The translations under genes were made by a program, and so were the position numbers. From Ornithinimicrobium ciconiae (lineage in GTDB: Bacteria; Actinomycetota; Actinomycetes; Actinomycetales; Dermatophilaceae), in assembly GCF_007197575.1 (NCBI RefSeq), contig NZ_CP041616.1:3968001-4032000 (forward strand): a stretch of 64,000 nucleotides of DNA, in the 5' to 3' direction. Shown here piece by piece: positions 1 through 64,000 of the stretch. Position 1 is the stretch's first letter; the number at the start of each line of letters is the position of its first letter. The notes beneath the pieces are model-generated. The model did no database searches and was not told where the DNA came from. It worked only from the letters and a program-made list of their open reading frames with translations.

Positions 1-626
1 TGCCCGGACATCGCGCGGATGGCGGCCATGATCTCGTCGGTCGCCTCCCGCCGGGCCCGACCGGCCGGGACATCGTCGAAACGACCGGTGAAGTCGATCG
101 GTGTGCCGAACTCGACCCGGAACTTGACGACCTTGGGGAGACGCGACCCCACCGGCTGCAGCTTGTCCGTGCCGGTGAGCGCGACCGGCACCACAGGGCA
201 GCCGGCGGTCAGCGCCAGCCAGGCGACACCCGTGCGGCCGCGATAGAGCTGACCGTCCCGGGATCGGGTGCCCTCGGGATAGATCCCGAAGGCACCACCG
301 CCACGCAGGTGCTCCAGAGCAAGGTCAAGAGAGGTCTGGGCGGCGCGCGGATCGTCCCGGTCGACCGGGATGCTGCCGATGGCGGTGAAGAAGTTGCGGC
401 TGACCACCCCCCTGACCCCGGTGCCTGTCCAGTAGTCGTCCTTGGCCAGGAACGAGACCTGCCGCGGAGCGGTCAGCGGGATCACGAGGCTGTCGGCGAA
501 CGACAGGTGGTTGCTGGCCAGGATGACCCCGCCCTCTGCGGGAACGTTCTCGGTCCCGATGACATCTGGTCGATAGATCGCCAGCGCAGTCGGTCGGACC
601 ACGACACGCAACGCGCGATAGAGCAT
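1..626 (-). CDS. plsC: 1-acyl-sn-glycerol-3-phosphate acyltransferase, 3' end outside window
   Basis: Membrane-associated acyltransferase that makes phosphatidic acid from lysophosphatidic acid in phospholipid synthesis. About 208 residues are visible and the reading frame stays open to the window edge, so the C-terminus is missing. The catalytic H-x4-D motif is present as NHLSFAD (His about residue 40, Asp 45) and the substrate-binding motif as YPEGTR near residue 115. The ATG at 624-626 is preceded about 8 bases upstream by a perfect AGGAGG ribosome site, which fixes the start. It lies 33 bp downstream of the dnaX tail on the same strand. Family assignment is firm; the choice of acyl donor and acceptor is inferred from the family. 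Confidence 0.9.
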
Positions 627-659
627 GCACAACCTCCTGCGGTGCGGGCGACCCAGGGG

Positions 660-1166
660 TCAGTGAGTCGGGTCGTCGTCGATAGAGATCACGGTACCGC
701 CGAGGACGCTCTCGATCACGGGCAGGCCCACGGCGCCGGAACTCTCCAGGTCCTCGTCGTCCTCGCGGGGGAGGTCACCGCCGGGGGCTGACGCGGGCTG
801 CTGCTCCTCCCCGCCGGACTGCGTAGGCCGTGCGGCCGGGGACGACTCCCCTGCACCGCCGATCCCTCGCCCGGTGCCACCGTGAGACCTCCCTCCCGCG
901 GTGGGATCCGGCCGCCCCGAGACGGAGTCCTGAGGTGGCTCCGCCACGTGCGCGACGGGCGGGGTCGCCGGGTGCTGGGGTGTCTGCGAGGCCTGGGGTG
1001 TCTGCGAGGCCTGGGACGCCTGCGGCGGCTCGGTCGCCCAGGCCGGTGGCGCCTCACGGGCAGACTGGGCCCACTCCTGAGCCGGCGGTGCGCCGCCGCT
1101 CGGGCCCGGACTGCGCGGCGGCCGGGCACTCACGCCCAGTTGCTCCGCGGCGCTCGGGCCGGGGGA
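660..1166 (-). pseudogene. dnaX: C-terminal tail of DnaX in the -1 frame
   Basis: This frame is open from 1166 to the stop at 660 and overlaps the end of the main dnaX frame by 37 bases. It is rich in Pro, Gln, Ala and Ser. It ends with an acidic stretch followed by SSGAVGLPVIESVLGGTVI, which resembles the usual end of actinobacterial DnaX proteins. It could start independently at GTG 1133, which overlaps the dnaX stop as GTGA, but a separate protein with this composition is less likely than the missing tail of tau. A C5 run at 1161-1165 (coding strand) lies at the very start of the overlap. Adding one C there would give one continuous protein of about 790 residues. Confidence 0.7.
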
Positions 1167-3031
1167 TCAGCAACTGGACGGTCCCTGCCTCCCGCGACAG
1201 GGGGAGGCTCGGAGCCACCGGGTGCCGGCGGGCTCGGGGGTGGTGTCCCACCCGCTGGGAAGGTGCCGCCACCACCCGGGGCCGCAGTGCCCTCCACCCG
1301 GGCGTCGAGTCCGATCGCCTCGATGAGACCCTGGCGCACGACCTCGGCGTGCACACCCTGGTTGAAGGCGCCGGCCAGCCCTTCGCTGCTCAGCCCGAGC
1401 AGGACCCTGGTGCCGTCATAGTCCAGGACGGTGCTGTTGACCGAGACCAGGGTCCAGGTCACCCTGCGGATCTCCTTGACCTTGTCGAGCACCTCGGGCC
1501 ACGAGCGGCGGACCGCATCCGTGTCGAGCGACCCAGGGGTGCCACCGGACGCAGGGCCGGGCGCCGGGGCCTGAGGGGCGGGCGGCCGGGACTGTGGGCC
1601 AGGCGCCTGGGCGTAACTGGCTGGCGGGGTCGTGGGGGTCGCGCCCTGCGTTGGTGCTTCGGCTGGCGTCGGTGCTGCGGCCACTGGCTCGGGGGAAACC
1701 GGCTGGCGAGAAACCGGCCTAGCCGTAACCGGCTGGCGGGCAGCCGGCTGAGAAGCAACAGGCTCGGGGGCAACGGGCTCAGAAGCAACAGGCTCAGAAG
1801 CAACCCGCTCGGAGGCGGGTCGCAACTGAGCCGACGGAACAGGCTGTGGTGTTGCCAGCTCAGGCTGGGGACCCGCTGCGAGGCGACGCTCGATGCGGTC
1901 CAGCCTGGCGGCATATCCCTCCTCCCCCGCGGCAGCGGGAAGCAGCAGCCGGGCGCAGATGAGCTCCAGGTGCAGCCGGTAGGAGACCGCGCCGGTCATC
2001 TCCGACAGCCCCTTGGCGATGACGTCGGCGCAGCGCGTCAGGGTCCCGGGGCCGGAGACGGAGGCCTGCTGGCGCAGCCGCTCGACCTGGTCCTCGGGCA
2101 TGCCCCGCAGCAGCCCGCCCGCGCGCTCCCCGACCGCGGCGATGACGATGAGATCGCGATAGCGCTCCAGCAGGTCCTCCACGAACCGGCGCGGATCGTG
2201 GCCAGACTCCATGACCCGGTCGACCTGGCGAAAGACCGCGGCGGCATCCTGCGCACCCACGGCATCGACCACCGAGTCGAGCAGCTCGACGTCGGTGAAC
2301 CCGAGCAGTGCGGCAGCGCGCTCATAGGTGACCCCACCCTCGCCGGCACCGGCGATCAGCTGGTCCAGGACCGAGAGCGAGTCACGCACCGAGCCACCCC
2401 CGGCGCGGGTGACGAAGGAGAGCACCCCCGGCTCCAGGCTCACGCCCTCGGCGTCGCTCAGCTGCTCCAGATAGCCGGTGAGCCGCTGCGGAGGGACCAG
2501 GTGGAACGGGTAGTGGTGGGTGCGGGAACGGATCGTGGACAGCACCTTGTCGGGCTCGGTCGTGGCGAAGATGAACTTCACGTGCTCCGGAGGCTCCTCC
2601 ACCACCTTGAGCAGGGCGTTGAAGCCGTGCGAGGTCACCATGTGCGCCTCGTCGATGATGTAGACCTTGTAACGCGACTGTGCCGGACCGAAGGCTGCCC
2701 GCTCGCGCAGGTCACGGGCGTCATCGACGCCACCGTGACTGGCCGCATCGATCTCGATCACGTCGACCGCGCCAGGACCACCACGGGCGAGGGCCACGCA
2801 CGACTCGCAGGTCCCGCACGGCTCAGGTGTCGGCCCCTGCTCACAGTTGAGACAGCGCGCCAGGATGCGGGCACTGGTGGTCTTGCCACAGCCGCGCGGT
2901 CCGCTGAAGAGGTAGGCGTGGTTGACCCGTCCCGACCGCAGCGCCTGCATCAGCGGCTCGGTGACATGCTCCTGCCCGATGACGTCGGCGAAGGTCTCCG
3001 GTCGATAGCGGCGATACAGCGCGGTGCTCAC
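1130..3031 (-). CDS. dnaX: DNA polymerase III gamma/tau subunit (N-terminal 633 residues in this frame)
   Basis: Clamp-loader ATPase of the replicative polymerase. The first residues read MSTALYRRYRPETFADVIGQ. Walker A GPRGCGKT is at residues 44-51, the zinc-binding cysteines are C63, C72, C75 and C78, and the Walker B/DEAx motif is YIIDEAH. The clamp-loader lid and collar regions follow, then a long Pro/Ala-rich linker with V-A-S-E-P-style repeats around residues 390-470. The frame stops at 1130 inside the linker, without the conserved actinobacterial C-terminal tail, which lies in the next frame (660-1166). The start is GTG at 3031, with a -10-like TAGGGT six bases upstream. A 54-bp gap separates it from helR upstream. 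Confidence 0.9.
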   Translation of the reverse strand: MSTALYRRYRPETFADVIGQEHVTEPLMQALRSGRVNHAYLFSGPRGCGKTTSARILARCLNCEQGPTPEPCGTCESCVALARGGPGAVDVIEIDAASHGGVDDARDLRERAAFGPAQSRYKVYIIDEAHMVTSHGFNALLKVVEEPPEHVKFIFATTEPDKVLSTIRSRTHHYPFHLVPPQRLTGYLEQLSDAEGVSLEPGVLSFVTRAGGGSVRDSLSVLDQLIAGAGEGGVTYERAAALLGFTDVELLDSVVDAVGAQDAAAVFRQVDRVMESGHDPRRFVEDLLERYRDLIVIAAVGERAGGLLRGMPEDQVERLRQQASVSGPGTLTRCADVIAKGLSEMTGAVSYRLHLELICARLLLPAAAGEEGYAARLDRIERRLAAGPQPELATPQPVPSAQLRPASERVASEPVASEPVAPEPVASQPAARQPVTARPVSRQPVSPEPVAAAPTPAEAPTQGATPTTPPASYAQAPGPQSRPPAPQAPAPGPASGGTPGSLDTDAVRRSWPEVLDKVKEIRRVTWTLVSVNSTVLDYDGTRVLLGLSSEGLAGAFNQGVHAEVVRQGLIEAIGLDARVEGTAAPGGGGTFPAGGTPPPSPPAPGGSEPPPVAGGRDRPVADPPARAPRSNWA

Positions 3032-3063
3032 GCAGTGACCCTAACGGCCCGGACCGTCACTGC
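3032..3063. other. Stem-loop between helR and dnaX
   Basis: Perfect 8-bp arms GCAGTGAC (3032-3039) and GTCACTGC (3056-3063) flank a 16-base loop in the 54-bp gap between the helR stop and the dnaX GTG. The likely -10 and the purine-rich stretch before dnaX lie within it, so it may influence dnaX expression. There is no T-run, so it is not a clear terminator. Confidence 0.4.
3038..3043 (-). promoter_or_regulatory. Putative -10 box for leaderless dnaX transcript
   Basis: TAGGGT on the minus strand, six bases before the dnaX GTG. The same TAGNNT-N6-8-start arrangement is seen at six other genes in the window. Confidence 0.4.
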
Positions 3064-3085
3064 CCGCGGCTCCTCCACAGGTCAG

Positions 3086-5341
3086 TCACCGGACCTGCAG
3101 CACAGTCATCCGGTGCGCGGCACGGGTGAGCACGACATACAGCACGCGGGGGCCACCCGGGGACTCCGCGATAATCTCGTCCGGATCGACCACCACGGTG
3201 GCGTCCCACTCCAGGCCCTTGGAGGACAGCGGGTCGATCAGGGCGACCCGGCCGTCGTGGCGGCCCACCACCCTGGACAGCTCGGGCTGCCACTTGCGCG
3301 GAGCGATCACGGCCACCGAGCCCGCGACCTGATCGGACAGGCCCGCCAGTGCCTCGGCAACGGCGCCCGAGATGGCCTCGGCGTCAGCGTCGACGGTGAT
3401 CTCCACCGGATCGACCCCGGTCTCGCGCACCGCTTCCGGGATGTCGGCATCCGGGACATACCTGCGGATCAGGCGCTCGGCATACTCAAAGATCTCCCGC
3501 GCGTTGCGGTAGTTGGTCTGCATGTGGAAGCCGCGTCGCACCGTGCTGCCGAAGGCCTCCTCACGGGCGGTCAGCGACTCCTCCGGGTCGGGCCAGGAGC
3601 TCTGCGCGGCATCGCCGACGACGGTCCAGGACGCCCAGCGCCCCCGGCGGCCCAGCATCCGCCACTGCATCGGTGACAGGTCCTGCGCCTCGTCGACGAG
3701 CACGTGCGCGTAGTCGTCGGCCGCGGTGACCCGACCGGCCATCAGCCGCTCCTGGGGATCGTGCGAGATGCGCTCTCCCGACCCGTCAGAGACCGCGAGG
3801 GAGACCGGCTCGTCGCCGTCCACCCCCACCCGCAGCGCGGACGTGCCGTACTGCGCGGCGTTGTCCAGCTCCTCGATCTCATAGAAGCCCCGCTCCTCCG
3901 AGGGCAGGTCGACCATCTGTCCCAGCTTGGCGGCCAGCTCGTCGACGAGGGCGACGTCGGCGACGCTCCAGGTGCCGGTGTGCAGGGCTGTGCGCAGCGA
4001 CGCCGACAGGGTCTCAGCCGCTGCCTCGTGCTCGCCGTCGAAGGCGCTGCCGACCACCCGCGCGGCGAACTGCGGCTCGGCCAGCCACAGCAGCACCTCG
4101 CGGGGGTCGACCGGACGCCACCACTGGCGCGCGAACGTCTCGACATCGGTGGAGTCGATGAACTTGTCCAGGAACTGCTCGCGGTCACCCTCGCGGACCG
4201 AGGCCCAGGCGGCCTCGGCCAGCTCCCGGACCGCGACATCGAAGGAGTTGTTGCGCTGGTGGTGGCGCAGCACGGTCCGACGCACGCGATTCAGATCGGC
4301 CGCCTCGAGACGGATCGCCTGTCCGGCCACGAACACCCGGAGCAGGTCCGGGGCGTCGGGGATCGGCTCGCGCACGAGCCGGTTGAGCACCTGCCGCATC
4401 CGCAGCCCGCCCTTGACCGCGGCGGTCTCCGGGGAGTCCACCCGGGTGGCCGTGATGCCCCCGACCAGATCGCCCATCGAGCGCAGGACCACCGAGTCCT
4501 CGCCCAGCCCGGGCAGGACCCGCTCGATGTATGCCGTGTAGGCGGCGGAGGGCCCGACGACCAGGACACCACCGGACTCGAAGCGACGGCGGTCGGAGTA
4601 GAGCAGGTAGGCGGCGCGGTGCAGCGCCACCACCGTCTTGCCGGTGCCGGGACCGCCCGTGATCTCGGTGACCCCGCGCACGTCCGCCCGGATGGCCTCA
4701 TCCTGGTGCTGCTGGATGGTGGCGACGATGTCCCGCATCCGCTGCCCACGCGTGCGGGACAGGGCCGCGATCAGGGCACCGTCGCCGACCACGACGAGAT
4801 CCGGCGGCGGATCGGCGACCATCAGGTCGTCCTCGATCCCGACCACCAGTTCGCTCTGCGAGCGCAGCACCCGGCGACGCACCACGCCATGGGGCTCGAC
4901 GGGCGTGGCCCGATAGAACGGCGCCGCGGCCGGCGCGCGCCAGTCGATCACCAGCGGGTCGTACTCGTCGTCACGGACCCCGAGCCGGCCGATATACCGG
5001 ATCTCGCGGTCAGCCTGCTCGCCGGTGTCGGCGTGGTCCAGGTCGAGTCGCCCGAAGACCAGGCCCTCATGCTGGTTCTGCAGGGAGGCGGTGCGCCGGG
5101 ACGCCGAATAGACCAGGGCATCGCGCTCGAACAGACCGGCGAGCTCCTCCTCCCGGGGGTCGCCAGTGCCACGACGGTCGGTCTGTCCCCGCGACATGCC
5201 CTCGGCATGCACCAGCTGGGCACGGTCGACGGCCTTGGCCAGCTCGGTGTAGACCCGGTCGACGTGCGCCTGCTCGACGGCGATCTCACGTGCGACAACG
5301 TCCTCGGTGGCTTCGCTCACCTGTGGTTCCATCCCCTCCAC
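3086..5341 (-). CDS. helR: HelR/HelD-type RNA polymerase recycling ATPase
   Basis: UvrD/Rep-like superfamily 1 ATPase of 751 residues. HelD/HelR proteins bind RNA polymerase and release it from stalled or drug-bound complexes; actinobacterial HelR contributes to rifampicin tolerance (family knowledge). An N-terminal helical region (residues 1-80), predicted to be the arm inserted into the polymerase secondary channel, is followed by Walker A GGPGTGKT at about residues 229-236. The DEAQ box is VDEAQDLSPMQW near residue 550, and a C-terminal helicase-like motif SSKGLEWDA lies near 700. The start is ATG 5341; ATG 5332 is an alternative. An upstream TAGGCT (around 5383-5388) could be its -10. I could not recognise a rifampicin-associated element upstream. 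Confidence 0.85.
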   Translation of the reverse strand: MEGMEPQVSEATEDVVAREIAVEQAHVDRVYTELAKAVDRAQLVHAEGMSRGQTDRRGTGDPREEELAGLFERDALVYSASRRTASLQNQHEGLVFGRLDLDHADTGEQADREIRYIGRLGVRDDEYDPLVIDWRAPAAAPFYRATPVEPHGVVRRRVLRSQSELVVGIEDDLMVADPPPDLVVVGDGALIAALSRTRGQRMRDIVATIQQHQDEAIRADVRGVTEITGGPGTGKTVVALHRAAYLLYSDRRRFESGGVLVVGPSAAYTAYIERVLPGLGEDSVVLRSMGDLVGGITATRVDSPETAAVKGGLRMRQVLNRLVREPIPDAPDLLRVFVAGQAIRLEAADLNRVRRTVLRHHQRNNSFDVAVRELAEAAWASVREGDREQFLDKFIDSTDVETFARQWWRPVDPREVLLWLAEPQFAARVVGSAFDGEHEAAAETLSASLRTALHTGTWSVADVALVDELAAKLGQMVDLPSEERGFYEIEELDNAAQYGTSALRVGVDGDEPVSLAVSDGSGERISHDPQERLMAGRVTAADDYAHVLVDEAQDLSPMQWRMLGRRGRWASWTVVGDAAQSSWPDPEESLTAREEAFGSTVRRGFHMQTNYRNAREIFEYAERLIRRYVPDADIPEAVRETGVDPVEITVDADAEAISGAVAEALAGLSDQVAGSVAVIAPRKWQPELSRVVGRHDGRVALIDPLSSKGLEWDATVVVDPDEIIAESPGGPRVLYVVLTRAAHRMTVLQVR

Positions 5342-5467
5342 CCGACGGCGTGGTCACGGGTTGTTCTCCGTCTTGGGTCGAACAAGCCTACCCGCCTCCT
5401 GCACTGGTCCCGGCCTCGGGCTGGGCGCTCACTGCACGCGCGAGTCCTGGCCCACGGAGGGCGGCGA

Positions 5468-6463
5468 CTAGATCCAACCGCGCCGGGCGGCCTGCACCCC
5501 GGCCTGGAACCGGGTCGCTGCCGCGAGGGTGCGCATCAAGGCAGCGACCCGACGCTCCACGGTCCGCGTGGACACCCCGATCTGCCGGGCGATCTGCTGG
5601 TCCGTCGCGCCGGTGGCCAGCAGGTTGAGGATGCGCCGGTCCCGTGTCTCCAGCGGCGGCTCGTCGGTCGCTCCCTCGGCGCGCGCACGGGTCGGCCCCA
5701 ACGGGGTGGCGAGCTCAAAGGCGATCTCGAACAGCGCCGAGAGCGCCCTGGTGGGGTTGCGTCGCCGGACGACGAAGGAGCCGTCGGCGCTCGGGTCGTG
5801 CCGAGACAGGTCGACCAGGGCAGCGGCGTCATCGACGATGAGCCCGCTGAACGGCAGCCCGTCGGCGACGACCACCCGCTGCCCGGCATTGACCAGCGCC
5901 TCCAACCGGCTCAGGACGCCGTCGTGAGCAAAGAGTGAGACGTCGACGATGAGCCTGACGTCCGAGGAGGTCACGGCGGCCGGGGAGACCGGTCGGCTCT
6001 CCTCGAGCAACAGTCGCAGCGCGGCCGGCGACTCGTCCAGGAAACCCCTGATGCGGTGCTCGGCGGTGGCCGCCAGGGAGTATGCCGCCAGGACCACCTG
6101 GTCGACCGACCCCAACATCTCCACCCCTCGGAGGTCCGGCTCCGCGCTGTCACTGCGCGAAGCCCGCCAGAGCGCGCTGAGCTCGTCGGCGGTGCTGCGC
6201 ACAGACCGGGCCCGGGCCTCCAGTTCGGCCGCCCTCCGGGGCATGGCCGTCTCCGGCGGGACGATATTCCAGGTGCCCTCGCTCTGCCGGGTGATCAAGC
6301 CGCGCCCCTCCAAGAAGGTCGCGGCCCGGGTCACGTCGTCGGGGTGCAGGCCGGCCTCGACCAGCGCCCGCCGAGTGGGCTGCCCCAGACGCAGCATGGT
6401 CAGGTAGAGCGAGGACAGGAACTCCTCGTGCTGGGGGTCTGTGAGGTCGTCGAACCTGTCCAT
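5468..6463 (-). CDS. TrmB/LuxR-type transcriptional regulator
   Basis: A 331-residue regulator. The N-terminus resembles a TrmB-like winged helix (LRLGQPTRRALVEAGLHPDD and following). The middle looks like a sensor fold. The C-terminal about 60 residues form a LuxR-type helix-turn-helix ending in ATDQQIARQIGVSTRTVERR. The architecture matches the protein at 20243-21256 in length, order and C-terminal HTH, so the two are paralogues. Its ligand and targets are unknown. It is transcribed away from purD across a 394-bp gap that holds two inverted repeats and one 32-bp repeat array, the most likely place for its operator. Confidence 0.8.
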   Translation of the reverse strand: MDRFDDLTDPQHEEFLSSLYLTMLRLGQPTRRALVEAGLHPDDVTRAATFLEGRGLITRQSEGTWNIVPPETAMPRRAAELEARARSVRSTADELSALWRASRSDSAEPDLRGVEMLGSVDQVVLAAYSLAATAEHRIRGFLDESPAALRLLLEESRPVSPAAVTSSDVRLIVDVSLFAHDGVLSRLEALVNAGQRVVVADGLPFSGLIVDDAAALVDLSRHDPSADGSFVVRRRNPTRALSALFEIAFELATPLGPTRARAEGATDEPPLETRDRRILNLLATGATDQQIARQIGVSTRTVERRVAALMRTLAAATRFQAGVQAARRGWI

Positions 6464-6599
6464 GTGCCTCGCCGCCGATCAGCTGCCAGTGTCGGATTGC
6501 CGCCATTGACTATAAACCGCCACACCTGCGCGTGACATCTGTCAGATCTCGTGTCACAGTGGAGTCACCGGCCTAGCCGGAAGTGGGGATGTGCGCGTC

Positions 6600-6622
6600 G
6601 ACTGTTTCCCCCCGAGACAGTC
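6600..6622. other. Inverted repeat in luxR-purD gap
   Basis: GACTGTTTC (6600-6608) and GAGACAGTC (6614-6622) form a 9-bp stem with one G-T pair around a five-C loop. It lies in the gene-free stretch 6464-6857, which also contains the 16-bp inverted repeat and repeat array DR1; nothing else was recognised there apart from the purD -10. Confidence 0.5.
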
Positions 6623-6639
6623 AGACCCTGCTCCGCTGC

Positions 6640-6686
6640 GTGGTCCACCTGGGAGATGACCCCCCCCTGCCTCCCAGGTGGACCAC
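6640..6686. other. 16-bp perfect inverted repeat in luxR-purD gap
   Basis: GTGGTCCACCTGGGAG (6640-6655) and its exact complement CTCCCAGGTGGACCAC (6671-6686) flank a 15-base loop. There is no downstream T-tract, and the neighbouring genes diverge, so neither needs a terminator here. It could be an operator or a leader-RNA stem. Confidence 0.75.
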
Positions 6687-6702
6687 GGCTTTGTCTGGGC
6701 CA

Positions 6703-6759
6703 CCCATTTTTGGAGGGGTTTCGTCGGCCCGTCCCGCATTTTGGAGGGGTTTCGTCGGG
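6703..6759 (+). repeat. Repeat array DR1 (2 copies, 32-bp spacing)
   Basis: Two copies of CATTTT(T)GGAGGGGTTTCGT, with the CATTTT blocks at 6705 and 6737. Both share the middle GGAGG. The array lies between the regulator (minus) and purD (plus). It belongs to the seven-locus family described in the findings. Confidence 0.85.
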
Positions 6760-6845
6760 TGCCAACGGGCACATTCGAGGAGACTCGGGCCACCAGCCCC
6801 CCGACGATTTGTCCGGCCGAGGCCCGGCCAGACGTCCCGCTGGCT

Positions 6846-6851
6846 TAGTGT
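6846..6851 (+). promoter_or_regulatory. Putative -10 box for leaderless purD transcript
   Basis: TAGTGT six bases before the purD GTG. No ribosome-binding purine run lies between them, which fits a leaderless mRNA. Confidence 0.4.
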
Positions 6852-6857
6852 CGTCAC

Positions 6858-8135
6858 GTGAGGGTTCTCGTCATTGGCTCCGGCGCGCGCGAGCACGCCA
6901 TCGTCCGCTCCCTGGCCGCCGACCCGACCGTGGACGCCGTCCTGGCCGCGCCGGGCAACCCAGGCATCGATCTGGTGGCCCAGTGCCTGCCGGACTGTGG
7001 CCCGATCACCGACCCGGCCGCCATGTCGAAGCTCGCCGAGGACGTCGGCGCCGACCTTGTCATCGTGGGCCCAGAGGCTCCGCTCGTCGCCGGGGTCGCC
7101 GACGCGGTCCGGGCCCGTGGCATCACCTGCTTCGGCCCCAGCGCCGCGGCCGCCGCACTGGAGGGAAGCAAGGCCTTTGCCAAGGAGGTGATGGCCGCCG
7201 CCGGCGTGCCGACCGCCCTGGCTCACGTGTGCACCACCGAGGACGAGGTCATCGCCGCCCTCGACTCCACCGGCGCTCCGTATGTCGTCAAGGACGACGG
7301 TCTCGCCGCCGGCAAGGGGGTCGTGGTCACCGAGGACCACACCGAGGCCGTCGCCCACGCCCTCGCCTGCCTGGCCAAGCCCGACGGCCGGGTCGTGATC
7401 GAGGAGTTCCTTGACGGCCCGGAGATCTCGCTGTTCTGCATCAGCGACGGCACGGAGGTGCGGGCCTTGGTCCCGGCCCAGGACTTCAAACGGATCGGGG
7501 ACGGGGACACCGGACCCAACACCGGAGGCATGGGGGCCTACAGCCCTCTCCCGTGGGCACCGGAGGGGCTGGAGGAGGAGGTTCTCACCCGCATCGCCCA
7601 GCCGACGATCGACGAGATGCGTCGCCGCGGCACCCCGTTCGCCGGCGTCCTGTATGTCGGACTGGCCGTGACCGCACGCGGCCTGCGGGTCGTGGAGTTC
7701 AACGCCCGGTTCGGCGACCCGGAGACCCAGGTGGTGCTGGCCCGACTGCGCACCCCGCTCGGACAGCTGCTGGAGGCGGCCGCCACAGGTCACCTCGCGG
7801 AGCTGCCCGAGCTGTCCTGGCACGCTCAGGCAGCCGTCGCCGTGGTGGTCGCGTGCGAGGGCTACCCACACGCCCCCGTGACCGGCGCGGCCATCGCCGG
7901 CCTGGCGGAGTGCGGCGCCCTTGAACACGTGCAGGTGCTGCACGCCGGGACCGCCGCCTCACCCGAGGGCGTGATCGCCGCCGGCGGGCGGGTGCTCTCG
8001 GTCGTCGGCACCGGCCCCGACCTGGTCAGCGCCCGGGGCCACGCCTACGCCGGGGTGGCAGCGATCCACCTGGTCGGCGGGCAGCACCGCACGGACATCG
8101 CCCAGCGCGCCGCCGAGGGAGCCGTCCTGGGATGA
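6858..8135 (+). CDS. purD: Phosphoribosylamine-glycine ligase
   Basis: Second step of IMP synthesis: ATP-dependent joining of glycine to phosphoribosylamine to give GAR. Its 425 residues match the family length. The N-terminus MRVLVIGSGAREHAIV and the ATP-grasp signature GPNTGGMGAYSP near residue 218 are clear. The start is GTG 6858, preceded by TAGTGT at six bases and no Shine-Dalgarno sequence, suggesting leaderless expression. It is first in a plus-strand purD-purC-purL run. The 64-bp gap to purC is filled by repeat array DR2. Confidence 0.95.
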   Translation: MRVLVIGSGAREHAIVRSLAADPTVDAVLAAPGNPGIDLVAQCLPDCGPITDPAAMSKLAEDVGADLVIVGPEAPLVAGVADAVRARGITCFGPSAAAAALEGSKAFAKEVMAAAGVPTALAHVCTTEDEVIAALDSTGAPYVVKDDGLAAGKGVVVTEDHTEAVAHALACLAKPDGRVVIEEFLDGPEISLFCISDGTEVRALVPAQDFKRIGDGDTGPNTGGMGAYSPLPWAPEGLEEEVLTRIAQPTIDEMRRRGTPFAGVLYVGLAVTARGLRVVEFNARFGDPETQVVLARLRTPLGQLLEAAATGHLAELPELSWHAQAAVAVVVACEGYPHAPVTGAAIAGLAECGALEHVQVLHAGTAASPEGVIAAGGRVLSVVGTGPDLVSARGHAYAGVAAIHLVGGQHRTDIAQRAAEGAVLG

Positions 8136-8136
8136 A

Positions 8137-8193
8137 TCAACAAAACCATTCAGAAAATGCGGGAACCGGCAGCAAAACCACTCGGAAAATGGT
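8137..8193 (-). repeat. Repeat array DR2 (2 copies, 32-bp spacing)
   Basis: Read on the plus strand: ACAAAACCATTCAGAAAATG, then GCAAAACCACTCGGAAAATG, with the AAAATG blocks at 8154 and 8186. It starts right after the purD stop and ends seven bases before the purC GTG, so it forms the entire intergenic spacer. Confidence 0.85.
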
Positions 8194-8199
8194 GAGGCA

Positions 8200-9192
8200 G
8201 TGAGCGAGCAGGAAACCACCGATGGCCTGCCGGGTGAGCTGCCTGGCTACATGCCGGTCTACTCCGGCAAGGTCCGCGAGCTGTTCGCCCCTATCGACCC
8301 CGGCACCGGCCTCGTCGATGAGTCCCGGCTCCTGCTGGTTGCCTCCGACCGCATCTCGGCCTTCGACCACATCATCGATACCCCCATCCCCGACAAGGGC
8401 GCGGTCCTGACCCAGCTCTCGACGTGGTGGTTCGACCAGCTCGCCGACCTCCTGCCCCACCACGTCATCGACGCCGCGGTGCCTCTGCAGGTCGCCGGCC
8501 GGGCGCTCACCGTGCGTCGACTGCGGATGCTTCCGGTGGAGTGCATCGCCCGCGCCTATCTCACCGGTGGTGGGCTCAGCGAGTACCAGGCGACCGGCAC
8601 CGTCAGCGGGGCGGCCCTCCCCGAGGGCCTCGTCGACGGCTCCGCGCTGCCCGAACCGATCTTCACCCCCACCACCAAGGCGCCGGCCGGACAGCACGAC
8701 GAGCCGATGACCTTCGAGGACGTCGAGGACGAGCTGGGCACCGCCCTGGCGAGCCGCGTGCGCGACCTGACTCTCGGCATCCTCGCTCGCGGCAACCAGA
8801 TCGCGGCGGAGCGCGGCATCCTGATCGCCGACACCAAGGTGGAGTATGGCGTGGACCCCCTCTCCCTCGGCCTCACCTCCGTGGACGACGAGATCGACTG
8901 GACCACAGTCGATCCCGACGAGGTGCAGGTGGTCCTGGCCGACGAGGTGCTCACGCCCGACAGCAGTCGCTTCTGGCGGGCCTCGGAGTGGGCACCGGGC
9001 CGCGTGCAGACCTCCTACGACAAGCAGGTGCTGCGAGACTGGCTGCTCTCCGCGACCAGCGGGTGGGACCGCTCCTCGGGCCAGGCTCCCCCGCCGCTGC
9101 CACAGGACGTCATCGAGCTGACCCGGGCCCGCTACATCGAGGCCTACGAGACCCTGACCGGGCAGACGTTCGTGCCCGCCACCCCCGCCTAA
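8200..9192 (+). CDS. purC: SAICAR synthetase
   Basis: Phosphoribosylaminoimidazole-succinocarboxamide synthase: joins aspartate to CAIR with ATP. It has 330 residues, the longer form of the family. Signatures SGKVRELF (about residues 22-29) and SDRISAFD (about 50) are near the N-terminus, with QFIRDxx-type features less obvious. The start is GTG 8200; the weak ribosome site GGTGAGG overlaps the end of repeat array DR2. It lies downstream of purD and 54 bp upstream of purL, probably in one operon. Confidence 0.95.
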   Translation: MSEQETTDGLPGELPGYMPVYSGKVRELFAPIDPGTGLVDESRLLLVASDRISAFDHIIDTPIPDKGAVLTQLSTWWFDQLADLLPHHVIDAAVPLQVAGRALTVRRLRMLPVECIARAYLTGGGLSEYQATGTVSGAALPEGLVDGSALPEPIFTPTTKAPAGQHDEPMTFEDVEDELGTALASRVRDLTLGILARGNQIAAERGILIADTKVEYGVDPLSLGLTSVDDEIDWTTVDPDEVQVVLADEVLTPDSSRFWRASEWAPGRVQTSYDKQVLRDWLLSATSGWDRSSGQAPPPLPQDVIELTRARYIEAYETLTGQTFVPATPA

Positions 9193-9246
9193 GGCCCCCG
9201 ACCCAGCCCGCAGCCCGCACCGCCTGCTCCGAGGAGACCGACGTCC

Positions 9247-12200
9247 ATGGCCACGCACGACTACGTGTTGACTTCCGTGCCCGGGGGCTCGGCCCTCTCC
9301 GACTTCCGGGCAGCGGCACTGCTGCGGCGCCTGCAGGTGGTCGCTCCCCGAGTCACCGCGGTCACCGCGCAGTTCGCCCACCAGGTGGCGACGGACACCG
9401 CACCTGACGAGGTCACGCGTGCTCGGCTCGGCGCACTGCTGACCTACGGCGTGCCTGTCGCGGCCCCCGGCGTCGCGGCCGGAGCGGACACCACCGGCGA
9501 TGAGCAGTCGGCCGGACAGAGCACCGTCGTGGTCGGCCCCCGGCTGGGCACCATCTCGCCCTGGGCCAGCAAGGCCACCGACATCCTGCGCAACTGCGGC
9601 CTGGACGTGCACCGGGTGGAGCGGGTCGTGGCCTACACCCTCACGACGGAGGGAGCGGACCTCACCGAGGCAGAGTGGGGCGCCTGCGCCGCGGTGCTGC
9701 ACGACCGGATGACCGAGTCGGTCTTCCCCTCCAGCGAGGCACTGGGCGTGCTATTCGCCGAGCGGGACGCCGCACCGATGGAGCACGTCGACGTCCTGGG
9801 CCGGGGCCGCGCGGCCCTCGCGGAGGCCGACCTGGCGTGGGGATTGGCGCTGGCCGAGGACGAGATCGACTATCTGGTCGAGGCCTTCACCGGCATGGGC
9901 CGCAACCCCACCGACGTCGAGCTGACGATGTTTGCGCAGGCCAACTCGGAGCACTGCCGGCACAAGATCTTCAACGCGGACTTCGTCATCGACGGCCAGC
10001 CCCAACCGCGCAGCCTCTTCGGGATGATCCGACACACCGAGGAGGTCAACCCCGAGGGGACCGTGGTGGCCTACAAGGACAACGCCTCGGTCATGACCGG
10101 GGGCCGGGTCACCCGGTGGGTGCCGGAGCGGGGGGCGATCGGCCCGAGCCGGTATGCCGGCCGCGACGAGGAAGTCCACGTCCTGATGAAGGTGGAGACC
10201 CACAACCACCCCACCGCGATCTCGCCGTTCGCCGGTGCCGCCACCGGCGCCGGCGGGGAGATCCGGGACGAGGGGGCGACGGGTCGCGGCTCGGCCCCCA
10301 AGGCCGGACTGACCGGTTTCATCGTCTCCAACCTGCACCTGCCCGGCACCGACGAGCCGTGGGAGGCCGACTCCTACGGCGCGCCCGACCACCTCGCCAC
10401 CCCGTTGGACATCATGCTCGAGGGCCCGATCGGTGCCGCCGCCTTCAACAACGAGTTCGGTCGGCCGGCACTCGGTGGCTTCTTCCGCGTCTATGAGCAG
10501 ACCGTCGACGGCGTGCGCCGCGGCTATCACAAGCCGGTCATGAGCGCCGGAGGTCTCGGTCAGATCAGTGCCGACCAGACCGAGAAGGTCCGCTTCCCCG
10601 ACGGGACCCTGCTGGTGCAGATCGGGGGCCCGGGCATGCGCATCGGCATGGGCGGTGGTGCGGCCAGCTCGATGGCCTCCGGCGCCAACGCCGCCGAACT
10701 GGACTTCGACTCCGTGCAGCGCGGCAACCCCGAGATGGAGCGGCGCGCCCAGGAGGTCATCAACCACTGCGCGGCGCTGGGCCCCGACAACCCCGTCCTG
10801 GCGATCCACGACGTCGGCGCCGGCGGGTTGAGCAATGCCTTCCCCGAGCTGGTCGACGATGCGGGTCTGGGCGCCCGCTTCGACCTGTCCGCGGTCCCGC
10901 TGGAGGAGTCCGGTCTCGCACCCAAGGAGATCTGGTCCAACGAGAGCCAGGAGCGCTACGTCCTGGCGATCGCGCCCAAGTCCCTCGGGGACTTCGCGAC
11001 GCTCTGTGAGCGGGAGCGGTGCCCGTATGCCGTGGTGGGGGTCGCGCGCGACGACGGCCAGCTGACTCTGGGTGACCAGCAGACGCAGGCGGTGGACATG
11101 CCGATGGAGGTGTTGCTCGGCAAGCCGCCGAAGATGACCCGGGACGTCGAGCGGCTCACCCGCTCAGCACCCCAGCTCGACCTGAGCCCCCTCGAGGCGC
11201 CGGCGGCCCTGAGAGACACGGCATACGCCGTCCTGCGCCACCCCACCGTCGCCTCCAAGCGCTTCCTCATCACCATCGGCGACCGGACGGTGGGCGGGCT
11301 GAGCCACCGGGACCAGATGGTTGGCCCGTGGCAGGTGCCGGTCGCCGACGTGGCAGTCACTCTCTCGGATCTGGTGGGGCTGGCCGGGCAGGCCATGGCC
11401 AGCGGCGAACGCACCCCGCTCGCGGCCGTCGACGGGCCGGCGTCGGGGCGGATGGCGGTCGGTGAGGCGCTGACCAACCTGCTGGCCGCACCGGTGACCC
11501 TCAGCGGCGTGAAGCTGTCCTGCAACTGGATGGCCTCCGCAGGCACCCCCGGTGAGGACGCCGCGCTCTATGACACGGTGCACGCGGTCGCGATGGAGTT
11601 GTGCCCCGCGCTCGGGATCTCGGTCCCGGTCGGCAAGGACTCGATGTCCATGCGCACCACCTGGGCTGGTGCCGACGGCGTCGACCGGCAGGTCATCTCG
11701 CCGGTGTCCCTGGTGGTCTCGGCGTTTGCGTCGCTGCCCGACGTGACGGGCACGCTCACCCCGCAGCTCCTGCCCGACTCGGCGCTGCTGCTGGTCGATC
11801 TCGGGGCCGGTCGCGACCGGCTCGGCGGGTCCATGCTGGCTCAGGTGCGCGGCGAGTTCGGTGACACCGTGCCCGACCTGGACGACCCGCAGGCCCTGCT
11901 CTCCCTGGCGTCTGCGCTGACGGCGCTGCGCGAGACCGACCTGGTCACCAGCTATCACGACCGCTCGGACGGCGGACTGTGGGCGACCCTGTGCGAGATG
12001 GCTTTTGCCGGAGCTGTTGGTGTCGACGTCGAGCTGCCGCAGCGCGAGGATGGTGTGGCCGCCCTGTTCACCGAGGAGCTCGGTGTCGTGCTCGGGGTGC
12101 CCGCCGACCGGGCCGAGCAGGCCCGCGCCGTGCTCGCCGCGCACGGCCTCGGCGAGGTGACCCATCTCCTGGGTCACAGCACCCGCGAGCAGCAGGTCCG

Positions 12201-13179
12201 GGTGCGCGGCGGAGGCGCGGCCCTGGACGAGCCGCTGCGGGACCTCGCCCAGGCGTGGGACGAGGTCTCCTGGCGCCTGAGCACGCTGCGCGACAACCCG
12301 GAGTGCGCCGAGGAGGAGCACGCTGCGGTCGGTGCGGAGGATGACCCCGGGCTGCACGTGGAGACGACCTTCGACCCGGTCGAGGATGTCAGTGCGCCCT
12401 ATCTCAACCTCGGGGCACGACCCGCTGTGGCGATCCTGCGTGAGCAGGGGGTGAACTCCCACGTCGAGACCTCCTTCGCCTTCGACCGGGCGGGGTTCGA
12501 CACCTTTGACGTGCACATGACCGACCTGCAGACCGGCCGGTTCGACCTCGCCCGCGCCGTGGGGCTGGTGGCCTGTGGCGGCTTCTCCTATGGCGACACC
12601 CTCGGAGCCGGAGAGGGCTGGGCCCGCTCGGTGCTGTTCAACGAGCCGCTGACCCAGGCGTTCGGTGACTTCTTCGCCCGATCGGACACCTTCGCGCTGG
12701 GGATCTGCAACGGCTGCCAGATGTTTGCCGCGCTGGCCGACCTGATTCCCGGCGCCGAGGCCTGGCCACGGTTCACCCGCAACCGCAGCGAGCAGTATGA
12801 AGCGCGGCTGAGTCTGGTGGAGGTGCTCGAGTCTCCCTCGATCTTCTTCTCCGGCATGGCAGGCTCCCGGATCCCGATCGCGGTCGCCCACGGCGAGGGA
12901 CGGGCGGACTTCTCGGCCCAGGGCGACGAGGCGGCGGTCCTGGCCGCGGCGCGCTATGTCGACAACCACGGCCGCCCGACCGAGGTCTACCCTGCCAACC
13001 CCAACGGCTCGCGTGGTGGGCTCACCGCCGTCACCACGGCGGACGGACGGTTCACGGCGATGATGCCGCACCCCGAGCGGGTGCAGCGCAACGCCCAGCT
13101 GTCCTGGACCCCGGGCGCCATCGGCGAGGCCAGCCCGTGGCTGCGGATGTTCCGCAACGCTCGCGTCTGGGTGGACTGA
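9247..13179 (+). CDS. purL: FGAM synthase, long single-chain form
   Basis: Glutamine-dependent conversion of FGAR to FGAM in purine synthesis. At 1310 residues this is the fused form: an N-terminal PurS-like region, two AIR-synthase-like halves (for example [20 protein letters not shown] near residue 318), and a C-terminal class I glutaminase. The nucleophile is in GICNGCQMF (Cys near 1155), and the His/Glu region is HPERV near 1275. Many actinobacteria instead use separate purS, purQ and a short purL, and none of those is in this window. The ATG at 9247 follows GAGGAGACC. It is the last gene of the purD-purC-purL run; a VOC gene converges on it. Confidence 0.95.
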
Positions 13180-13252
13180 CACCCCCCCTCACGACCGAGC
13201 GGAGCGCGCGGGGTAGTGCTTCCCGATCCCACAGCGCCCGGCGTGGCGTTCA

Positions 13253-13696
13253 CTACGGCTGCTGGCCTCCGTCCGTGGCCCACACCTCGAGGGCGCGCTG
13301 GATCTCCTTATCGGTCTTGGTCAGCGCCGTGCCGGCGATCCACTGGTGACCGAAGGGATCCCGGAAGCGCCCCTGACGCGCGCCATAGGGCTGGTCGTCC
13401 ACGTCGAAGATCATCGCCGCGCCGCGCTCGACCGCCGCTGCCACGAGCGCGTCGGGGTCGGCACACATGATGTCCATGACGAGCCCGCAGCCACCGTCGG
13501 CGGGGCTCCGGTCCACATCATCGGGATCCTTCAGCTGGATGACGTCGCCGCTGGGCAGATCGAGTTGAGCAAAGACCACGGTGCCGCCCATCACATACCG
13601 GCTGGTCAGGCTCGCACCCAGCACCGACTCGTAGAACTCGATAGCACGATCGGCACCTTCGACAACGAGCTTTGGTCGCACACGTAGCTGGCTCAT
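13253..13696 (-). CDS. VOC (glyoxalase/PhnB-like) family protein
   Basis: A 147-residue protein with the paired beta-alpha-beta-beta-beta modules of the VOC superfamily. It begins SQLRVRPKLVVEGADRAIEF and ends in DPFGHQWIAGTALT, typical of PhnB-like proteins. Substrate unknown. The ATG at 13696 has a poorly spaced ribosome site; GTG 13705, with GGGAGA about 11 bases upstream, is an alternative that adds three residues. It converges on purL with 73 bp between them and lies 37 bp downstream of the truncated dehydrogenase on the same strand. Confidence 0.8.
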   Translation of the reverse strand: MSQLRVRPKLVVEGADRAIEFYESVLGASLTSRYVMGGTVVFAQLDLPSGDVIQLKDPDDVDRSPADGGCGLVMDIMCADPDALVAAAVERGAAMIFDVDDQPYGARQGRFRDPFGHQWIAGTALTKTDKEIQRALEVWATDGGQQP

Positions 13697-13733
13697 TCCT
13701 GCCACGGTAGCGCCGATCTCCCGGGCGGGGCGG

Positions 13734-14181
13734 CTACTGGGCGGTCCAGGCACCGTCCATCGTGAGCGAGGTCCCGGTCACCATGCCGGCATCGTCCGAC
13801 ACCAAGAACGCCGCGAGCGCCGCGACCTCGTCCGGCTCACCCATCCGCTTGACCGCTGAGCGGGTCAGCATGATCTTCTCGACGACCTCGTCCTCGGGGA
13901 TGCCGTGCAGCCCGTGCGCCGAGGAGACATTGATGATCCGACCCCACCCCCCGGCATACATGTGCGGCAACGCCGCCCGGATCAACAGGAACGGCGCCTC
14001 CAACATCAACCGCTGGATCAACCGGAAATCCTCCGGCACGAACTCGTGGATCGGCGCCACCCGCTGGATCCCCGCATTGTTGACCAGCACGTCACACTCC
14101 AGCCGCAGCCCCTCCAGCGCAGCCGTGTCCGACAGGTCGACGGCCCAGGCCTCGCCACCGATCTCGGCGGCGCCGTCGGTC
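13734..14181 (-). pseudogene. Remnant of 3-hydroxybutyrate dehydrogenase (SDR)
   Basis: The sequence matches my recollection of actinobacterial 3-hydroxybutyrate dehydrogenases from IGGEAWAVDLSDTAAL onwards, including CDVLVNNAGIQRVAP and the C-terminal DDAGMVTGTSLTMDGAW. Two parts are missing. The N-terminal Rossmann glycine motif is absent because the frame is joined to foreign sequence near 14185. About 50 residues are also absent between SSAHGL and HGIPEDEV, including the catalytic Tyr-x3-Lys. The second join falls at a short direct repeat (GCACGG twice). With no cofactor loop and no catalytic tyrosine it cannot be a working dehydrogenase. Confidence 0.75.
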
Positions 14182-14187
14182 CTGCTC

Positions 14188-14343
14188 ACGCAGGCCTCGC
14201 ACACGCAGCGCCAGCGCGTGGACGCGGTCGGCGGCGTCGCTGTCCACCTCTGCCGCCGCCCGGCGTAGTTGCTCATAGTCGGCGACCGGCCGGTCCTCTG
14301 CGAGCAGCGCGAGGAACTGCTCAGGCAATCCGGGTTCACTCAT
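14188..14343 (-). pseudogene. N-terminal fragment of a GAF/PucR-type regulator
   Basis: ATG 14343 overlaps the stop of the upstream ornithine-cyclodeaminase gene (ATGAGTGA). It begins a reading frame of about 50 residues (SEPGLPEQFLALLAEDRPVA, then a helix with ALALRVRGL). This resembles the start of actinobacterial GAF-domain regulators that sit beside 3-hydroxybutyrate dehydrogenase genes; the match is from memory and is an inference. The frame then runs into the middle of the dehydrogenase, out of frame, so the rest of the regulator and the start of the dehydrogenase appear to have been deleted in one event. Confidence 0.55.
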
Positions 14344-15298
14344 CGGTCTCGCCACGGACGGCTGCCCGGTGCGCGTCCCAGACCAGCCCCGCCGCAACCA
14401 GATCCTCCAGCGCCGTCCCCACGGACTTGAAGACCGTCACCTCTTCGGTCGACTCGCGTCCGGGATGCGCCCCGGTGCACAGGTCCGCCAGGGTGGCTCG
14501 CACGTCAGACTGCTGGAGTGTGCCGTCACGCAGCGGGCCGGTCAGGTCACCGGCCTCGTGCAGCGCCTCCGGGACGTCGACGAACAGGCTCGCGGTGGTC
14601 ACCAGAGCAGGGTCGGCCTCGACCATCGCGGGGGTGAAGGCACCGATCAGGTCGACGTGCGTGCCGGGGGTGACGTCCTCGGCCAGCACCAGCGGGCTGG
14701 TCGCCGACGTGGCCGCGGTGATCACGTCGGCACGTCGCACGCCCTCACGCAGGTCCGTGGCGACCTCCGCGTCGAGGCCGTCAGCGCGGAGGCGGTCCAC
14801 GAGGTCCGCAGCCCCGGCCGGAGTCCGGCTCCAGACCCGTGTGAGACCGACCTCACGGACGGTGGCGTAGCAGGCGGGCACGGCCGCGGCCACGTTGCCG
14901 GCGCCGATCAGCAGGTGCTCACGCACCTCACGGGGCGCCAGGCTGTCGGCGGCCAACGCACTGGCAGCGGCGGTGCGCCACCGGGTGAGTTCGGTGCCAT
15001 CCAGCACGGCGACGGGCTGGCCGGTGCTCGCACTGCCGAGCAGGTAGGAGCCATAGAGCCCCGGCAGCCCCTGCTCCCGGTTGTGGGGGAAGTGGCCGAC
15101 GACCTTGACCCCGAGCCAGCGGCCACGTTGCCAGGCCGGCATGACCAGCAGCGTGGCGTCGAGGTCGTCATCGATGCGGTGGTGCGCGCGCTCTGGCACC
15201 ACCGCGGAGCCCGGCTCTGCGAAGGCTGCGCGCAGCCCTTCCACGAGGGCCGTCGGCTCGAGAAGGCTCCGGACCGTCGCGGCATCAATGAACTGCAT
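14336..15298 (-). CDS. Ornithine cyclodeaminase / mu-crystallin family protein
   Basis: A 320-residue NAD(P)-dependent enzyme of the ornithine cyclodeaminase, ketimine reductase and alanine dehydrogenase family. The Rossmann motif is LLIGAGNVAA near residue 130, and the substrate-domain signature KVVGHFPHN is near residue 68. C-terminal TVFKSVGTALEDL is typical. The true substrate cannot be told from sequence; proline or ketimine metabolism is a family-level guess. The ATG at 15298 is chosen over TTG 15310. It is followed with overlap by the broken regulator gene, so it was probably once part of a longer operon. Confidence 0.8.
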   Translation of the reverse strand: MQFIDAATVRSLLEPTALVEGLRAAFAEPGSAVVPERAHHRIDDDLDATLLVMPAWQRGRWLGVKVVGHFPHNREQGLPGLYGSYLLGSASTGQPVAVLDGTELTRWRTAAASALAADSLAPREVREHLLIGAGNVAAAVPACYATVREVGLTRVWSRTPAGAADLVDRLRADGLDAEVATDLREGVRRADVITAATSATSPLVLAEDVTPGTHVDLIGAFTPAMVEADPALVTTASLFVDVPEALHEAGDLTGPLRDGTLQQSDVRATLADLCTGAHPGRESTEEVTVFKSVGTALEDLVAAGLVWDAHRAAVRGETDE

Positions 15299-15393
15299 GC
15301 CCTCACCCAATCACCCACCACCTGCTCGCCACCCATCGACCAGCGCCGCGCGACCCACGAGGCGACCGAGCACACCGTGTTGCGCTCCCCGTC

Positions 15394-15903
15394 TCAGAAG
15401 CGGAAGCGGGTGCAGTCCTTGGGGAAGTCAAACCAGGCCATCGCCCGCCGCGGGGTGATCACGCGCAGGCCCCCACCATCCTCTCCGGACCACGAGTCGG
15501 GCCCGGGCGCGTAGTCCTGGTCGTGATACTTGCCGAAGGCCTCGGCCAGGCGTGCACCGAGTCCGTCAGCATCGGCGCGGCTAGCGACCGACTCACCCTC
15601 GATGATGACCACCTCGGTGCCGCTCTCCAGCGTCAGGGTGACTGCGGGGTTCCGCTCGACGTTGCGGGTATGACGGGTGGTGGGGGCTCCGTCATACCAG
15701 AACCGGCCCTCCAGCCACACGCCCCAGCGAGGCACCGAGTGCGGGGTGCCGTCGGGGCGAACACTGTTGAGCCAGTAGTGCTTCGCCCCCACGAGACGAG
15801 GCTCGACCTGGGACCAGGTGAGCTGGCCCTCCGCCGTCTCGGGGATGCCATAGCCGTCGGGGAAGACCGGCCGATCAGCGGCCGGTGCTGCTGGTGTCTC
15901 CAT
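15394..15903 (-). CDS. Pyridoxamine 5'-phosphate oxidase-like flavoprotein
   Basis: A 169-residue split-barrel protein of the PNPOx-like superfamily, which includes FMN- and F420-binding enzymes. The core reads AKHYWLNSVRPDGTPHSVPR, then FWYDGAPTTRHTRNVERNP and VVIIEGES, matching the cofactor-binding barrel. In actinobacteria such proteins are often F420-dependent reductases or haem-degrading relatives; the substrate is unknown. The start is probably ATG 15903, with a longer form from 15933 possible. It stands alone between the cyclodeaminase homologue and purA. Confidence 0.75.
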   Translation of the reverse strand: METPAAPAADRPVFPDGYGIPETAEGQLTWSQVEPRLVGAKHYWLNSVRPDGTPHSVPRWGVWLEGRFWYDGAPTTRHTRNVERNPAVTLTLESGTEVVIIEGESVASRADADGLGARLAEAFGKYHDQDYAPGPDSWSGEDGGGLRVITPRRAMAWFDFPKDCTRFRF

Positions 15904-15978
15904 CTCTCGCACGGTAGACCCAGGCACCGACACCGGTTGCCACAGGGCAGCACACCGCGTGCTCGGTGAGGGGGCAGG

Positions 15979-17274
15979 CTAGCTGTCGCGCCCCAGCAGG
16001 TCGAAGCGCTGGATGGTTTCCTCGCGGCCCGGACCCACGCCGATCGCCGACACTCGCGCACCGATCAGCTCCTCGAGCCGCAGCACATAGTTCTTGGCGT
16101 TCTCCGGCAGCTCCTCGAAGGTGCGGCAGTGGCTGATGTCCTCCCACCAGCCGGGCAGCTCCTCATAGATCGGCGTTGCGTGGTGGAAGTCGGACTGGTT
16201 GACCGGCATCGAGTCGTGCCGCACTCCCTGCACGTCATAGGCCACACAGACCGGGACCTTCTCCAGGCCGGTGAGGATGTCGAGCTTGGTGATGACGAAG
16301 TCGGTGACGCCGTTGATGCGCTGGGCATAGCGGCCCATGACGGCGTCGACCCACCCGCAGCGCCGCGGACGCCCGGTGGTGGTGCCGTACTCCGCGCCGG
16401 TCTTGCGCAGGAACTCGCCCATGTCGTCGTGCAGCTCCGTCGGGAACGGCCCCTCCCCGACCCGACTCGTGTAGGCCTTGAGGATGCCGATCACGCTGTC
16501 GATCCGGGTCGGTGCCACACCAGATCCCGTGCAGGCGCCACCAGAGGTCGCGTTGGACGACGTCACGAACGGGTAGGTGCCGTGGTCAACATCCAGCAGG
16601 GTCGCCTGGCCGGCCTCGAAGAGCACGGTCTTGTCGGCATCGAGGGCCTCGTTGAGCTCCAGCGCGGTGTCGCAGACCATCGGGCGGATCCGCTCGGCGT
16701 GCCGCAGCAGTTCCTCCATGACCTCCTCCACCTCGACGGCGCGCCGGTTATAGATCTTGAGCAGCAGCTGGTTCTTGGTGTCCAGCGCGGCGGTGACCTT
16801 CTGGCGGAGGATGGACTCGTCATACAGGTCCTGCACCCGGATCCCGACGCGGTTCATCTTGTCGGCATAGGTCGGGCCGATCCCCCGGCCGGTCGTGCCG
16901 AGCTTGCGGCTGCCGAGGAAGCGCTCGGTCACCTTGTCCAGCGTGCGGTTGTAGGGCGGGATGACGTGCGCGTTGGCGCTGATCCGCAGGCGGGAGGTGT
17001 CGACGCCGCGGGCCTCGAGGCCGTCCAGTTCCTCGATCAGGACGCTGATGTCGACGACCACGCCGTTGGCGATGACCGGGACGACACCGGGGCTGAGGAT
17101 GCCGGAGGGCAGCAGGTGCAAGGCGTATTTCTGGTCACCGATGACGACCGTGTGCCCGGCGTTGTTGCCGCCGTTGAACTTGACGACGTAGTCGACGCTG
17201 CTGCCGAGCAGGTCGGTCGCCTTGCCCTTGCCCTCATCGCCCCACTGGGCTCCAACCAGGACTACTGCCGGCAT
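15979..17274 (-). CDS. purA: Adenylosuccinate synthetase
   Basis: GTP-dependent formation of adenylosuccinate from IMP and aspartate, the first committed step to AMP. The 431 residues match the family length. The N-terminal P-loop [16 protein letters not shown] and the nearby [12 protein letters not shown] are diagnostic. The ATG at 17274 has AAGGTGG about six bases upstream, so the GTG at 17283 is not preferred. It lies on the opposite strand about 2.8 kb beyond purL; it is not in that operon but does place four purine genes within 10.5 kb. Confidence 0.95.
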
Positions 17275-17396
17275 GCTGCCCACCTTGCTGTTGGGGATTG
17301 TCCAGGGTCAGGTTATCTGTCACACCCATCAGGCAGTATGCCGACAGGCGCCAACCATTGCGGGTCCTGACAGCGTTGGAGGGGTAGGAGGTGGTC

Positions 17397-17927
17397 ATGA
17401 GCGATCCCGGTGCGGCCTTTGTCGCCTATGTCAACGCCCGGCGCAGCGCGTTGCTGCGCTCGGCGACGTTGATCACCGGTGACTCGCACACGGCCCAGGA
17501 CCTCCTGCAGGACGCGCTGATCAAGCTGGCGGCGCGGTGGGAGCGCGTGAGCGACGGGAGTCCCGACGCCTACGTGCGCCGGATCATGTTCCACGACAAC
17601 GTCTCCCGGTGGCGCCGCACCGGCCGAGAGGTCCTGGTCGGTGAGGTCGCCGAGGGCGCCCGACCGCTGGGTGGGTCGGAGCCGCCGGACCCCGGCCGGG
17701 TCGTGACCGGGCTGGACGTGCGACGGGCCCTGGCCGAGCTCACCGACAAGCAGCGGGCGGTGCTGGTCCTGCGCTATTACGACGACCTGTCCGAGACCCA
17801 GATCGCGCAGACCCTCGGGGTCAGCAATGGCACGGTCAAGAGCCAGGCGCACGCCGCGCTGAGGCGCCTGCGGGAGCTGCTCCCGGAGGCGGCCGAGGCC
17901 CTCGTGGGATCGGAGGAGACACCATGA
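17397..17927 (+). CDS. SigE-family RNA polymerase sigma factor
   Basis: A 176-residue group 4 sigma factor with region 2 (DLLQDALIKLAARWERV) and region 4 (LSETQIAQTLGVSNGTVKSQ). The ATG at 17397 follows a strong GGAGG at five bases. Its stop overlaps the start of the next gene (ATGA), so the two are translationally coupled. ECF-like sigma factors are commonly paired with an adjacent membrane anti-sigma factor, and the partner here has the right topology. No anti-sigma domain signature was recognised in the partner, so that role is inferred from position only. Confidence 0.85.
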   Translation: MSDPGAAFVAYVNARRSALLRSATLITGDSHTAQDLLQDALIKLAARWERVSDGSPDAYVRRIMFHDNVSRWRRTGREVLVGEVAEGARPLGGSEPPDPGRVVTGLDVRRALAELTDKQRAVLVLRYYDDLSETQIAQTLGVSNGTVKSQAHAALRRLRELLPEAAEALVGSEETP

Positions 17928-20125
17928 GCGATGACGAGATCCGTGACCTGCTGGACCTGGGGCTGGACGATGACGGCTCCCAGGGGTCCGGCGCTCGGGG
18001 CGCCCGCCCTGGCGAGCACCTGAGCGCCGAGCAGCTCTGGTCGGCCGGGCGCCGTCAGCGCAACCGCGGGCGTGCCTGGATCGGCGGCCTGGGTGCCGCC
18101 GCTGCCGCGGCGAGCATCCTGGGGATCGTCTGGGCGCAGGGCTTCGCCGGTGGCGAGGCCGGACCACCGCCGCCCGCCGACGGGACGTCCGACACGGGCC
18201 CCGGTCCGACGGTCGAGGTGGATGACGGCGCCCGTGGTGAGCCCTTCTTCGCGCGGTTCACGCGTGCGGACCTCGATCCCGGCGTCAGCGAGCCGCGCGC
18301 CTCCGACGCGCCACACGGTGAGTCCGAGCGGCTGTCCGAGCTGACTGGCACCTCGACCCCCGCGACGTTGGAGGACCTCCAGGGCACCTGGAACGGTCCC
18401 GACGGCGAGGTCTTCGTCTTCGAGGGAGATCGGTTCATCGCCACCCTCGGGGGCTGCTCTGTCCAGCGGCGCACCGTCGCGCTCACGCCCGAGTCGCGTC
18501 TGCAGACCGTCGGCCCGTGGGAAGGCGCTGACGATGTGGGCGAGTGCTCGCAAGAGCAGCCCCTCGTCCAGTGGGGGCCGGCCCTCAACGAGGAGCCTCT
18601 GCTCAGCCTCGACGGTGAAACGCTCCTCGTCACCGGCCTTGACGGCACGACCGAGGAGCCCCGGGTCCACGTGTCGCTGACCCTCGGGCCGGTCGACGAG
18701 ACCGGCTTCACCTGGGCTGATGCCTCCTCCGAGGGCGGCCTCACGCCGATCATGCTGGGCACGGACTTCGTACTGCTCACCTCCGGTGGTGGCGACGGCA
18801 CCACCCTTGACGACATCCGTGAAATCAACCTCGACACGCAGCCTGGACTCACCGGGGCCCTGGAGCAGGGCGACGACGTCGAGGCGATTGGATACCCCGG
18901 CACCTGCCCCGTGGAGATGGAGGCCTCCCTGCGCTCCGACGGCATCCTGCTCACGGGCGAGCCGACGCTGTTCTCGGCCTGCGCCGCAGACAGTGACGCG
19001 CCCCTGCCGCCCGTCGAGCCATCCCCTGCTGTCGTGGCGGTGCTGCGCAGCGGACCGACCGTCGACTTCACCGACGGCACGATGGTCATCACCGGCACTA
19101 TCCCGGAGTCGCTGCTGGACCAGACTGCCCCGGCCGTCGACGATGCGGCACCCACGAGCGAGGGGCCGGACGAGGAGTCCGCGGACCCGACCGCCGACAG
19201 CCCCGGCAGCGAGGAGCCCACCCCGCCTGACGGCATACCCCTGGTTGTCGGCACCCCCACGGTGGTGCTGATGTCGGAGGGTGAGTGGGCGCCCACCGGC
19301 GAGCTGACCGCGCTGACCGCCGAGCAGGCGGAGGGGCGACGCTGGTTCCAGGTCGAGCACGACGACCCCGGGCCGACGCTCCCGGGCGGTCCCGGCTACG
19401 GGCTCGACTTCGACGGGTCCTCGGTGCATGTCCGGGAGTGCTCGGTCGACGTGACCGTTCCTGGGGAGCTGCGCGCCGGGGTCTTCGTGGCGACCGGGGA
19501 GCCGCAGTCGGTCGACGACCCGGACCCGGGCATCGACTGTCCTGTGCCGGTCTACACCGACGAATGGGTGCAGATCCTCACGAGCGAGCCCCGGATGAGC
19601 ACCGACGGCGAGATCCTGGTGATCGCCGGGGGCGGTGACGGCACCCAGCTGGAGCCGGTCGGCATGGCGCTGGTCGCCGCCGGGGTCGAGGACGCCCGGG
19701 GTGGACCGACGGCTCCGGTCACGGTCGAGGATCTGGGGGCTGTGCTGTTCGAGGTGCCGGGCGAGGTTGCCGCGCAGGACGTCGGGGTGTCCGATGTGCG
19801 CGACATCCAGCCGGGGCACACCGCGAGTTTCTCGCTGGAGGACGGCGCGGTGAGCATCGGCGTCGGATGCGACGAGCAGCTGAGCGGTCCCGCCTGGCTC
19901 TCCCACGTCGGTCCGGAGGACACCGACTGGCAGCTGATCGCCGTGCTGCCCGAGGTGTCGCCGCCCGGGGAAGCGTCGGCGTCAGGATGCACCGGCGTTG
20001 CGGCCGTGGAGGCCGAGCTGTGGCGGCAGCTGCTAGCGCACGGGGTGTTCCTGCACCACTTCGGCGACTACGTGATCCTGGACGGCTGGGCCGACCCGGC
20101 GCTGGTTCCAGGGGCCACGTTCTAA
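17924..20125 (+). CDS. Large single-pass membrane protein coupled to a sigma factor; function unknown
   Basis: A 733-residue protein: about 50 cytoplasmic residues, one membrane segment (about residues 52-72), then roughly 660 extracytoplasmic residues. The outer part has four or so beta-rich modules, each with a few cysteines. The first begins LEDLQGTWNGPDGEVFVFEG and contains GGCSVQ, which recalls META/HslJ-type modules (a weak resemblance). Linkers are rich in Asp, Glu, Pro and Thr. The gene overlaps the sigma-factor stop by four bases. The short cytoplasmic part could bind the sigma factor, making this a candidate non-standard anti-sigma or sensor. It is not recognised as a known family. 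Confidence 0.7.
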   Translation: MSDDEIRDLLDLGLDDDGSQGSGARGARPGEHLSAEQLWSAGRRQRNRGRAWIGGLGAAAAAASILGIVWAQGFAGGEAGPPPPADGTSDTGPGPTVEVDDGARGEPFFARFTRADLDPGVSEPRASDAPHGESERLSELTGTSTPATLEDLQGTWNGPDGEVFVFEGDRFIATLGGCSVQRRTVALTPESRLQTVGPWEGADDVGECSQEQPLVQWGPALNEEPLLSLDGETLLVTGLDGTTEEPRVHVSLTLGPVDETGFTWADASSEGGLTPIMLGTDFVLLTSGGGDGTTLDDIREINLDTQPGLTGALEQGDDVEAIGYPGTCPVEMEASLRSDGILLTGEPTLFSACAADSDAPLPPVEPSPAVVAVLRSGPTVDFTDGTMVITGTIPESLLDQTAPAVDDAAPTSEGPDEESADPTADSPGSEEPTPPDGIPLVVGTPTVVLMSEGEWAPTGELTALTAEQAEGRRWFQVEHDDPGPTLPGGPGYGLDFDGSSVHVRECSVDVTVPGELRAGVFVATGEPQSVDDPDPGIDCPVPVYTDEWVQILTSEPRMSTDGEILVIAGGGDGTQLEPVGMALVAAGVEDARGGPTAPVTVEDLGAVLFEVPGEVAAQDVGVSDVRDIQPGHTASFSLEDGAVSIGVGCDEQLSGPAWLSHVGPEDTDWQLIAVLPEVSPPGEASASGCTGVAAVEAELWRQLLAHGVFLHHFGDYVILDGWADPALVPGATF

Positions 20126-20242
20126 CGTCGCGACGCTCAGCTCTCCTCTGCGTGTCGCGCACTGCGCATTCGTCGTTGCGGCGTGTCGCGCGCTGCAGCG
20201 CAGCTTTTGCACACTCAGCCCGCCGGGGTGAAGCGGGACACA

Positions 20243-21256
20243 TCAGCGGCGCACCTCACCGCAGCGGGCGTCGTCCTCGTCCAACAGTCCGCGTCGGCAG
20301 GCCGCCACCCCGAGCTGGAACCGCGTGTCGACACCGTGCTCGTCCATGAGGGTCGAGATGCGCCGCCGCACGGTGCGCACGCCGAGCCCAACATGACGGG
20401 CGATGGCCTCGTCCTTGAACCCGAGACCCAGCAGCTCCAGCACCCGCACGTCTGCCGCTGCGGCGCCTCCGTCATGGACAGGATCGGCTCGGCGCCAGAG
20501 CTCGGCAAACAGGGCGAGAAACATCCGCTGCATGTTGGGCGCCCGCACCAGCAGCATGTCCGGGGCGCGGACGCCTGTCTCCTCCTCGTCGGACAGCAGC
20601 ACCCCGCTGTCACCGAAGACGATGAAGTCGAGCGGCACATGCTCCAGATAGCGCTGCCGCTCCCCCGCAGCAGATCGTGCCTCGGCCAGCTCCCGCCAGT
20701 GCAGGTCCGCCAACACCGACAGCGGAAAGACCGACTGCTGCTCCCGCCCGATGGCCATGACCTCAGCCCTGAGGCGTTTGACGGACTCCAGGTGACCAGG
20801 CCCCCGAGCCAGGGTCGAGGTCACCTGCAGCAAGGGGCCGTCGGAGGTGCGGACCAACCGCTCGATCACCGCTGGCACCTCGGAGGAGGGCACGCGCTCC
20901 CACGGCGAGACGGGTGGGCCCACCTGCTGGAGCCCCTGACGGAAGTCCTCCTCATAGCTCTCGAGCGCCATGCGCACGTCGAGCAGCCCCTGACGGCGCT
21001 CGGTGAGCTCGCTCTCCTCCTCGTCCAGGAGCCTGCCCAGCGTCTGCCGCGGATCGTCCGCGCTGATCAACGCGCCCTCGTTGAGGTGGATCAGCCGCAA
21101 CGCCTCAAGTTCTGCCAACCGGCTGGAAGCCTTGGTCCGGGTCCAGCCCAGTTCGGCGGCATGCTCCTCGATGGTGGCCGGTGCGCGACGCAGGATATGT
21201 CGGTACAGCGCCTGGGTCTCAGAGTCGAGTTCTGCCGCTGAAGGTTGAGACTTCAT
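20243..21256 (-). CDS. TrmB/LuxR-type transcriptional regulator (second paralogue)
   Basis: A 337-residue regulator with an N-terminal winged helix (ELGWTRTKASSRLAELEALR), a middle region with TSTLARGPGHLESVKRL and a C-terminal LuxR HTH (FKDEAIARHVGLGVRTVRRR) followed by VDTRFQLGVAACRRGLL. It shares the layout and C-terminal end with the protein at 5468-6463. The ATG at 21256 is well placed. The 117-bp gap to the convergent membrane-protein gene (20126-20242) shows no terminator or repeat that I recognise. The operator is probably in the 21257-21440 region upstream. Confidence 0.8.
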   Translation of the reverse strand: MKSQPSAAELDSETQALYRHILRRAPATIEEHAAELGWTRTKASSRLAELEALRLIHLNEGALISADDPRQTLGRLLDEEESELTERRQGLLDVRMALESYEEDFRQGLQQVGPPVSPWERVPSSEVPAVIERLVRTSDGPLLQVTSTLARGPGHLESVKRLRAEVMAIGREQQSVFPLSVLADLHWRELAEARSAAGERQRYLEHVPLDFIVFGDSGVLLSDEEETGVRAPDMLLVRAPNMQRMFLALFAELWRRADPVHDGGAAAADVRVLELLGLGFKDEAIARHVGLGVRTVRRRISTLMDEHGVDTRFQLGVAACRRGLLDEDDARCGEVRR

Positions 21257-21442
21257 GCATGGCAGGTTAAGGCCACTGGCAGGCTTATGCCAGAATTTGA
21301 GGATTCTGTGGGGCAGGATCTAACCCGTTGAGCCACACCGCACGGGGACGCGAGGCTCGACTCCACAGGGGGGATGCGGCCGGGGCCGCCGTCTTCGGAC
21401 GGGGCCACCGGCCGCCTCCATGCCCGCTGTTCGGAGAAGTGA

Positions 21443-21534
21443 CCGACGAAACCTCTACCAAATTTCGGGATGGCCCGCCAGCGAAACCACTACCAAATTT
21501 CGGGGTGGACCGGCGAAACCACTACCAAAATGGG
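21443..21534 (-). repeat. Repeat array DR3 (3 copies, 32- and 35-bp spacing)
   Basis: On the plus strand: ACGAAACCTCTACCAAATTT, GCGAAACCACTACCAAATTT, GCGAAACCACTACCAAAATG, with the last blocks starting at 21460, 21495 and 21527. It abuts the stop codon of the DUF3151 gene. This is the only three-copy array and the only one with a 35-bp step. Confidence 0.85.
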
Positions 21535-21957
21535 TCAGAGGCCGAGCTCGCGGGCTGCCTCGGCTGAGGAGTCGCGCAGGAAGTCCGCGCACCGACGCTC
21601 CTCGTCGCTCTCGCCGATCCGGCCGGCGGCCTTCGCCAGGACGGCGAGCGCGCGCAGGAAACCTCGGTTGGGCTGGTGACTCCACGGGATCGGCCCCTGG
21701 CCCTTCCAGCCGGACCGCCGCAGCGAGTCCAGGCCACGGTGATAGCCGGTGCGCGCAAAGGCATAGGCCTCCAGGTCGTCGCCCTCAGAGAGTGCGTGCT
21801 CGGCCAGTTTGGCCCAGGCCAGGCTGGAGGTCGGCTGGGTCGCAGCCACCTCGCGCGGGTCGACTCCCTGCTCGAGCCGCGCCGCAGCTCCGTCCTCCGG
21901 CAGCAGTGTCTCCGGGATGCCCATCAGGTTGGCGCCCGGACCGCTCCCCAGCGTCAC
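21535..21957 (-). CDS. DUF3151 family protein
   Basis: A 140-residue protein of unknown function conserved in actinobacteria, usually next to fba. Recognisable stretches are AWAKLAEHALSEGDDLEAYA, FARTGYHRGLDSLRRSGWKG and PNRGFLRALAVLAKAAGRIG, which suggest a helical, TPR-like fold. The GTG start overlaps the fba stop (GTGA), so translation is coupled to fba. The stop codon is directly followed by repeat array DR3. The role is unknown; the link to aldolase is positional. Confidence 0.8.
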   Translation of the reverse strand: MTLGSGPGANLMGIPETLLPEDGAAARLEQGVDPREVAATQPTSSLAWAKLAEHALSEGDDLEAYAFARTGYHRGLDSLRRSGWKGQGPIPWSHQPNRGFLRALAVLAKAAGRIGESDEERRCADFLRDSSAEAARELGL

Positions 21958-22982
21958 TTGCTGGTCCCTGCCGAGCGCAGGTTCTCACAGGCCTCGACGA
22001 CGCGCGCCGTCATGCTGGCCTCCGCCTCCTTGCCCCAGGTGCGCGGGTCATACATCTTCTTGTTGCCGACCTCACCGTCGATCTTGAGCACGCCGTCATA
22101 GTTCTGCATCATGAAGCCCGCGACCGGGCGGGTGAAGGCGTACTGCGTGTCGGTGTCGACGTTCATCTTCACGACGCCGTATTCGACGGCGTCGGAGATC
22201 TCCTGCGTGCTGGAGCCCGACCCACCGTGGAAGACCAGGTCGAACGGCAGCGCCCCCTCCTCCAGGCCCAGTTCCTTGGCCGCGGCCGCCTGGGCGGCCT
22301 TGAGGATCTCCGGGCGCAGCTTGACATTGCCCGGCTTGTAGACGCCGTGCACGTTGCCGAAGGTCAGGGCGGTCAGGTAGCGCCCCTCCTCGCGAGGGCC
22401 GAGCGCCTTCATCGTGGCGATCGCGTCCTCGGGGGTGGTGTAGAGCTTGTCGTTGATCTCGTTGGCGACGCCGTCCTCTTCGCCACCGACGACGCCGATC
22501 TCGACCTCGAGGATGATGCGCGCCTGCTGGCACAGGTCGAACAACTCCCGAGCGATCTGCAGGTTCTCGTCCAGGGGCGTGGCGGAGCCGTCCCACATGT
22601 GCGACTGGAAGTAGGGCAGCCCGCCGCCCTTGACCCGCTCGAGCGAGGCCGCGATGAGCGGGCGCACGAAGCCGTCCAGCTTGTCCTTGGGGCAGTGGTC
22701 GGTGTGCAGGGCGATGTTCACGTCATACTTCTTGGCGACCTCGTGGGCGAAGGCGCTGAACGCCAGCGACCCGGTCACCATGTCCTTCACGGCCTGCCCG
22801 GAGAAGTATTCCGCGCCACCGGTCGAGACCTGGATGATGCCGTCACTGCCCGCGTCGGCGAAGCCCTTGATGGCGGCGTTGAGGGTCTGGCTCGAAGTGA
22901 CGTTGATGGCCGGGTAGGCGAAGTTCTCAGCCTGAGCCCGGTCGATCATGTCGGCGTAAACCTCAGGGGTCGCGATGGGCAT
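21954..22982 (-). CDS. fba: Class II fructose-bisphosphate aldolase
   Basis: Zinc-dependent aldolase of glycolysis and gluconeogenesis, 342 residues. Zinc-site sequence IALHTDHCPKDKL, the catalytic-loop region VFHGGSGSS and the phosphate-binding GVVKMNVDTDTQYAF are all present, as in the longer class IIA-like forms of actinobacteria. The ATG at 22982 has AGGAGG about five bases upstream. It is the first gene of a two-gene unit with DUF3151. Confidence 0.95.
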   Translation of the reverse strand: MPIATPEVYADMIDRAQAENFAYPAINVTSSQTLNAAIKGFADAGSDGIIQVSTGGAEYFSGQAVKDMVTGSLAFSAFAHEVAKKYDVNIALHTDHCPKDKLDGFVRPLIAASLERVKGGGLPYFQSHMWDGSATPLDENLQIARELFDLCQQARIILEVEIGVVGGEEDGVANEINDKLYTTPEDAIATMKALGPREEGRYLTALTFGNVHGVYKPGNVKLRPEILKAAQAAAAKELGLEEGALPFDLVFHGGSGSSTQEISDAVEYGVVKMNVDTDTQYAFTRPVAGFMMQNYDGVLKIDGEVGNKKMYDPRTWGKEAEASMTARVVEACENLRSAGTSK

Positions 22983-23138
22983 GGGGTCCTCCTGGGACGC
23001 TGCGGTGGGTCAACTTGTCCCCATGCTTCCACAGGCGTCGTATGCCGTGTAGCCCGGTCTGACTTGCCCCTTGCCTCGCTGTACGCCGCTCCCCTGTCTC
23101 TGCGGGTCCTGTGCTCCCCACTGTGCGTCCCAACAACT

Positions 23139-23156
23139 TACGGTAACGTAACCGTA
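23139..23156. promoter_or_regulatory. Palindromic operator upstream of acyl-CoA dehydrogenase
   Basis: TACGGT-AACGTA-ACCGTA: a perfect 6-bp inverted repeat around a 6-base centre, 48 bp before the acyl-CoA dehydrogenase ATG, with GGTAAGG following. It has the size and form of a TetR-family operator. No regulator gene is adjacent, so the binding protein is unknown. Confidence 0.55.
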
Positions 23157-23203
23157 GGTAAGGTCCGCCTAAGAACCCCAACGATGACAGGAGAGAGGCA
23201 CAC

Positions 23204-24817
23204 ATGGTCGTGCAAGTGCAACGCCGCGGGACGGACACGTCCATGGCGCGGAGAACGGACATGCGCCCGGAAATCACGGGACACGACGCAGTCAAGGAGG
23301 TCGGCGACGCGGACCGGCTGGTCGAGCACTTCCGCGCGACCTTGGCGCACACCTTCGGTCACCGGGCCGACCTCGACGTGATCGGGCAGGAGCGGGGTCT
23401 GCCGCCGTTCGTCCTGCGTGACGTGCTCGAGGCGGAGCCGATGAGGGCATTCCTGCCGACTCGTTTCGGCGGGTTCGGTGACAGCCTGGCACCCAGCCAG
23501 GAGGTGATGGAGACCGCGGCCTACCACTCGCTCGCGCTCGGCCTGACCATGGGCATCAGCGGAGGACTCTTCGCCCAGCCCATCGCGAAGTATGCCGACA
23601 CCGAGGTCGCGCGACGCATCCTGCCGCGCCTGGTCAACGGCGGGAGCCTGGGCGGCCTGATGATCACCGAGCCCGGCCACGGCACGGACGTGCTGTCGAT
23701 GAGGACCGCCTGGCAGCGCGAGGATGATCACTACCGGGTCGTGGGGACCAAACACTGGGCCGGGCTGTCCGGCTGGGCCGACTACTGGCTGGTCATGGCC
23801 CGCCCCGGCAAGAAGGACGGCGACCTGGGCAACGGCATCGACCTGTTCGTCTGCGAGCAGAACGACCCGGACCAGCAGATCAAACTGGTGGAGAAGTACC
23901 CGTCCCTCGGGCTCTACGGGATCCCGTACGGCCGGAACCATGTCGACGTGCGGGTGCCCCTCTCCCACCGCCTCCAGGGCGACAGGGGCGGCCTGCGGCT
24001 GATGATGGACCTGCTGCACCGGTCGCGTTCCAGCTTCGCCGGCAACGCGGTCGGCTTCATCCACCGGATGGTCGACGAGGCCGTCGAGCACTGCACCGAG
24101 CGGGTCGTCTCGGGCCGGAGGCTGCTGGACTACGACCAGGTGCGGGCCCGCATCGCCCGGCTCCAGGGCCAGTGGGTGTGTGCCAGTGCCCTCAGCCTGT
24201 GGAGCTCGGAGAACGCCGGACTGTCGACCGACCTTTCCCGGGAGGGGCAGGCCGCCAGCTCGATCAAGACGGTGGCCTCGGACTACCTCCAGGAGTCGGC
24301 GCAGTCGCTGCTGCAGCTGGTCGGCGCCAAGGGATACGCCCTCGACCACATCGCCGGTCGGGCTGTCGTCGACTCGCGCCCGTTCCAGATCTTCGAGGGC
24401 TCCAACGACGTCCTGTATGCCCAGATGGGCGCCAAGATCGCCGACCAGGTGCGTCGGGTCGGCAGCTCCAACCTGCGCGAGCTGCTGTCCCGGGACGCGA
24501 CGACGGCGGCCGGCGCCGACCTCGCCGGCACACAGCTGGAGATCGACGTCGACGAGCAGCCGGCGCAGCGTCGGCTGGTCGAGATCGGCGCGATCGCCAG
24601 CCGGGTCTTCACCCTTAGTGCAGTCCTGGACATGGGCAGCCGCGGGTTCGGCGGTGACCACATCTCGGTAGCCGTAGCCACCCTGCGCGAGGACATCGAG
24701 ACGTGGACGTCACGACTGCGGGGGTCGCTCACGCCGGACATGAGCACCGACCCCATCCTGCCCGGTGCGTGGCGTCACCTCACCGGCGCCGGCACGCCGC
24801 CTGGGCGTGCCTCCTAA
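23204..24817 (+). CDS. Acyl-CoA dehydrogenase family protein
   Basis: A 537-residue flavoprotein of the acyl-CoA dehydrogenase family. MITEPGHGTDVLSM matches the FAD/substrate signature, and the C-terminal region has RPFQIFEGSNDVLYAQMG, where the Glu corresponds to the catalytic base of medium-chain enzymes. It is longer than the usual 380 residues, with an extended C-terminal domain. Substrate chain length is unknown. The ATG at 23204 has GGAGAG about nine bases upstream. A palindromic operator precedes it, suggesting fatty-acid-responsive control. It converges on the methyltransferase gene with 11 bp between stops. Confidence 0.85.
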   Translation: MVVQVQRRGTDTSMARRTDMRPEITGHDAVKEVGDADRLVEHFRATLAHTFGHRADLDVIGQERGLPPFVLRDVLEAEPMRAFLPTRFGGFGDSLAPSQEVMETAAYHSLALGLTMGISGGLFAQPIAKYADTEVARRILPRLVNGGSLGGLMITEPGHGTDVLSMRTAWQREDDHYRVVGTKHWAGLSGWADYWLVMARPGKKDGDLGNGIDLFVCEQNDPDQQIKLVEKYPSLGLYGIPYGRNHVDVRVPLSHRLQGDRGGLRLMMDLLHRSRSSFAGNAVGFIHRMVDEAVEHCTERVVSGRRLLDYDQVRARIARLQGQWVCASALSLWSSENAGLSTDLSREGQAASSIKTVASDYLQESAQSLLQLVGAKGYALDHIAGRAVVDSRPFQIFEGSNDVLYAQMGAKIADQVRRVGSSNLRELLSRDATTAAGADLAGTQLEIDVDEQPAQRRLVEIGAIASRVFTLSAVLDMGSRGFGGDHISVAVATLREDIETWTSRLRGSLTPDMSTDPILPGAWRHLTGAGTPPGRAS

Positions 24818-24828
24818 TACGCGTTTGG

Positions 24829-25506
24829 TCAGACTGAAGGAGCGCCCGCATCGTGCTGCAACGCCCAGTGATACATCACGATCGCGGCGGCCGCGCCGGC
24901 ATTGATCGAGCGGGTCGAGCCGTGCTGGGTGATCTCCAGGAGCGCCTCGCAGCCGGCGACCGCCTCGGCGCTGAGCCCGGGCCCTTCCTGGCCGAAGAGG
25001 AGCACGCACTGCTGCGGCAGCTGGTAGCTCTCCAGCGGCACCGCCCCCGCCACGTTGTCCAGCCCGATCACCGGGATGCCGCGACCCTCATCCTGCGCGG
25101 CAGCCCAGTCGAGCAGGTGCTGCACGTCGGGGTGGTGGTGCTCGTGCTGATAGCGGTCGGTGACCATGGCCCCGCGCCTGTTCCAGCGTCGCTTGCCGAC
25201 GATGTGGAAGGCGGCAGCATTGAACGCGTTGGCGGTGCGGATCACCGAGCCGATGTTGAAGTCGTGACCCCAGTTCTCGACGGCCACGTGGAACCCGTGC
25301 CGCCGGGTGTCCAGGTCGGCCACGATGGCCTCGTGCCGCCAGTAGCGGTAGCCGTCGACGACATTGCGACGGTCCCCCTCGCGGAGCAGCTCAGGATCCA
25401 GGCGTGGGGGGAGACTGCCGTCCGACCCGGTCGGCCATGCTCCGTCCCAAGGCCCGACGCCCACCTCAGGCACACGGGTGTCTGAGTCACGTGGCGACTC
25501 AGCCAT
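24829..25506 (-). CDS. TrmH/SpoU-family RNA methyltransferase with repeat-derived N-terminus
   Basis: S-adenosylmethionine-dependent 2'-O-methyltransferase of the SPOUT class, acting on rRNA or tRNA. Core motifs are NIGSVIRTANAFN (motif 1), CVLLFGQEGPGLS (motif 2) and ITQHGSTRSINAGAAAAIVM (motif 3 with the knot). Upstream, VGVGPWDGAW and ELLREGDRRNVVDGYRYWRH look native. The first 15 or so residues, and possible longer starts up to 25606, are encoded by tandem repeats (SPRDSDTRVP twice, VSDAGG units). The start is therefore uncertain: ATG 25506 is used here but has no spaced ribosome site. Confidence 0.75.
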   Translation of the reverse strand: MAESPRDSDTRVPEVGVGPWDGAWPTGSDGSLPPRLDPELLREGDRRNVVDGYRYWRHEAIVADLDTRRHGFHVAVENWGHDFNIGSVIRTANAFNAAAFHIVGKRRWNRRGAMVTDRYQHEHHHPDVQHLLDWAAAQDEGRGIPVIGLDNVAGAVPLESYQLPQQCVLLFGQEGPGLSAEAVAGCEALLEITQHGSTRSINAGAAAAIVMYHWALQHDAGAPSV

Positions 25507-25615
25507 CCTTCCCAGGTCAGGCACACGGGTGTCTGAGTCACGTGGCGACTCAGACACCCCTCCCGCGTCAGACACCCCTCCCGCGTCAGGCACGCCTCTC
25601 GCGTCAGACACCGGC
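25466..25615. repeat. Tandem repeats between dedA and the methyltransferase core
   Basis: A 37-bp sequence (TCAGGCACACGGGTGTCTGA followed by GTCACGTGGCGACTCAG) occurs identically at 25466-25502 and 25517-25553. It is followed by degenerate 18-bp units of the form TCAGACACCCCTCCCGCG at about 25551-25615. The last unit merges into the end of dedA. Confidence 0.8.
25527..25559. other. 13-bp stem-loop downstream of dedA
   Basis: GGGTGTCTGAGTC (25527-25539) pairs exactly with GACTCAGACACCC (25547-25559) around a 7-base loop containing CGTGG. It lies 45 bp after the dedA stop within the tandem repeats. It may act as a terminator or processing site between the two genes. Confidence 0.55.
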
Positions 25616-26242
25616 GCTGCGAGCCCGGTTGTTCTCCAGCACCCGACGCACCACCCACCAGACGACCAGGGCGAGAACCACGACGATGACGATCTTCTGG
25701 AACGTGTCGGCATACGGCTCGACCAGGTGCCAGTTCTCCCCGAGGTAGTAGCCCGCCAGCACAAAGATCGTGTTCCAGATCGCGCTGCCGGCCAGGGTGA
25801 GCAGGCCAAAGATGTGCACCGGCATGCGCTCCACGCCGGCCGGGATCGAGATCAGGCTGCGGAAGATCGGGATCATCCGGCCGAAGAAGACGGCCTTCCT
25901 GCCATGGCGCTCGAACCACGCCTCGGTCTTGTCCAGGTCGCTCATCTTGACCAGCGGCAGCTTGTCCCAGATCGCCCGCATCCGGTCCCGCCCCAGCGCG
26001 ACGCCCAGCGCATAGAGCGCAAACGCCCCGATCACCGAGCCCGCAGTGGTCCAGATCAGCGCCTCGGCGAGGGTGAACGAACCCCGGCTCGCGGTGAAGC
26101 CGGCCAACGGCAGGATCACCTCGCTGGGGATCGGCGGGAAGAGGTTCTCCGCGGCGATCGCGAGTCCGGCGCCGGGGCCCCCGAGTGTCTCCATTAGGTT
26201 GACGGCCCACCCGGCGACTCCGGTCAGCTCCTCGCCGTTCAT
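25604..26242 (-). CDS. DedA/VTT-domain membrane protein
   Basis: A 212-residue polytopic inner-membrane protein of the DedA (SNARE-associated/VTT) family, proposed to move undecaprenyl phosphate or phospholipids across the membrane. The family signature ENLFPPIPSEVILPLAGF is near residue 33, and FFGRMIPIFRSLISIPAGV, with the conserved arginines, is near residue 120. There are four to five hydrophobic segments and a short basic tail. The start is ATG 26242. Its last codons merge with the tandem repeats that lead into the methyltransferase. Confidence 0.9.
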   Translation of the reverse strand: MNGEELTGVAGWAVNLMETLGGPGAGLAIAAENLFPPIPSEVILPLAGFTASRGSFTLAEALIWTTAGSVIGAFALYALGVALGRDRMRAIWDKLPLVKMSDLDKTEAWFERHGRKAVFFGRMIPIFRSLISIPAGVERMPVHIFGLLTLAGSAIWNTIFVLAGYYLGENWHLVEPYADTFQKIVIVVVLALVVWWVVRRVLENNRARSAGV

Positions 26243-26332
26243 CCATGCTCCTCGCTCGAGGGGCTCCCCCCGTCAGTGACTGTGCCGGGTCATTCTCGCA
26301 AACAAACCTCGGCAACCGGCCCTCCCGGGGCG

Positions 26333-26400
26333 CCTGGGCACGGTTGCGGCGCCTGCGGGAGGGAAATATCACTCCCACAGGCGTGTTTTCCGTGCCCAGG
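26333..26400. other. Nested inverted repeat in dedA-fadD gap
   Basis: Outer arms CCTGGGCACGG (26333-26343) and CCGTGCCCAGG (26390-26400) are exact. Inner arms CCTGCGGGAG (26352-26361) and CTCCCACAGG (26372-26381) pair with one mismatch around an AT-rich loop containing AAATATC. It lies in the 309-bp gap between divergent genes, so it is not a terminator. Nothing else was recognised in 26243-26551. Confidence 0.7.
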
Positions 26401-26551
26401 TTGGTGGGCGGCGATGCGGACCGTGTCCCAGCGTGGGATGAGCCGGACCACCGTCAGGACCACCCGTCAGCGTTGGAGTTGGTTCCCTGAAGCCTAAACT
26501 CGATCTGGACGGCTCCGCTGGAGTCACAGGGTTCGGAGAGGGCGGATGGTC

Positions 26552-28225
26552 ATGTCAGCAGGGATGGAACGCACGTGGCTCCGGCACTACGGCGAGGGTG
26601 TGGCGGCCGAGGTCGAGCTGCCCGACGGCTCCCTGGTCGACCTTCTCGAGGCAGCGGTGGCCAAATTTGGCGACAAGGTGGCGCTCGAGTTCTTTGGCGC
26701 CGAAGTGACCTACGCCGAGTTGGGACGGCAGGTTGACCGCGCGGCCGAGGGCCTGCGCCGAAACGGGGTCCGCGCGGGTGACCGCGTGGGCCTGGTGCTG
26801 CCCAACTGTCCCGAGCACATCGTCGCGTTCTATGCGGTGCTGCGGCTCGGCGCTGTGGTCGTCGAGCACAACCCGCTCTACACCGCGCCCGAGCTGGCCC
26901 ACCAGTTCGACGACCACGGGGCCACCGTGGCGATCGTGTGGGACAAGGTCGCGCCACTGGTCCAGGCGCTGCCGGCGGTCGAGCACGTCATCGCCGTCAA
27001 CATCACGTCCTCGATGCCCCTGTCCAAACGACTCGCGCTGCGACTGCCCGTGCGCAAGGCCCGGGCAGCGCGCGAGAGCATGACCCACCCTGCCCCCGGG
27101 ACGACACCGTGGTCCGAGATGCTCAGCCACGGTTCGCTGGACGCCGCCCATCCGCACCCGGTCGCCCACGATCTGGCGGTCATCCAATACACCAGTGGGA
27201 CGACCGGCGTGCCCAAGGGTGCCATGCTGACGCACCTCAACCTCGGCGCCAACGCAGCCCAGGGTCGGGCCTGGGTCCCCGGCCTCGTCGACGGTGACGA
27301 GGTGGTGTATGCCGTGCTGCCCATGTTCCATGCCTACGGACTGACGCTGTGTCTCACGTTCGCCATGAGCATCGGGGCCCGGCTCGTCCTCTTTCCGAAG
27401 TTCGACGTCGACCTGGTCCTCACGGCCGCCAGGAAGAGCCCACCCACCTTCCTGCCTGCCGTCCCACCGATCTACGACCGGCTCGCGCAAGCAGCCCGGG
27501 AGCGGTCGGTCGACCTGTCCACGATCCGTTTCGCGATCTCCGGGGCCATGCCACTCACCGCGAAGACACTGGAGCTGTGGGAGTCCACGACCGGTGGCAG
27601 CCTCGTCGAGGGCTACGGGCTAACGGAGACCTCACCGGTCGCCCTGGGCAATCCGATGGGACTGGCCCGACGTGCCGGCGCGGTCGGAGTCCCCTTCCCC
27701 AACACCGACATCCGGGTCGTGGACCCGGACCACCCGACCAAGGACCTGGGGCCCGGCGACCGTGGCGAGCTGCTCATCCGCGGCCCCCAGGTGTTCCGCG
27801 GCTACTGGGGCAAGCCCGACGACACGTCCGCGACCCTGCTCGAGGGGGACTGGCTGCGCACGGGGGACATCGTCGAGGTGGACGAGGACGGCTTCGTCTC
27901 GATCGTCGATCGGATCAAGGAGATCATCATCACCGGCGGCTTCAACGTCATGCCGTCGGAGGTCGAGGCGACGCTCAAGACCTTCCCGGGCGTGACCGAC
28001 GCGGCCGTCGTCGGTCTGCCTCGCGAGGACGGCAGCGAGGAGGTCGTCGCCGCGGTCACGACTGACACCCTGCAGTTCGACACCGAGGCTGCCCGCGAGT
28101 TCGCCCGGTCCGCCCTGACGGCCTACAAGGTCCCGCGGCGGATCATCGTGGTCGAGGACCTGCCGCGCTCCCAGATCGGCAAGGTCTTGCGCCGCAAGGT
28201 CCGCGACCAGCTCCTCGCCGACTGA
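26552..28225 (+). CDS. fadD: Long-chain fatty-acid-CoA ligase
   Basis: AMP-forming acyl-CoA synthetase of 557 residues that activates fatty acids for degradation or lipid synthesis. The ATP-binding motif YTSGTTGVPKGAMLTHLN is near residue 213, the adenylate motif GYGLTETSP near 353, and the C-terminal hinge and lysine region RSQIGKVLRRKVRDQL at the end. The start is ATG 26552, nine bases after GGAGAGGG; ATG 26546 is too close to it. The symbol is used in the broad family sense. The gene for an unknown membrane protein converges on it. Confidence 0.85.
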   Translation: MSAGMERTWLRHYGEGVAAEVELPDGSLVDLLEAAVAKFGDKVALEFFGAEVTYAELGRQVDRAAEGLRRNGVRAGDRVGLVLPNCPEHIVAFYAVLRLGAVVVEHNPLYTAPELAHQFDDHGATVAIVWDKVAPLVQALPAVEHVIAVNITSSMPLSKRLALRLPVRKARAARESMTHPAPGTTPWSEMLSHGSLDAAHPHPVAHDLAVIQYTSGTTGVPKGAMLTHLNLGANAAQGRAWVPGLVDGDEVVYAVLPMFHAYGLTLCLTFAMSIGARLVLFPKFDVDLVLTAARKSPPTFLPAVPPIYDRLAQAARERSVDLSTIRFAISGAMPLTAKTLELWESTTGGSLVEGYGLTETSPVALGNPMGLARRAGAVGVPFPNTDIRVVDPDHPTKDLGPGDRGELLIRGPQVFRGYWGKPDDTSATLLEGDWLRTGDIVEVDEDGFVSIVDRIKEIIITGGFNVMPSEVEATLKTFPGVTDAAVVGLPREDGSEEVVAAVTTDTLQFDTEAAREFARSALTAYKVPRRIIVVEDLPRSQIGKVLRRKVRDQLLAD

Positions 28226-28301
28226 CGATGAGTCCGTATGCCGTGGGGTCGGGTTCACCGAGCCGGCACCGCGCGGCGGTGTCCGCTCGGCCCGTCCGCG
28301 G

Positions 28302-28959
28302 TTACGGGGCCGCCACACGCTCCGGCGTGCGTGGGGTGCCCACTGCAACCTCGGCCGCCGTCTGCCAGTGGCTGATCGAGGACTGCAAGACCGCGTGGGC
28401 CAGCGCCCCGAAGATCACCGCATAGAGGGCACCGGAGGCATAGCCGGCCCACTGCGAGAAGTGGCCCGACCCAGCGCGGCCCCAGACCTCCGCGCCAGAC
28501 GGCGACGCCCAGCACGATGAAGCCGAGCACGGTGCCGAGCAGGCCAGCTGCCATGAACGGGATGCCGATGCCCTCCTCGCCGCGGGCGAGCACGGCCGCG
28601 TGGGTGTCGAGGGCGGCCAGGTCCTCGGCCATCGCCAGCATCACGACGTTCACGCCGCCATAGACCGCGTGGCCGAATCCGCCCAGGACCACCAGCACGG
28701 CGCCCACCGTGGCGAGCACGGGCACCCGAGAGCGCACCAGGTGGGCGACCCCGACCAGGCCCACGGCCAGGAAGAGCTGCGAGACGGTGAAGCTCATCGA
28801 GGAGATCGTGGAGGTGGCCTGGGCTGCGGCGATGGCCTCCAGTCGCTCGCGGTGTCCACCGGAGAAGTCGGGCATCAGCAGGACGCTGACGACGATCAGT
28901 GCGGCGCCCACGACCAGGGAGATGGCGACGGCGGTGCGGGTGAGCTGGGCGGGTTTCAT
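28302..28959 (-). pseudogene. Multi-pass membrane protein, frame changes near 28480
   Basis: A hydrophobic protein with four to five predicted membrane segments, beginning MKPAQLTRTAVAISLVVGAA and including LVVLGGFGHAVYGGVN. No family is assigned with confidence. In the first frame the C-terminus becomes Cys/Gly-rich and non-hydrophobic and runs to 28255. In the next frame, membrane-like sequence continues as SQWAGYASGALYAVIFGALA and ends at 28302. Removing one G from the G4 run at 28480-28483 (coding strand TGGGGCC) joins the two into about 218 residues, which I take to be the intended product. Confidence 0.6.
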
Positions 28960-29150
28960 GGTGCCTCCAGTGACGTTGGGGACGACCCTTGTGGCCGGCC
29001 TGGATCGACGTTAGGAGTGGCGCAGGTCGCTCCGGATCGGCCTTCGGGGGCGTCCCGTCACCCCTGACGTCGCTCCTGGACGAAGCCGGTCGCGCTCGGA
29101 GGACGATGGGAGACGACTCAAGGATGATGACGAGGCGGTGCGTGAGCCCC

Positions 29151-29156
29151 TAGGTT
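29151..29156 (+). promoter_or_regulatory. Putative -10 box for leaderless histidine kinase transcript
   Basis: TAGGTT six bases before the GTG at 29163. No ribosome site is seen in the gap. The rest of the 203-bp region upstream (28960-29150) holds nothing I recognise. Confidence 0.4.
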
Positions 29157-29162
29157 GAGTCC

Positions 29163-30319
29163 GTGGAGCGTCAGCGCAGGCGTCAGTGGGTGGTCGACAT
29201 CTGTGTCGCGGCCCTGATCGGCACCGTCGGCCTGCTCGAGATCTGGGTGCCGTTCGAGTCGGTCCAGGGCAGCGGGTCGAACGCCGTCAGCACGGTCGGC
29301 GTCGTCCTGTTTGCGGCCCTCCTCAGCCAGCGCCGGGCTCGTCCGTGGGTGGCCCTGGTCGGCGTCCTGGTCTGGCCCGTGCTGGGCACCGCGGTCGGCG
29401 CCGAGCACATGCACCTGCTCTTCTTTGGTCAGCTGGTGCCGCTGCTCGTGCTCACCTTCACGATCGGGCGACACGGCCAGGGGGCCTACCGCTGGGTGGG
29501 GCCGCGGCAGTGGCCGCCTTCATCGTCTTCGCCGACCTCTATGTGCCGCTCCTGGCCGATCCCAGCGAGCTCATCTTCCACTGGAGCAGCCTCATCCTGG
29601 TCTGGCTCACCGGGCACGGGCTGCGGGTGGCGGCCAATCGCGCGGCCACCGAGGCGGTGCGGGCGCACCTGGCCGAGGCCACCTCGAGGGAGGCCGCGCT
29701 GCGGGCGATCTCCGACGAGCGGGCCCGCATCGCCCGCGAGCTGCACGACATCGTGGCCCACTCCGTCGGGGTGATCGTCGTGCAGGCCGGCGCCGCCGAG
29801 CAGGTCGTGGAGGAGGACCCCGAGTTTGCCCGCCGCGCCCTCGCCACCATCCGCGCCACCGGCGCGGGGGCGCTGGTCGAGATGCGCCGGGTGGTGACGA
29901 TGCTGCGCGATCCCGACCTCGGCCACGACCTCGCCCCGCAGCCCGGGATCGCCGCGCTGCCAGACCTCGTCACCTCCGCACGCGATGCGGGGCTGCAGGT
30001 CGACCTCGAGGTGACCGGCGAGCGACCGTCGCTGCCCGCGGGGCTGGACCTCACGGCATACAGGGTCGTCCAGGAAGCACTGACCAACGTGCGCCGCCAC
30101 TCCGAGGCGACCTGTGCGCAGGTGGCGATGGCCTTCGTGCCCGGGGCGCTGAAGATCGAGGTCAGCGACGCCGGGCCGCCGCGCTCGGCCGACCACGAGG
30201 CCGGGCACGGACTGCTCGGCATGCGGGAGCGGGTGGCGCTCTTTGGCGGACAGGTCGAGACGGACACGATCGGCGGCGTGTTCACGGTGCGTGCGGTGCT
30301 GCCGCTGGAGGGGTCATGA
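29163..30319 (+). pseudogene. Two-component sensor histidine kinase (NarL/LiaS type) with a one-base frame change
   Basis: Membrane sensor kinase. The N-terminal part (29163 to about 29500) encodes about four membrane segments in one frame. From about 29502 the next frame continues as AAAVAAFIVFADLYVPLLAD, a further membrane region, then the HisKA_3 dimerisation helix with ARELHDIVAHSVGV (phospho-His), and a HATPase_c domain with GHGLLGMRERV. Adding one G to the G4 run at 29498-29501 (context TGGGGCC) gives one 385-residue protein. The start is GTG 29163. It overlaps the response-regulator gene by four bases (ATGA). Confidence 0.75.
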
Positions 30320-30975
30320 CCTCCGTCCTCGTGGTGGACGACCAAGAGCTGGTGCGGATGGGCTTCCGGCTGATCCTGGAGCGGGCCGGCTTTGACGTGC
30401 TGGGCGAGGCCGGCGACGGACTGGAGGCGGTCGAGGCGGTGCGGGAGCTGCGCCCCGACGTCGTGCTGATGGACATCCGGATGCCGCGGCTGGACGGCGT
30501 GGAGGCGACCCGGCGGATCGGTCAGCTGGTCGGGCCGGTGCCCAGGGTGCTGGTGCTCACCACGTTTGACCAGGACGAGTTTGTCTATCAGGCGGTCCGT
30601 GCCGGCGAGTGCGGCTTCCTGCTCAAGGACGTCACCCCGGACGACCTCGTGCACGCGGTCCGGGTGGTGGCGCGCGGCGAGTCGATGCTGGCTCCGGCGC
30701 TGATCTCCCGGCTGCTGGAGCAGTTCACCTCGCGGCCGCCGGCTGGTGGACCGCCCGAGGCGATGGCGGAGCTGACCGAGCGCGAGGTCGAGGTGGCGCG
30801 GCTCGTCGCGCGGGGCCTGTCCAATGCCGAGATCGGCGCGCGGCTCTTCCTCAGCGAGGCGACGGTCAAGACCTATGTCTCGCGCCTGCTGACCAAGCTG
30901 GGCCTGCGCGACCGGCTGCAGATCGCGGTGCTGGCCTATCAGTCCGGGTTGGTGCGCGCGGGCGAGGGCGAGTAG
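30316..30975 (+). CDS. LuxR/NarL-type response regulator
   Basis: A 219-residue cytoplasmic response regulator: receiver domain with VLVVDDQELVRMGFRLIL and phospho-acceptor Asp in DVVLMDIRMPRLDG, the switch region VLVLTTFDQDEFV, then a LuxR HTH (LTEREVEVARLVARGLSNAE, EATVKTYVSRLL). The ATG overlaps the kinase stop, so the pair is co-expressed. Targets unknown. The pair resembles many LiaSR/NarLX-like actinobacterial systems. Confidence 0.9.
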   Translation: MTSVLVVDDQELVRMGFRLILERAGFDVLGEAGDGLEAVEAVRELRPDVVLMDIRMPRLDGVEATRRIGQLVGPVPRVLVLTTFDQDEFVYQAVRAGECGFLLKDVTPDDLVHAVRVVARGESMLAPALISRLLEQFTSRPPAGGPPEAMAELTEREVEVARLVARGLSNAEIGARLFLSEATVKTYVSRLLTKLGLRDRLQIAVLAYQSGLVRAGEGE

Positions 30976-30986
30976 GACGCCGATGA

Positions 30987-31214
30987 GTTCAAGTCCAGGC
31001 GGGGGACCTCCACGCCCTGATCCAGGCGCTGGGCTCCGGTCCGGTCGAGGTGTTTGCCAGTAGCGGCGGTGCGGTGATGGCGCTCGCCCTCGTGGCGGCC
31101 CACCAGGACGAGGTGGTGACGCTGGTGGCGCTGTGTGGTCCTTGGTCACAAGTCGAACCGCAAGTGTCGCAGGCGCTCACGCGTGGAGACGAACGCACAA
31201 TCGCACTACGGTGA
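30987..31214 (+). pseudogene. Remnant of an alpha/beta-hydrolase
   Basis: A start-less reading frame of about 75 codons after a stop at 30984-30986. It contains GDLHALIQALGSGPVEVFAS followed by SGGAVMALALVAAH and VVTLVALCGPW. This resembles the nucleophile-elbow region of alpha/beta-hydrolases, with serine in ASSGGA. Both the start of the gene and everything after the elbow are missing, and the rest of the frame is unrelated. It occupies most of the gap between the response regulator and the sunset-domain gene. Confidence 0.6.
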
Positions 31215-31307
31215 GAACCAGTGCACCCACACGGCCGCGGCCTGGGTGTCGGGCCACAGCGGCGGCACCGGTCGTCGCAGGCCTCGAATGACGAGGACGG
31301 TGTGACC

Positions 31308-32759
31308 ATGGTTTGGAAATGGGTATGGCTAGCACTCCTGCTGGTGGTGATCGCCGCAGCGGTCTGGCTGCTGCTGCGTCGACCAGGGGGTTCCGAAGGG
31401 GTTTCCGGTCAGGACACATCAGTGCTGCCAGGCAGGGACGCTGACGCGGTCCCGCCCTCGCAGGCGGGCGACTATGCCCAGGGTGGCTATCCGCAGGGTC
31501 CTGGGGCTGCCGACGGCACGGGGGCAGGGACCGCCACGGCGGCTGGGGCTGCCTACGATCAGTCGGGTGGCTACGACCAGGCCAGCGGGCAGGAGCCGGC
31601 GCCGTTTGATCAGTCGGCCGCCGCCACCGGCGAGCCGTATGCCGACCCGGCCACCGCAGACCCGGCCTACGGGCCCGCGGGAGGCGCCGAAGGCGCTTAC
31701 CAGGATGCGGAGCAGGGCGCCGGCTATGCCGAGCCCGCACAGGACACCGTCTACGAGCAGGACGGCGGCTACCAGACCGGCTATGCCGAGCCCGCACAAG
31801 AGACCGTCTACGAGCAGGACGGCGGCTACCAGACCGGCTATGCCGAGCCCGCACAAGAGACCGTCTACGAGCAGGACGGCGGCTACCAGAGCACCGATGA
31901 CACCTCGACCGACGCTGCGTACGGCAGCGGGGAGGTCGGTTCGGCCGAGACCGCACCGGAGGACACATCAGGGGTCGAAGCGCCCTACGAGGCCCCGGTG
32001 ACGGACTACTCCCAGAGTGCCGCCTACACAGACACCGCCACGGGCGAAACGACCGAGGCAGACATGCTTGACGACGCTGGCCCGGGGACGGACACCACCT
32101 ACGGGGAGGGGGCTGGATATGCCACCCCCGAGACGGACTCTGGATACGCCGCCTCCGAGACGGACACGGCATACACGCCCGAGAGTGACACCCAGGGCAC
32201 CGACGATCACGGCTCGGGTCTCTCCGGTGACCAGGTAGCCGCCGGCGCTGGCGCCTGGGCAGCTCAGGACGCCACAGCTGAAACCCCGACGACTCAGCCA
32301 CCTGCTGACGCGAGCTGGGATCAGGGGGAGCCGGTGCAGACCGCCGCAGACTTCGACACTCAGGCCGGCCAGGCGACCACCGACACCAGCTACGCCGCCC
32401 CCACGGACGACACCACCTACGCCGCCCCAGCGGACGACACCACCTACGCCGCTCCCGTCGCGGCAGACGAGACCGCGACCGCGGAGCCCGTCACGGCCGA
32501 TGATTACGGCTACGACGAGGCCCAGGCGGGAGCAGCTGCCGGCAGCTATGGCCAGGGCCCGTTCGGCTCCGGCTCGGCTGAGCCCGCAGAGGACGGGTCC
32601 GGTCCGGTGGGATGGTCGATCAAGGGCAACGCCGGGTCGATGCTCTTCCACACGCCCGAGTCACCGTCCTACGAGGCGGCCCGGGCCGAGGTGTGGTTCG
32701 AGACCGAGGAGGCCGCCAAGGCCGCGGGCTTTGCCCACTGGGACCGCAAGCGACGCTGA
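31308..32759 (+). CDS. Membrane-anchored repeat protein with C-terminal sunset domain
   Basis: A 483-residue protein. Residues 1-25 (MVWKWVWLALLLVVIAAAVW) are one membrane segment. Then follows a long acidic, Tyr/Gly/Ala/Gln-rich low-complexity region, including three 19-residue units (GYAEPAQETVYEQDGGYQT) and several DDTTYAAP units. The last 50 residues (VGWSIKGNAGSMLFHTPESP and EVWFETEEAAKAAGFAHW) match the sunset domain found in actinobacterial proteins such as ArfC. The ATG at 31308 has GAGGA upstream; GTG 31221 would add 29 residues, with a -10-like TACGGT eight bases before it. Function unknown. Confidence 0.75.
   Translation: MVWKWVWLALLLVVIAAAVWLLLRRPGGSEGVSGQDTSVLPGRDADAVPPSQAGDYAQGGYPQGPGAADGTGAGTATAAGAAYDQSGGYDQASGQEPAPFDQSAAATGEPYADPATADPAYGPAGGAEGAYQDAEQGAGYAEPAQDTVYEQDGGYQTGYAEPAQETVYEQDGGYQTGYAEPAQETVYEQDGGYQSTDDTSTDAAYGSGEVGSAETAPEDTSGVEAPYEAPVTDYSQSAAYTDTATGETTEADMLDDAGPGTDTTYGEGAGYATPETDSGYAASETDTAYTPESDTQGTDDHGSGLSGDQVAAGAGAWAAQDATAETPTTQPPADASWDQGEPVQTAADFDTQAGQATTDTSYAAPTDDTTYAAPADDTTYAAPVAADETATAEPVTADDYGYDEAQAGAAAGSYGQGPFGSGSAEPAEDGSGPVGWSIKGNAGSMLFHTPESPSYEAARAEVWFETEEAAKAAGFAHWDRKRR
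31722..31889 (+). repeat. Three 57-bp tandem coding repeats
   Basis: Units begin at 31722, 31779 and 31836 with GGCTATGCCGAGCCCGCACA and are nearly identical at DNA level, with one codon difference between the first and the others. They encode 19-residue units in the sunset-domain protein. The near-identity suggests recent duplication or homogenisation. Confidence 0.9.
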
Positions 32760-32776
32760 CCGCACCCCTCAGCCCA

Positions 32777-32820
32777 CACGATGGCCCTGCCCCAGACTCG
32801 CTGGGGGCAGGGCCATCGTG
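32777..32820. terminator. Bidirectional terminator hairpin
   Basis: CACGATGGCCCTGCCCC (32777-32793) and GGGGCAGGGCCATCGTG (32804-32820) are perfect 17-bp arms around a 10-base loop, between the convergent sunset-domain gene and pyrE. There is no T-run, as is usual for terminators in such GC-rich genomes. Confidence 0.85.
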
Positions 32821-32838
32821 GTGCGGTCACCTCACCCG

Positions 32839-33384
32839 TCAGGCCAGTCCGAGATCCTTCATCGAGTAGGCAGCCCGGTAGTCCAGACCACGCTCGCGGA
32901 TCTTCTCCTCCGCCCCGCTGGACCGGTCGGCGATGACGGCCACGGCCACCACCTGGGCGCCCACCTCCTGGCAGGCCTCGACCGCGGCAAGCGGGGACCC
33001 GCCCGTGGTCGAGGTGTCCTCCACGACCAGCACGCGTCGGCCTGCGATGCTCGGGCCCTCGATCCGCTGCTGCAGACCGTGCGCCTTCTCCGCCTTGCGG
33101 ACCACGAAGGCATCCAGCCGCCCCCCTCGGGCCGCCCGCGCATGGACCATGGCCGTGGCCACCGGGTCCGCGCCCATCGTCAGACCCCCCACGGCGTCCA
33201 CCTCGAGATCGCTCACCAGGTCGTTCATGACCTGACCCACCAGGGGTGCCGCCTCACCATCGAGCGTGATGCGACGCAGGTCGACGTAGTAGTCCGCCTC
33301 CTTCCCCGAGCTCAGGGTGACCCTGCCGTGGACGATGGCCTTGGTGCGGATCAGGTCGAGGAGTCGGGCGCGCGAGTCAGTCAC
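32839..33384 (-). CDS. pyrE: Orotate phosphoribosyltransferase
   Basis: Transfers phosphoribose from PRPP to orotate to give OMP in pyrimidine synthesis. It has 181 residues. The orotate-loop region SSGKEADYYVDLRR and the PRPP-binding motif VLVVEDTSTTGGS are clear. The GTG at 33384 is eight bases after TAGGCT, a likely -10 for leaderless expression. It is divergent from the SDR gene, with only 46 bp between start codons; both appear to have their -10 boxes within that gap. Confidence 0.95.
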   Translation of the reverse strand: MTDSRARLLDLIRTKAIVHGRVTLSSGKEADYYVDLRRITLDGEAAPLVGQVMNDLVSDLEVDAVGGLTMGADPVATAMVHARAARGGRLDAFVVRKAEKAHGLQQRIEGPSIAGRRVLVVEDTSTTGGSPLAAVEACQEVGAQVVAVAVIADRSSGAEEKIRERGLDYRAAYSMKDLGLA

Positions 33385-33392
33385 GGCATCGC

Positions 33393-33398
33393 AGCCTA
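33393..33398 (-). promoter_or_regulatory. Putative -10 box for pyrE
   Basis: TAGGCT on the minus strand, eight bases before the pyrE GTG. Confidence 0.35.
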
Positions 33399-33417
33399 CC
33401 GGCGTCGCCGGGTCACT

Positions 33418-33423
33418 TAGTCT
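33418..33423 (+). promoter_or_regulatory. Putative -10 box for SDR gene
   Basis: TAGTCT seven bases before the ATG at 33431, with no ribosome-binding purine run. Confidence 0.4.
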
Positions 33424-33430
33424 TGCCGCC

Positions 33431-34207
33431 ATGGGAACTGCACTCGTCACGGGAGCTTCTGCTGGTCTCGGTCGCGCCTTCGCGGAGGAGCTCGCCCGGC
33501 GCGGACACGGCCTGGTGCTCGTGGCCCGCAACCGCGACCAGCTCGAGGAGCTCGCCGAGAGACTGCGGCGGGAGTATGCCGTCACGACCGAGGTCCTGGT
33601 CGCTGACCTGGCCGACCGCGCCCAGACGGAACGGGTCGCCGACCGGCTCCGGGACACCGGGCGGCCCGTCGACCTGCTGGTCAACAACGCCGGCTTCGGT
33701 CTGCGGGGAAGTTTCTCCCGCGGAGACGTCACCGAGGAGGAGCGGGCCCTGGATGTGATGGTCCGGGCCGTCCTGGTGCTCAGCCACGCCGCGGCTGGTG
33801 CGATGCGCACCCGCGGGCGCGGCGGCATACTCAATGTCTCCTCCGTGGCGTCGTTTGCGGTGATGGGCAGCTACTCGGCGATCAAGTCCTGGGTGACCGT
33901 GTTCAGCGAGGCCCTGGCGGTCGAGTTGCAGGGCACCGGTGTGCACGTCACCGCCGTCTGCCCAGGGTTCGTGCACACCGAGTTCCACGACCGCGCCCGG
34001 ATGAACATGTCCGCGCTGCCCGAACAGCTCTGGCTGGAGGTCGACCAGGTGGTCACCACCGCCCTGCGCGACCTTGATGCCGGGCGTGCCGTCTCAGTCC
34101 CGTCCGCCACCTACAAGCTGGTCACCGCAGGGATCCGCGTGCTCCCCCGCTCCGCCGTGCGACGGGTCTCGGGGCTGCTCGCCCAGCGCCGCCGAACGTC
34201 ACGCTAA
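33431..34207 (+). CDS. Short-chain dehydrogenase/reductase
   Basis: A 258-residue classical SDR with NAD(P)-binding TGASAGLGRAFAEEL at the N-terminus, structural NNAGFG, catalytic Ser in NVSSVASF and catalytic YSAIK. The basic residue pattern after the glycine motif (VARNRDQLEELA) suggests NADP. C-terminal LQGTGVHVTAVCPGFVHTEF is typical of the DltE-like/acyl-carbonyl-reductase subgroup. Substrate unknown. The start is ATG 33431. The xth gene follows 52 bp downstream on the same strand. Confidence 0.85.
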   Translation: MGTALVTGASAGLGRAFAEELARRGHGLVLVARNRDQLEELAERLRREYAVTTEVLVADLADRAQTERVADRLRDTGRPVDLLVNNAGFGLRGSFSRGDVTEEERALDVMVRAVLVLSHAAAGAMRTRGRGGILNVSSVASFAVMGSYSAIKSWVTVFSEALAVELQGTGVHVTAVCPGFVHTEFHDRARMNMSALPEQLWLEVDQVVTTALRDLDAGRAVSVPSATYKLVTAGIRVLPRSAVRRVSGLLAQRRRTSR

Positions 34208-34247
34208 GCACACACACCCGCCGGCTCCGGACCCACGTGCCGCTCAC

Positions 34248-34253
34248 TAGGGT
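34248..34253 (+). promoter_or_regulatory. Putative -10 box for xth
   Basis: TAGGGT six bases before the xth GTG, indicating its own leaderless promoter in the SDR-xth gap. Confidence 0.4.
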
Positions 34254-34259
34254 GGCCTG

Positions 34260-35048
34260 GTGCGCATCGCCACGTGGAACGTCAACAGCATCCGTGCCCG
34301 CCTCGACCGGGTCACGGCCTTCCTGGCGCGTCACGACATCGACGTGCTGGCGATCCAGGAGACCAAGTGCCGCGACGACCAGTTCCCGCACCTGCCGTTC
34401 GAAGCTGCCGGTTATGAGGTGGCCCACGTCGGTCTCAACCAGTGGAACGGTGTCGCCATCGTCTCTCGGGTCGGGATCTCCGAGGTGGAGGTCGGCTTTG
34501 AGGGGATGCCGGGATGGGGTGACCCGGTCAACGCCGAGGCACGGGCCATTTCGGCAGTCTGCGACGGGGTGCGGGTGGTCTCTGTCTATGTGCCCAACGG
34601 CAGGTCCCTCGAGGACCCGCACATGGCCTACAAGCTGGACTGGCTGAGCCGCCTCAGAGACCATGCCGCGACGCGGCTGGACGTGTCTCCTGATGAGCAG
34701 GTGGTCCTGATGGGTGACTGGAATGTCGCACCGCAGGATGAGGACGTGTGGTCGATGGCGTTCTACGAGAACAGGACTCACGTGTCGGAGCCAGAGCGGG
34801 CCGCGTTCAGGGCGGTGGTGGACGCCGGGTTCAGCGACGTCGTGCGCCCGCACACCCCCGGTCCTGGCGTCTACACCTACTGGGACTACACGCAGCTGCG
34901 CTTCCCCAAGGCCCAGGGCATGCGGATCGACTTTGCGCTCGGCTCCCCCGCGCTGGCCGCTCGCGTCACGGGCGCCTTCATCGACCGTGAGGAACGCAAG
35001 GGCAAGGGCGCTTCGGATCACGCACCGGTCATCATCGACCTCGCCTAA
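34260..35048 (+). CDS. xth: Exodeoxyribonuclease III / AP endonuclease
   Basis: A 262-residue Mg-dependent nuclease of the EEP superfamily that cleaves at abasic sites and trims 3' ends in base-excision repair. Motifs in order: TWNVNSIRARL, IQETKCRDDQFP (metal-binding Glu), MGDWNVAPQDEDVW (Asp/Asn), and the terminal KGASDHAPVIIDL (catalytic Asp-His). The start is GTG 34260. The first gene after it is the subtilase; the 188-bp gap (35049-35236) contains the subtilase promoter region with an AAAGAT/ATCTTT inverted repeat at 35138-35155. Confidence 0.95.
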   Translation: MRIATWNVNSIRARLDRVTAFLARHDIDVLAIQETKCRDDQFPHLPFEAAGYEVAHVGLNQWNGVAIVSRVGISEVEVGFEGMPGWGDPVNAEARAISAVCDGVRVVSVYVPNGRSLEDPHMAYKLDWLSRLRDHAATRLDVSPDEQVVLMGDWNVAPQDEDVWSMAFYENRTHVSEPERAAFRAVVDAGFSDVVRPHTPGPGVYTYWDYTQLRFPKAQGMRIDFALGSPALAARVTGAFIDREERKGKGASDHAPVIIDLA

Positions 35049-35137
35049 TCGCCACGGGGACAGGACAGCACGTGGCCCCGCAGCCGCAACCCGCCGCGAC
35101 CGATCCGGCAGCAGCACACCTGGCTGGGACGAACCTT

Positions 35138-35155
35138 AAAGATTTGGTCATCTTT
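35138..35155. promoter_or_regulatory. AT-rich inverted repeat upstream of subtilase
   Basis: AAAGAT-TTGGTC-ATCTTT, about 82 bp before the subtilase start. A -10-like TAGGTT (near 35183) follows, so this may be an operator. Confidence is low without a known regulator. Confidence 0.35.
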
Positions 35156-35236
35156 CGACACATCTCTCGTCCACTCCCCTAGGTTGGTTTGGCGCTGCCC
35201 TGTGGGGGGCGGTGCGTCAATCCATTCGAGAGGGAT

Positions 35237-38200
35237 ATGGGGTTCTACGCAATGAAGCGTTCTGCTCACGGTGGCCGGCATCTTCTTGCCGCGGTCGCCA
35301 GCGCAGCGTTGGCGGTCTCCGGCCTGAGTGCCGTCGCTGCCACCGCACAGGAAACCGACACTGATCAACCATCCAGCGAGCCGGCACAGATCCAGGAAGC
35401 GGTGCTCACAGAACTGACCAAGAGTGGTGAAGCCACCTTCTGGGTCCACTTTGACGCACGGCCGGACATGAGCCAGTTCGCGCACATCGCGGACTGGGAC
35501 GCGCGAGGCATTGCGGTCTACGACGCGTTGACCAGCACCGCCGACGCCGCACAGGCCGACGTGCGGTCCGAGCTCGACGGCCACGGCCTGAGCTATGAGA
35601 CCTACTGGGCCACCAACGCCATCCTCGTCGAGGATGCCGACGCAGACGTCGTGCAGGACATCGCACGCGCACCCGGAGTCGAGGGCATCTACGGCACGTT
35701 CGCCTACGAGGCCCCCGAGACCAAGCCTGCCGAGAGCGAGCACGCCCTCAATGCGGTCGAGTGGGGCGTGCGGGACATCAACGCCGACGACGCATGGAGC
35801 CAGGGTGTCACGGGCGAGGGCATCGTCGTCGCCAACCTGGACAGTGGCGTCCAGTGGGACCACCCGGCGCTGGTCAACAGCTACCGCGGTTCCAGCGGCG
35901 GCACGGTGACCCACGACTACAACTGGTTCGACGGCACCCCCGACAAGGAGCCGGCTCCGTGGGACTGGGACGGTCACGGCACCCACACGATGGGCACCAT
36001 GGTCGGCAACGACGGCGGCAGCAACCAGATCGGTGTCGCTCCCGGAGCTCAGTGGATGGCCGCTTCAACGGACCTGACCGACGCCTCGATGTTCGCGGCT
36101 GGTGAGTGGTTCCTCGCCCCGACCAAGGTCGACGGCACCGACCCGGACCCCACCATGCGTCCGCACGTCATCAACAACTCCTGGGGCTCCGAACTCCCCT
36201 CGAACGACCCGTTCATGGAGGACATCATCGAGTCCTGGCACGCAGCCGGGACCTTTAGTGTCTTCTCCAACGGGAACGAGGGCCCGGGCTGCGCGACCTC
36301 CGGGTCGCCGGGCAGCCGCATCTTGACCTACTCGGTCGGCAGCTACGACTCCTTCCACTCGATCAGCGGCTTCTCCTCGCGCGGGCCGGGTCAGGACGGC
36401 GAGGTCAAGCCCAACATCTCTGCCCCCGGTAGTGCCGTGCGCTCGTCCTTCCCCGGTGGCCAGTACGGCACCATCAGCGGCACCTCCATGGCCGCCCCGC
36501 ACGTCTCGGGTGCGATCGCACTGCTGTGGTCGGAGAACTCGACCGCCGCCGGCGACGTGGCCGCGACCCGGGCACTGCTCGACGGCTCGGCCATCGACTC
36601 CGAGGACCTGCAGTGCGGAGGCACCGCAGAGAAGAACAACGTCTTCGGTGAGGGCCGTCTCGACGCCTACCAGCTGATCTTCGGCGATGAGCCCCCGGTG
36701 CCGGGTCCGGCCATCACGGTGGACCCGTCCTCGATCGAGAACAGCCAGGAGGCGGACACCACCACCGAGCACACCCTCACGGTCGGCAACACCGGCACGG
36801 AAGACCTCGAGTTCACCATTACTGAGGTCGAGGGTTCCGGTGCGCCTGTCGTGGCGCTGCCGCAGGGCGCGGACCGTTCGCACGCGTCCGCCGAGACCGA
36901 CGGTGGGCCGAGCGCTCCGGCGGTCGTGGAGGCGGCTGAGCAGCTCCAGGCTGTGGCCTCGCTGACGGAGGGCTTCGACGACGTCAACACGCTGCCGGCT
37001 GATGGCTGGGCCATCAAGAACAACAGCGAGCCGGTGGGTGCAACCACGTGGTTCCAGGGCAACGCCGCCGAGGTGTTCCCCTCCCATGAGGGCGCACCAG
37101 AGGCTTATGTCGGTGCCAACTACAACAACGCTGGCGCGTCCCCGGGCAACATCAGCAACTGGCTGATGACCCCGGAGCTGGACCTGGTCAACGGGTCGGA
37201 GTTCTCGTTCTGGACTCGGACCGTCGCCAATCCGGCCGACTTTGTCGACCGGATGGAGGTCCGTCTGTCGACCAGTGGTGCTTCCACCAACGTGGGCACC
37301 GGCTACGACGGTGTGGGTGACTTCGACACCGTCCTGGCGTCGGTGAACCCCGACCTGACCGCCACCGGATACCCGGGTGAGTGGACCGAGTACACGGTGA
37401 GCATCGAGGGTCTGGACGAGGCGACCACCGGTCGGATCGGTTTCCACTACTGGGTGCCCGCGGGTGGCCCGCTGGGTAATAACTCCAACTTCATCGGCGT
37501 TGACACGGTTTCTTACGAGGCTGTTGATGCTCCGCCGCCGGTTCCGGCGTGTGAGGTTGTTGACGCGGCGTGGTTGAGTGTGGACCCGGTCGCGGGCACG
37601 GTTGCCCCGGGTGGTTCGCAGGAGGTCACGGTGGGTCTGGACTCTGCGGGTCTGGCCGAGGGTGAGTACACGGCTGCGCTGTGTGTGGAGTCCAACGACC
37701 CGGTGAACCCGGTGGTGAATGTGCCGGTGACGTTGACCGTCACTGACGATGCCCCGGTCGAGCCTGCCCTGGTGCAGCGCATCAGTGGTGAGAACCGGTA
37801 TGCCACGGCGGCCGAGATCGCTGCTGAGTTCCCCGAGGGTGTGGACACCGTCTACATCGCGAACGGGACCGAGGCTGCTGATGGTGCTGACGCGTTGGCT
37901 GCTGGTGCTGCTGGTGCCAAGGGCGCGTTGGAGTTCATCCCCGATGTCACTCCCGAGGGTGACCCGGCCCCGATCCTGCTGGTGAAGAACAACCAGATCC
38001 CGCAGGCCACGGCCGGCGCCCTGGCTGCGCTGGACCCGGCTGAGATCATCATCATCGGTGGCACCGGCTCGGTCTCGACCGGGGTTGAGGAGACCCTGGG
38101 TGAGTCCGCGGACGTGCGCCGTATCGCGGGTGCTGACCGGTACGAGACCGCGGCGTTGATCGCGGCCGAGTACGGGTCGGTGGAGACGGTCTACGTCGCC

Positions 38201-38737
38201 ACCGGTCAGGGAGACATGGACTCCGGTCTGGCCCTGGCCGACGCGTTGACCGCGGCCTCGCTCGCGGGCTCGGAAGGTTCCCCGGTGGTGCTGACCCGTT
38301 CGGGTAGCCTGCCCGCGGCGACCGCCGAGGTCATCACCGAGCTCGGTGTGGCCAACATCGTGGTCATTGGTGGCACCGGCGCGGTCAGTGATGACGTGCT
38401 GGCCCAGCTCAACGAGCTGGCACCGACCGAGCGGGTCGCTGGCGCGAACCGTTACGAGACGGCAGTGGCGTTGACGGCTGGTTACGGCGCTGACGCGGAC
38501 ATGCTGTACATCGCCTCGGGGACCAACTTCCCCGACGCGCTGTCCGGCTCGTCCCTGACCGGGTCCCAGAGCGCACCACTGCTGCTGACCCGCCAGGACC
38601 ACCTGCCCGCAGCGATCTCTGAGGAGATCCTGCGCCTGAGCCCGCAGGGCATCACGATCTTCGGTGGCACCGTCGCGGTGAACACCGACGTCGAGGCCGA
38701 CCTGCAGGCACTGCTCGACACCACCTCCACCGACTAA
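35237..38737 (+). CDS. Secreted subtilisin-family serine protease with cell-wall-binding repeats
   Basis: A 1166-residue exported protease. A signal peptide (MKRSAHGGRHLLAAVASAAL onwards) ends near ATAQE. The peptidase S8 triad is Asp in NLDSGVQW (near residue 201), His in GHGTHTMG (near 247) and Ser in GTSMAAPHVSG (near 416). A long region with a choice-of-anchor-like domain follows, and three cell-wall-binding type 2 repeats from about residue 845 (SGENRYATA, AGADRYETA, AGANRYETA) anchor it to the envelope. ATG 35237 follows GAGAGGG closely; ATG 35252 is an alternative. A strong terminator follows. It is a paralogue of the protease at 49272. Confidence 0.9.
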   Translation: MGFYAMKRSAHGGRHLLAAVASAALAVSGLSAVAATAQETDTDQPSSEPAQIQEAVLTELTKSGEATFWVHFDARPDMSQFAHIADWDARGIAVYDALTSTADAAQADVRSELDGHGLSYETYWATNAILVEDADADVVQDIARAPGVEGIYGTFAYEAPETKPAESEHALNAVEWGVRDINADDAWSQGVTGEGIVVANLDSGVQWDHPALVNSYRGSSGGTVTHDYNWFDGTPDKEPAPWDWDGHGTHTMGTMVGNDGGSNQIGVAPGAQWMAASTDLTDASMFAAGEWFLAPTKVDGTDPDPTMRPHVINNSWGSELPSNDPFMEDIIESWHAAGTFSVFSNGNEGPGCATSGSPGSRILTYSVGSYDSFHSISGFSSRGPGQDGEVKPNISAPGSAVRSSFPGGQYGTISGTSMAAPHVSGAIALLWSENSTAAGDVAATRALLDGSAIDSEDLQCGGTAEKNNVFGEGRLDAYQLIFGDEPPVPGPAITVDPSSIENSQEADTTTEHTLTVGNTGTEDLEFTITEVEGSGAPVVALPQGADRSHASAETDGGPSAPAVVEAAEQLQAVASLTEGFDDVNTLPADGWAIKNNSEPVGATTWFQGNAAEVFPSHEGAPEAYVGANYNNAGASPGNISNWLMTPELDLVNGSEFSFWTRTVANPADFVDRMEVRLSTSGASTNVGTGYDGVGDFDTVLASVNPDLTATGYPGEWTEYTVSIEGLDEATTGRIGFHYWVPAGGPLGNNSNFIGVDTVSYEAVDAPPPVPACEVVDAAWLSVDPVAGTVAPGGSQEVTVGLDSAGLAEGEYTAALCVESNDPVNPVVNVPVTLTVTDDAPVEPALVQRISGENRYATAAEIAAEFPEGVDTVYIANGTEAADGADALAAGAAGAKGALEFIPDVTPEGDPAPILLVKNNQIPQATAGALAALDPAEIIIIGGTGSVSTGVEETLGESADVRRIAGADRYETAALIAAEYGSVETVYVATGQGDMDSGLALADALTAASLAGSEGSPVVLTRSGSLPAATAEVITELGVANIVVIGGTGAVSDDVLAQLNELAPTERVAGANRYETAVALTAGYGADADMLYIASGTNFPDALSGSSLTGSQSAPLLLTRQDHLPAAISEEILRLSPQGITIFGGTVAVNTDVEADLQALLDTTSTD

Positions 38738-38761
38738 CGAGGCGGTAAACCCCCACACGAA

Positions 38762-38792
38762 CGGCCCCCACCGGAACCACCGGTGGGGGCCG
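38762..38792. terminator. Terminator hairpin after subtilase
   Basis: CGGCCCCCACCGG and CCGGTGGGGGCCG are perfect 13-bp arms around AACCA, between the convergent subtilase and HhH-GPD genes. Confidence 0.85.
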
Positions 38793-38818
38793 CTTCGCGT
38801 CCAGACTCCCGTCGACCG

Positions 38819-39403
38819 TTACTGCCCAGCAGCGGCCTTGGCAGCGGCCTTCTTCTCCTTCTTGTAGGCACGCACCCGCGCCAGGCTCTCTGCGTCGACC
38901 ACATCGGCGATCGACATGTGCACACCCTCCGAGCCGTAATCACCTGCAGCCTCCCGCCAGCCGGGGGTGGACAGACCCCGCTGCTTGCCCAGCAGCGCCA
39001 GGAAGATGCGGGCCTTTTGATCCCCGAAACCCGGCAGCGCCTTGAGCCGCGTAAGGATCGTCGCACCATCAGGATGGCCGATCGCCCAGATCGACCCGGT
39101 GTCACCGCCGTAGTCACGCACGATGGCGGTGGCGAGGTCGTGCACACGCTGCCCCATCGACTTCGGGAACCTATGGACCGCCGGTGGTGTGGCGCACACG
39201 GCGATGAACTCGTCCGGATCCATGGCTGCGATCTGCTCCGCGTCACACGCGCCCAGCCGTTCCTCGATCTTGCGTGGCCCCGCAAAGGCCACCTCCATGG
39301 GGATCTGCTGGTCAAGCAGCATGCCCGTCAGGAGAGCGAAGGGATTTTCGGACAGCAGTCGGTCCGCCTCGGGTTCACCGACCAGGTGCAGTTCACGGAT
39401 CAT
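38819..39403 (-). CDS. HhH-GPD-type base-excision repair protein
   Basis: A 194-residue protein of the helix-hairpin-helix DNA glycosylase group. It has PFALLTGMLLDQQIPMEVAF near the N-terminus, characteristic of this actinobacterial subfamily, and the hairpin-like LKALPGFGDQKARIFLALL near residue 120. A C-terminal Lys/Ala-rich tail could bind DNA. No iron-sulfur cysteines are seen. The lesion specificity is unknown. The start is ATG 39403. Repeat array DR4 lies between it and the upstream MFS gene. Confidence 0.8.
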   Translation of the reverse strand: MIRELHLVGEPEADRLLSENPFALLTGMLLDQQIPMEVAFAGPRKIEERLGACDAEQIAAMDPDEFIAVCATPPAVHRFPKSMGQRVHDLATAIVRDYGGDTGSIWAIGHPDGATILTRLKALPGFGDQKARIFLALLGKQRGLSTPGWREAAGDYGSEGVHMSIADVVDAESLARVRAYKKEKKAAAKAAAGQ

Positions 39404-39425
39404 GGCTCCGATCCTGCCACCAGCC

Positions 39426-39481
39426 GTACAAAACCTCTCCAAGAATGCGTCGCAGCCCAACCAAACCTTCCCAAAAATGGG
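39426..39481 (-). repeat. Repeat array DR4 (2 copies, 32-bp spacing)
   Basis: On the plus strand: ACAAAACCTCTCCAAGAATG and ACCAAACCTTCCCAAAAATG, with the last blocks at 39442 and 39474. It lies between the HhH-GPD start and the MFS stop. A further partial block, AAGAATGGG at 39501-39509, overlaps the end of the MFS gene. Confidence 0.8.
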
Positions 39482-39498
39482 TAGGCCCGTCCCGGACC

Positions 39499-41307
39499 CT
39501 AAGAATGGGTGGTGTGCCGGACGCGGTGCCAGCCGAGGGCGACGGCAATCAGCGCCGCAGCGAGGGTGGCGATCGCTGCGCCGCCAAAGACCGTCTGCAC
39601 CTGCACCACGGCCGCATCCAGCAGCGCGTCGGAGTCGGTCGGGTCGGCCAGCTCGTTGACCGCCTGCTGGAAGCGGCGCAGTCCCACGGCAGTGAGCAGG
39701 GCCAGTCCGACGACCATCCCGACCATCCGGGCCACGACCACCAGGGAGCTCACGGTCCCGTGCGTCTCGTGCGTGGAGTCGGCGAGGGCCGCGTCGTTGA
39801 CCGGGGCGATCGCCAGGCCGATGCCAAACCCCGCCACCGCCAGCAGGGTGGTGCTCATCCCCGGCTCGTCGAGTGCACCCCGGGTCCACCCAGACATCCC
39901 CCACAGCGCGGCCGCCGTCAGCGCCAGCCCCGGGGCCGCGACCAGCCCCGGCCCGAGCCGCCTGAGCAGGAAACCACCGAGCACCGCACCGACCGGGACC
40001 GCGACGAGGAACTGGATCAGCACGAAGGCGGCCTCGGTCTCGGTGGTCCCCTCCGTGAGCCGGGCGAGCAACGGCACGTCCACGACCACGGCGACGATCG
40101 CGGTGCCGACCAGCAGGCTGACCACCAGGGCCGGGAGCACCTTGCCGTGGACGACACCACGGGCGATCAGCGGGCTGTCCGCCGTGCGCTGCCGGACCGC
40201 GAAGGCCAGGACCGACAGCGCACCGACCGGCAGCAGCCACAACCCCCAGGGTCCGAGCACCTCCTTGGCGGGATCGGCCGAGGAGAAGGTGAGCACGAGA
40301 CTGCCGAGCGCGATCGCGATCAGCAGCGCCCCCAGGACATCAGCGGCCAGGAGCATGGGCAGCCAGCGGGAAGCGGTCAGCACCAGGAGCAGCAGCAGCG
40401 CAGCCATCGCCAGCGCGCCGATCGGGGTCCAGACCCGGGAGGTCGACTCGCCGAATGGCACGAAGGGCTCGCCGTAGGCGACGGACGTGGTCAGCGCCTC
40501 CGGAGCGATCAGCGCCAGGGATGCGGCCACGACGCCCACGATGCCCACGAGCCACGCCAGGACAGTGACCACCCGGCTCCGCGTGCCAGGTCGCCCCGCC
40601 CTCACCTGGCGATCTTCATCCGTATGCCGACCCGAGCCCATCTGGTGGCCCGTCGCCTCATCCGTGCCCCCGTCGAGCTGACCATCCAGGCCGTCGGGGC
40701 GGATCAGCCACACCGCGACGAAGAACACCAGGCCGAGTGCGGCGTTGACCCAGAAGATCCCCCGCCAGTCACTGACCAGCAGGATCGCGGCACCCAGCAG
40801 CGGACCCAGGACCGAGCCGAGTTCCTGCACGGCACCGACGATGCCCAGCGGCATACCCCGTCGTCCCGGCGGCCAGAGGTCGGCCACGATCGCCAGGGTC
40901 GCGGGCACCAGCCCGCCACCACCCAACCCCTGCAGGAAGCGTCCGCCGATCATCACCGGCAGCTCGACGGCGATACCGGTCACCAGTGAGCCGACGACAA
41001 AGATGGCCAGGCAGGCCAGCAGGATCGTGCGCCGGGACATCAGGTCTGCCAACCGGCCGATGAGGGGCAGCACCGCGATATAGCCCAGGAGGAACCCCGA
41101 GATGATGGGGGTGCCCTTCTGCAGCGACTCGATCCCGAGCCCCGCGCCAGCCATCATGTCGGTCAGCGCCAGCACCACGACATAGGTGTCGGCGGCTGCC
41201 AGGGCGACCGCGACGGAGGCGACCGTCAACAGCGACCGGGCACCCCGGGACTTCCCCGCAGGGCTCGACGGATCGTGCCGCTGGGTCACGGCGGGGGTGG
41301 CTCCCAC
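39499..41307 (-). CDS. MFS transporter, partner of LprG-like lipoprotein
   Basis: A 602-residue major-facilitator protein with about 14 membrane segments (DHA2/EmrB-QacA group). The A-like motif GRLADLMSRRTILLACL is near residue 84 and the motif-C region GAVQELGSVLGPLLGA is near 160. The GTG at 41307 begins one base after the stop of the upstream lipoprotein gene. This lipoprotein-MFS arrangement matches mycobacterial lprG-Rv1410c, where the pair moves triacylglycerol and lipoglycans to the outer envelope (established for mycobacteria; inferred here). Sequence alone would also fit drug efflux. Confidence 0.85.
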   Translation of the reverse strand: MGATPAVTQRHDPSSPAGKSRGARSLLTVASVAVALAAADTYVVVLALTDMMAGAGLGIESLQKGTPIISGFLLGYIAVLPLIGRLADLMSRRTILLACLAIFVVGSLVTGIAVELPVMIGGRFLQGLGGGGLVPATLAIVADLWPPGRRGMPLGIVGAVQELGSVLGPLLGAAILLVSDWRGIFWVNAALGLVFFVAVWLIRPDGLDGQLDGGTDEATGHQMGSGRHTDEDRQVRAGRPGTRSRVVTVLAWLVGIVGVVAASLALIAPEALTTSVAYGEPFVPFGESTSRVWTPIGALAMAALLLLLVLTASRWLPMLLAADVLGALLIAIALGSLVLTFSSADPAKEVLGPWGLWLLPVGALSVLAFAVRQRTADSPLIARGVVHGKVLPALVVSLLVGTAIVAVVVDVPLLARLTEGTTETEAAFVLIQFLVAVPVGAVLGGFLLRRLGPGLVAAPGLALTAAALWGMSGWTRGALDEPGMSTTLLAVAGFGIGLAIAPVNDAALADSTHETHGTVSSLVVVARMVGMVVGLALLTAVGLRRFQQAVNELADPTDSDALLDAAVVQVQTVFGGAAIATLAAALIAVALGWHRVRHTTHS

Positions 41308-41308
41308 G

Positions 41309-42037
41309 TCAGGGAGCGGTGACGGTGACCGGCTCGCCGTACTGATCGATGGTCACCTCGTAGGTCGCATCGTCCGGCGGATAGAACGGTCCTGTGATCG
41401 TGACGGTGCGCACCTCCCAGCTGTCCTCGATCAGCCCGTAGGCGACGTCAAAGTCCTGGTCGGCGTCGCCGACATACAGCAGGTCCACGACCGACTGGCC
41501 GGGCAGCGTGCCGGTGATCTGCTGGGTGACGTCCGCTCCGACCCGGGTCTGTTCGCCGAACTCGGCACCCTCGGTGAGGGTGAGCAGGCCCGCGAGGCCG
41601 TCGTCCACGTCGAACAGTCGCGCCGGGTCGGGCACCTTGAGGTCCTCGGGTGTGGTGGAGATGAAGCCGGGACTGAAGGGCAGTTTCACGTAGAGCGTGT
41701 CGTCGACCGCGATGGTCGGCACGTCCGCCTGCACCCCGGCGACCTTCGCGGTGATCGTCCCGTCAAAGGCCGCGGGCTCCATCGTGCCGCTCCCGCTGGC
41801 CTTGAGGATGATCGCGCTGTCCGGCAGGTCGATGCCCTCGAGCACCAGCCGGACACTGCCGGCCTCCACGAGGGTGGCGTGTGCCTGCTCGAGCCGGTCG
41901 CTGGCCGTGGGCTCGGTCGTGGTGGCCGCGTCCGTGTCCGGTTCGTCACCGTCGCTGCACGCAGTGAGGGTCAGTGCCGTTGCGACGACCAGCGCCAGCG
42001 GCAGCCCCGCACGCCTCGTGTGCCCGTTGATCCTCAT
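41309..42037 (-). CDS. LppX/LprAFG-family lipoprotein (LprG-like)
   Basis: A 242-residue lipoprotein: a short basic N-terminus, hydrophobic ALVVATALTLTAC with the lipobox cysteine, then a Thr/Asp-rich linker and the LppX_LprAFG domain (for example SVRLVLEGIDLPDSAI and DVPTIAVDDTLYVKLPF). The family binds triacylated lipids in a hydrophobic pocket. ATG 42037 has GGAGGGG a few bases upstream. It is the first gene of a two-gene unit with the MFS transporter, and starts 90 bp after the clpB stop on the same strand. Confidence 0.85.
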   Translation of the reverse strand: MRINGHTRRAGLPLALVVATALTLTACSDGDEPDTDAATTTEPTASDRLEQAHATLVEAGSVRLVLEGIDLPDSAIILKASGSGTMEPAAFDGTITAKVAGVQADVPTIAVDDTLYVKLPFSPGFISTTPEDLKVPDPARLFDVDDGLAGLLTLTEGAEFGEQTRVGADVTQQITGTLPGQSVVDLLYVGDADQDFDVAYGLIEDSWEVRTVTITGPFYPPDDATYEVTIDQYGEPVTVTAP

Positions 42038-42126
42038 GGTCCCCTCCGTGCTGGTCGCGGTGTGTCCTGCCTCAGTATGCCGCGACGCACCCCGCTCACC
42101 CACCGAACGCACCGTGTGGGGGGATC

Positions 42127-44703
<2,577 letters not shown>

Positions 44704-44720
44704 CGTGTGCCGTCCTCTCC

Positions 44721-44776
44721 CGCATTTTCGTAACGGTTTCGTACGCCCTCCCCGTATTTTCGTAACGGTTTCGTAG
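44721..44776 (+). repeat. Repeat array DR5 (2 copies, 32-bp spacing)
   Basis: Two near-identical copies, CATTTTCGTAACGGTTTCGT and TATTTTCGTAACGGTTTCGT, starting at 44723 and 44755. The array is 17 bp before the clpB ATG, within its 5' leader. Confidence 0.9.
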
Positions 44777-44839
44777 GCGTGCGCGTGGCACGTTGTCCGT
44801 GTCCACGCCGTGAATGTCACTCTGGTCAACCGGGTCAAA

Positions 44840-44860
44840 CTTGAGTCTATTCCGCTCAAC
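44840..44860. promoter_or_regulatory. HAIR element (HspR site) upstream of clpB
   Basis: CTTGAGT-CTATTCC-GCTCAAC, compared with the HspR consensus CTTGAGT-N7-ACTCAAG. It lies between the small gene at 44882-45067 and clpB, in the clpB promoter region. Confidence 0.85.
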
Positions 44861-44881
44861 CTTGCCCTTTCGCGGCGCCGC

Positions 44882-45067
44882 TCAGGCCAGAACGAGCGAC
44901 TCCTCTCGTGCCCTGCTGACACCGTCGCGCAGCGCGATGACCTGCGCCTCCTCCCCCAAGAGTGCCTGGCCGGTGACCAGAGCAGACGGCCGCAGCGGCA
45001 GGGGGCGACCGTCGGCAGATCGCGCCTGCCCATCCACGGTCGTCCAGAACTTCGGCACGGGTCTCAT
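44882..45067 (-). CDS. Small conserved-looking protein upstream of clpB
   Basis: A 61-residue reading frame: [60 protein letters not shown]. The composition and regular secondary structure look like a real soluble protein rather than a random frame in GC-rich DNA. I believe similar short genes occur next to clpB in related bacteria, but I cannot confirm this. The start is uncertain; ATG 45067 is used. The HAIR element lies directly downstream. Confidence 0.5.
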
Positions 45068-45283
45068 GGAGCCGATCCTGGCACGCCGTCCGGGGCAGTT
45101 CAGCAGCGAAGGGGTGGACCAGGGCGGCACATCTGGCTACTCTGACCCCTGGTGTGCGCACGTTTGCCCCCGGCGCGTCCGCGCCCGCGCACCACATCTG
45201 AACCCGACCTCACCCCGGAGGGGACGTGAGAGCCGGGCGGCCCGGACCGTCGGTCCGGCGTCGTCCGCGCCTAGGAGAAGACC

Positions 45284-46306
45284 ATGACCACACACCAGAC
45301 TATGCGTGTCTCGCGACGGATGACCGCACGGCTCGCCGGTGCGACCACGCTCGCAGTGGCGGCTGCTGGGCTGGCGATCGCGCCGGCCCACGCGTCCTAC
45401 ACCCCTGAGGTGTGGGACCGGGTGGCCCAGTGCGAGTCGAGCGGCAACTGGCACATCAACACCGGCAACGGCTACTACGGCGGTCTGCAGTTCTGGCACC
45501 CCACCTGGAAGTCCTATGGCGGCCAGGAGTATGCCGGCTACGCTCACCAGGCCAGCAAGGCCGAGCAGATCGCGATCGCGCGCCGCGTGCTGCACACTCA
45601 GGGCCCCGGCGCCTGGCCGGTCTGCTCGGTGCGCGCCGGCCTCACCCGCGACAACGGTGGGGCAGACCCCAACGCTCAGCCCGGCGACGGCGGCAGCGAG
45701 GCGCCCATCGAGGTCACCCGTTATGTCAGCGCCAGCACCGCGGCCAACGTCCGCTCCGGACCCGGCACCGGCTACAGCATCGTGGGATCCAAGGCCCGCG
45801 GCGCGCAGGTCAGTGGCACCCTGAGCAACGGCTGGCTCAAGATCGCCGGCGGGCAGTACATCAGCTCCGTCGTGCTGTCCACCAACCCCGTCGACGGCGG
45901 CGAGAACCCCGGCGAGGTCACCCGCTACGTCAGCGCCAGCACCGCGGCCAACGTCCGCTCCGGACCCGGCACCGGCTACAGCATCGTGGGATCCAAGGCC
46001 CGCGGGGCCCAGGTCACCGGCACCCTGAGCAACGGCTGGCTCAAGATCGCCGGCGGGCAGTACATCAGCTCCGTCGTGCTGTCCACCAACCCCGTCGACG
46101 GCGGCGAGAACCCCGGCGAGGTCACCCGTTATGTCAGCGCCAGCAGCGCGGCCTATGTCCGCTCCGGCCCGAGCGGGGGCTACGGCGTGGTCGACACGGT
46201 CTCGCGCGGGACCAAGGTCACCGGCACGCTCAGCTCCAACGGGTGGCTCAAGATCGGGGCCAACCGGTTTATCGGCCCGTCGGTGCTCTCCAGCACGCCA
46301 GTCTGA
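45284..46306 (+). CDS. Secreted Rpf-like transglycosylase with three SH3 repeats
   Basis: A 340-residue secreted protein. After a signal peptide ending APAHAS, residues 40-115 form a transglycosylase/resuscitation-promoting-factor-like domain (WDRVAQCESSGNWHINTGNG with the catalytic Glu in CESSGNW). Three bacterial SH3 domains follow (YVSASTAANVRSGPGTGYSI). Rpf-type enzymes cut peptidoglycan and help dormant cells resume growth (family knowledge). SH3 copies one and two are almost identical at DNA level with a 204-bp period. The ATG follows AGGAGA. A strong terminator follows the gene. No c-di-AMP riboswitch was recognised upstream. Confidence 0.85.
   Translation: MTTHQTMRVSRRMTARLAGATTLAVAAAGLAIAPAHASYTPEVWDRVAQCESSGNWHINTGNGYYGGLQFWHPTWKSYGGQEYAGYAHQASKAEQIAIARRVLHTQGPGAWPVCSVRAGLTRDNGGADPNAQPGDGGSEAPIEVTRYVSASTAANVRSGPGTGYSIVGSKARGAQVSGTLSNGWLKIAGGQYISSVVLSTNPVDGGENPGEVTRYVSASTAANVRSGPGTGYSIVGSKARGAQVTGTLSNGWLKIAGGQYISSVVLSTNPVDGGENPGEVTRYVSASSAAYVRSGPSGGYGVVDTVSRGTKVTGTLSSNGWLKIGANRFIGPSVLSSTPV
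45710..46303 (+). repeat. Three 204-bp SH3-coding repeats
   Basis: Units start at 45710, 45914 and 46118 with GAGGTCACCCG. Units one and two differ at only a few bases; unit three has diverged in its core. This gives scope for copy-number change by recombination. Confidence 0.9.
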
Positions 46307-46316
46307 CGCCTCCGCG

Positions 46317-46353
46317 ACTCGGGCCCGGCCACGTCAGGTGGCCGGGCCCGAGT
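46317..46353. terminator. Terminator hairpin after Rpf-like gene
   Basis: ACTCGGGCCCGGCCAC and GTGGCCGGGCCCGAGT are perfect 16-bp arms around GTCAG, between convergent genes. Confidence 0.85.
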
Positions 46354-46401
46354 TGCGCACCCGCGCAACACGGCGCGCGTGCATGTGGAGGTGCGAGGCG
46401 G

Positions 46402-46971
46402 TCACCCGAGTCGGGCACGCGCCGCCTGCACCGCGTCCAGGAGCTCCCCGGCCAGGTCGGGCGGTCCGTTCGGCCGGCCGAGCGAGATCACCGGCCACCA
46501 CCGCACGTCCAGCGACTCCTCGCTCACCGCGTGCTCGACGCCGGGAGGCGCCACCGCGACAAAGCGGACGTCCAGGTGGTGCACTCCAGGACGGTCACCG
46601 CAGAACGGCACCTCGTGCTCATCCAGGTGGATCGGCACGGGGTCGATCCGCAGGCCGGCGATGCCAGACTCCTCGGCGGCCTCCCGCAGGGCCGCGTCGA
46701 CGAGCCGTTGGTCCTCGGGCTCGCAGTGCCCACCAAACTGGAACCAGCGGCGAGCGCGGGCGTGCAGGGTCAGCAGCACCCGGTGCCCGTCGTCGGAGAG
46801 GACGACCGTGCTGGCCGTGATGTGGTCGGGATAGCACGACCGCTGCATCCCGTCGGGGCAGTCATAGAGGTGCCCCCCGAAGCGGTCCCGGAGCGCAGCC
46901 TGCTCACCTGTCGGGGGAACCCACGCAGTCAGGACCCGGAGGGCGTCGCGGTGCAAGGTCACGACACCCAT
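46402..46971 (-). CDS. NUDIX hydrolase
   Basis: A 189-residue protein with a complete NUDIX box near residue 79: GGHCEPEDQRLVDAALREAA followed by EESGI, satisfying G-x5-E-x7-REUxEExGU. The N-terminal part resembles NUDIX proteins of unknown substrate in actinobacteria. It stands alone: the Rpf-like gene converges on it, and the ZIP gene is upstream on the same strand with a 59-bp gap. The start is ATG 46971. Confidence 0.85.
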   Translation of the reverse strand: MGVVTLHRDALRVLTAWVPPTGEQAALRDRFGGHLYDCPDGMQRSCYPDHITASTVVLSDDGHRVLLTLHARARRWFQFGGHCEPEDQRLVDAALREAAEESGIAGLRIDPVPIHLDEHEVPFCGDRPGVHHLDVRFVAVAPPGVEHAVSEESLDVRWWPVISLGRPNGPPDLAGELLDAVQAARARLG

Positions 46972-47030
46972 TCTGTATGCCGGGGCTCAGGGAGGCGGAC
47001 AAGCCCCGACACTGCGCAACAGACCGAGTA

Positions 47031-47831
47031 TTACGACGAGGCCAGCGCGGACGTCAGGGCCAGGCTCACCCACACCGTGCCGCCGCCGGCAAGCAGCCCG
47101 AGGAGCGGCTGCGCCGGGTGCGTCCGGTAGCGCCAGGCCGCCGGGATCAGCTCGCGCACACTGAGTGCGATCATCATGCCCGCGACCAGGGCCAGGGTGA
47201 GGACGAGCAGCTGCTCGGGTAGCACCGCGCGCAGCACGAAGTAGCCCACGACCGCTCCCAGCGGTTCGGCGACGCCGGCGACCGTCGCCCATCTCAGGGC
47301 GCGCCCCCGGTCCCCGGTCGCGGCATAGATGGGGGCAGCGATCGCCATGCCCTCGGGGACGTTGTGGATCGCGATGGCCACGGCCAGACCCACCCCGAGC
47401 TCTGGTGCCTCCAGCATGGCCAGGAACGTCATCAGACCCTCGGGCGCATTGTGCGCCGCAATCACCACCGCGATCAGCAGCCCGCTGCGCATCAGTCGTG
47501 GGTCGTGGTCCAGTGGCAGGGTCAGGGGTTCGGAGTTCACGCCCCGGACGACGCGCTCTGGCAGCAGCGCGTCGATGAGCAGCACCAGCAGGCAACCCGC
47601 TGCCAACGCGCCGACGGTCCACCAGCCGTGGTGCGCCACCCCGGAGCTGCGCAGTGCCGCCAGGGCCAGCGGCAGGATCTCCACCACCGAGAGCACGATC
47701 ATGAGCCCCGCCGCGAAGGCCAGACCGGCGGACAGGGTGCCCCGCCGGCGCAGGCCTCGGTGCAGCGCCAGCAGCCCACCGACCACGGTCGCGGACCCCG
47801 CGAGCGCGGTCGCGGCGATCGCCCAGATCAT
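47031..47831 (-). CDS. ZIP-family metal transporter
   Basis: A 266-residue membrane protein with about eight membrane segments. Metal-site motifs are HNAPEG and HNVPEG in adjacent helices ([17 protein letters not shown] and [16 protein letters not shown]), as in ZupT-type zinc importers. The cation specificity is inferred. The start is ATG 47831. It is adjacent to rraB on the same strand but with no overlap. Confidence 0.9.
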
Positions 47832-47891
47832 CGAGAAACGTCCATCGCAGCAGGCGTCAGTCAGGTCAGGTTCAGCCCAGCCACCGGGAGA

Positions 47892-48238
47892 TCAGCCCGG
47901 GTCCTCGGCCGTGACGGGTGGTCGCGGGTCTGCCGGGTCGTCATACCAGCCGTCGTGGTCCACGGCCAGGGTCGCGAAACGCTCGCGGAGCCCCTCGTAG
48001 GCCCCACGCCGGAGGCGTCAGGCAGCCGTTGGTCGACGACGTGGACCGCCCACTCGTGCGCCTCGTCGTCATCCTCGGTCCGGGACGCCTCCCGGAGGAC
48101 CGAGACCTGGGCGAAGCCCTCATCCTGGAGCTCGTCGGCGACCTGCCGTGCGGTCTCCCGCTCGGGGAAGATCAGCAGGTGCTCGGCCCCGGGCCGCCCC
48201 GGACCCGCGGTGTCGTCAGGCTCGCTCGCGCTGTCCAT
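47892..48238 (-). pseudogene. RraB-like RNase E inhibitor with a one-base frame change
   Basis: The first part ([13 protein letters not shown] onwards, with [17 protein letters not shown]) matches actinobacterial RraB-like (ribonuclease E inhibitor) proteins. The native C-terminus, [20 protein letters not shown] followed by [10 protein letters not shown], lies in the next frame and stops at 47892. One more G in the G4 run at 48002-48005 (coding-strand TGGGGCC) would restore a 115-residue protein. In the present frame the protein runs to 47861 with an unrelated tail. ATG 48238 has GATAGT six bases before it. Confidence 0.65.
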
Positions 48239-48305
48239 GCGGTCACTATCTCACCGCGGCGCGCCGGGGTGGTCGGATCCGTGGTGCCCTGGGACGATGT
48301 CACTC

Positions 48306-49103
48306 ATGACCGAGACGCTTCCCGTGGACTGCTGGCTCACCGACATGGACGGGGTGCTGGTGCACGAGGAGCGGGCCCTGCCCGGTGCGGCAGAGTTTCT
48401 GACCGAGTTGGTGGAGACCGGCACGCGCTTCCAACTGTTGACCAACAACTCGATCTTCACCCCCCGGGACCTGCGAGCCCGGTTGGCCACCGGAGGGATC
48501 GAGGTGCCGGAGGAGGCGATCTGGACCTCGGCCCTGGCGACCGCACAGTTCCTGGCCGACCAGCGTGAGGGCGGGTCGGCCTATGTCATCGGCGAGGCCG
48601 GACTCACCAACGCGCTGCACGACGTGGGCTATGTGATGACCGAGCGGAGCCCGGACTACGTCGTGCTCGGTGAGACCCGCACCTACTCGTTCGAGGCCAT
48701 CACCCGGGCCATCCGGCTGGTGGAGGGCGGCGCACGGTTCATCGCGACCAACCCTGACCCGACCGGCCCCTCGGCGCACGGGCCGCTGCCCGCCACCGGC
48801 TCGGTCGCCGCCCTGATCACGCGGGCCACCGGGGTGGAGCCCTATTTCGTCGGAAAGCCCAACCCACTGATGATGCGCAGCGCCCTCAACCGCATCGACG
48901 CGCACTCCGAGCACACGGTCATGATCGGCGACCGGATGGACACCGACATCATCAGCGGGCTGGAAGCCGGCCTGCGCACCATCCTGGTGCTGACCGGCTC
49001 GACCGCTGCAGACCAGGTCGAGCGGTTCCCCTTCCGACCGACCCGGGTGTGCGACTCGATCGCCGACGTCGTTCCTCTGGTCCGGGAGTTTGCGCGCGCC
49101 TGA
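48306..49103 (+). CDS. HAD-IIA family hydrolase (NagD-like)
   Basis: A 265-residue HAD phosphatase of subfamily IIA. The nucleophile motif is [16 protein letters not shown], motif II LLTNNS, motif III Lys in [10 protein letters not shown], and motif [16 protein letters not shown]. NagD-like enzymes remove phosphate from sugar phosphates or nucleotides; the substrate is unknown. The start is ATG 48306 or ATG 48297, and neither has a strong ribosome site. It is divergent from rraB. Confidence 0.85.
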
Positions 49104-49271
49104 ACAGTGAGTGCAATATCACGCTCTCCCGCACAGCGTCTAGGACTCAGGTTGACCTGACAGCGCCACTATGTCTAGTTTGGGTCGGGGGCGCCCGTGG
49201 GGGGTGTCCTGCACCACCGTCGGCACTGAGGCGTTGCGACGTCTCGGGTCGGCTCGATCGAATGGGGAATC

Positions 49272-51699
49272 GTGATTCACAAGAAAGAAACCGCACGCGG
49301 CGCTGTAGTCGCCGTCGCGGGGTTGGGCTTGGCGGTCGGCATGATGCCGGCTCTGAGCGCCAACGCCGCGCCGGAGACCACCGACCGCGACGAAGCGATC
49401 ATCAGCAGCGAGGTCCAGTCGCAGCTCGAGGCGAACGGCACGACTGACGTCTGGCTGTCGCTGGGCGACCAGGCCGACCTGTCTGCCGCTCACAGCATGT
49501 CGTGGGAGGACCGGGGCGACTACGTCTACAACACCCTCCAGGCCCACGCCAAGGAGACCCAGGCCGACCTGCTCGCCGAGCTGGACCGCGCTGGCGTCGA
49601 CTACCAGACCTTCTGGATCAACAACTCCGTCTTCGTCGAGGACGCCTCCGCAGAGCTGGTCAGCTCTGTGTCGTCCGGCGCGGGCGTGGAGCGGATCATC
49701 CCCGAGCTCGTTCCGGAGCTCATCGAGCCCGTCGAGGGCCTTGCGGAGACCTCTCCCAACGCCACCGAGTGGGGCCTTGACGACATCAAGGCTCCCGAGA
49801 TCTGGGACACCTACGACAACCGCGGTGAGGGCATCGTCGTCGGCACGTTCGACACCGGTGTGGACGCCTCGCACCCGGCCCTGGTGAACGCCTACCGCGG
49901 CACCGAGACCGGCAGCGACGACTACAACTGGTTCGACTCCAGCGGAGCCAGCGACACCCCGACCGACCCGCACTGGCACGGCACTCACGTGACCGGCACC
50001 ATGGTCGGTGAGGACGGCGAGAACCAGATCGGTGTCGCCCCCGGCGCCCAGTTCATCGGCACCACCGGCTGCTGCGTCGACGGCGCGGACGTCTTCGCGG
50101 CCTTCGAGTGGTTCGCGGCCCCGACCCGGGTGGACGGCACTGGCGCCGACCCGGACATGCGCCCGCACATCATCAACAACTCCTGGGGCTTCACCGGCTA
50201 CCAGGACTCCGAGCCCGAGCTCATCGCGCTGCTCGACCCGGCCCTTGAGGCCTGGGACGCTGCCGGCATCTTCGGTGTCTTCAGCGCTGGCAACTCCAAC
50301 ATCTCGGTTGACCCGCCGGACCTCGGCCCCTGCGACACCATCTCCAACCCGGCGTGGCACGACGGCGCCCACTACGTGGTCGGCGCCACCGCGCCCGGCC
50401 GCACCATCACCGACTTCTCCAGCCGTGGCCCCGGCCAGGACGGCACGCCGGGCGTTGACATCACCGCCCCGGGCGCTGGCGTCCGTTCCTCGGTGCCCGG
50501 CGGCGAGTACGGCCTGTCCGACGGCACCTCGATGGCTGCACCGCACGTCTCCGGTGCTGTTGCCCTGCTGTGGAGCGAGCACCCGGAGCTGATCGGTGAC
50601 CAGGACGCGACCATCGCGGCCCTCGACGGCGCTGCTGTCGACCAGGCGGACCCGGAGTGCGGCGGCCCCGACTCCAACAACCCGACCTTCGGTGAGGGTG
50701 CTCTGGACCTGGTCGCGCTCTTCGAGTCCCTCGAGGACGAGGAGCCGGCTCCGATGGTCGAGCGTGTCTTCGGCCCGGACCGCTACCGCACCGCTGGTGA
50801 GGTCTCCGAGCTCTACCCCGACGGGGTGGACACCGTCTACGTCACCTCGGGTGAGGGCTTCCCGGACGCGCTGACCGGTTCCTCGGCCGCGGCCCAGGGT
50901 CTGTTCCCCGCTGCGGGCACCATGGAGACCCCGGACGGCGACGCTGCTCCGGTCCTCCTGACCAAGCAGGCCAAGCTCACCAACTCCACCTCGGACTACA
51001 TCTCGACCCTCAACCCGGCCAACATCGTGATCCTGGGTGGCACGGGCACCGTCGGCCAGGTCGTTGAGGACACCCTCAACGACCGCTTCGACGCGACCGT
51101 GAGCCGGGTCGCCGGTGAGAACCGCTACGAGACCGCCGCCGAGCTGGCGTCGATGTTCCCGTCCGAACTCCCGGTCGTGTACGTGGCCTCCGGCATGGAC
51201 GACGCCTACCCCGACGCACTCACCGGTGCGGCGCTGGCGGGCAAGGACGGCGCTCCCGTCCTGCTGACCAAGACCGACTCGGTCCCGGCCGCGACCGCTG
51301 AGGCGCTGGCCGAGCTGAACCCGCAGAGCGTCGTCGTCCTCGGTGGCACCGCCGCCGTGAGCGACGCCGTCGCCACCGAGCTCGGTGCGACCGACCGCCT
51401 CTCCGGCGCGGACCGCTACGAGACCGCGGTGGACGTGTCCAGCAACTACGCGGCTGACGTCTCGGTCGTCTACATCGCCAGCGGCACCGACTAACCCCGA
51501 CGCTTTGTCCAGCTCCGCGCTGGCTGGCTCGGAGGACGTCCCGGTCCTGATCACCCGTCAGGACAAGCTGCCGAACTCCATCGTGGCCGAGCTCAACCGG
51601 CTCTCGCCGGAGCGCGTGGTCATCGTCGGTGGCACCGGTGCTGTCTCCCAGGGCGTTGAGGACCGCCTCAACGAGCTCTACCCGGGCTGGATCGGCTGA
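49272..51699 (+). pseudogene. Secreted subtilisin-family protease, frameshifted in the last cell-wall-binding repeat
   Basis: Signal peptide (AVVAVAGLGLAVGMMPALSA), an inhibitor-I9-like region, peptidase S8 with Asp in FDTGVDASHP (near 193), His in HWHGTHVTG (near 236) and Ser in GTSMAAPHVSG (near 419). Cell-wall-binding repeats begin near residues 497, 611 and 707. The frame stops at 51494 inside the third repeat (YIASGTD-stop). The missing half, DALSSSALAGSEDVPVLITR onward, continues in the next frame to 51699. Deleting one A at 51493-51494 restores an 808-residue protein. The catalytic domain is intact, so the truncated form may still act but could anchor less well. Confidence 0.8.
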
Positions 51700-51742
51700 C
51701 GCTGACCCCACCCGCTGAGCCCTAGGGCTCACCACACCAAGG

Positions 51743-51782
51743 CCGCCGGGCCGGAGCATCTGCTCCGGCCCGGCGGTTCTTT
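51743..51782 (+). terminator. Rho-independent terminator
   Basis: CCGCCGGGCCGGAGC and GCTCCGGCCCGGCGG are perfect 15-bp arms around ATCT, followed by TTCTTT. It serves the subtilase gene and probably, in reverse, the hspR end. Confidence 0.9.
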
Positions 51783-51799
51783 GGGTTCAGGCTGAGAAT

Positions 51800-52246
51800 T
51801 CAGAAGGGCAGGGGACGCCACACCGCAACAGCCGTGGTGGTTGGCTCCTGGCGTGGTCGGGTGCCCGGCCGCATGACGACAGTCTGTCCCGCCGGCCCGG
51901 CAGCAAAGACGCGGCTGCGCGCCTCGAGGGCACTCACCAGCGTCCGGTTCTGCTCTAGCAGTTCGGCAGCCCGGGACTGCAGCGCCTCGACCTGGAGCTC
52001 CAGCTCCATGATCCGTTGGATGCCGGCCAGGCTGATGCCCTCCTCCTGGGAGAGCCGTTGCACCTCGCGCAGCCGATCGATGTCCCGGGCCGAGTACCGT
52101 CGTCCCCCGCCGCGGGTCCGTCGAGGGGTGACCAGCCCGAGGCGGTCATACTGCCGCAGCGTCTGGGCGTGCATGCCCGCGAGTTCGGCTGCGATGGAGA
52201 TGACATAGACAGGCGTGTCCTGGTCCGGCCGGGTCTTGGTGGCCAT
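51800..52246 (-). CDS. hspR: Heat-shock repressor HspR (MerR family)
   Basis: A 148-residue MerR-type repressor with VYVISIAAELAGMHAQTLRQ and YDRLGLVTPRRTRGGGRRYS: the HspR winged helix. A coiled-coil follows (ELELQVEALQSRAAELLEQN). HspR binds HAIR sites with DnaK as co-repressor (family knowledge). It lies at the end of the dnaK-grpE-dnaJ-hspR run. HAIR-like sites are seen before dnaK and clpB. ATG 52246 has GGAGGAGACG directly upstream. Confidence 0.95.
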   Translation of the reverse strand: MATKTRPDQDTPVYVISIAAELAGMHAQTLRQYDRLGLVTPRRTRGGGRRYSARDIDRLREVQRLSQEEGISLAGIQRIMELELQVEALQSRAAELLEQNRTLVSALEARSRVFAAGPAGQTVVMRPGTRPRQEPTTTAVAVWRPLPF

Positions 52247-52349
52247 CGTCTCCTCCTTCGCGATCTGTCGACAGTCGGGCCCGCGCGTCGCCGGACCCGT
52301 GGTCACCGGCGACGGTCTGGCTCCACCAGCCTAAGCCGGGTGGATCGGG

Positions 52350-53354
52350 TCACTGCTGAGCCTGGCGGAGCAGCTCCGCACGTGGGTCGGTGCCCTCTTC
52401 CTCGGCGGCGAGCAGCTCGACGGCCTCACGGGCCTTGTCGGTGAGCCGCTGCGGGACGATGATGCTGACCTTGGCGAGGAGGTCACCGGTGGCACTCTTG
52501 GTCGAGATGCCACGACCCTTGACGCGCAACACCCGTCCGGACGGGGTGCCAGGGGCCACCTTGACCCGGACCGTGCCGCCGTCGAGCGTGGGCACCTGGA
52601 CCGTGGCCCCGAGCGCCGCCTCCGCAAACGTGACCGGCAGGTCGACGGTCACGTTGTTGCCGTCCCGTCCAAAGACGGGATGCGGGCGCACCGAGACCAC
52701 CAGCATGAGGTCTCCCTGGGGCGCGCCCGGGTCGCCAGCCATCCCCTTGCCACGCAGCCGGATCTTCTGGCCGTCCTTGACGCCGGCGGGAATGCGCGTG
52801 GTGATGTGTCCACCCTCGGGGGTCTGGAGGGTGACCGTGTCTCCGGTCGCGGCCTGCATGAAGTCGATCGTGGTGCGGGCCTCGACGTCCCGGCCGCGAC
52901 GCGGTCCGCGGGTGGCACCGAACGGTGAGCCCCCGGCATACTGACCGCCGCCACCAAACCCACCGAGGAGGTCATCGAGGTTGATGCCCTGTCCCCCGGA
53001 GGTGCTGAACCGGGTGCCGCCACCGCCCCCTCCGCCGCCGAACATCTGGGCAAAGACGTCCTCGAAGCCCGCGCCGCCCCCTGCCCCGGGTCCGCCGGCG
53101 GTGAACCGCGCACCGCCACGCGACATGGCGCGGACGGCGTCATACTGCTTGCGCTGCTCCGGGTCGGACAGTACCGCGTAGGCCTCGCCGATCTCCTTGA
53201 ACTTCTTCTCCGCCGCGGCATCACCTGGTTTGGCGTCCGGGTGCCACTCGCGGGCGAGTTTGCGGTAGGTCTTCTTGATGTCCTTGTCGCTGGCGTCCGC
53301 GGGCACACCGAGGATCGCGTAGAAGTCCTTTTCGAACCAGTCCTGACTGGCCAT
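52350..53354 (-). CDS. dnaJ: DnaJ-type co-chaperone without zinc finger
   Basis: A 334-residue J-protein. The J domain is at residues 5-75 with HPD in [10 protein letters not shown] Gly/Phe-rich linker ([18 protein letters not shown]) is followed by the two C-terminal beta domains ([20 protein letters not shown]). It has no cysteine, so the CxxCxGxG zinc finger of classical DnaJ is absent; this is the type B (CbpA/DnaJB-like) form. It stimulates DnaK ATPase. The start is ATG 53354 with GGAGGTGAGG upstream. Repeat array DR6 and a hairpin separate it from grpE. Confidence 0.9.
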
Positions 53355-53367
53355 GTGTTCCTCACCT

Positions 53368-53423
53368 CCCATTTTCCGAGTGGTTTTGCTGCCGCCACCC
53401 GCATTTTCCGAGTGGTTTTGCTG
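53368..53423 (+). repeat. Repeat array DR6 (2 identical copies, 32-bp spacing)
   Basis: CATTTTCCGAGTGGTTTTGC at 53370 and 53402, identical over at least 22 bases. The array lies just before the dnaJ ribosome site, in the dnaJ leader. The middle sequence equals that of one copy in DR2. Confidence 0.9.
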
Positions 53424-53476
53424 CTCGTATGCCGAACCCGCACCGGCCGCGTGCCACTCCAGGGGGACAGGGGGCC

Positions 53477-53508
53477 GGTCGGGGCGGCGCGCTCACGCCG
53501 CCCCGACC
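53477..53508. terminator. Hairpin between grpE and dnaJ
   Basis: GGTCGGGGCGGCG and CGCCGCCCCGACC are perfect 13-bp arms around a 6-base loop, five bases after the grpE stop. It could terminate or attenuate transcription before dnaJ-hspR, or act as a processing site. Confidence 0.7.
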
Positions 53509-53512
53509 ATGA

Positions 53513-54189
53513 TCATGCCGGGTCTGCCACCGCAACGCGCGCAGCGCGCACCACGCGGTCGCCGACCTTGAAGCCCGGCTGCATGACCTGGACGATCGTC
53601 GTCTCGGTCGCGCCCTCGGGCAGGTCGGCCTCGGGCAGGTGCATCAGGGCCTCGTGGACGGCGGGGTCGAAGACCTCACCGACGGCACCGAGGCGCTCCA
53701 CCCCGAACCGGCCCAGCGTGGCCTCGAGCTTCTCCGCGATGGCGAGCAGGGGCCCTTCGGCGAGTTCCCCGTGCTCTTTGGCCATGTGCAGGTCGTCCAG
53801 GACCGGCAACAGGGCTTCCACCACGGTGGCGGCTCCGGTCTCTCGGTCCCGAGCGCGGTCGCGGTCAACGCGCCGCTTGTAGTTGACGTACTCAGCCTGG
53901 AGGCGGCGCAGGTCCTCAAGCCGGTCCGCCGCGAGCTGGGTGTCGGGGTGCTCCCCGTCTCCCTCCGCGGCCGGAGCCTCGTCCTGTCCGTCTCCGGGCA
54001 GCGCCTGCCCGACGTCGCCGGCAAAGGCGTTGTCGTCTCCGCCTGCCACCTCGGGCTCCTCGGCAGCTGGCGCGACCGGCTCGCGGACCTGACCGGTCTC
54101 TGGATCCAGTCGTCGCTTGTCCCGGATCACCGGGCCGGTGGGGCCGTCGGACTCACCGTCCCACGGCCCACCGGCACCGGTGCGTTCCG

Positions 54190-54193
<4 letters not shown>
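53513..54193 (-). CDS. grpE: Nucleotide exchange factor GrpE
   Basis: A 226-residue GrpE. A long acidic, disordered N-terminus leads into the dimerisation helix ([20 protein letters not shown]) and the C-terminal beta domain ([20 protein letters not shown]). It releases ADP from DnaK. The GTG start overlaps the dnaK stop (GTGA), so it is translationally coupled. A strong hairpin follows the stop. Confidence 0.95.
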
Positions 54194-56118
<1,925 letters not shown>

Positions 56119-56228
56119 GCGTTGACTCTCCTGTATGTCGTGTGGTGGCCGTGACGTGCCGTCCCGGCCGGGTCTTCGCTCACCAACTTGCGCCCTCACC
56201 CCGGTCATTGTCAAACCGAGACTCAGTG

Positions 56229-56253
56229 AAGTTGAGTGCACTAGGCTCAACTT
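56229..56253. promoter_or_regulatory. HAIR element (HspR site) upstream of dnaK
   Basis: AAGTTGAGT-GCACTAG-GCTCAACTT, a near-perfect inverted repeat matching the HspR consensus. A -35-like TTGACA (minus strand, near 56205) lies next to it. A second, weaker half-site group (ACTCA) lies just beside it. Confidence 0.9.
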
Positions 56254-56413
56254 GCTACTTCGCGGCTTTGTTCCCAGTACCGGGTCCGACGTCCCACGCG
56301 ACGGGTTCGACGTCACGATCAGGTCACATTGCGGGAGGGCGCGCCCGAGCGGGACCTGCCCTCGCGCACAATGCCTCCAGGGTCGATCCACGAACGGACA
56401 AGGTGGTTGGTCG

Positions 56414-57565
56414 GTGGGTTCAGGACGTCGGGGACGCGGGTTCGCCATCTTTGTGGCCTGTGTGGTGGCCCTGGCTCTCGCAGTCGGTGCGGGCTGGTGG
56501 GCGGCGCGCGCCACCCTGGAGCCGCAGACTCCGGAGGCGACCAGCTCGGCACCGGATGTCGTATGGGCCGAGGCGACCAACTCCAGCGTGGGGCGCACCC
56601 TGCCCCTGTCGACGACACTGCGCCAGCCGGCCCGGACGGTGGCCTCCAACGCGCTGCCGGGAGTCGTGCTCAGCGCCTCCCCGGGGGAGGTCGACCAGGG
56701 CGACACGATCTATGTCGTGGCCGGCACCCCGGTGCGGGTGGCCCAGGGCGAGGTGCCCTTCTACCGTGACCTGGCCCGTGACGTCGAGGGTGACGACGTC
56801 GCCCAGCTCCAGCAGGTCCTGATCGACCTGGAGCTTCTTGCTGGTCAGGCCGACGGGGACTTCGGCTGGCGCACCGAGCGTGCCGTCAAGGCCTGGCAGA
56901 AAGAGCTGGGGCAGAAGCAGACCGGCACGATCCCGCTGGGCGAGCTGGTGGCGGTCGACCGGCTGCCCACCGTCGTCCAGCTCGGCGAGACCATCGTGCG
57001 CGGGGCCACGCTCGGTGGCGGGGAAGAGTCGGTGCTCGCACCGACCGGTGAGCAGAACTTCGTGCTCGTCGTCACCCAGGACCAGGCGCGGATGATCCCG
57101 GCCGAGGCCATGGTGCAGATCACCTGGCAGGAGCACACCTGGGACGCCGTGATCAACAGCTCCGAGCAGGACGAGTTCGGCAACACCGAGTTCTCCCTGA
57201 CCGCCCCCGATGGCGGTCCCGTCTGTGGCGAGGCGTGCGACACCCTGCCCGGCGACGCCCAGGTGACCCTCCGGTCCGAGATCGTCATCGTGCCCCGCAT
57301 CGAGGGCACCGCAGTGCCCGCCGCCGCGGTGCACACCCGGGCCGACGGGTCGGCATACGTCATCACGGAGTCCGGCGAGACCGAGGTGACCGTGCGCGGC
57401 TCCGGGGGCGGCATCGCGATCGTGGACGGCATCGAGGTCGGCACCCGCGTCCAGGCACTGTCCGGCACTCCTGGCGCTCCCGCACCCGTTCCACAGCCCG
57501 CGCCGCAGGAGTCGGAGCCACCTGCGGACGAGGGCAGCGACGAGACCCCCTCGACGGAGGGCTGA
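56414..57565 (+). CDS. Membrane-anchored peptidoglycan-binding/HlyD-like adaptor
   Basis: A 383-residue protein. One N-terminal membrane segment ([20 protein letters not shown]), then a HlyD/MacA-like region. A peptidoglycan-binding domain 1 lies near residues 130-165 ([20 protein letters not shown] followed by [17 protein letters not shown]), and a C-terminal beta region ends in a Pro/Glu tail. It overlaps no gene but ends one base before the ATPase gene. The layout fits the adaptor of a MacAB-like exporter. GTG 56414 with AAGGTGG upstream is the best start. Confidence 0.75.
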
Positions 57566-57566
57566 C

Positions 57567-58223
57567 GTGCTCGCGGTGCGGGACCTGTCCTTCGCCTACA
57601 CCCGCGGCGGGGAGGAGTTGTTCGACGGGCTGACCCACGAGTTCACGCCCGGCAAGGTGACTGCCGTGACCGGTCCGTCGGGGCGCGGGAAGTCCACGCT
57701 GCTCTATGTCCTCGGTCTGATGCTCACCCCCTCCCGCGGTGAGGTGGTCCTGGCCGGGGACCCCGTCAGCCGCGCCTCCGACACCGTGCGCTCCCGCCTG
57801 CGCGCGGCCCAGATCGGCTTCGTCTTCCAGGACGCCGCCCTCGACGCCTCCCGCATCGTGCTGGACTCGGTCATCGAGCCGGCCCTGTATGCCGGGTGGT
57901 CACCTCGGCGCGCGCGCTCCCGTGGCAGGGAGCTGCTTGAGCAGATGGGGGTGGCGGCCCGCGCCGACCACAAGCCCGGTGAGATCTCTGGCGGGCAGGC
58001 CCAGCGCGTCGCGGTGTGCCGTGCCCTGGTGACCGACCCGGCCGTGGTCCTGGCCGACGAGCCCACCGGCAACCTGGACCGCGGCAACGCCGAGGGGGTG
58101 CTGGCAGCCCTGACCCGCGCGACCAGCCACGGCCGCGACGAGAAGGGCTCGGGGCGGACCGTGGTCATCGCCACCCACGACCCGTTCGTGCTGGAGCACG
58201 CCGACGAGGTGCTGGCCCTATGA
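57567..58223 (+). CDS. ABC transporter ATP-binding protein (MacB/LolD type)
   Basis: A 218-residue ATPase. Walker A is GPSGRGKSTLLYVLG, with Arg in place of the usual residue before Gly-Lys; Q-loop FVFQDAALD; signature ISGGQAQRVAVCRALV; Walker B VVLADEPTGNLD; H-loop ATHDP. The MacB/LolD group powers mechanotransmission by FtsX-like permeases. GTG 57567 is the start. The adaptor precedes it and the permease follows, so the three form one operon. Confidence 0.9.
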   Translation: MLAVRDLSFAYTRGGEELFDGLTHEFTPGKVTAVTGPSGRGKSTLLYVLGLMLTPSRGEVVLAGDPVSRASDTVRSRLRAAQIGFVFQDAALDASRIVLDSVIEPALYAGWSPRRARSRGRELLEQMGVAARADHKPGEISGGQAQRVAVCRALVTDPAVVLADEPTGNLDRGNAEGVLAALTRATSHGRDEKGSGRTVVIATHDPFVLEHADEVLAL

Positions 58224-58284
58224 CACAGCAGGTGCGGCCCGACCAGGTGGGGCCGCGGGTAGCCGACGCCATGAGGTGGGCACC

Positions 58285-59385
58285 GTGAGGTTCCTGTCCC
58301 TGGTGCGGGAGTCACTGTCCACGGCCTGGGCCAACAAGGTGCCCACCGCACTGGTCGCGCTGCTGGTCGCGATCATGTGCGCGGCCACCCTGGCCACCGT
58401 CGGGCGCACCGCCGCCGCGGAGCAGCAGGTCGCGGACCGACTGGACGCGGCCGGCTCCCGACTCCTGGTCGTCACCGACACCCGCAACGGTGAGCTCATC
58501 ACGCCCGCCGTGGTGCAGCAGTCACGCGAGTTGTCCGTCACCGAGCGTGCGGTCGGCGTGCAGATCCCGGTCGACGTCGTCAACAAGGTGGTCGGCGCGG
58601 GAGGCACCCGAGTGCCGGCCTGGACCATCGACGGCGACCTGAGCGAGGTGCTGACCCTGACCGCCGGGCGCTGGCCGGGCCCGGGCGAGGCCCTCGTCGC
58701 CGAGCAGGCGCAGCAGACCCTAGGCATGGACGACCCGGTAGGCGCCGTCCAGCTGGCCTCGAGCACCCAGGTCGGTGACTACTCCGTGGTGGGGTCCTTC
58801 TCCTCCAAGGAGCCATTCGGTGCCTATGCCGCCGGCCTGGTGATCGCAGCCGACCCCGGCGTCCCGTCGGACTCGCTCTATGTCGTGGTCACCGACTCCA
58901 CCGTCGCCTCCGCCGCGCAGTCGGCGGTGATCGGGCTGGTCGCTCCGCCGGAGTTCGACTCCATCTCGATCCAGTCACCGGTCGCCCTGGCCGAGCTGCA
59001 GGCCGAGGTCGCCGCAGACCTGGGCACCTTCGGCCGGACCCTACTCCTCGGCGTGCTCGGCGGCGGCGCCTTCCTCGTCGCGATCGTGGTGCTCGCCGAC
59101 GTGCTGGTCCGTCGCAAGGACCTGGGCCGACGTCGGGCTCTGGGCGCCACCCGCGGCGCGATCATCGCGATGGTGATGGGCCGCACCCTGCTTCCCGCAC
59201 TGCTCGGTGCCGCGCTAGGAGTGGGCGGCGGGCTGTGGCTCGCAAGCCGGCTCGCCGCCATACCGCCGTGGCAGTTCACCGCTGGCACAGCGATCCTGGC
59301 GGTGCTCGCGGCGGTCGCCAGCGCGGTCCTCCCCGCCCTCTACGCCGCCACGCGCGACCCCGTGCGTGTGCTGCGCACCCCGTGA
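58285..59385 (+). CDS. FtsX/MacB-like ABC permease
   Basis: A 366-residue permease: an N-terminal membrane segment (VPTALVALLVAIMCAATLAT), a large extracytoplasmic MacB_PCD-like domain, then three C-terminal membrane segments (LLGVLGGGAFLVAIVVLADV onward) of the FtsX type with RRALGATRGAI. It is the third gene of the exporter operon. The start is GTG 58285 with AGGTGG five bases upstream; GTG 58276 is an alternative. The cargo is unknown. Confidence 0.85.
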   Translation: MRFLSLVRESLSTAWANKVPTALVALLVAIMCAATLATVGRTAAAEQQVADRLDAAGSRLLVVTDTRNGELITPAVVQQSRELSVTERAVGVQIPVDVVNKVVGAGGTRVPAWTIDGDLSEVLTLTAGRWPGPGEALVAEQAQQTLGMDDPVGAVQLASSTQVGDYSVVGSFSSKEPFGAYAAGLVIAADPGVPSDSLYVVVTDSTVASAAQSAVIGLVAPPEFDSISIQSPVALAELQAEVAADLGTFGRTLLLGVLGGGAFLVAIVVLADVLVRRKDLGRRRALGATRGAIIAMVMGRTLLPALLGAALGVGGGLWLASRLAAIPPWQFTAGTAILAVLAAVASAVLPALYAATRDPVRVLRTP

Positions 59386-59429
59386 CCGGTCACCCACACA
59401 ACACGCGGAGAACCGTGCAGGGGTGGCCG

Positions 59430-59532
59430 GAGCGCCCTCCTGCGTGAGCGCCGGGAGGCCGGGATCGACAAGGCTGACCTGGAGGCCTACCAGGCACACC
59501 CGCTGGAGACCCGCGACGAGTGGGGGGCCTGA
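59430..59532 (+). pseudogene. Possible 3' fragment of an unidentified gene
   Basis: The frame reads LLRERREAGIDKADLEAYQA then HPLETRDEWGA and stops at 59530-59532. It looks protein-like, with clean charged helices, but has no start and no upstream body. It fills most of the gap between the permease and S4 genes. It may be the scar of a deleted gene; no family is assigned. Confidence 0.35.
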
Positions 59533-59569
59533 CGTCCTTCCTCGGCGCAGCAGCCACGCTCTCACCGCG

Positions 59570-59575
59570 TAGTCT
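59570..59575 (+). promoter_or_regulatory. Putative -10 box for the S4 gene
   Basis: TAGTCT seven bases before the ATG at 59583. A GGAGA also lies in the gap, so a short leader is possible. Confidence 0.35.
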
Positions 59576-59582
59576 GGAGACC

Positions 59583-59810
59583 ATGAGCAAGCACCTGGAG
59601 GTCCCGATCCGGGACGAGTCGATCCGCCTCGGTCAGCTGCTCAAGCTCGCCGGGGTGGTGCAGGACGGCGCGATGGCCCGCATGGTCATCGAGAACGGCG
59701 AGGTCACTGTGGACGGCGAAACCGTGATGCGCCGCGGCATCCAGATCCGTCCCGGCGCTGTCGTCTCGTATGCCGGCGAGTCCATCCTGGTGACCGGCTC
59801 GCCTGAGTGA
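59583..59810 (+). CDS. S4-domain RNA-binding protein (RlbA/YaaA-like)
   Basis: A 75-residue small protein formed entirely of an S4 fold: SIRLGQLLKLAGVVQDGAMA, MVIENGEVTVDGETVMRRGI, QIRPGAVVSY. Such proteins bind rRNA or tRNA; the function of this small group is unclear. The start is ATG 59583. A near-palindromic sequence lies downstream. It is not obviously linked to its neighbours. Confidence 0.85.
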   Translation: MSKHLEVPIRDESIRLGQLLKLAGVVQDGAMARMVIENGEVTVDGETVMRRGIQIRPGAVVSYAGESILVTGSPE

Positions 59811-59838
59811 TCGTTGGGCCGGTCAGGTCCCAGTCAGT

Positions 59839-59878
59839 GGGGTGCAGAAGCGGTCACCGGTGACCGACTTTGCACCCC
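59839..59878. other. 40-bp near-palindrome downstream of the S4 gene
   Basis: GGGGTGCA (59839-59846) pairs with TGCACCCC (59871-59878). The centre CGGTCACCGGTGACCG is a perfect palindrome. It could be a terminator, although the palindromic centre leaves no loop, or a dimer-binding operator. Confidence 0.6.
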
Positions 59879-59879
59879 A

Positions 59880-60010
59880 GTCTCCGGCTACCACCACGAC
59901 AGGTCGTCCCCTCCACCACCTCGCGATCCCCGGCGGTCACCTGTTCCTCGAGCGCAACCCCGCCGTCGTGCAGCGCGGCCAGGGCGGCGCCTCACGGGGA
60001 AACCCACTTT
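59880..60010 (+). pseudogene. Possible remnant of a hydrolase/thioesterase C-terminus
   Basis: One plus-strand frame reads RPLHHLAIPGGHLFLERNPA, which resembles the His-containing end of type II thioesterases or other alpha/beta-hydrolases (PGGH-F-L). There is no start and no body. The gap to the response regulator otherwise holds nothing recognised. Confidence 0.3.
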
Positions 60011-60018
60011 CCTGCCCG

Positions 60019-60651
60019 TCAGAGCAGCCCGCGCTCCCGGGCCGCGGTGACCGCACCCGTGCGGTTGTCGACGCCGAGCTTGTCATAGGCGTGCACCAGG
60101 TGGGTCTTGACCGTCGCCTCGCTGACAAACAGCTCCTTGGCGATCGCTCGGTTGCCGGCGCCCTGTGCCACCAACCGGAGCACCTCGAACTCACGTGGGG
60201 TCAGGGCCGGCTCGGCCGGTGCCCGCATCCGGCTCACCAGTCGTTGCGCCAGGCCACTGGCCAGCACCGTCTCCCCACGCGCGGCGGCGGCCACAGCGTC
60301 CGCGATCGTCTCCGGCGAGGCGTCCTTGAGCAGATAGCCGGAGGCACCCGCCTCGACCGCCCGCACGATGTCGGTGTCGTGGTCATAGGTGGTCAGGATC
60401 AGCACGGCCGGGGCCTGCTCGCCGGCCCCGCCCGTCAGGATGCGGGTCGTGGCGCTCACGCCATCCATCCCCTCCCCCAGGTTGAGGTCCATCAGCACCA
60501 CATCAGGGGTCAGCCGCGGCACTAGTGCGAGCGCCTGCTCCCCGGAGGCCGCCTCACCCACCACCTCGACGCGACCGGTGGCCTCCAGCACCGCCCGCAA
60601 CCCGGAACGCACGACGGGGTGGTCATCGACCAGCAGCACCCGCACACTCAT
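60019..60651 (-). CDS. LuxR/NarL-type response regulator
   Basis: A 210-residue response regulator: receiver domain with VRVLLVDDHPVVRSGLRAVL and phospho-Asp in DVVLMDLNLGEGMDG, the switch VLILTTYDHDTDIV, then a LuxR HTH (LTPREFEVLRLVAQGAGNRA and VSEATVKTHLVHAYDKLGVD). ATG 60651 with GGAGG seven bases upstream is preferred over GTG 60687, which overlaps the kinase stop. It is downstream of its kinase. Targets unknown; the nearby exporter operon is a candidate by position. Confidence 0.9.
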   Translation of the reverse strand: MSVRVLLVDDHPVVRSGLRAVLEATGRVEVVGEAASGEQALALVPRLTPDVVLMDLNLGEGMDGVSATTRILTGGAGEQAPAVLILTTYDHDTDIVRAVEAGASGYLLKDASPETIADAVAAAARGETVLASGLAQRLVSRMRAPAEPALTPREFEVLRLVAQGAGNRAIAKELFVSEATVKTHLVHAYDKLGVDNRTGAVTAARERGLL

Positions 60652-60683
60652 CTCCGCACCTCCATCCGTGCCCGGCCGTCCGC

Positions 60684-61877
60684 TCACGGACGCCCGCCCC
60701 GGTCGTGCGCGGCCACGTCGGCGGCCAGCGGCAGGTGGGCTCCGAGTACGGTGCCGTCACCGGCAGCGGACTCGAGGACGAGGTCACCGCCGAGGTCACG
60801 CAACCGCTCCCGCATCGAGCGCAGGCCATACCCTCCACGTGCCGCAGGCAACGGCGCTGCCTCCTCCCAGTCCGTCACATCAAACCCCTGTCCGTCATCA
60901 GCCACGTCCAGTCGCACCTGCTCCGGCGCAGTCGTGAGCGTGACCATGACACGAGTGGCTCCGGAGTGCTGGCGCACATTGGCCAGGGCGCTCTGGGCCA
61001 CCCGCAGCAGAGCGACCTCCTGCGCCGTGGCGAGCGGTGCCACCGGACCATCGGCGGTGAAGTGCGCCTCGATGCCGGTCTCCTGCGACAGGCTGCCGAC
61101 CAGTCGGGACAGGGCAGCCGACAGTCCGGACCCCTCCAGCGCCGCCGGCGTCAGGGCGTTGACCACCCGTCGTGACTCTTCCAGGTTCTCCCCGGCCGTC
61201 TCCTCGATCTGCTTCAGGAGGGTGTGCAACTGGGCGAGGTCGTCGCGCTGGGCCCCGGCCCGCGCCAGCAGCAGGATCGAGGAGAAGCCCTGCGCGAGGG
61301 TGTCGTGGATGTCGCGGGAGAGGCGGGTCCGTTCGGCCAGGGCGCCGCTCTCCCGTTGGGTGCGGGTGAGGTCGTCGTGCAGCACCACCATCTCCTCCTG
61401 GGTGGCAACCAACCGATCGACGAGGTGCTGCCGTTCGACCGCCTCCCGGGCCAGGAGCTGCTCTCCGCGGGAGACACCCAGGGCGACCAGTGCCCCGATG
61501 GCCGGGCCGAGCACCGCCCCGGCCGGGTGCGTGCCCAGGTCCAGCTGGACGAGCACGACGACCGCCAGGACGAGCACCGAATAGGCCACCGCCAGCGGGA
61601 AGGCCATCAGGTGCACGGCCAGCATCCAGAGCACAAAGGCCGCCCAGGAAAAGTCCGGTGAGACCAGCACCAGCCCGCCCCACAGGAGGGTGAGCACCAC
61701 CAGCCACCACGGCCCCGCCCCCGCGGTGACGAACGTGGCCCGCCAGGCGGTCCCCGCGACATACCAGCCGGCCGTGATCAGGACCAGCGGGACCAGCCAC
61801 CGCAGGTCGGCCCCGGAGCCGACCGCGCGCACCGTCCCGATCGCCAGCAGCAACGCAAACAAGGCGTGCCGACCCAT
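60684..61877 (-). CDS. Two-component sensor histidine kinase (NarL/DesK type)
   Basis: A 397-residue sensor: about five to six membrane segments in the first 150 residues, a coiled-coil, a HisKA_3 domain with RLSRDIHDTLAQGFSSILLL (phospho-His in DIHD), and a HATPase_c domain with VADDGQGFDV and GGYGLRSMRERL. The stimulus is unknown. ATG 61877 is preceded by repeat array DR7. It is co-transcribed with the response regulator. Confidence 0.85.
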   Translation of the reverse strand: MGRHALFALLLAIGTVRAVGSGADLRWLVPLVLITAGWYVAGTAWRATFVTAGAGPWWLVVLTLLWGGLVLVSPDFSWAAFVLWMLAVHLMAFPLAVAYSVLVLAVVVLVQLDLGTHPAGAVLGPAIGALVALGVSRGEQLLAREAVERQHLVDRLVATQEEMVVLHDDLTRTQRESGALAERTRLSRDIHDTLAQGFSSILLLARAGAQRDDLAQLHTLLKQIEETAGENLEESRRVVNALTPAALEGSGLSAALSRLVGSLSQETGIEAHFTADGPVAPLATAQEVALLRVAQSALANVRQHSGATRVMVTLTTAPEQVRLDVADDGQGFDVTDWEEAAPLPAARGGYGLRSMRERLRDLGGDLVLESAAGDGTVLGAHLPLAADVAAHDRGGRP

Positions 61878-61898
61878 GGCGAGCAGCCTCGTGACCCC

Positions 61899-61955
61899 AC
61901 CATTTGTGGGGAGGTTTGGAACGCTTCCTGCGCCTTTTTGGGCAGGAATGGTCCG
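61899..61955 (+). repeat. Repeat array DR7 (1 clear and 1 degenerate copy, 32-bp spacing)
   Basis: CATTTGTGGGGAGGTTTGGA at 61901 and CCTTTTTGGGCAGGAATGGT at 61933. The second has lost the GGTTT core but keeps the 32-bp register. It lies directly before the histidine kinase start, in its leader. Confidence 0.65.
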
Positions 61956-61999
61956 CTGTCCATGCTCCTGTGGTGGCGACCCGGACCGGCTGTCTCCGC

Positions 62000-62473
62000 T
62001 CACGTCGGTTGCTCCACGCCTGCCCGGCGCCGGGCCTCCAGCGTGGGGTCGAGGAACCTGCCGAGGGTCACGGTCTCCTGGTCGGTGTAGCCCAGCGTCG
62101 CGTAGAACCCGACGACGTCCGCACTGCCCTGCCGCACCATGAGCTGCATCTTGGGCACGCCCCGGTCACGCAGCCAGGTCTCGCTCGCCCTCATGAGGTG
62201 GCGGCCGATCCCGCCGCGACGCAGACCCGGGGCGACCGCGAGGTAGTAGACCCAGCCCCGGTGTCCGTCGTGGCCCACCATCGCGGTGCCGACCACCTGG
62301 GTCTCGCGCAGGGCGGCCAGCACCGTCGAGCTGGCTCCACCCAGGGCCCGGGTGAGGTCCGCGTGGGGGTCGTTCCAGGGACGGGTCAACCCACACTCCT
62401 CCCAGAGCGCCACGGCACGGTCTGCCTCCTCCGGGCGCAGGTCACGAATCTCCACGTCCCGAGTGTGCCGCAT
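62000..62473 (-). CDS. GNAT-family acetyltransferase (YpeA-like)
   Basis: A 157-residue GNAT enzyme: VEIRDLRPEEADRAVALWEE at the N-terminus and the acetyl-CoA site YLAVAPGLRRGGIGRHLMRA (Q/R-x-x-G-x-G/A form), followed by VRQGSADVVGFYATLGY. It resembles YpeA-type acetyltransferases of unknown substrate. ATG 62473 is used; GTG 62455 would also fit and begins at VEIRD. It lies next to the transporter gene upstream on the same strand. Confidence 0.8.
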   Translation of the reverse strand: MRHTRDVEIRDLRPEEADRAVALWEECGLTRPWNDPHADLTRALGGASSTVLAALRETQVVGTAMVGHDGHRGWVYYLAVAPGLRRGGIGRHLMRASETWLRDRGVPKMQLMVRQGSADVVGFYATLGYTDQETVTLGRFLDPTLEARRRAGVEQPT

Positions 62474-62490
62474 CCCCGGCGCCAGCCCCA

Positions 62491-64000
62491 TCACGTCCGC
62501 GGCAGATCCACAGCGGCGTCCGTGCCCGGCGCACTCGGCCACCAGATCCGCTCACCGACCAGCGCGAAGATCGCCGGCACCAGCACGGCGCGCACCAGGA
62601 GCGTGTCGAGCAGCACCCCGACCCCGACGATCAGGCCGAGCTGCCCGAGGGTGACCAGAGGCAGCACACCCAGTGCGGCAAAGACACCGGCCAGCACGAT
62701 GCCTGCACTGGTGATGACCGCACCCGTGTGGGCCACAGCCCGGACCATGCCCTCTCGCGTGCCGTGCGCGACCGCCTCGTGTCGAGCCCGGTGCACCAGG
62801 AAGATCGTGTAGTCGATCCCCAGCGCCACCAGGAACAGGAAGGCCAGCAGCGGCACCATCACGTCCAGCGCCGGGAACCCGAACAGCACCCGCCCCAACC
62901 AGGCTCCGGCACCGATCGCCGCGGCCGAGCTGATGACGTTGACGACGAGCAGCAGCACCGGGGCCAGCAGCGAGCGCAGCAGCACGACGAGCACGGCCAG
63001 CGCCACCAGCAGCACGAGCGGTGCCACCACGAGGAAATCCCGGTCCGCCGCGGCGGCAGCGTCGAGGTCCTGGGCGTTCGCGCCACCCACGAGCACCGAC
63101 CGCTCCGTCACCGGCTCGTCCTGCTCGTCGACGGCGCCGCGGACGTCGCGCACCAGCTGCTCGGCCGCAGGAGTGCCCGGGGCGGCCTCGCCGATCACGG
63201 TGAAGCGTGACCACGCATCGGTCTGCGTGGGCTGGACCCGCACGATGCCGTCCACCGTGTCCAGCTCGGTCGCGACCTGACTCGCCACCGCGGGGCGCGC
63301 ATAGACCTGCAACGGCGCTGCCTCACCGGCGGGATAGTGCTCGGCGAGGACCTCGAGCCCGGCCGACGACTCGGAGGCGACCCGGAACTTCTGCGTCTGG
63401 GTGAGCCCCACCTGGGTGCCCAGCAGACCAGAGGCGAGTATGCCGAGGAGCAGGACCGCGCCCACCACCACCTGGGTGGGCCGCCCGACCACGACGCGCG
63501 CGACGCGCGACCAGACACCGGTCTCCTGCGGATCCGGTTGCCCCGCGCGCGGCACGAACGGCCAGAAGACCCGGCGTCCGCAGACCGCCAGCGCGGCCGG
63601 CAGGACGAGGACGGCCGCGATGAGGGCCACGAGCAGCCCTGCCGCGGAGGCGATGCCGAGCCCACGGGTGCCGGGCAGCGTCGCCAGGGCCAGCGTCAGC
63701 AGGGCCAGAACGACGGTGATGTTGCTCGCCACGACCGCCGGGACCGCACCGCGCCACGCGGACGCCAACGCCGCCCGATGGTCCTCGTGCGTGCGCAGCT
63801 CCTCGCGATAGCGGCTGATCAACAGCAGGGCATAGTTGGTGCCGGCTCCGAAGACCAGGACGCTGATGATGCCGCCATCGAACTGCAGGTCGAAGGTCGT
63901 GCCCAGCCACCTGGTCAGGACCGTGGCCACCTGGTCGGCCAGCCCGACGACGACCAGCGGCACCAGGAACAGCACGGGTGAGCGATAGGTGCCGATCAGC
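62491..64000 (-). CDS. MMPL-family RND transporter, 5' end outside window
   Basis: About 500 residues of an RND-type transporter are visible; the frame is open to the window edge, so the N-terminus is missing. Several membrane clusters flank one extracytoplasmic loop (RVASESSAGLEVLAEHYPAG onwards). FGAGTNYALLLISRYREEL and LGIDYTIFLVHRARHEAVA are the duplicated RND/MMPL membrane motifs with buried acidic residues. MMPL proteins export lipids or siderophore-type molecules in actinobacteria; the cargo here is unknown. Confidence 0.85.
   Translation of the reverse strand, partial: LIGTYRSPVLFLVPLVVVGLADQVATVLTRWLGTTFDLQFDGGIISVLVFGAGTNYALLLISRYREELRTHEDHRAALASAWRGAVPAVVASNITVVLALLTLALATLPGTRGLGIASAAGLLVALIAAVLVLPAALAVCGRRVFWPFVPRAGQPDPQETGVWSRVARVVVGRPTQVVVGAVLLLGILASGLLGTQVGLTQTQKFRVASESSAGLEVLAEHYPAGEAAPLQVYARPAVASQVATELDTVDGIVRVQPTQTDAWSRFTVIGEAAPGTPAAEQLVRDVRGAVDEQDEPVTERSVLVGGANAQDLDAAAAADRDFLVVAPLVLLVALAVLVVLLRSLLAPVLLLVVNVISSAAAIGAGAWLGRVLFGFPALDVMVPLLAFLFLVALGIDYTIFLVHRARHEAVAHGTREGMVRAVAHTGAVITSAGIVLAGVFAALGVLPLVTLGQLGLIVGVGVLLDTLLVRAVLVPAIFALVGERIWWPSAPGTDAAVDLPRT

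Follow-up and report, generated by a model that had tools for sequence, protein, structure and literature searches.

The MIRU of mycobacteria are direct repeats with units of about 50–100 bp. REP/BIME elements, in the part of PMC2817692 consulted, are dispersed extragenic copies with regular spacing and species-specific sequence, for which roles in termination and chromosome organization are proposed. The LTRR of heterocystous cyanobacteria are presented in the consulted section of PMC2408588 as tandem intergenic repeats, while in the excerpts on the Beggiatoaceae TAACTGA is directly repeated two to six times per set, and such sets occupy well over a hundred positions between genes. The arrays reported here resemble REP/BIME elements, as portrayed in that part of the source, in being dispersed, mostly extragenic, regularly spaced and species-specific. 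In contrast, they are non-palindromic, lack RNA folding in the genome studied and are found without a Y1/RAYT gene (31 of 31 genomes of the genus); their units are direct where those of BIMEs alternate in orientation, and outward-facing pairs consist of two separate arrays. Tandem intergenic repetition is shared with the LTRR, although stop-codon anchoring and a fixed helical step are not described in the consulted section of PMC2408588. Direct repetition at many intergenic places, with a binding factor that the excerpts do not establish, is shared with the Beggiatoaceae repeats, but these are heptamers located just upstream of starts, whereas here 27-bp cores follow a three-turn step mostly after stops. 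Like MIRU, these are direct repeats of an actinobacterium, and some lie where a stop-start pair overlaps, purD-purC among them; 32-bp units, a position mostly after opposite-strand stop codons and lineage-specific cores set the present arrays apart.

The window, the whole stretch of 64,000 nucleotides of Ornithinimicrobium ciconiae (genome G000) analysed here, contains part of a genome-wide repeat family. Across 4.09 Mb of genome the motif AAACC-N-YT-NNN-AAAATG matches exactly at 69 sites and its reversed control at 0; with up to two mismatches the numbers are 201 and 0; 179 of these 201 sites lie in the stretches analysed and the remaining 22 outside. They form 79 arrays of direct repeats, mostly of 2–4 copies, in which 111 of 118 neighbouring-copy pairs are 32 bp apart, approximately three helical turns. 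The family is thus real and non-random, showing neither the even spread of spacings nor the merely compositional frequency expected of a chance pattern. Within the window, the pattern proposed in the initial annotation has 12 sites (≤2 mismatches) versus 0 in 100 shuffles, and a weight matrix built from the genome's own copies retrieves 14 copies at score ≥11, the reversed window giving 0 at ≥10. The arrays and the features around them are as follows.

6641..6690, plus strand: hairpin with a C-run loop, from sequence, followed by the array at 6702–6760
6702..6760, minus strand: array of two copies (6702/6733), weight matrix, between hairpin and purD
6858..8135, plus strand: purD-like gene, from sequence and synteny
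8135..8194, plus strand: array of two copies (8135/8167), weight matrix, between purD stop and purC start
8200..9192, plus strand: purC (SAICAR synthetase)
21441..21535, plus strand: array of three copies (21441/21476/21508), weight matrix, abutting the stop codon of the opposite-strand DUF3151 gene
21535..21957, minus strand: DUF3151 gene, array-capped
39423..39482, plus strand: array of two copies (39423/39455), weight matrix, ~17 bp past the MFS stop codon
39499–41307, minus strand: MFS gene
42127–44703, minus strand: clpB-like gene
44720..44779, minus strand: array of two copies (44720/44752), weight matrix, immediately ahead of the clpB-like start codon
52350..53354, minus strand: dnaJ gene
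53367..53426, minus strand: array of two copies (53367/53399), weight matrix, between grpE stop and dnaJ start, adjoining the ribosome-binding site
53513..54193, minus strand: grpE gene
60684–61877, minus strand: histidine kinase gene
61898..61925, minus strand: degenerate AACCTCCCC-type copy, score 17, weight matrix, ahead of the histidine kinase gene

The initial annotation had listed 15 copies at seven loci, with at least two copies 32 bp apart at every locus. Fourteen copies are counted here, and the multiplicity and the step hold at six clear arrays; the seventh locus is degenerate, with a single copy at 61898 and the second below threshold. The 6702/6733 step measures 32 bp from AAACC but 31 bp from the ATG end, where one A is missing, and the single 35 bp step reported for the third locus is present (21441 to 21476). 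The annotated locus-matching of the middles extends to the whole genome: agreement over the four variable positions of the middle is 0.629 between neighbours versus 0.377 between arrays, and that of spacers 0.517 versus 0.353. Single-copy arrays are nearly missing in G000 (1/79), and the lone example is followed at a distance of 32 bp by a variant copy with a T-tract. Some end copies switch AAAA to TTTT, and the gene-proximal copy deviates alike in G000 and G014 (T at position 15; G, not C, at position 17), more weakly in G009.

Relative to the simple gene calls made in the present analysis, one fixed end is no more than 40 bp from a stop codon in 47 of the 79 arrays, and in 30 of these the distance is 1–3 bp. 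Of the others, 13 immediately precede a start codon, 10 fall within ORFs and 9 are placed elsewhere, those in ORFs and before starts being oriented the other way. The arrays occupy intergenic DNA, overlapping stop-start pairs and interdomain linkers, many being situated between convergent genes, and all 14 neighbouring array pairs in three genomes (5, 3 and 6) read gene-array-array-gene, with 0 in the opposite arrangement. Arrays in ORFs retain the core where the alignment of the adjacent linker is lost. TAA is commoner at capped genes (16/48 versus 39/374), flanking gene functions are mixed, and replichore polarity shows no clear bias (27/13 and 22/17, with the origin assumed at position 1).

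The scan of relatives and orthologous sites suggested in the initial annotation shows the motif in a single clade of the genus only: it is carried by 7 of 31 congeners and by 0 of 27 other genomes. Of the array positions examined in G009 and in G014, 13/28 each are shared with G000 (both flanks; one doubtful), and about half of the arrays of these two genomes have no both-flank partner in G000. In window-syntenic stretches of G009, G007, G018 and G019, all 7 arrays that are strong or have several copies coincide with a window-genome array. Interpolation of syntenic places in G009 mostly missed the target loci, leaving few empty-site numbers, and the array numbers set beside these empty sites are biased by stretches mostly chosen for holding arrays. 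Locus by locus, the array at 6702..6760 recurs in G009 and G019; the purD-purC array has four copies in G009 and is absent from that site in G007, G014, G012, G018 and G019; the DUF3151 site holds arrays in G018 and G007 and none in G009; and the grpE-dnaJ site holds arrays in G009 and G007. The variable letters track species and not locus: similarity is 0.651 within G009, 0.444 between orthologous G000 and G009 arrays and 0.413 between non-orthologous ones, orthologous arrays not being significantly more alike (p 0.10 and 0.11). The pair pattern in genome contigs identified eight stretches, one in Ornithinimicrobium sp. F0845, six in MAG AS06 and one in a Ruminococcus MAG, the last being an unrelated AT-rich duplication. 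A phage or plasmid origin was discarded, as the strict pair pattern occurs 0 times in viral contigs; one array compared with plasmid and phage records found no match. In G082, from another genus, the purD site holds a 32-bp repeat that is local only (2 adjacent matches, control 1).

Two congeners without the motif display unrelated families of the same layout. That of G012 (33 matches versus 4 in the control) comprises 22 arrays with 33 bp in 54 of 63 steps, and that of G001 (146 versus 0) 33 arrays with 32 bp in 80 of 85 steps. Both occupy the place between hairpin and purD, and G001 also has an array of its family at grpE-dnaJ. C-run hairpins occur at the same place in several congeners, in a purD-locus scan viewed upstream in locus orientation, so that minus-strand loci are displayed on the opposite side; the window hairpin, presumably 6C-RNA-like by eye, gave no 6C match at E ≤ 1 in an Rfam search. 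A few G012 and G001 arrays sit at the same gene ends as G000 arrays, and the chance of such sharing varies with the chosen null: 4/20 regions for G001 (p = 0.0006, 0.07 and 0.35 at base rates of 2%, 8% and 15%) and 2/15 for G012, one by a single flank only (p = 0.035, 0.34 and 0.68). The unrelated families with equal layout, some at the same gene ends, thus point to a step and place that persist while the sequence is replaced; the similar steps could also stem from common descent and not function. In 20–40 kb scanned from each of 11 further congeners no clear 32–33 bp array was seen; a small number of repeats in G006, G021 and G026 are spaced 38 bp apart. Stop-codon anchoring, clade restriction and these families were not part of the initial annotation.

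The arrays are tentatively read as helix-phased tandem sites for a putative fast-evolving factor at the ends of transcription units, the preferred explanation, though held at somewhat less than even odds. We infer such a factor, its binding to DNA rather than RNA and its place of action from the layout. The paired sites for one protein proposed earlier agree with the fixed three-turn step, the rarity of single copies, the absence of RNA folding and a core kept at shared positions, but in G009 only one copy is present in 8 of 28 arrays (score ≥14). An action at transcript ends also leaves the 13 arrays before starts and the 10 in ORFs uncovered. A selfish interspersed repeat (REP/BIME- or MIRU-like), spread by some enzyme, tolerated at gene ends and protein linkers and with species sequences following the enzyme, is possible though rather doubtful. 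Orthologous sites do differ in presence, as at purD-purC, the occupied DNA is of tolerated kinds, the letters are species-matched, and REPs are stated in the part of PMC2817692 consulted to be species-specific and to coevolve with transposases. Nevertheless, PF01797 (Y1/RAYT) is absent from all 31 genomes of the genus while detected in 5 of 14 control genomes, and a reverse transcriptase occurs, among array-bearing genomes, in G000 only, leaving both unsupported as mobilizers. Empty sites lack a clear target duplication by eye, and the conserved contrast of the gene-proximal copy with the others does not fit. The locally self-copying element of the initial annotation is favoured by locus-matched middles and spacers, but no recent jump between loci was seen, the best identity between two different arrays being 0.915 over 59 bp, and the lack of Y1/RAYT genes speaks against it too; the want of near-identical arrays likewise weighs against the selfish repeat. 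Neutral slippage, which would also produce locus-matched spacers, is refuted by the core common to 79 dispersed loci (0 in the control) and has almost no likelihood.

RNA-level termination or 3'-end elements, in which C-rich stretches that load Rho might for instance alternate with pause-like cores, are unlikely. The arrays follow stop codons, with outward-facing pairs at convergent genes, and gene-sense C/G in the 20 bp leading up to the array and in linkers is 0.60/0.14 and 0.52/0.21 in G012 and 0.60/0.15 and 0.60/0.13 in G001, versus 0.40/0.37 and 0.39/0.39 after stops of array-free genes. The window genome shows this asymmetry only weakly (linker 0.42/0.33), and its array RNA folds no better than composition predicts (mean z −0.28 on one strand and −0.22 on the other; below −2 in 7/79 on each); G012 arrays fold little (−0.93). 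The unit is not a hairpin-forming palindrome, no U run after a stem, as in an intrinsic terminator, was seen, and the opposite orientation of arrays in ORFs and before starts and the AAAA to TTTT flip also disagree. Operators of an ordinary transcription factor regulon would fit the arrays ahead of the clpB, dnaJ and purC starts; this very improbable reading was rejected on placement (47/79 after stops versus 13 before starts, many between convergent genes) and on the mixed flanking functions.

Under the favoured explanation of phased tandem sites, a sequence-specific factor working at the ends of transcription units would require at least two recognition sites in helical phase (32 bp). Local tandem duplication would yield new copies, and the preference of the factor would maintain core and step. 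When this preference shifted between lineages, gene-end arrays would be rewritten in a new sequence with step and placement unchanged. The same layout with other sequences in two relatives hints at an undescribed, fast-changing gene-end system. More speculatively, and with less likelihood, such a system would be ruled by geometry: a conserved factor with fast-changing specificity, gene-end direct repeats at a three-turn step rewritten upon each specificity change, and at least three 'dialects' in one genus.

The usual definition of an interspersed repeat in bacteria rests on its sequence and its transposase. In the present case spacing and position at gene ends recur while the sequence is exchanged, and no known mobilizer was found (Y1/RAYT 0/31). 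If true, this would be a rare natural series for following the joint change of a DNA-binding specificity and its hundreds of sites. Hairpin terminators are few in actinobacteria, and the arrays may show how these bacteria mark gene ends.

In the single-contig genome of Ornithinimicrobium ciconiae (G000; 4,092,907 bases, the window being 3,968,001-4,032,000), AAACCNYTNNNAAAATG has 69 exact matches against 0 for the reversed control, and a longer pattern, when up to 2 mismatches are allowed, matches 201 times and its control never. The fetched G000 stretches, which the array counts cover, hold 179 of these 201 matches. These stretches contain 79 arrays, or rows of direct repeats (44 two-copy, 28 three-copy, 6 four-copy and 1 one-copy), and the step from copy to copy is 32 bp in 111 of 118 cases, the remainder being 31, 33, 35, 37 or 38 bp. 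The unit read from the logo is approximately GRCCTACG-AAACC-N-CT-NNN-AAAATG-SGKG plus a few free spacer bases, with correlated positions in its middle (5 with 8 and 9 with 10). TTTTT replaces AAAAT in three end copies in the fetched G000 DNA, so the A/T tract may matter rather than its exact letters.

The arrays are positioned with respect to genes. Read in gene sense, which is opposite to the orientation first given for the motif, 47 of the 79 G000 arrays start between 12 bp before and 40 bp after a stop codon's end, with 30 of these at 1-3 bp, while 13 lie within 60 bp before a start codon, 10 inside ORFs and 9 elsewhere. Where two arrays are neighbours, the order in three genomes is gene-array-array-gene in 14 of 14 pairs (two from the congener G012 have overlapping coordinates) and the opposite order in none. 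The gene-adjacent copy in G000 has T at position 15 in 0.94 versus 0.60 of other copies, and G at position 17 in 0.89, where other copies have C in 0.77; this difference is repeated in G014 and, in weaker form, in G009. Genes with an array right after the stop codon end with TAA in 16 of 48 cases, compared with 39 of 374 for all called genes, a set that includes them (Fisher p 8e-5). The motif runs in the coding direction in 10 of the 11 ORF-internal arrays examined, and three ORF-internal arrays separate different Pfam domains (EIIA/HPr, maltokinase cap/GlgB and AAA/amidohydrolase). A 32-bp step, not being divisible by 3, places ORF-internal copies in different reading frames, from which we infer that the core within ORFs is not maintained for its encoded protein sequence.

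The same layout is found in unrelated sequences of two congeners without the G000 motif. G012 carries 33-bp tandem repeats whose core, at up to 2 mismatches, has 33 matches versus 4 for the control; in other congeners this core is mostly near control, and above it in G002 (17 versus 6) and G004 (14 versus 6). The 22 arrays in fetched G012 stretches have steps of 33 bp (54 of 63) or 32 bp (7), and 16 come after a stop codon. Scanning 12 further congeners for any 20-60 bp step revealed the 32-bp repeats of G001, with 146 core matches versus 0 in the control and 0-17 elsewhere among congeners (at most 17 versus 1, in G013). Fetched G001 stretches hold 33 arrays, 20 of them after a stop codon, with steps of 32 bp (80 of 85) or 33 bp (4). 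Copy likeness within and between arrays is 0.736 and 0.628, 0.738 and 0.639, and 0.797 and 0.677 in the three families, higher within in each. A few 38-bp-step repeats in G006, G021 and G026, and a 32-bp repeat that is local only in a genome of another genus, count against a universal step. The 38-bp repeats are palindromic CCACCGCGGTGG and follow stop codons at a few loci (L287, L292).

The G000 motif occurs in 7 of 58 genomes, all congeners: many times in G000, G009, G014, G018 and G023, twice in G007 and once in G019. In purD identity these seven rank first, at 84-100%, followed by G012 at 77%. A same-orientation G000 array matches on both flanks for 13 of 28 arrays in fetched stretches of G009 and for 13 of 28 in G014, one of the latter (L196) being doubtful because a second comparison reads it as empty. 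Window-syntenic stretches of congeners, picked without regard to arrays, contain three arrays in G009, two in G007 and one each in G018 and G019, all seven at G000 array places, plus a single weak match elsewhere in the G018 stretch; those of G014 and G012 contain none. The purD-purC array is absent from G007, G014, G012, G018 and G019, and the array at window position 21441 is absent from G009. The variable letters of arrays track species, agreement being 0.444 between orthologous G000-G009 arrays, 0.413 between non-orthologous ones and 0.651 between different arrays within G009 (0.485, 0.443 and 0.508 for G014).

Other features of the window are:
6615-6690, a pair of hairpins upstream of purD whose loops are C runs
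31720-31899, a coding repeat of 57 bp in three copies
35402-38737 and 49341-51494, subtilase genes that are related to each other and contain cell wall binding 2 repeats
45685-46296, a 204-bp unit repeated three times in tandem within a transglycosylase-SH3 gene

The hairpins, which we take to resemble actinobacterial 6C RNA, gave no 6C match at E <= 1 in an Rfam search, and comparable C-run hairpins precede purD in congeners. At the position of the G000 array, the purD-purC gap of G018 (L151/L193) holds a 24-bp tandem repeat of different sequence. Upstream of purD, G018 has a longer repeat whose ends are of CGTGTGGGATTTGG type, and G014 has a similar piece (L185, ~5823). G007 has CGACCACTGAGTGGTCCAGC-like palindromic 22-bp tandem repeats (L186, 19239).

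Arrays of different families share some loci. The hairpin-purD place carries arrays in G000, G012 and G001, a coincidence found by looking there on purpose. G000 and G001 also coincide between grpE and dnaJ, at the end of an SdhB-like gene and at two more pairs of convergent genes, with the other gene of the pair capped in one G001 case. G000 and G012 coincide at one convergent pair and at another place for which a single flank matches; the significance of these coincidences varies with the null chosen.

Arrays at gene ends could act in termination at the RNA level, which the C-rich, G-poor gene-sense DNA before and between units in G012 and G001 makes possible; this asymmetry is, however, hardly present in G000. 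RNA structure above composition was absent from G000 arrays and slight in G012. Known repeats for comparison include MIRU. REP/BIME, interspersed repeats with Y1/RAYT transposases, are the closest in behaviour (PMC2817692), but of three defining features tested, a palindromic hairpin unit, Y1/RAYT and alternating orientation, the arrays show none, Y1/RAYT being found in 0 of 31 genomes searched. A reverse transcriptase is present in G000 and in no other array-bearing genome; its gene (G000:C1:10470-11105) lies near the array at 8072. TAACTGA repeats (PMC4679880) and LTRR (PMC2408588) have the tandem intergenic form in common with the arrays. A literature search, with most subscription papers outside its reach, returned no description of the array layout.

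We prefer the reading that a putative DNA-binding factor, its gene and effect equally putative, would bind helically phased sites at the ends of genes. Local duplication would make new copies, and changing specificity of the factor would rewrite the arrays.
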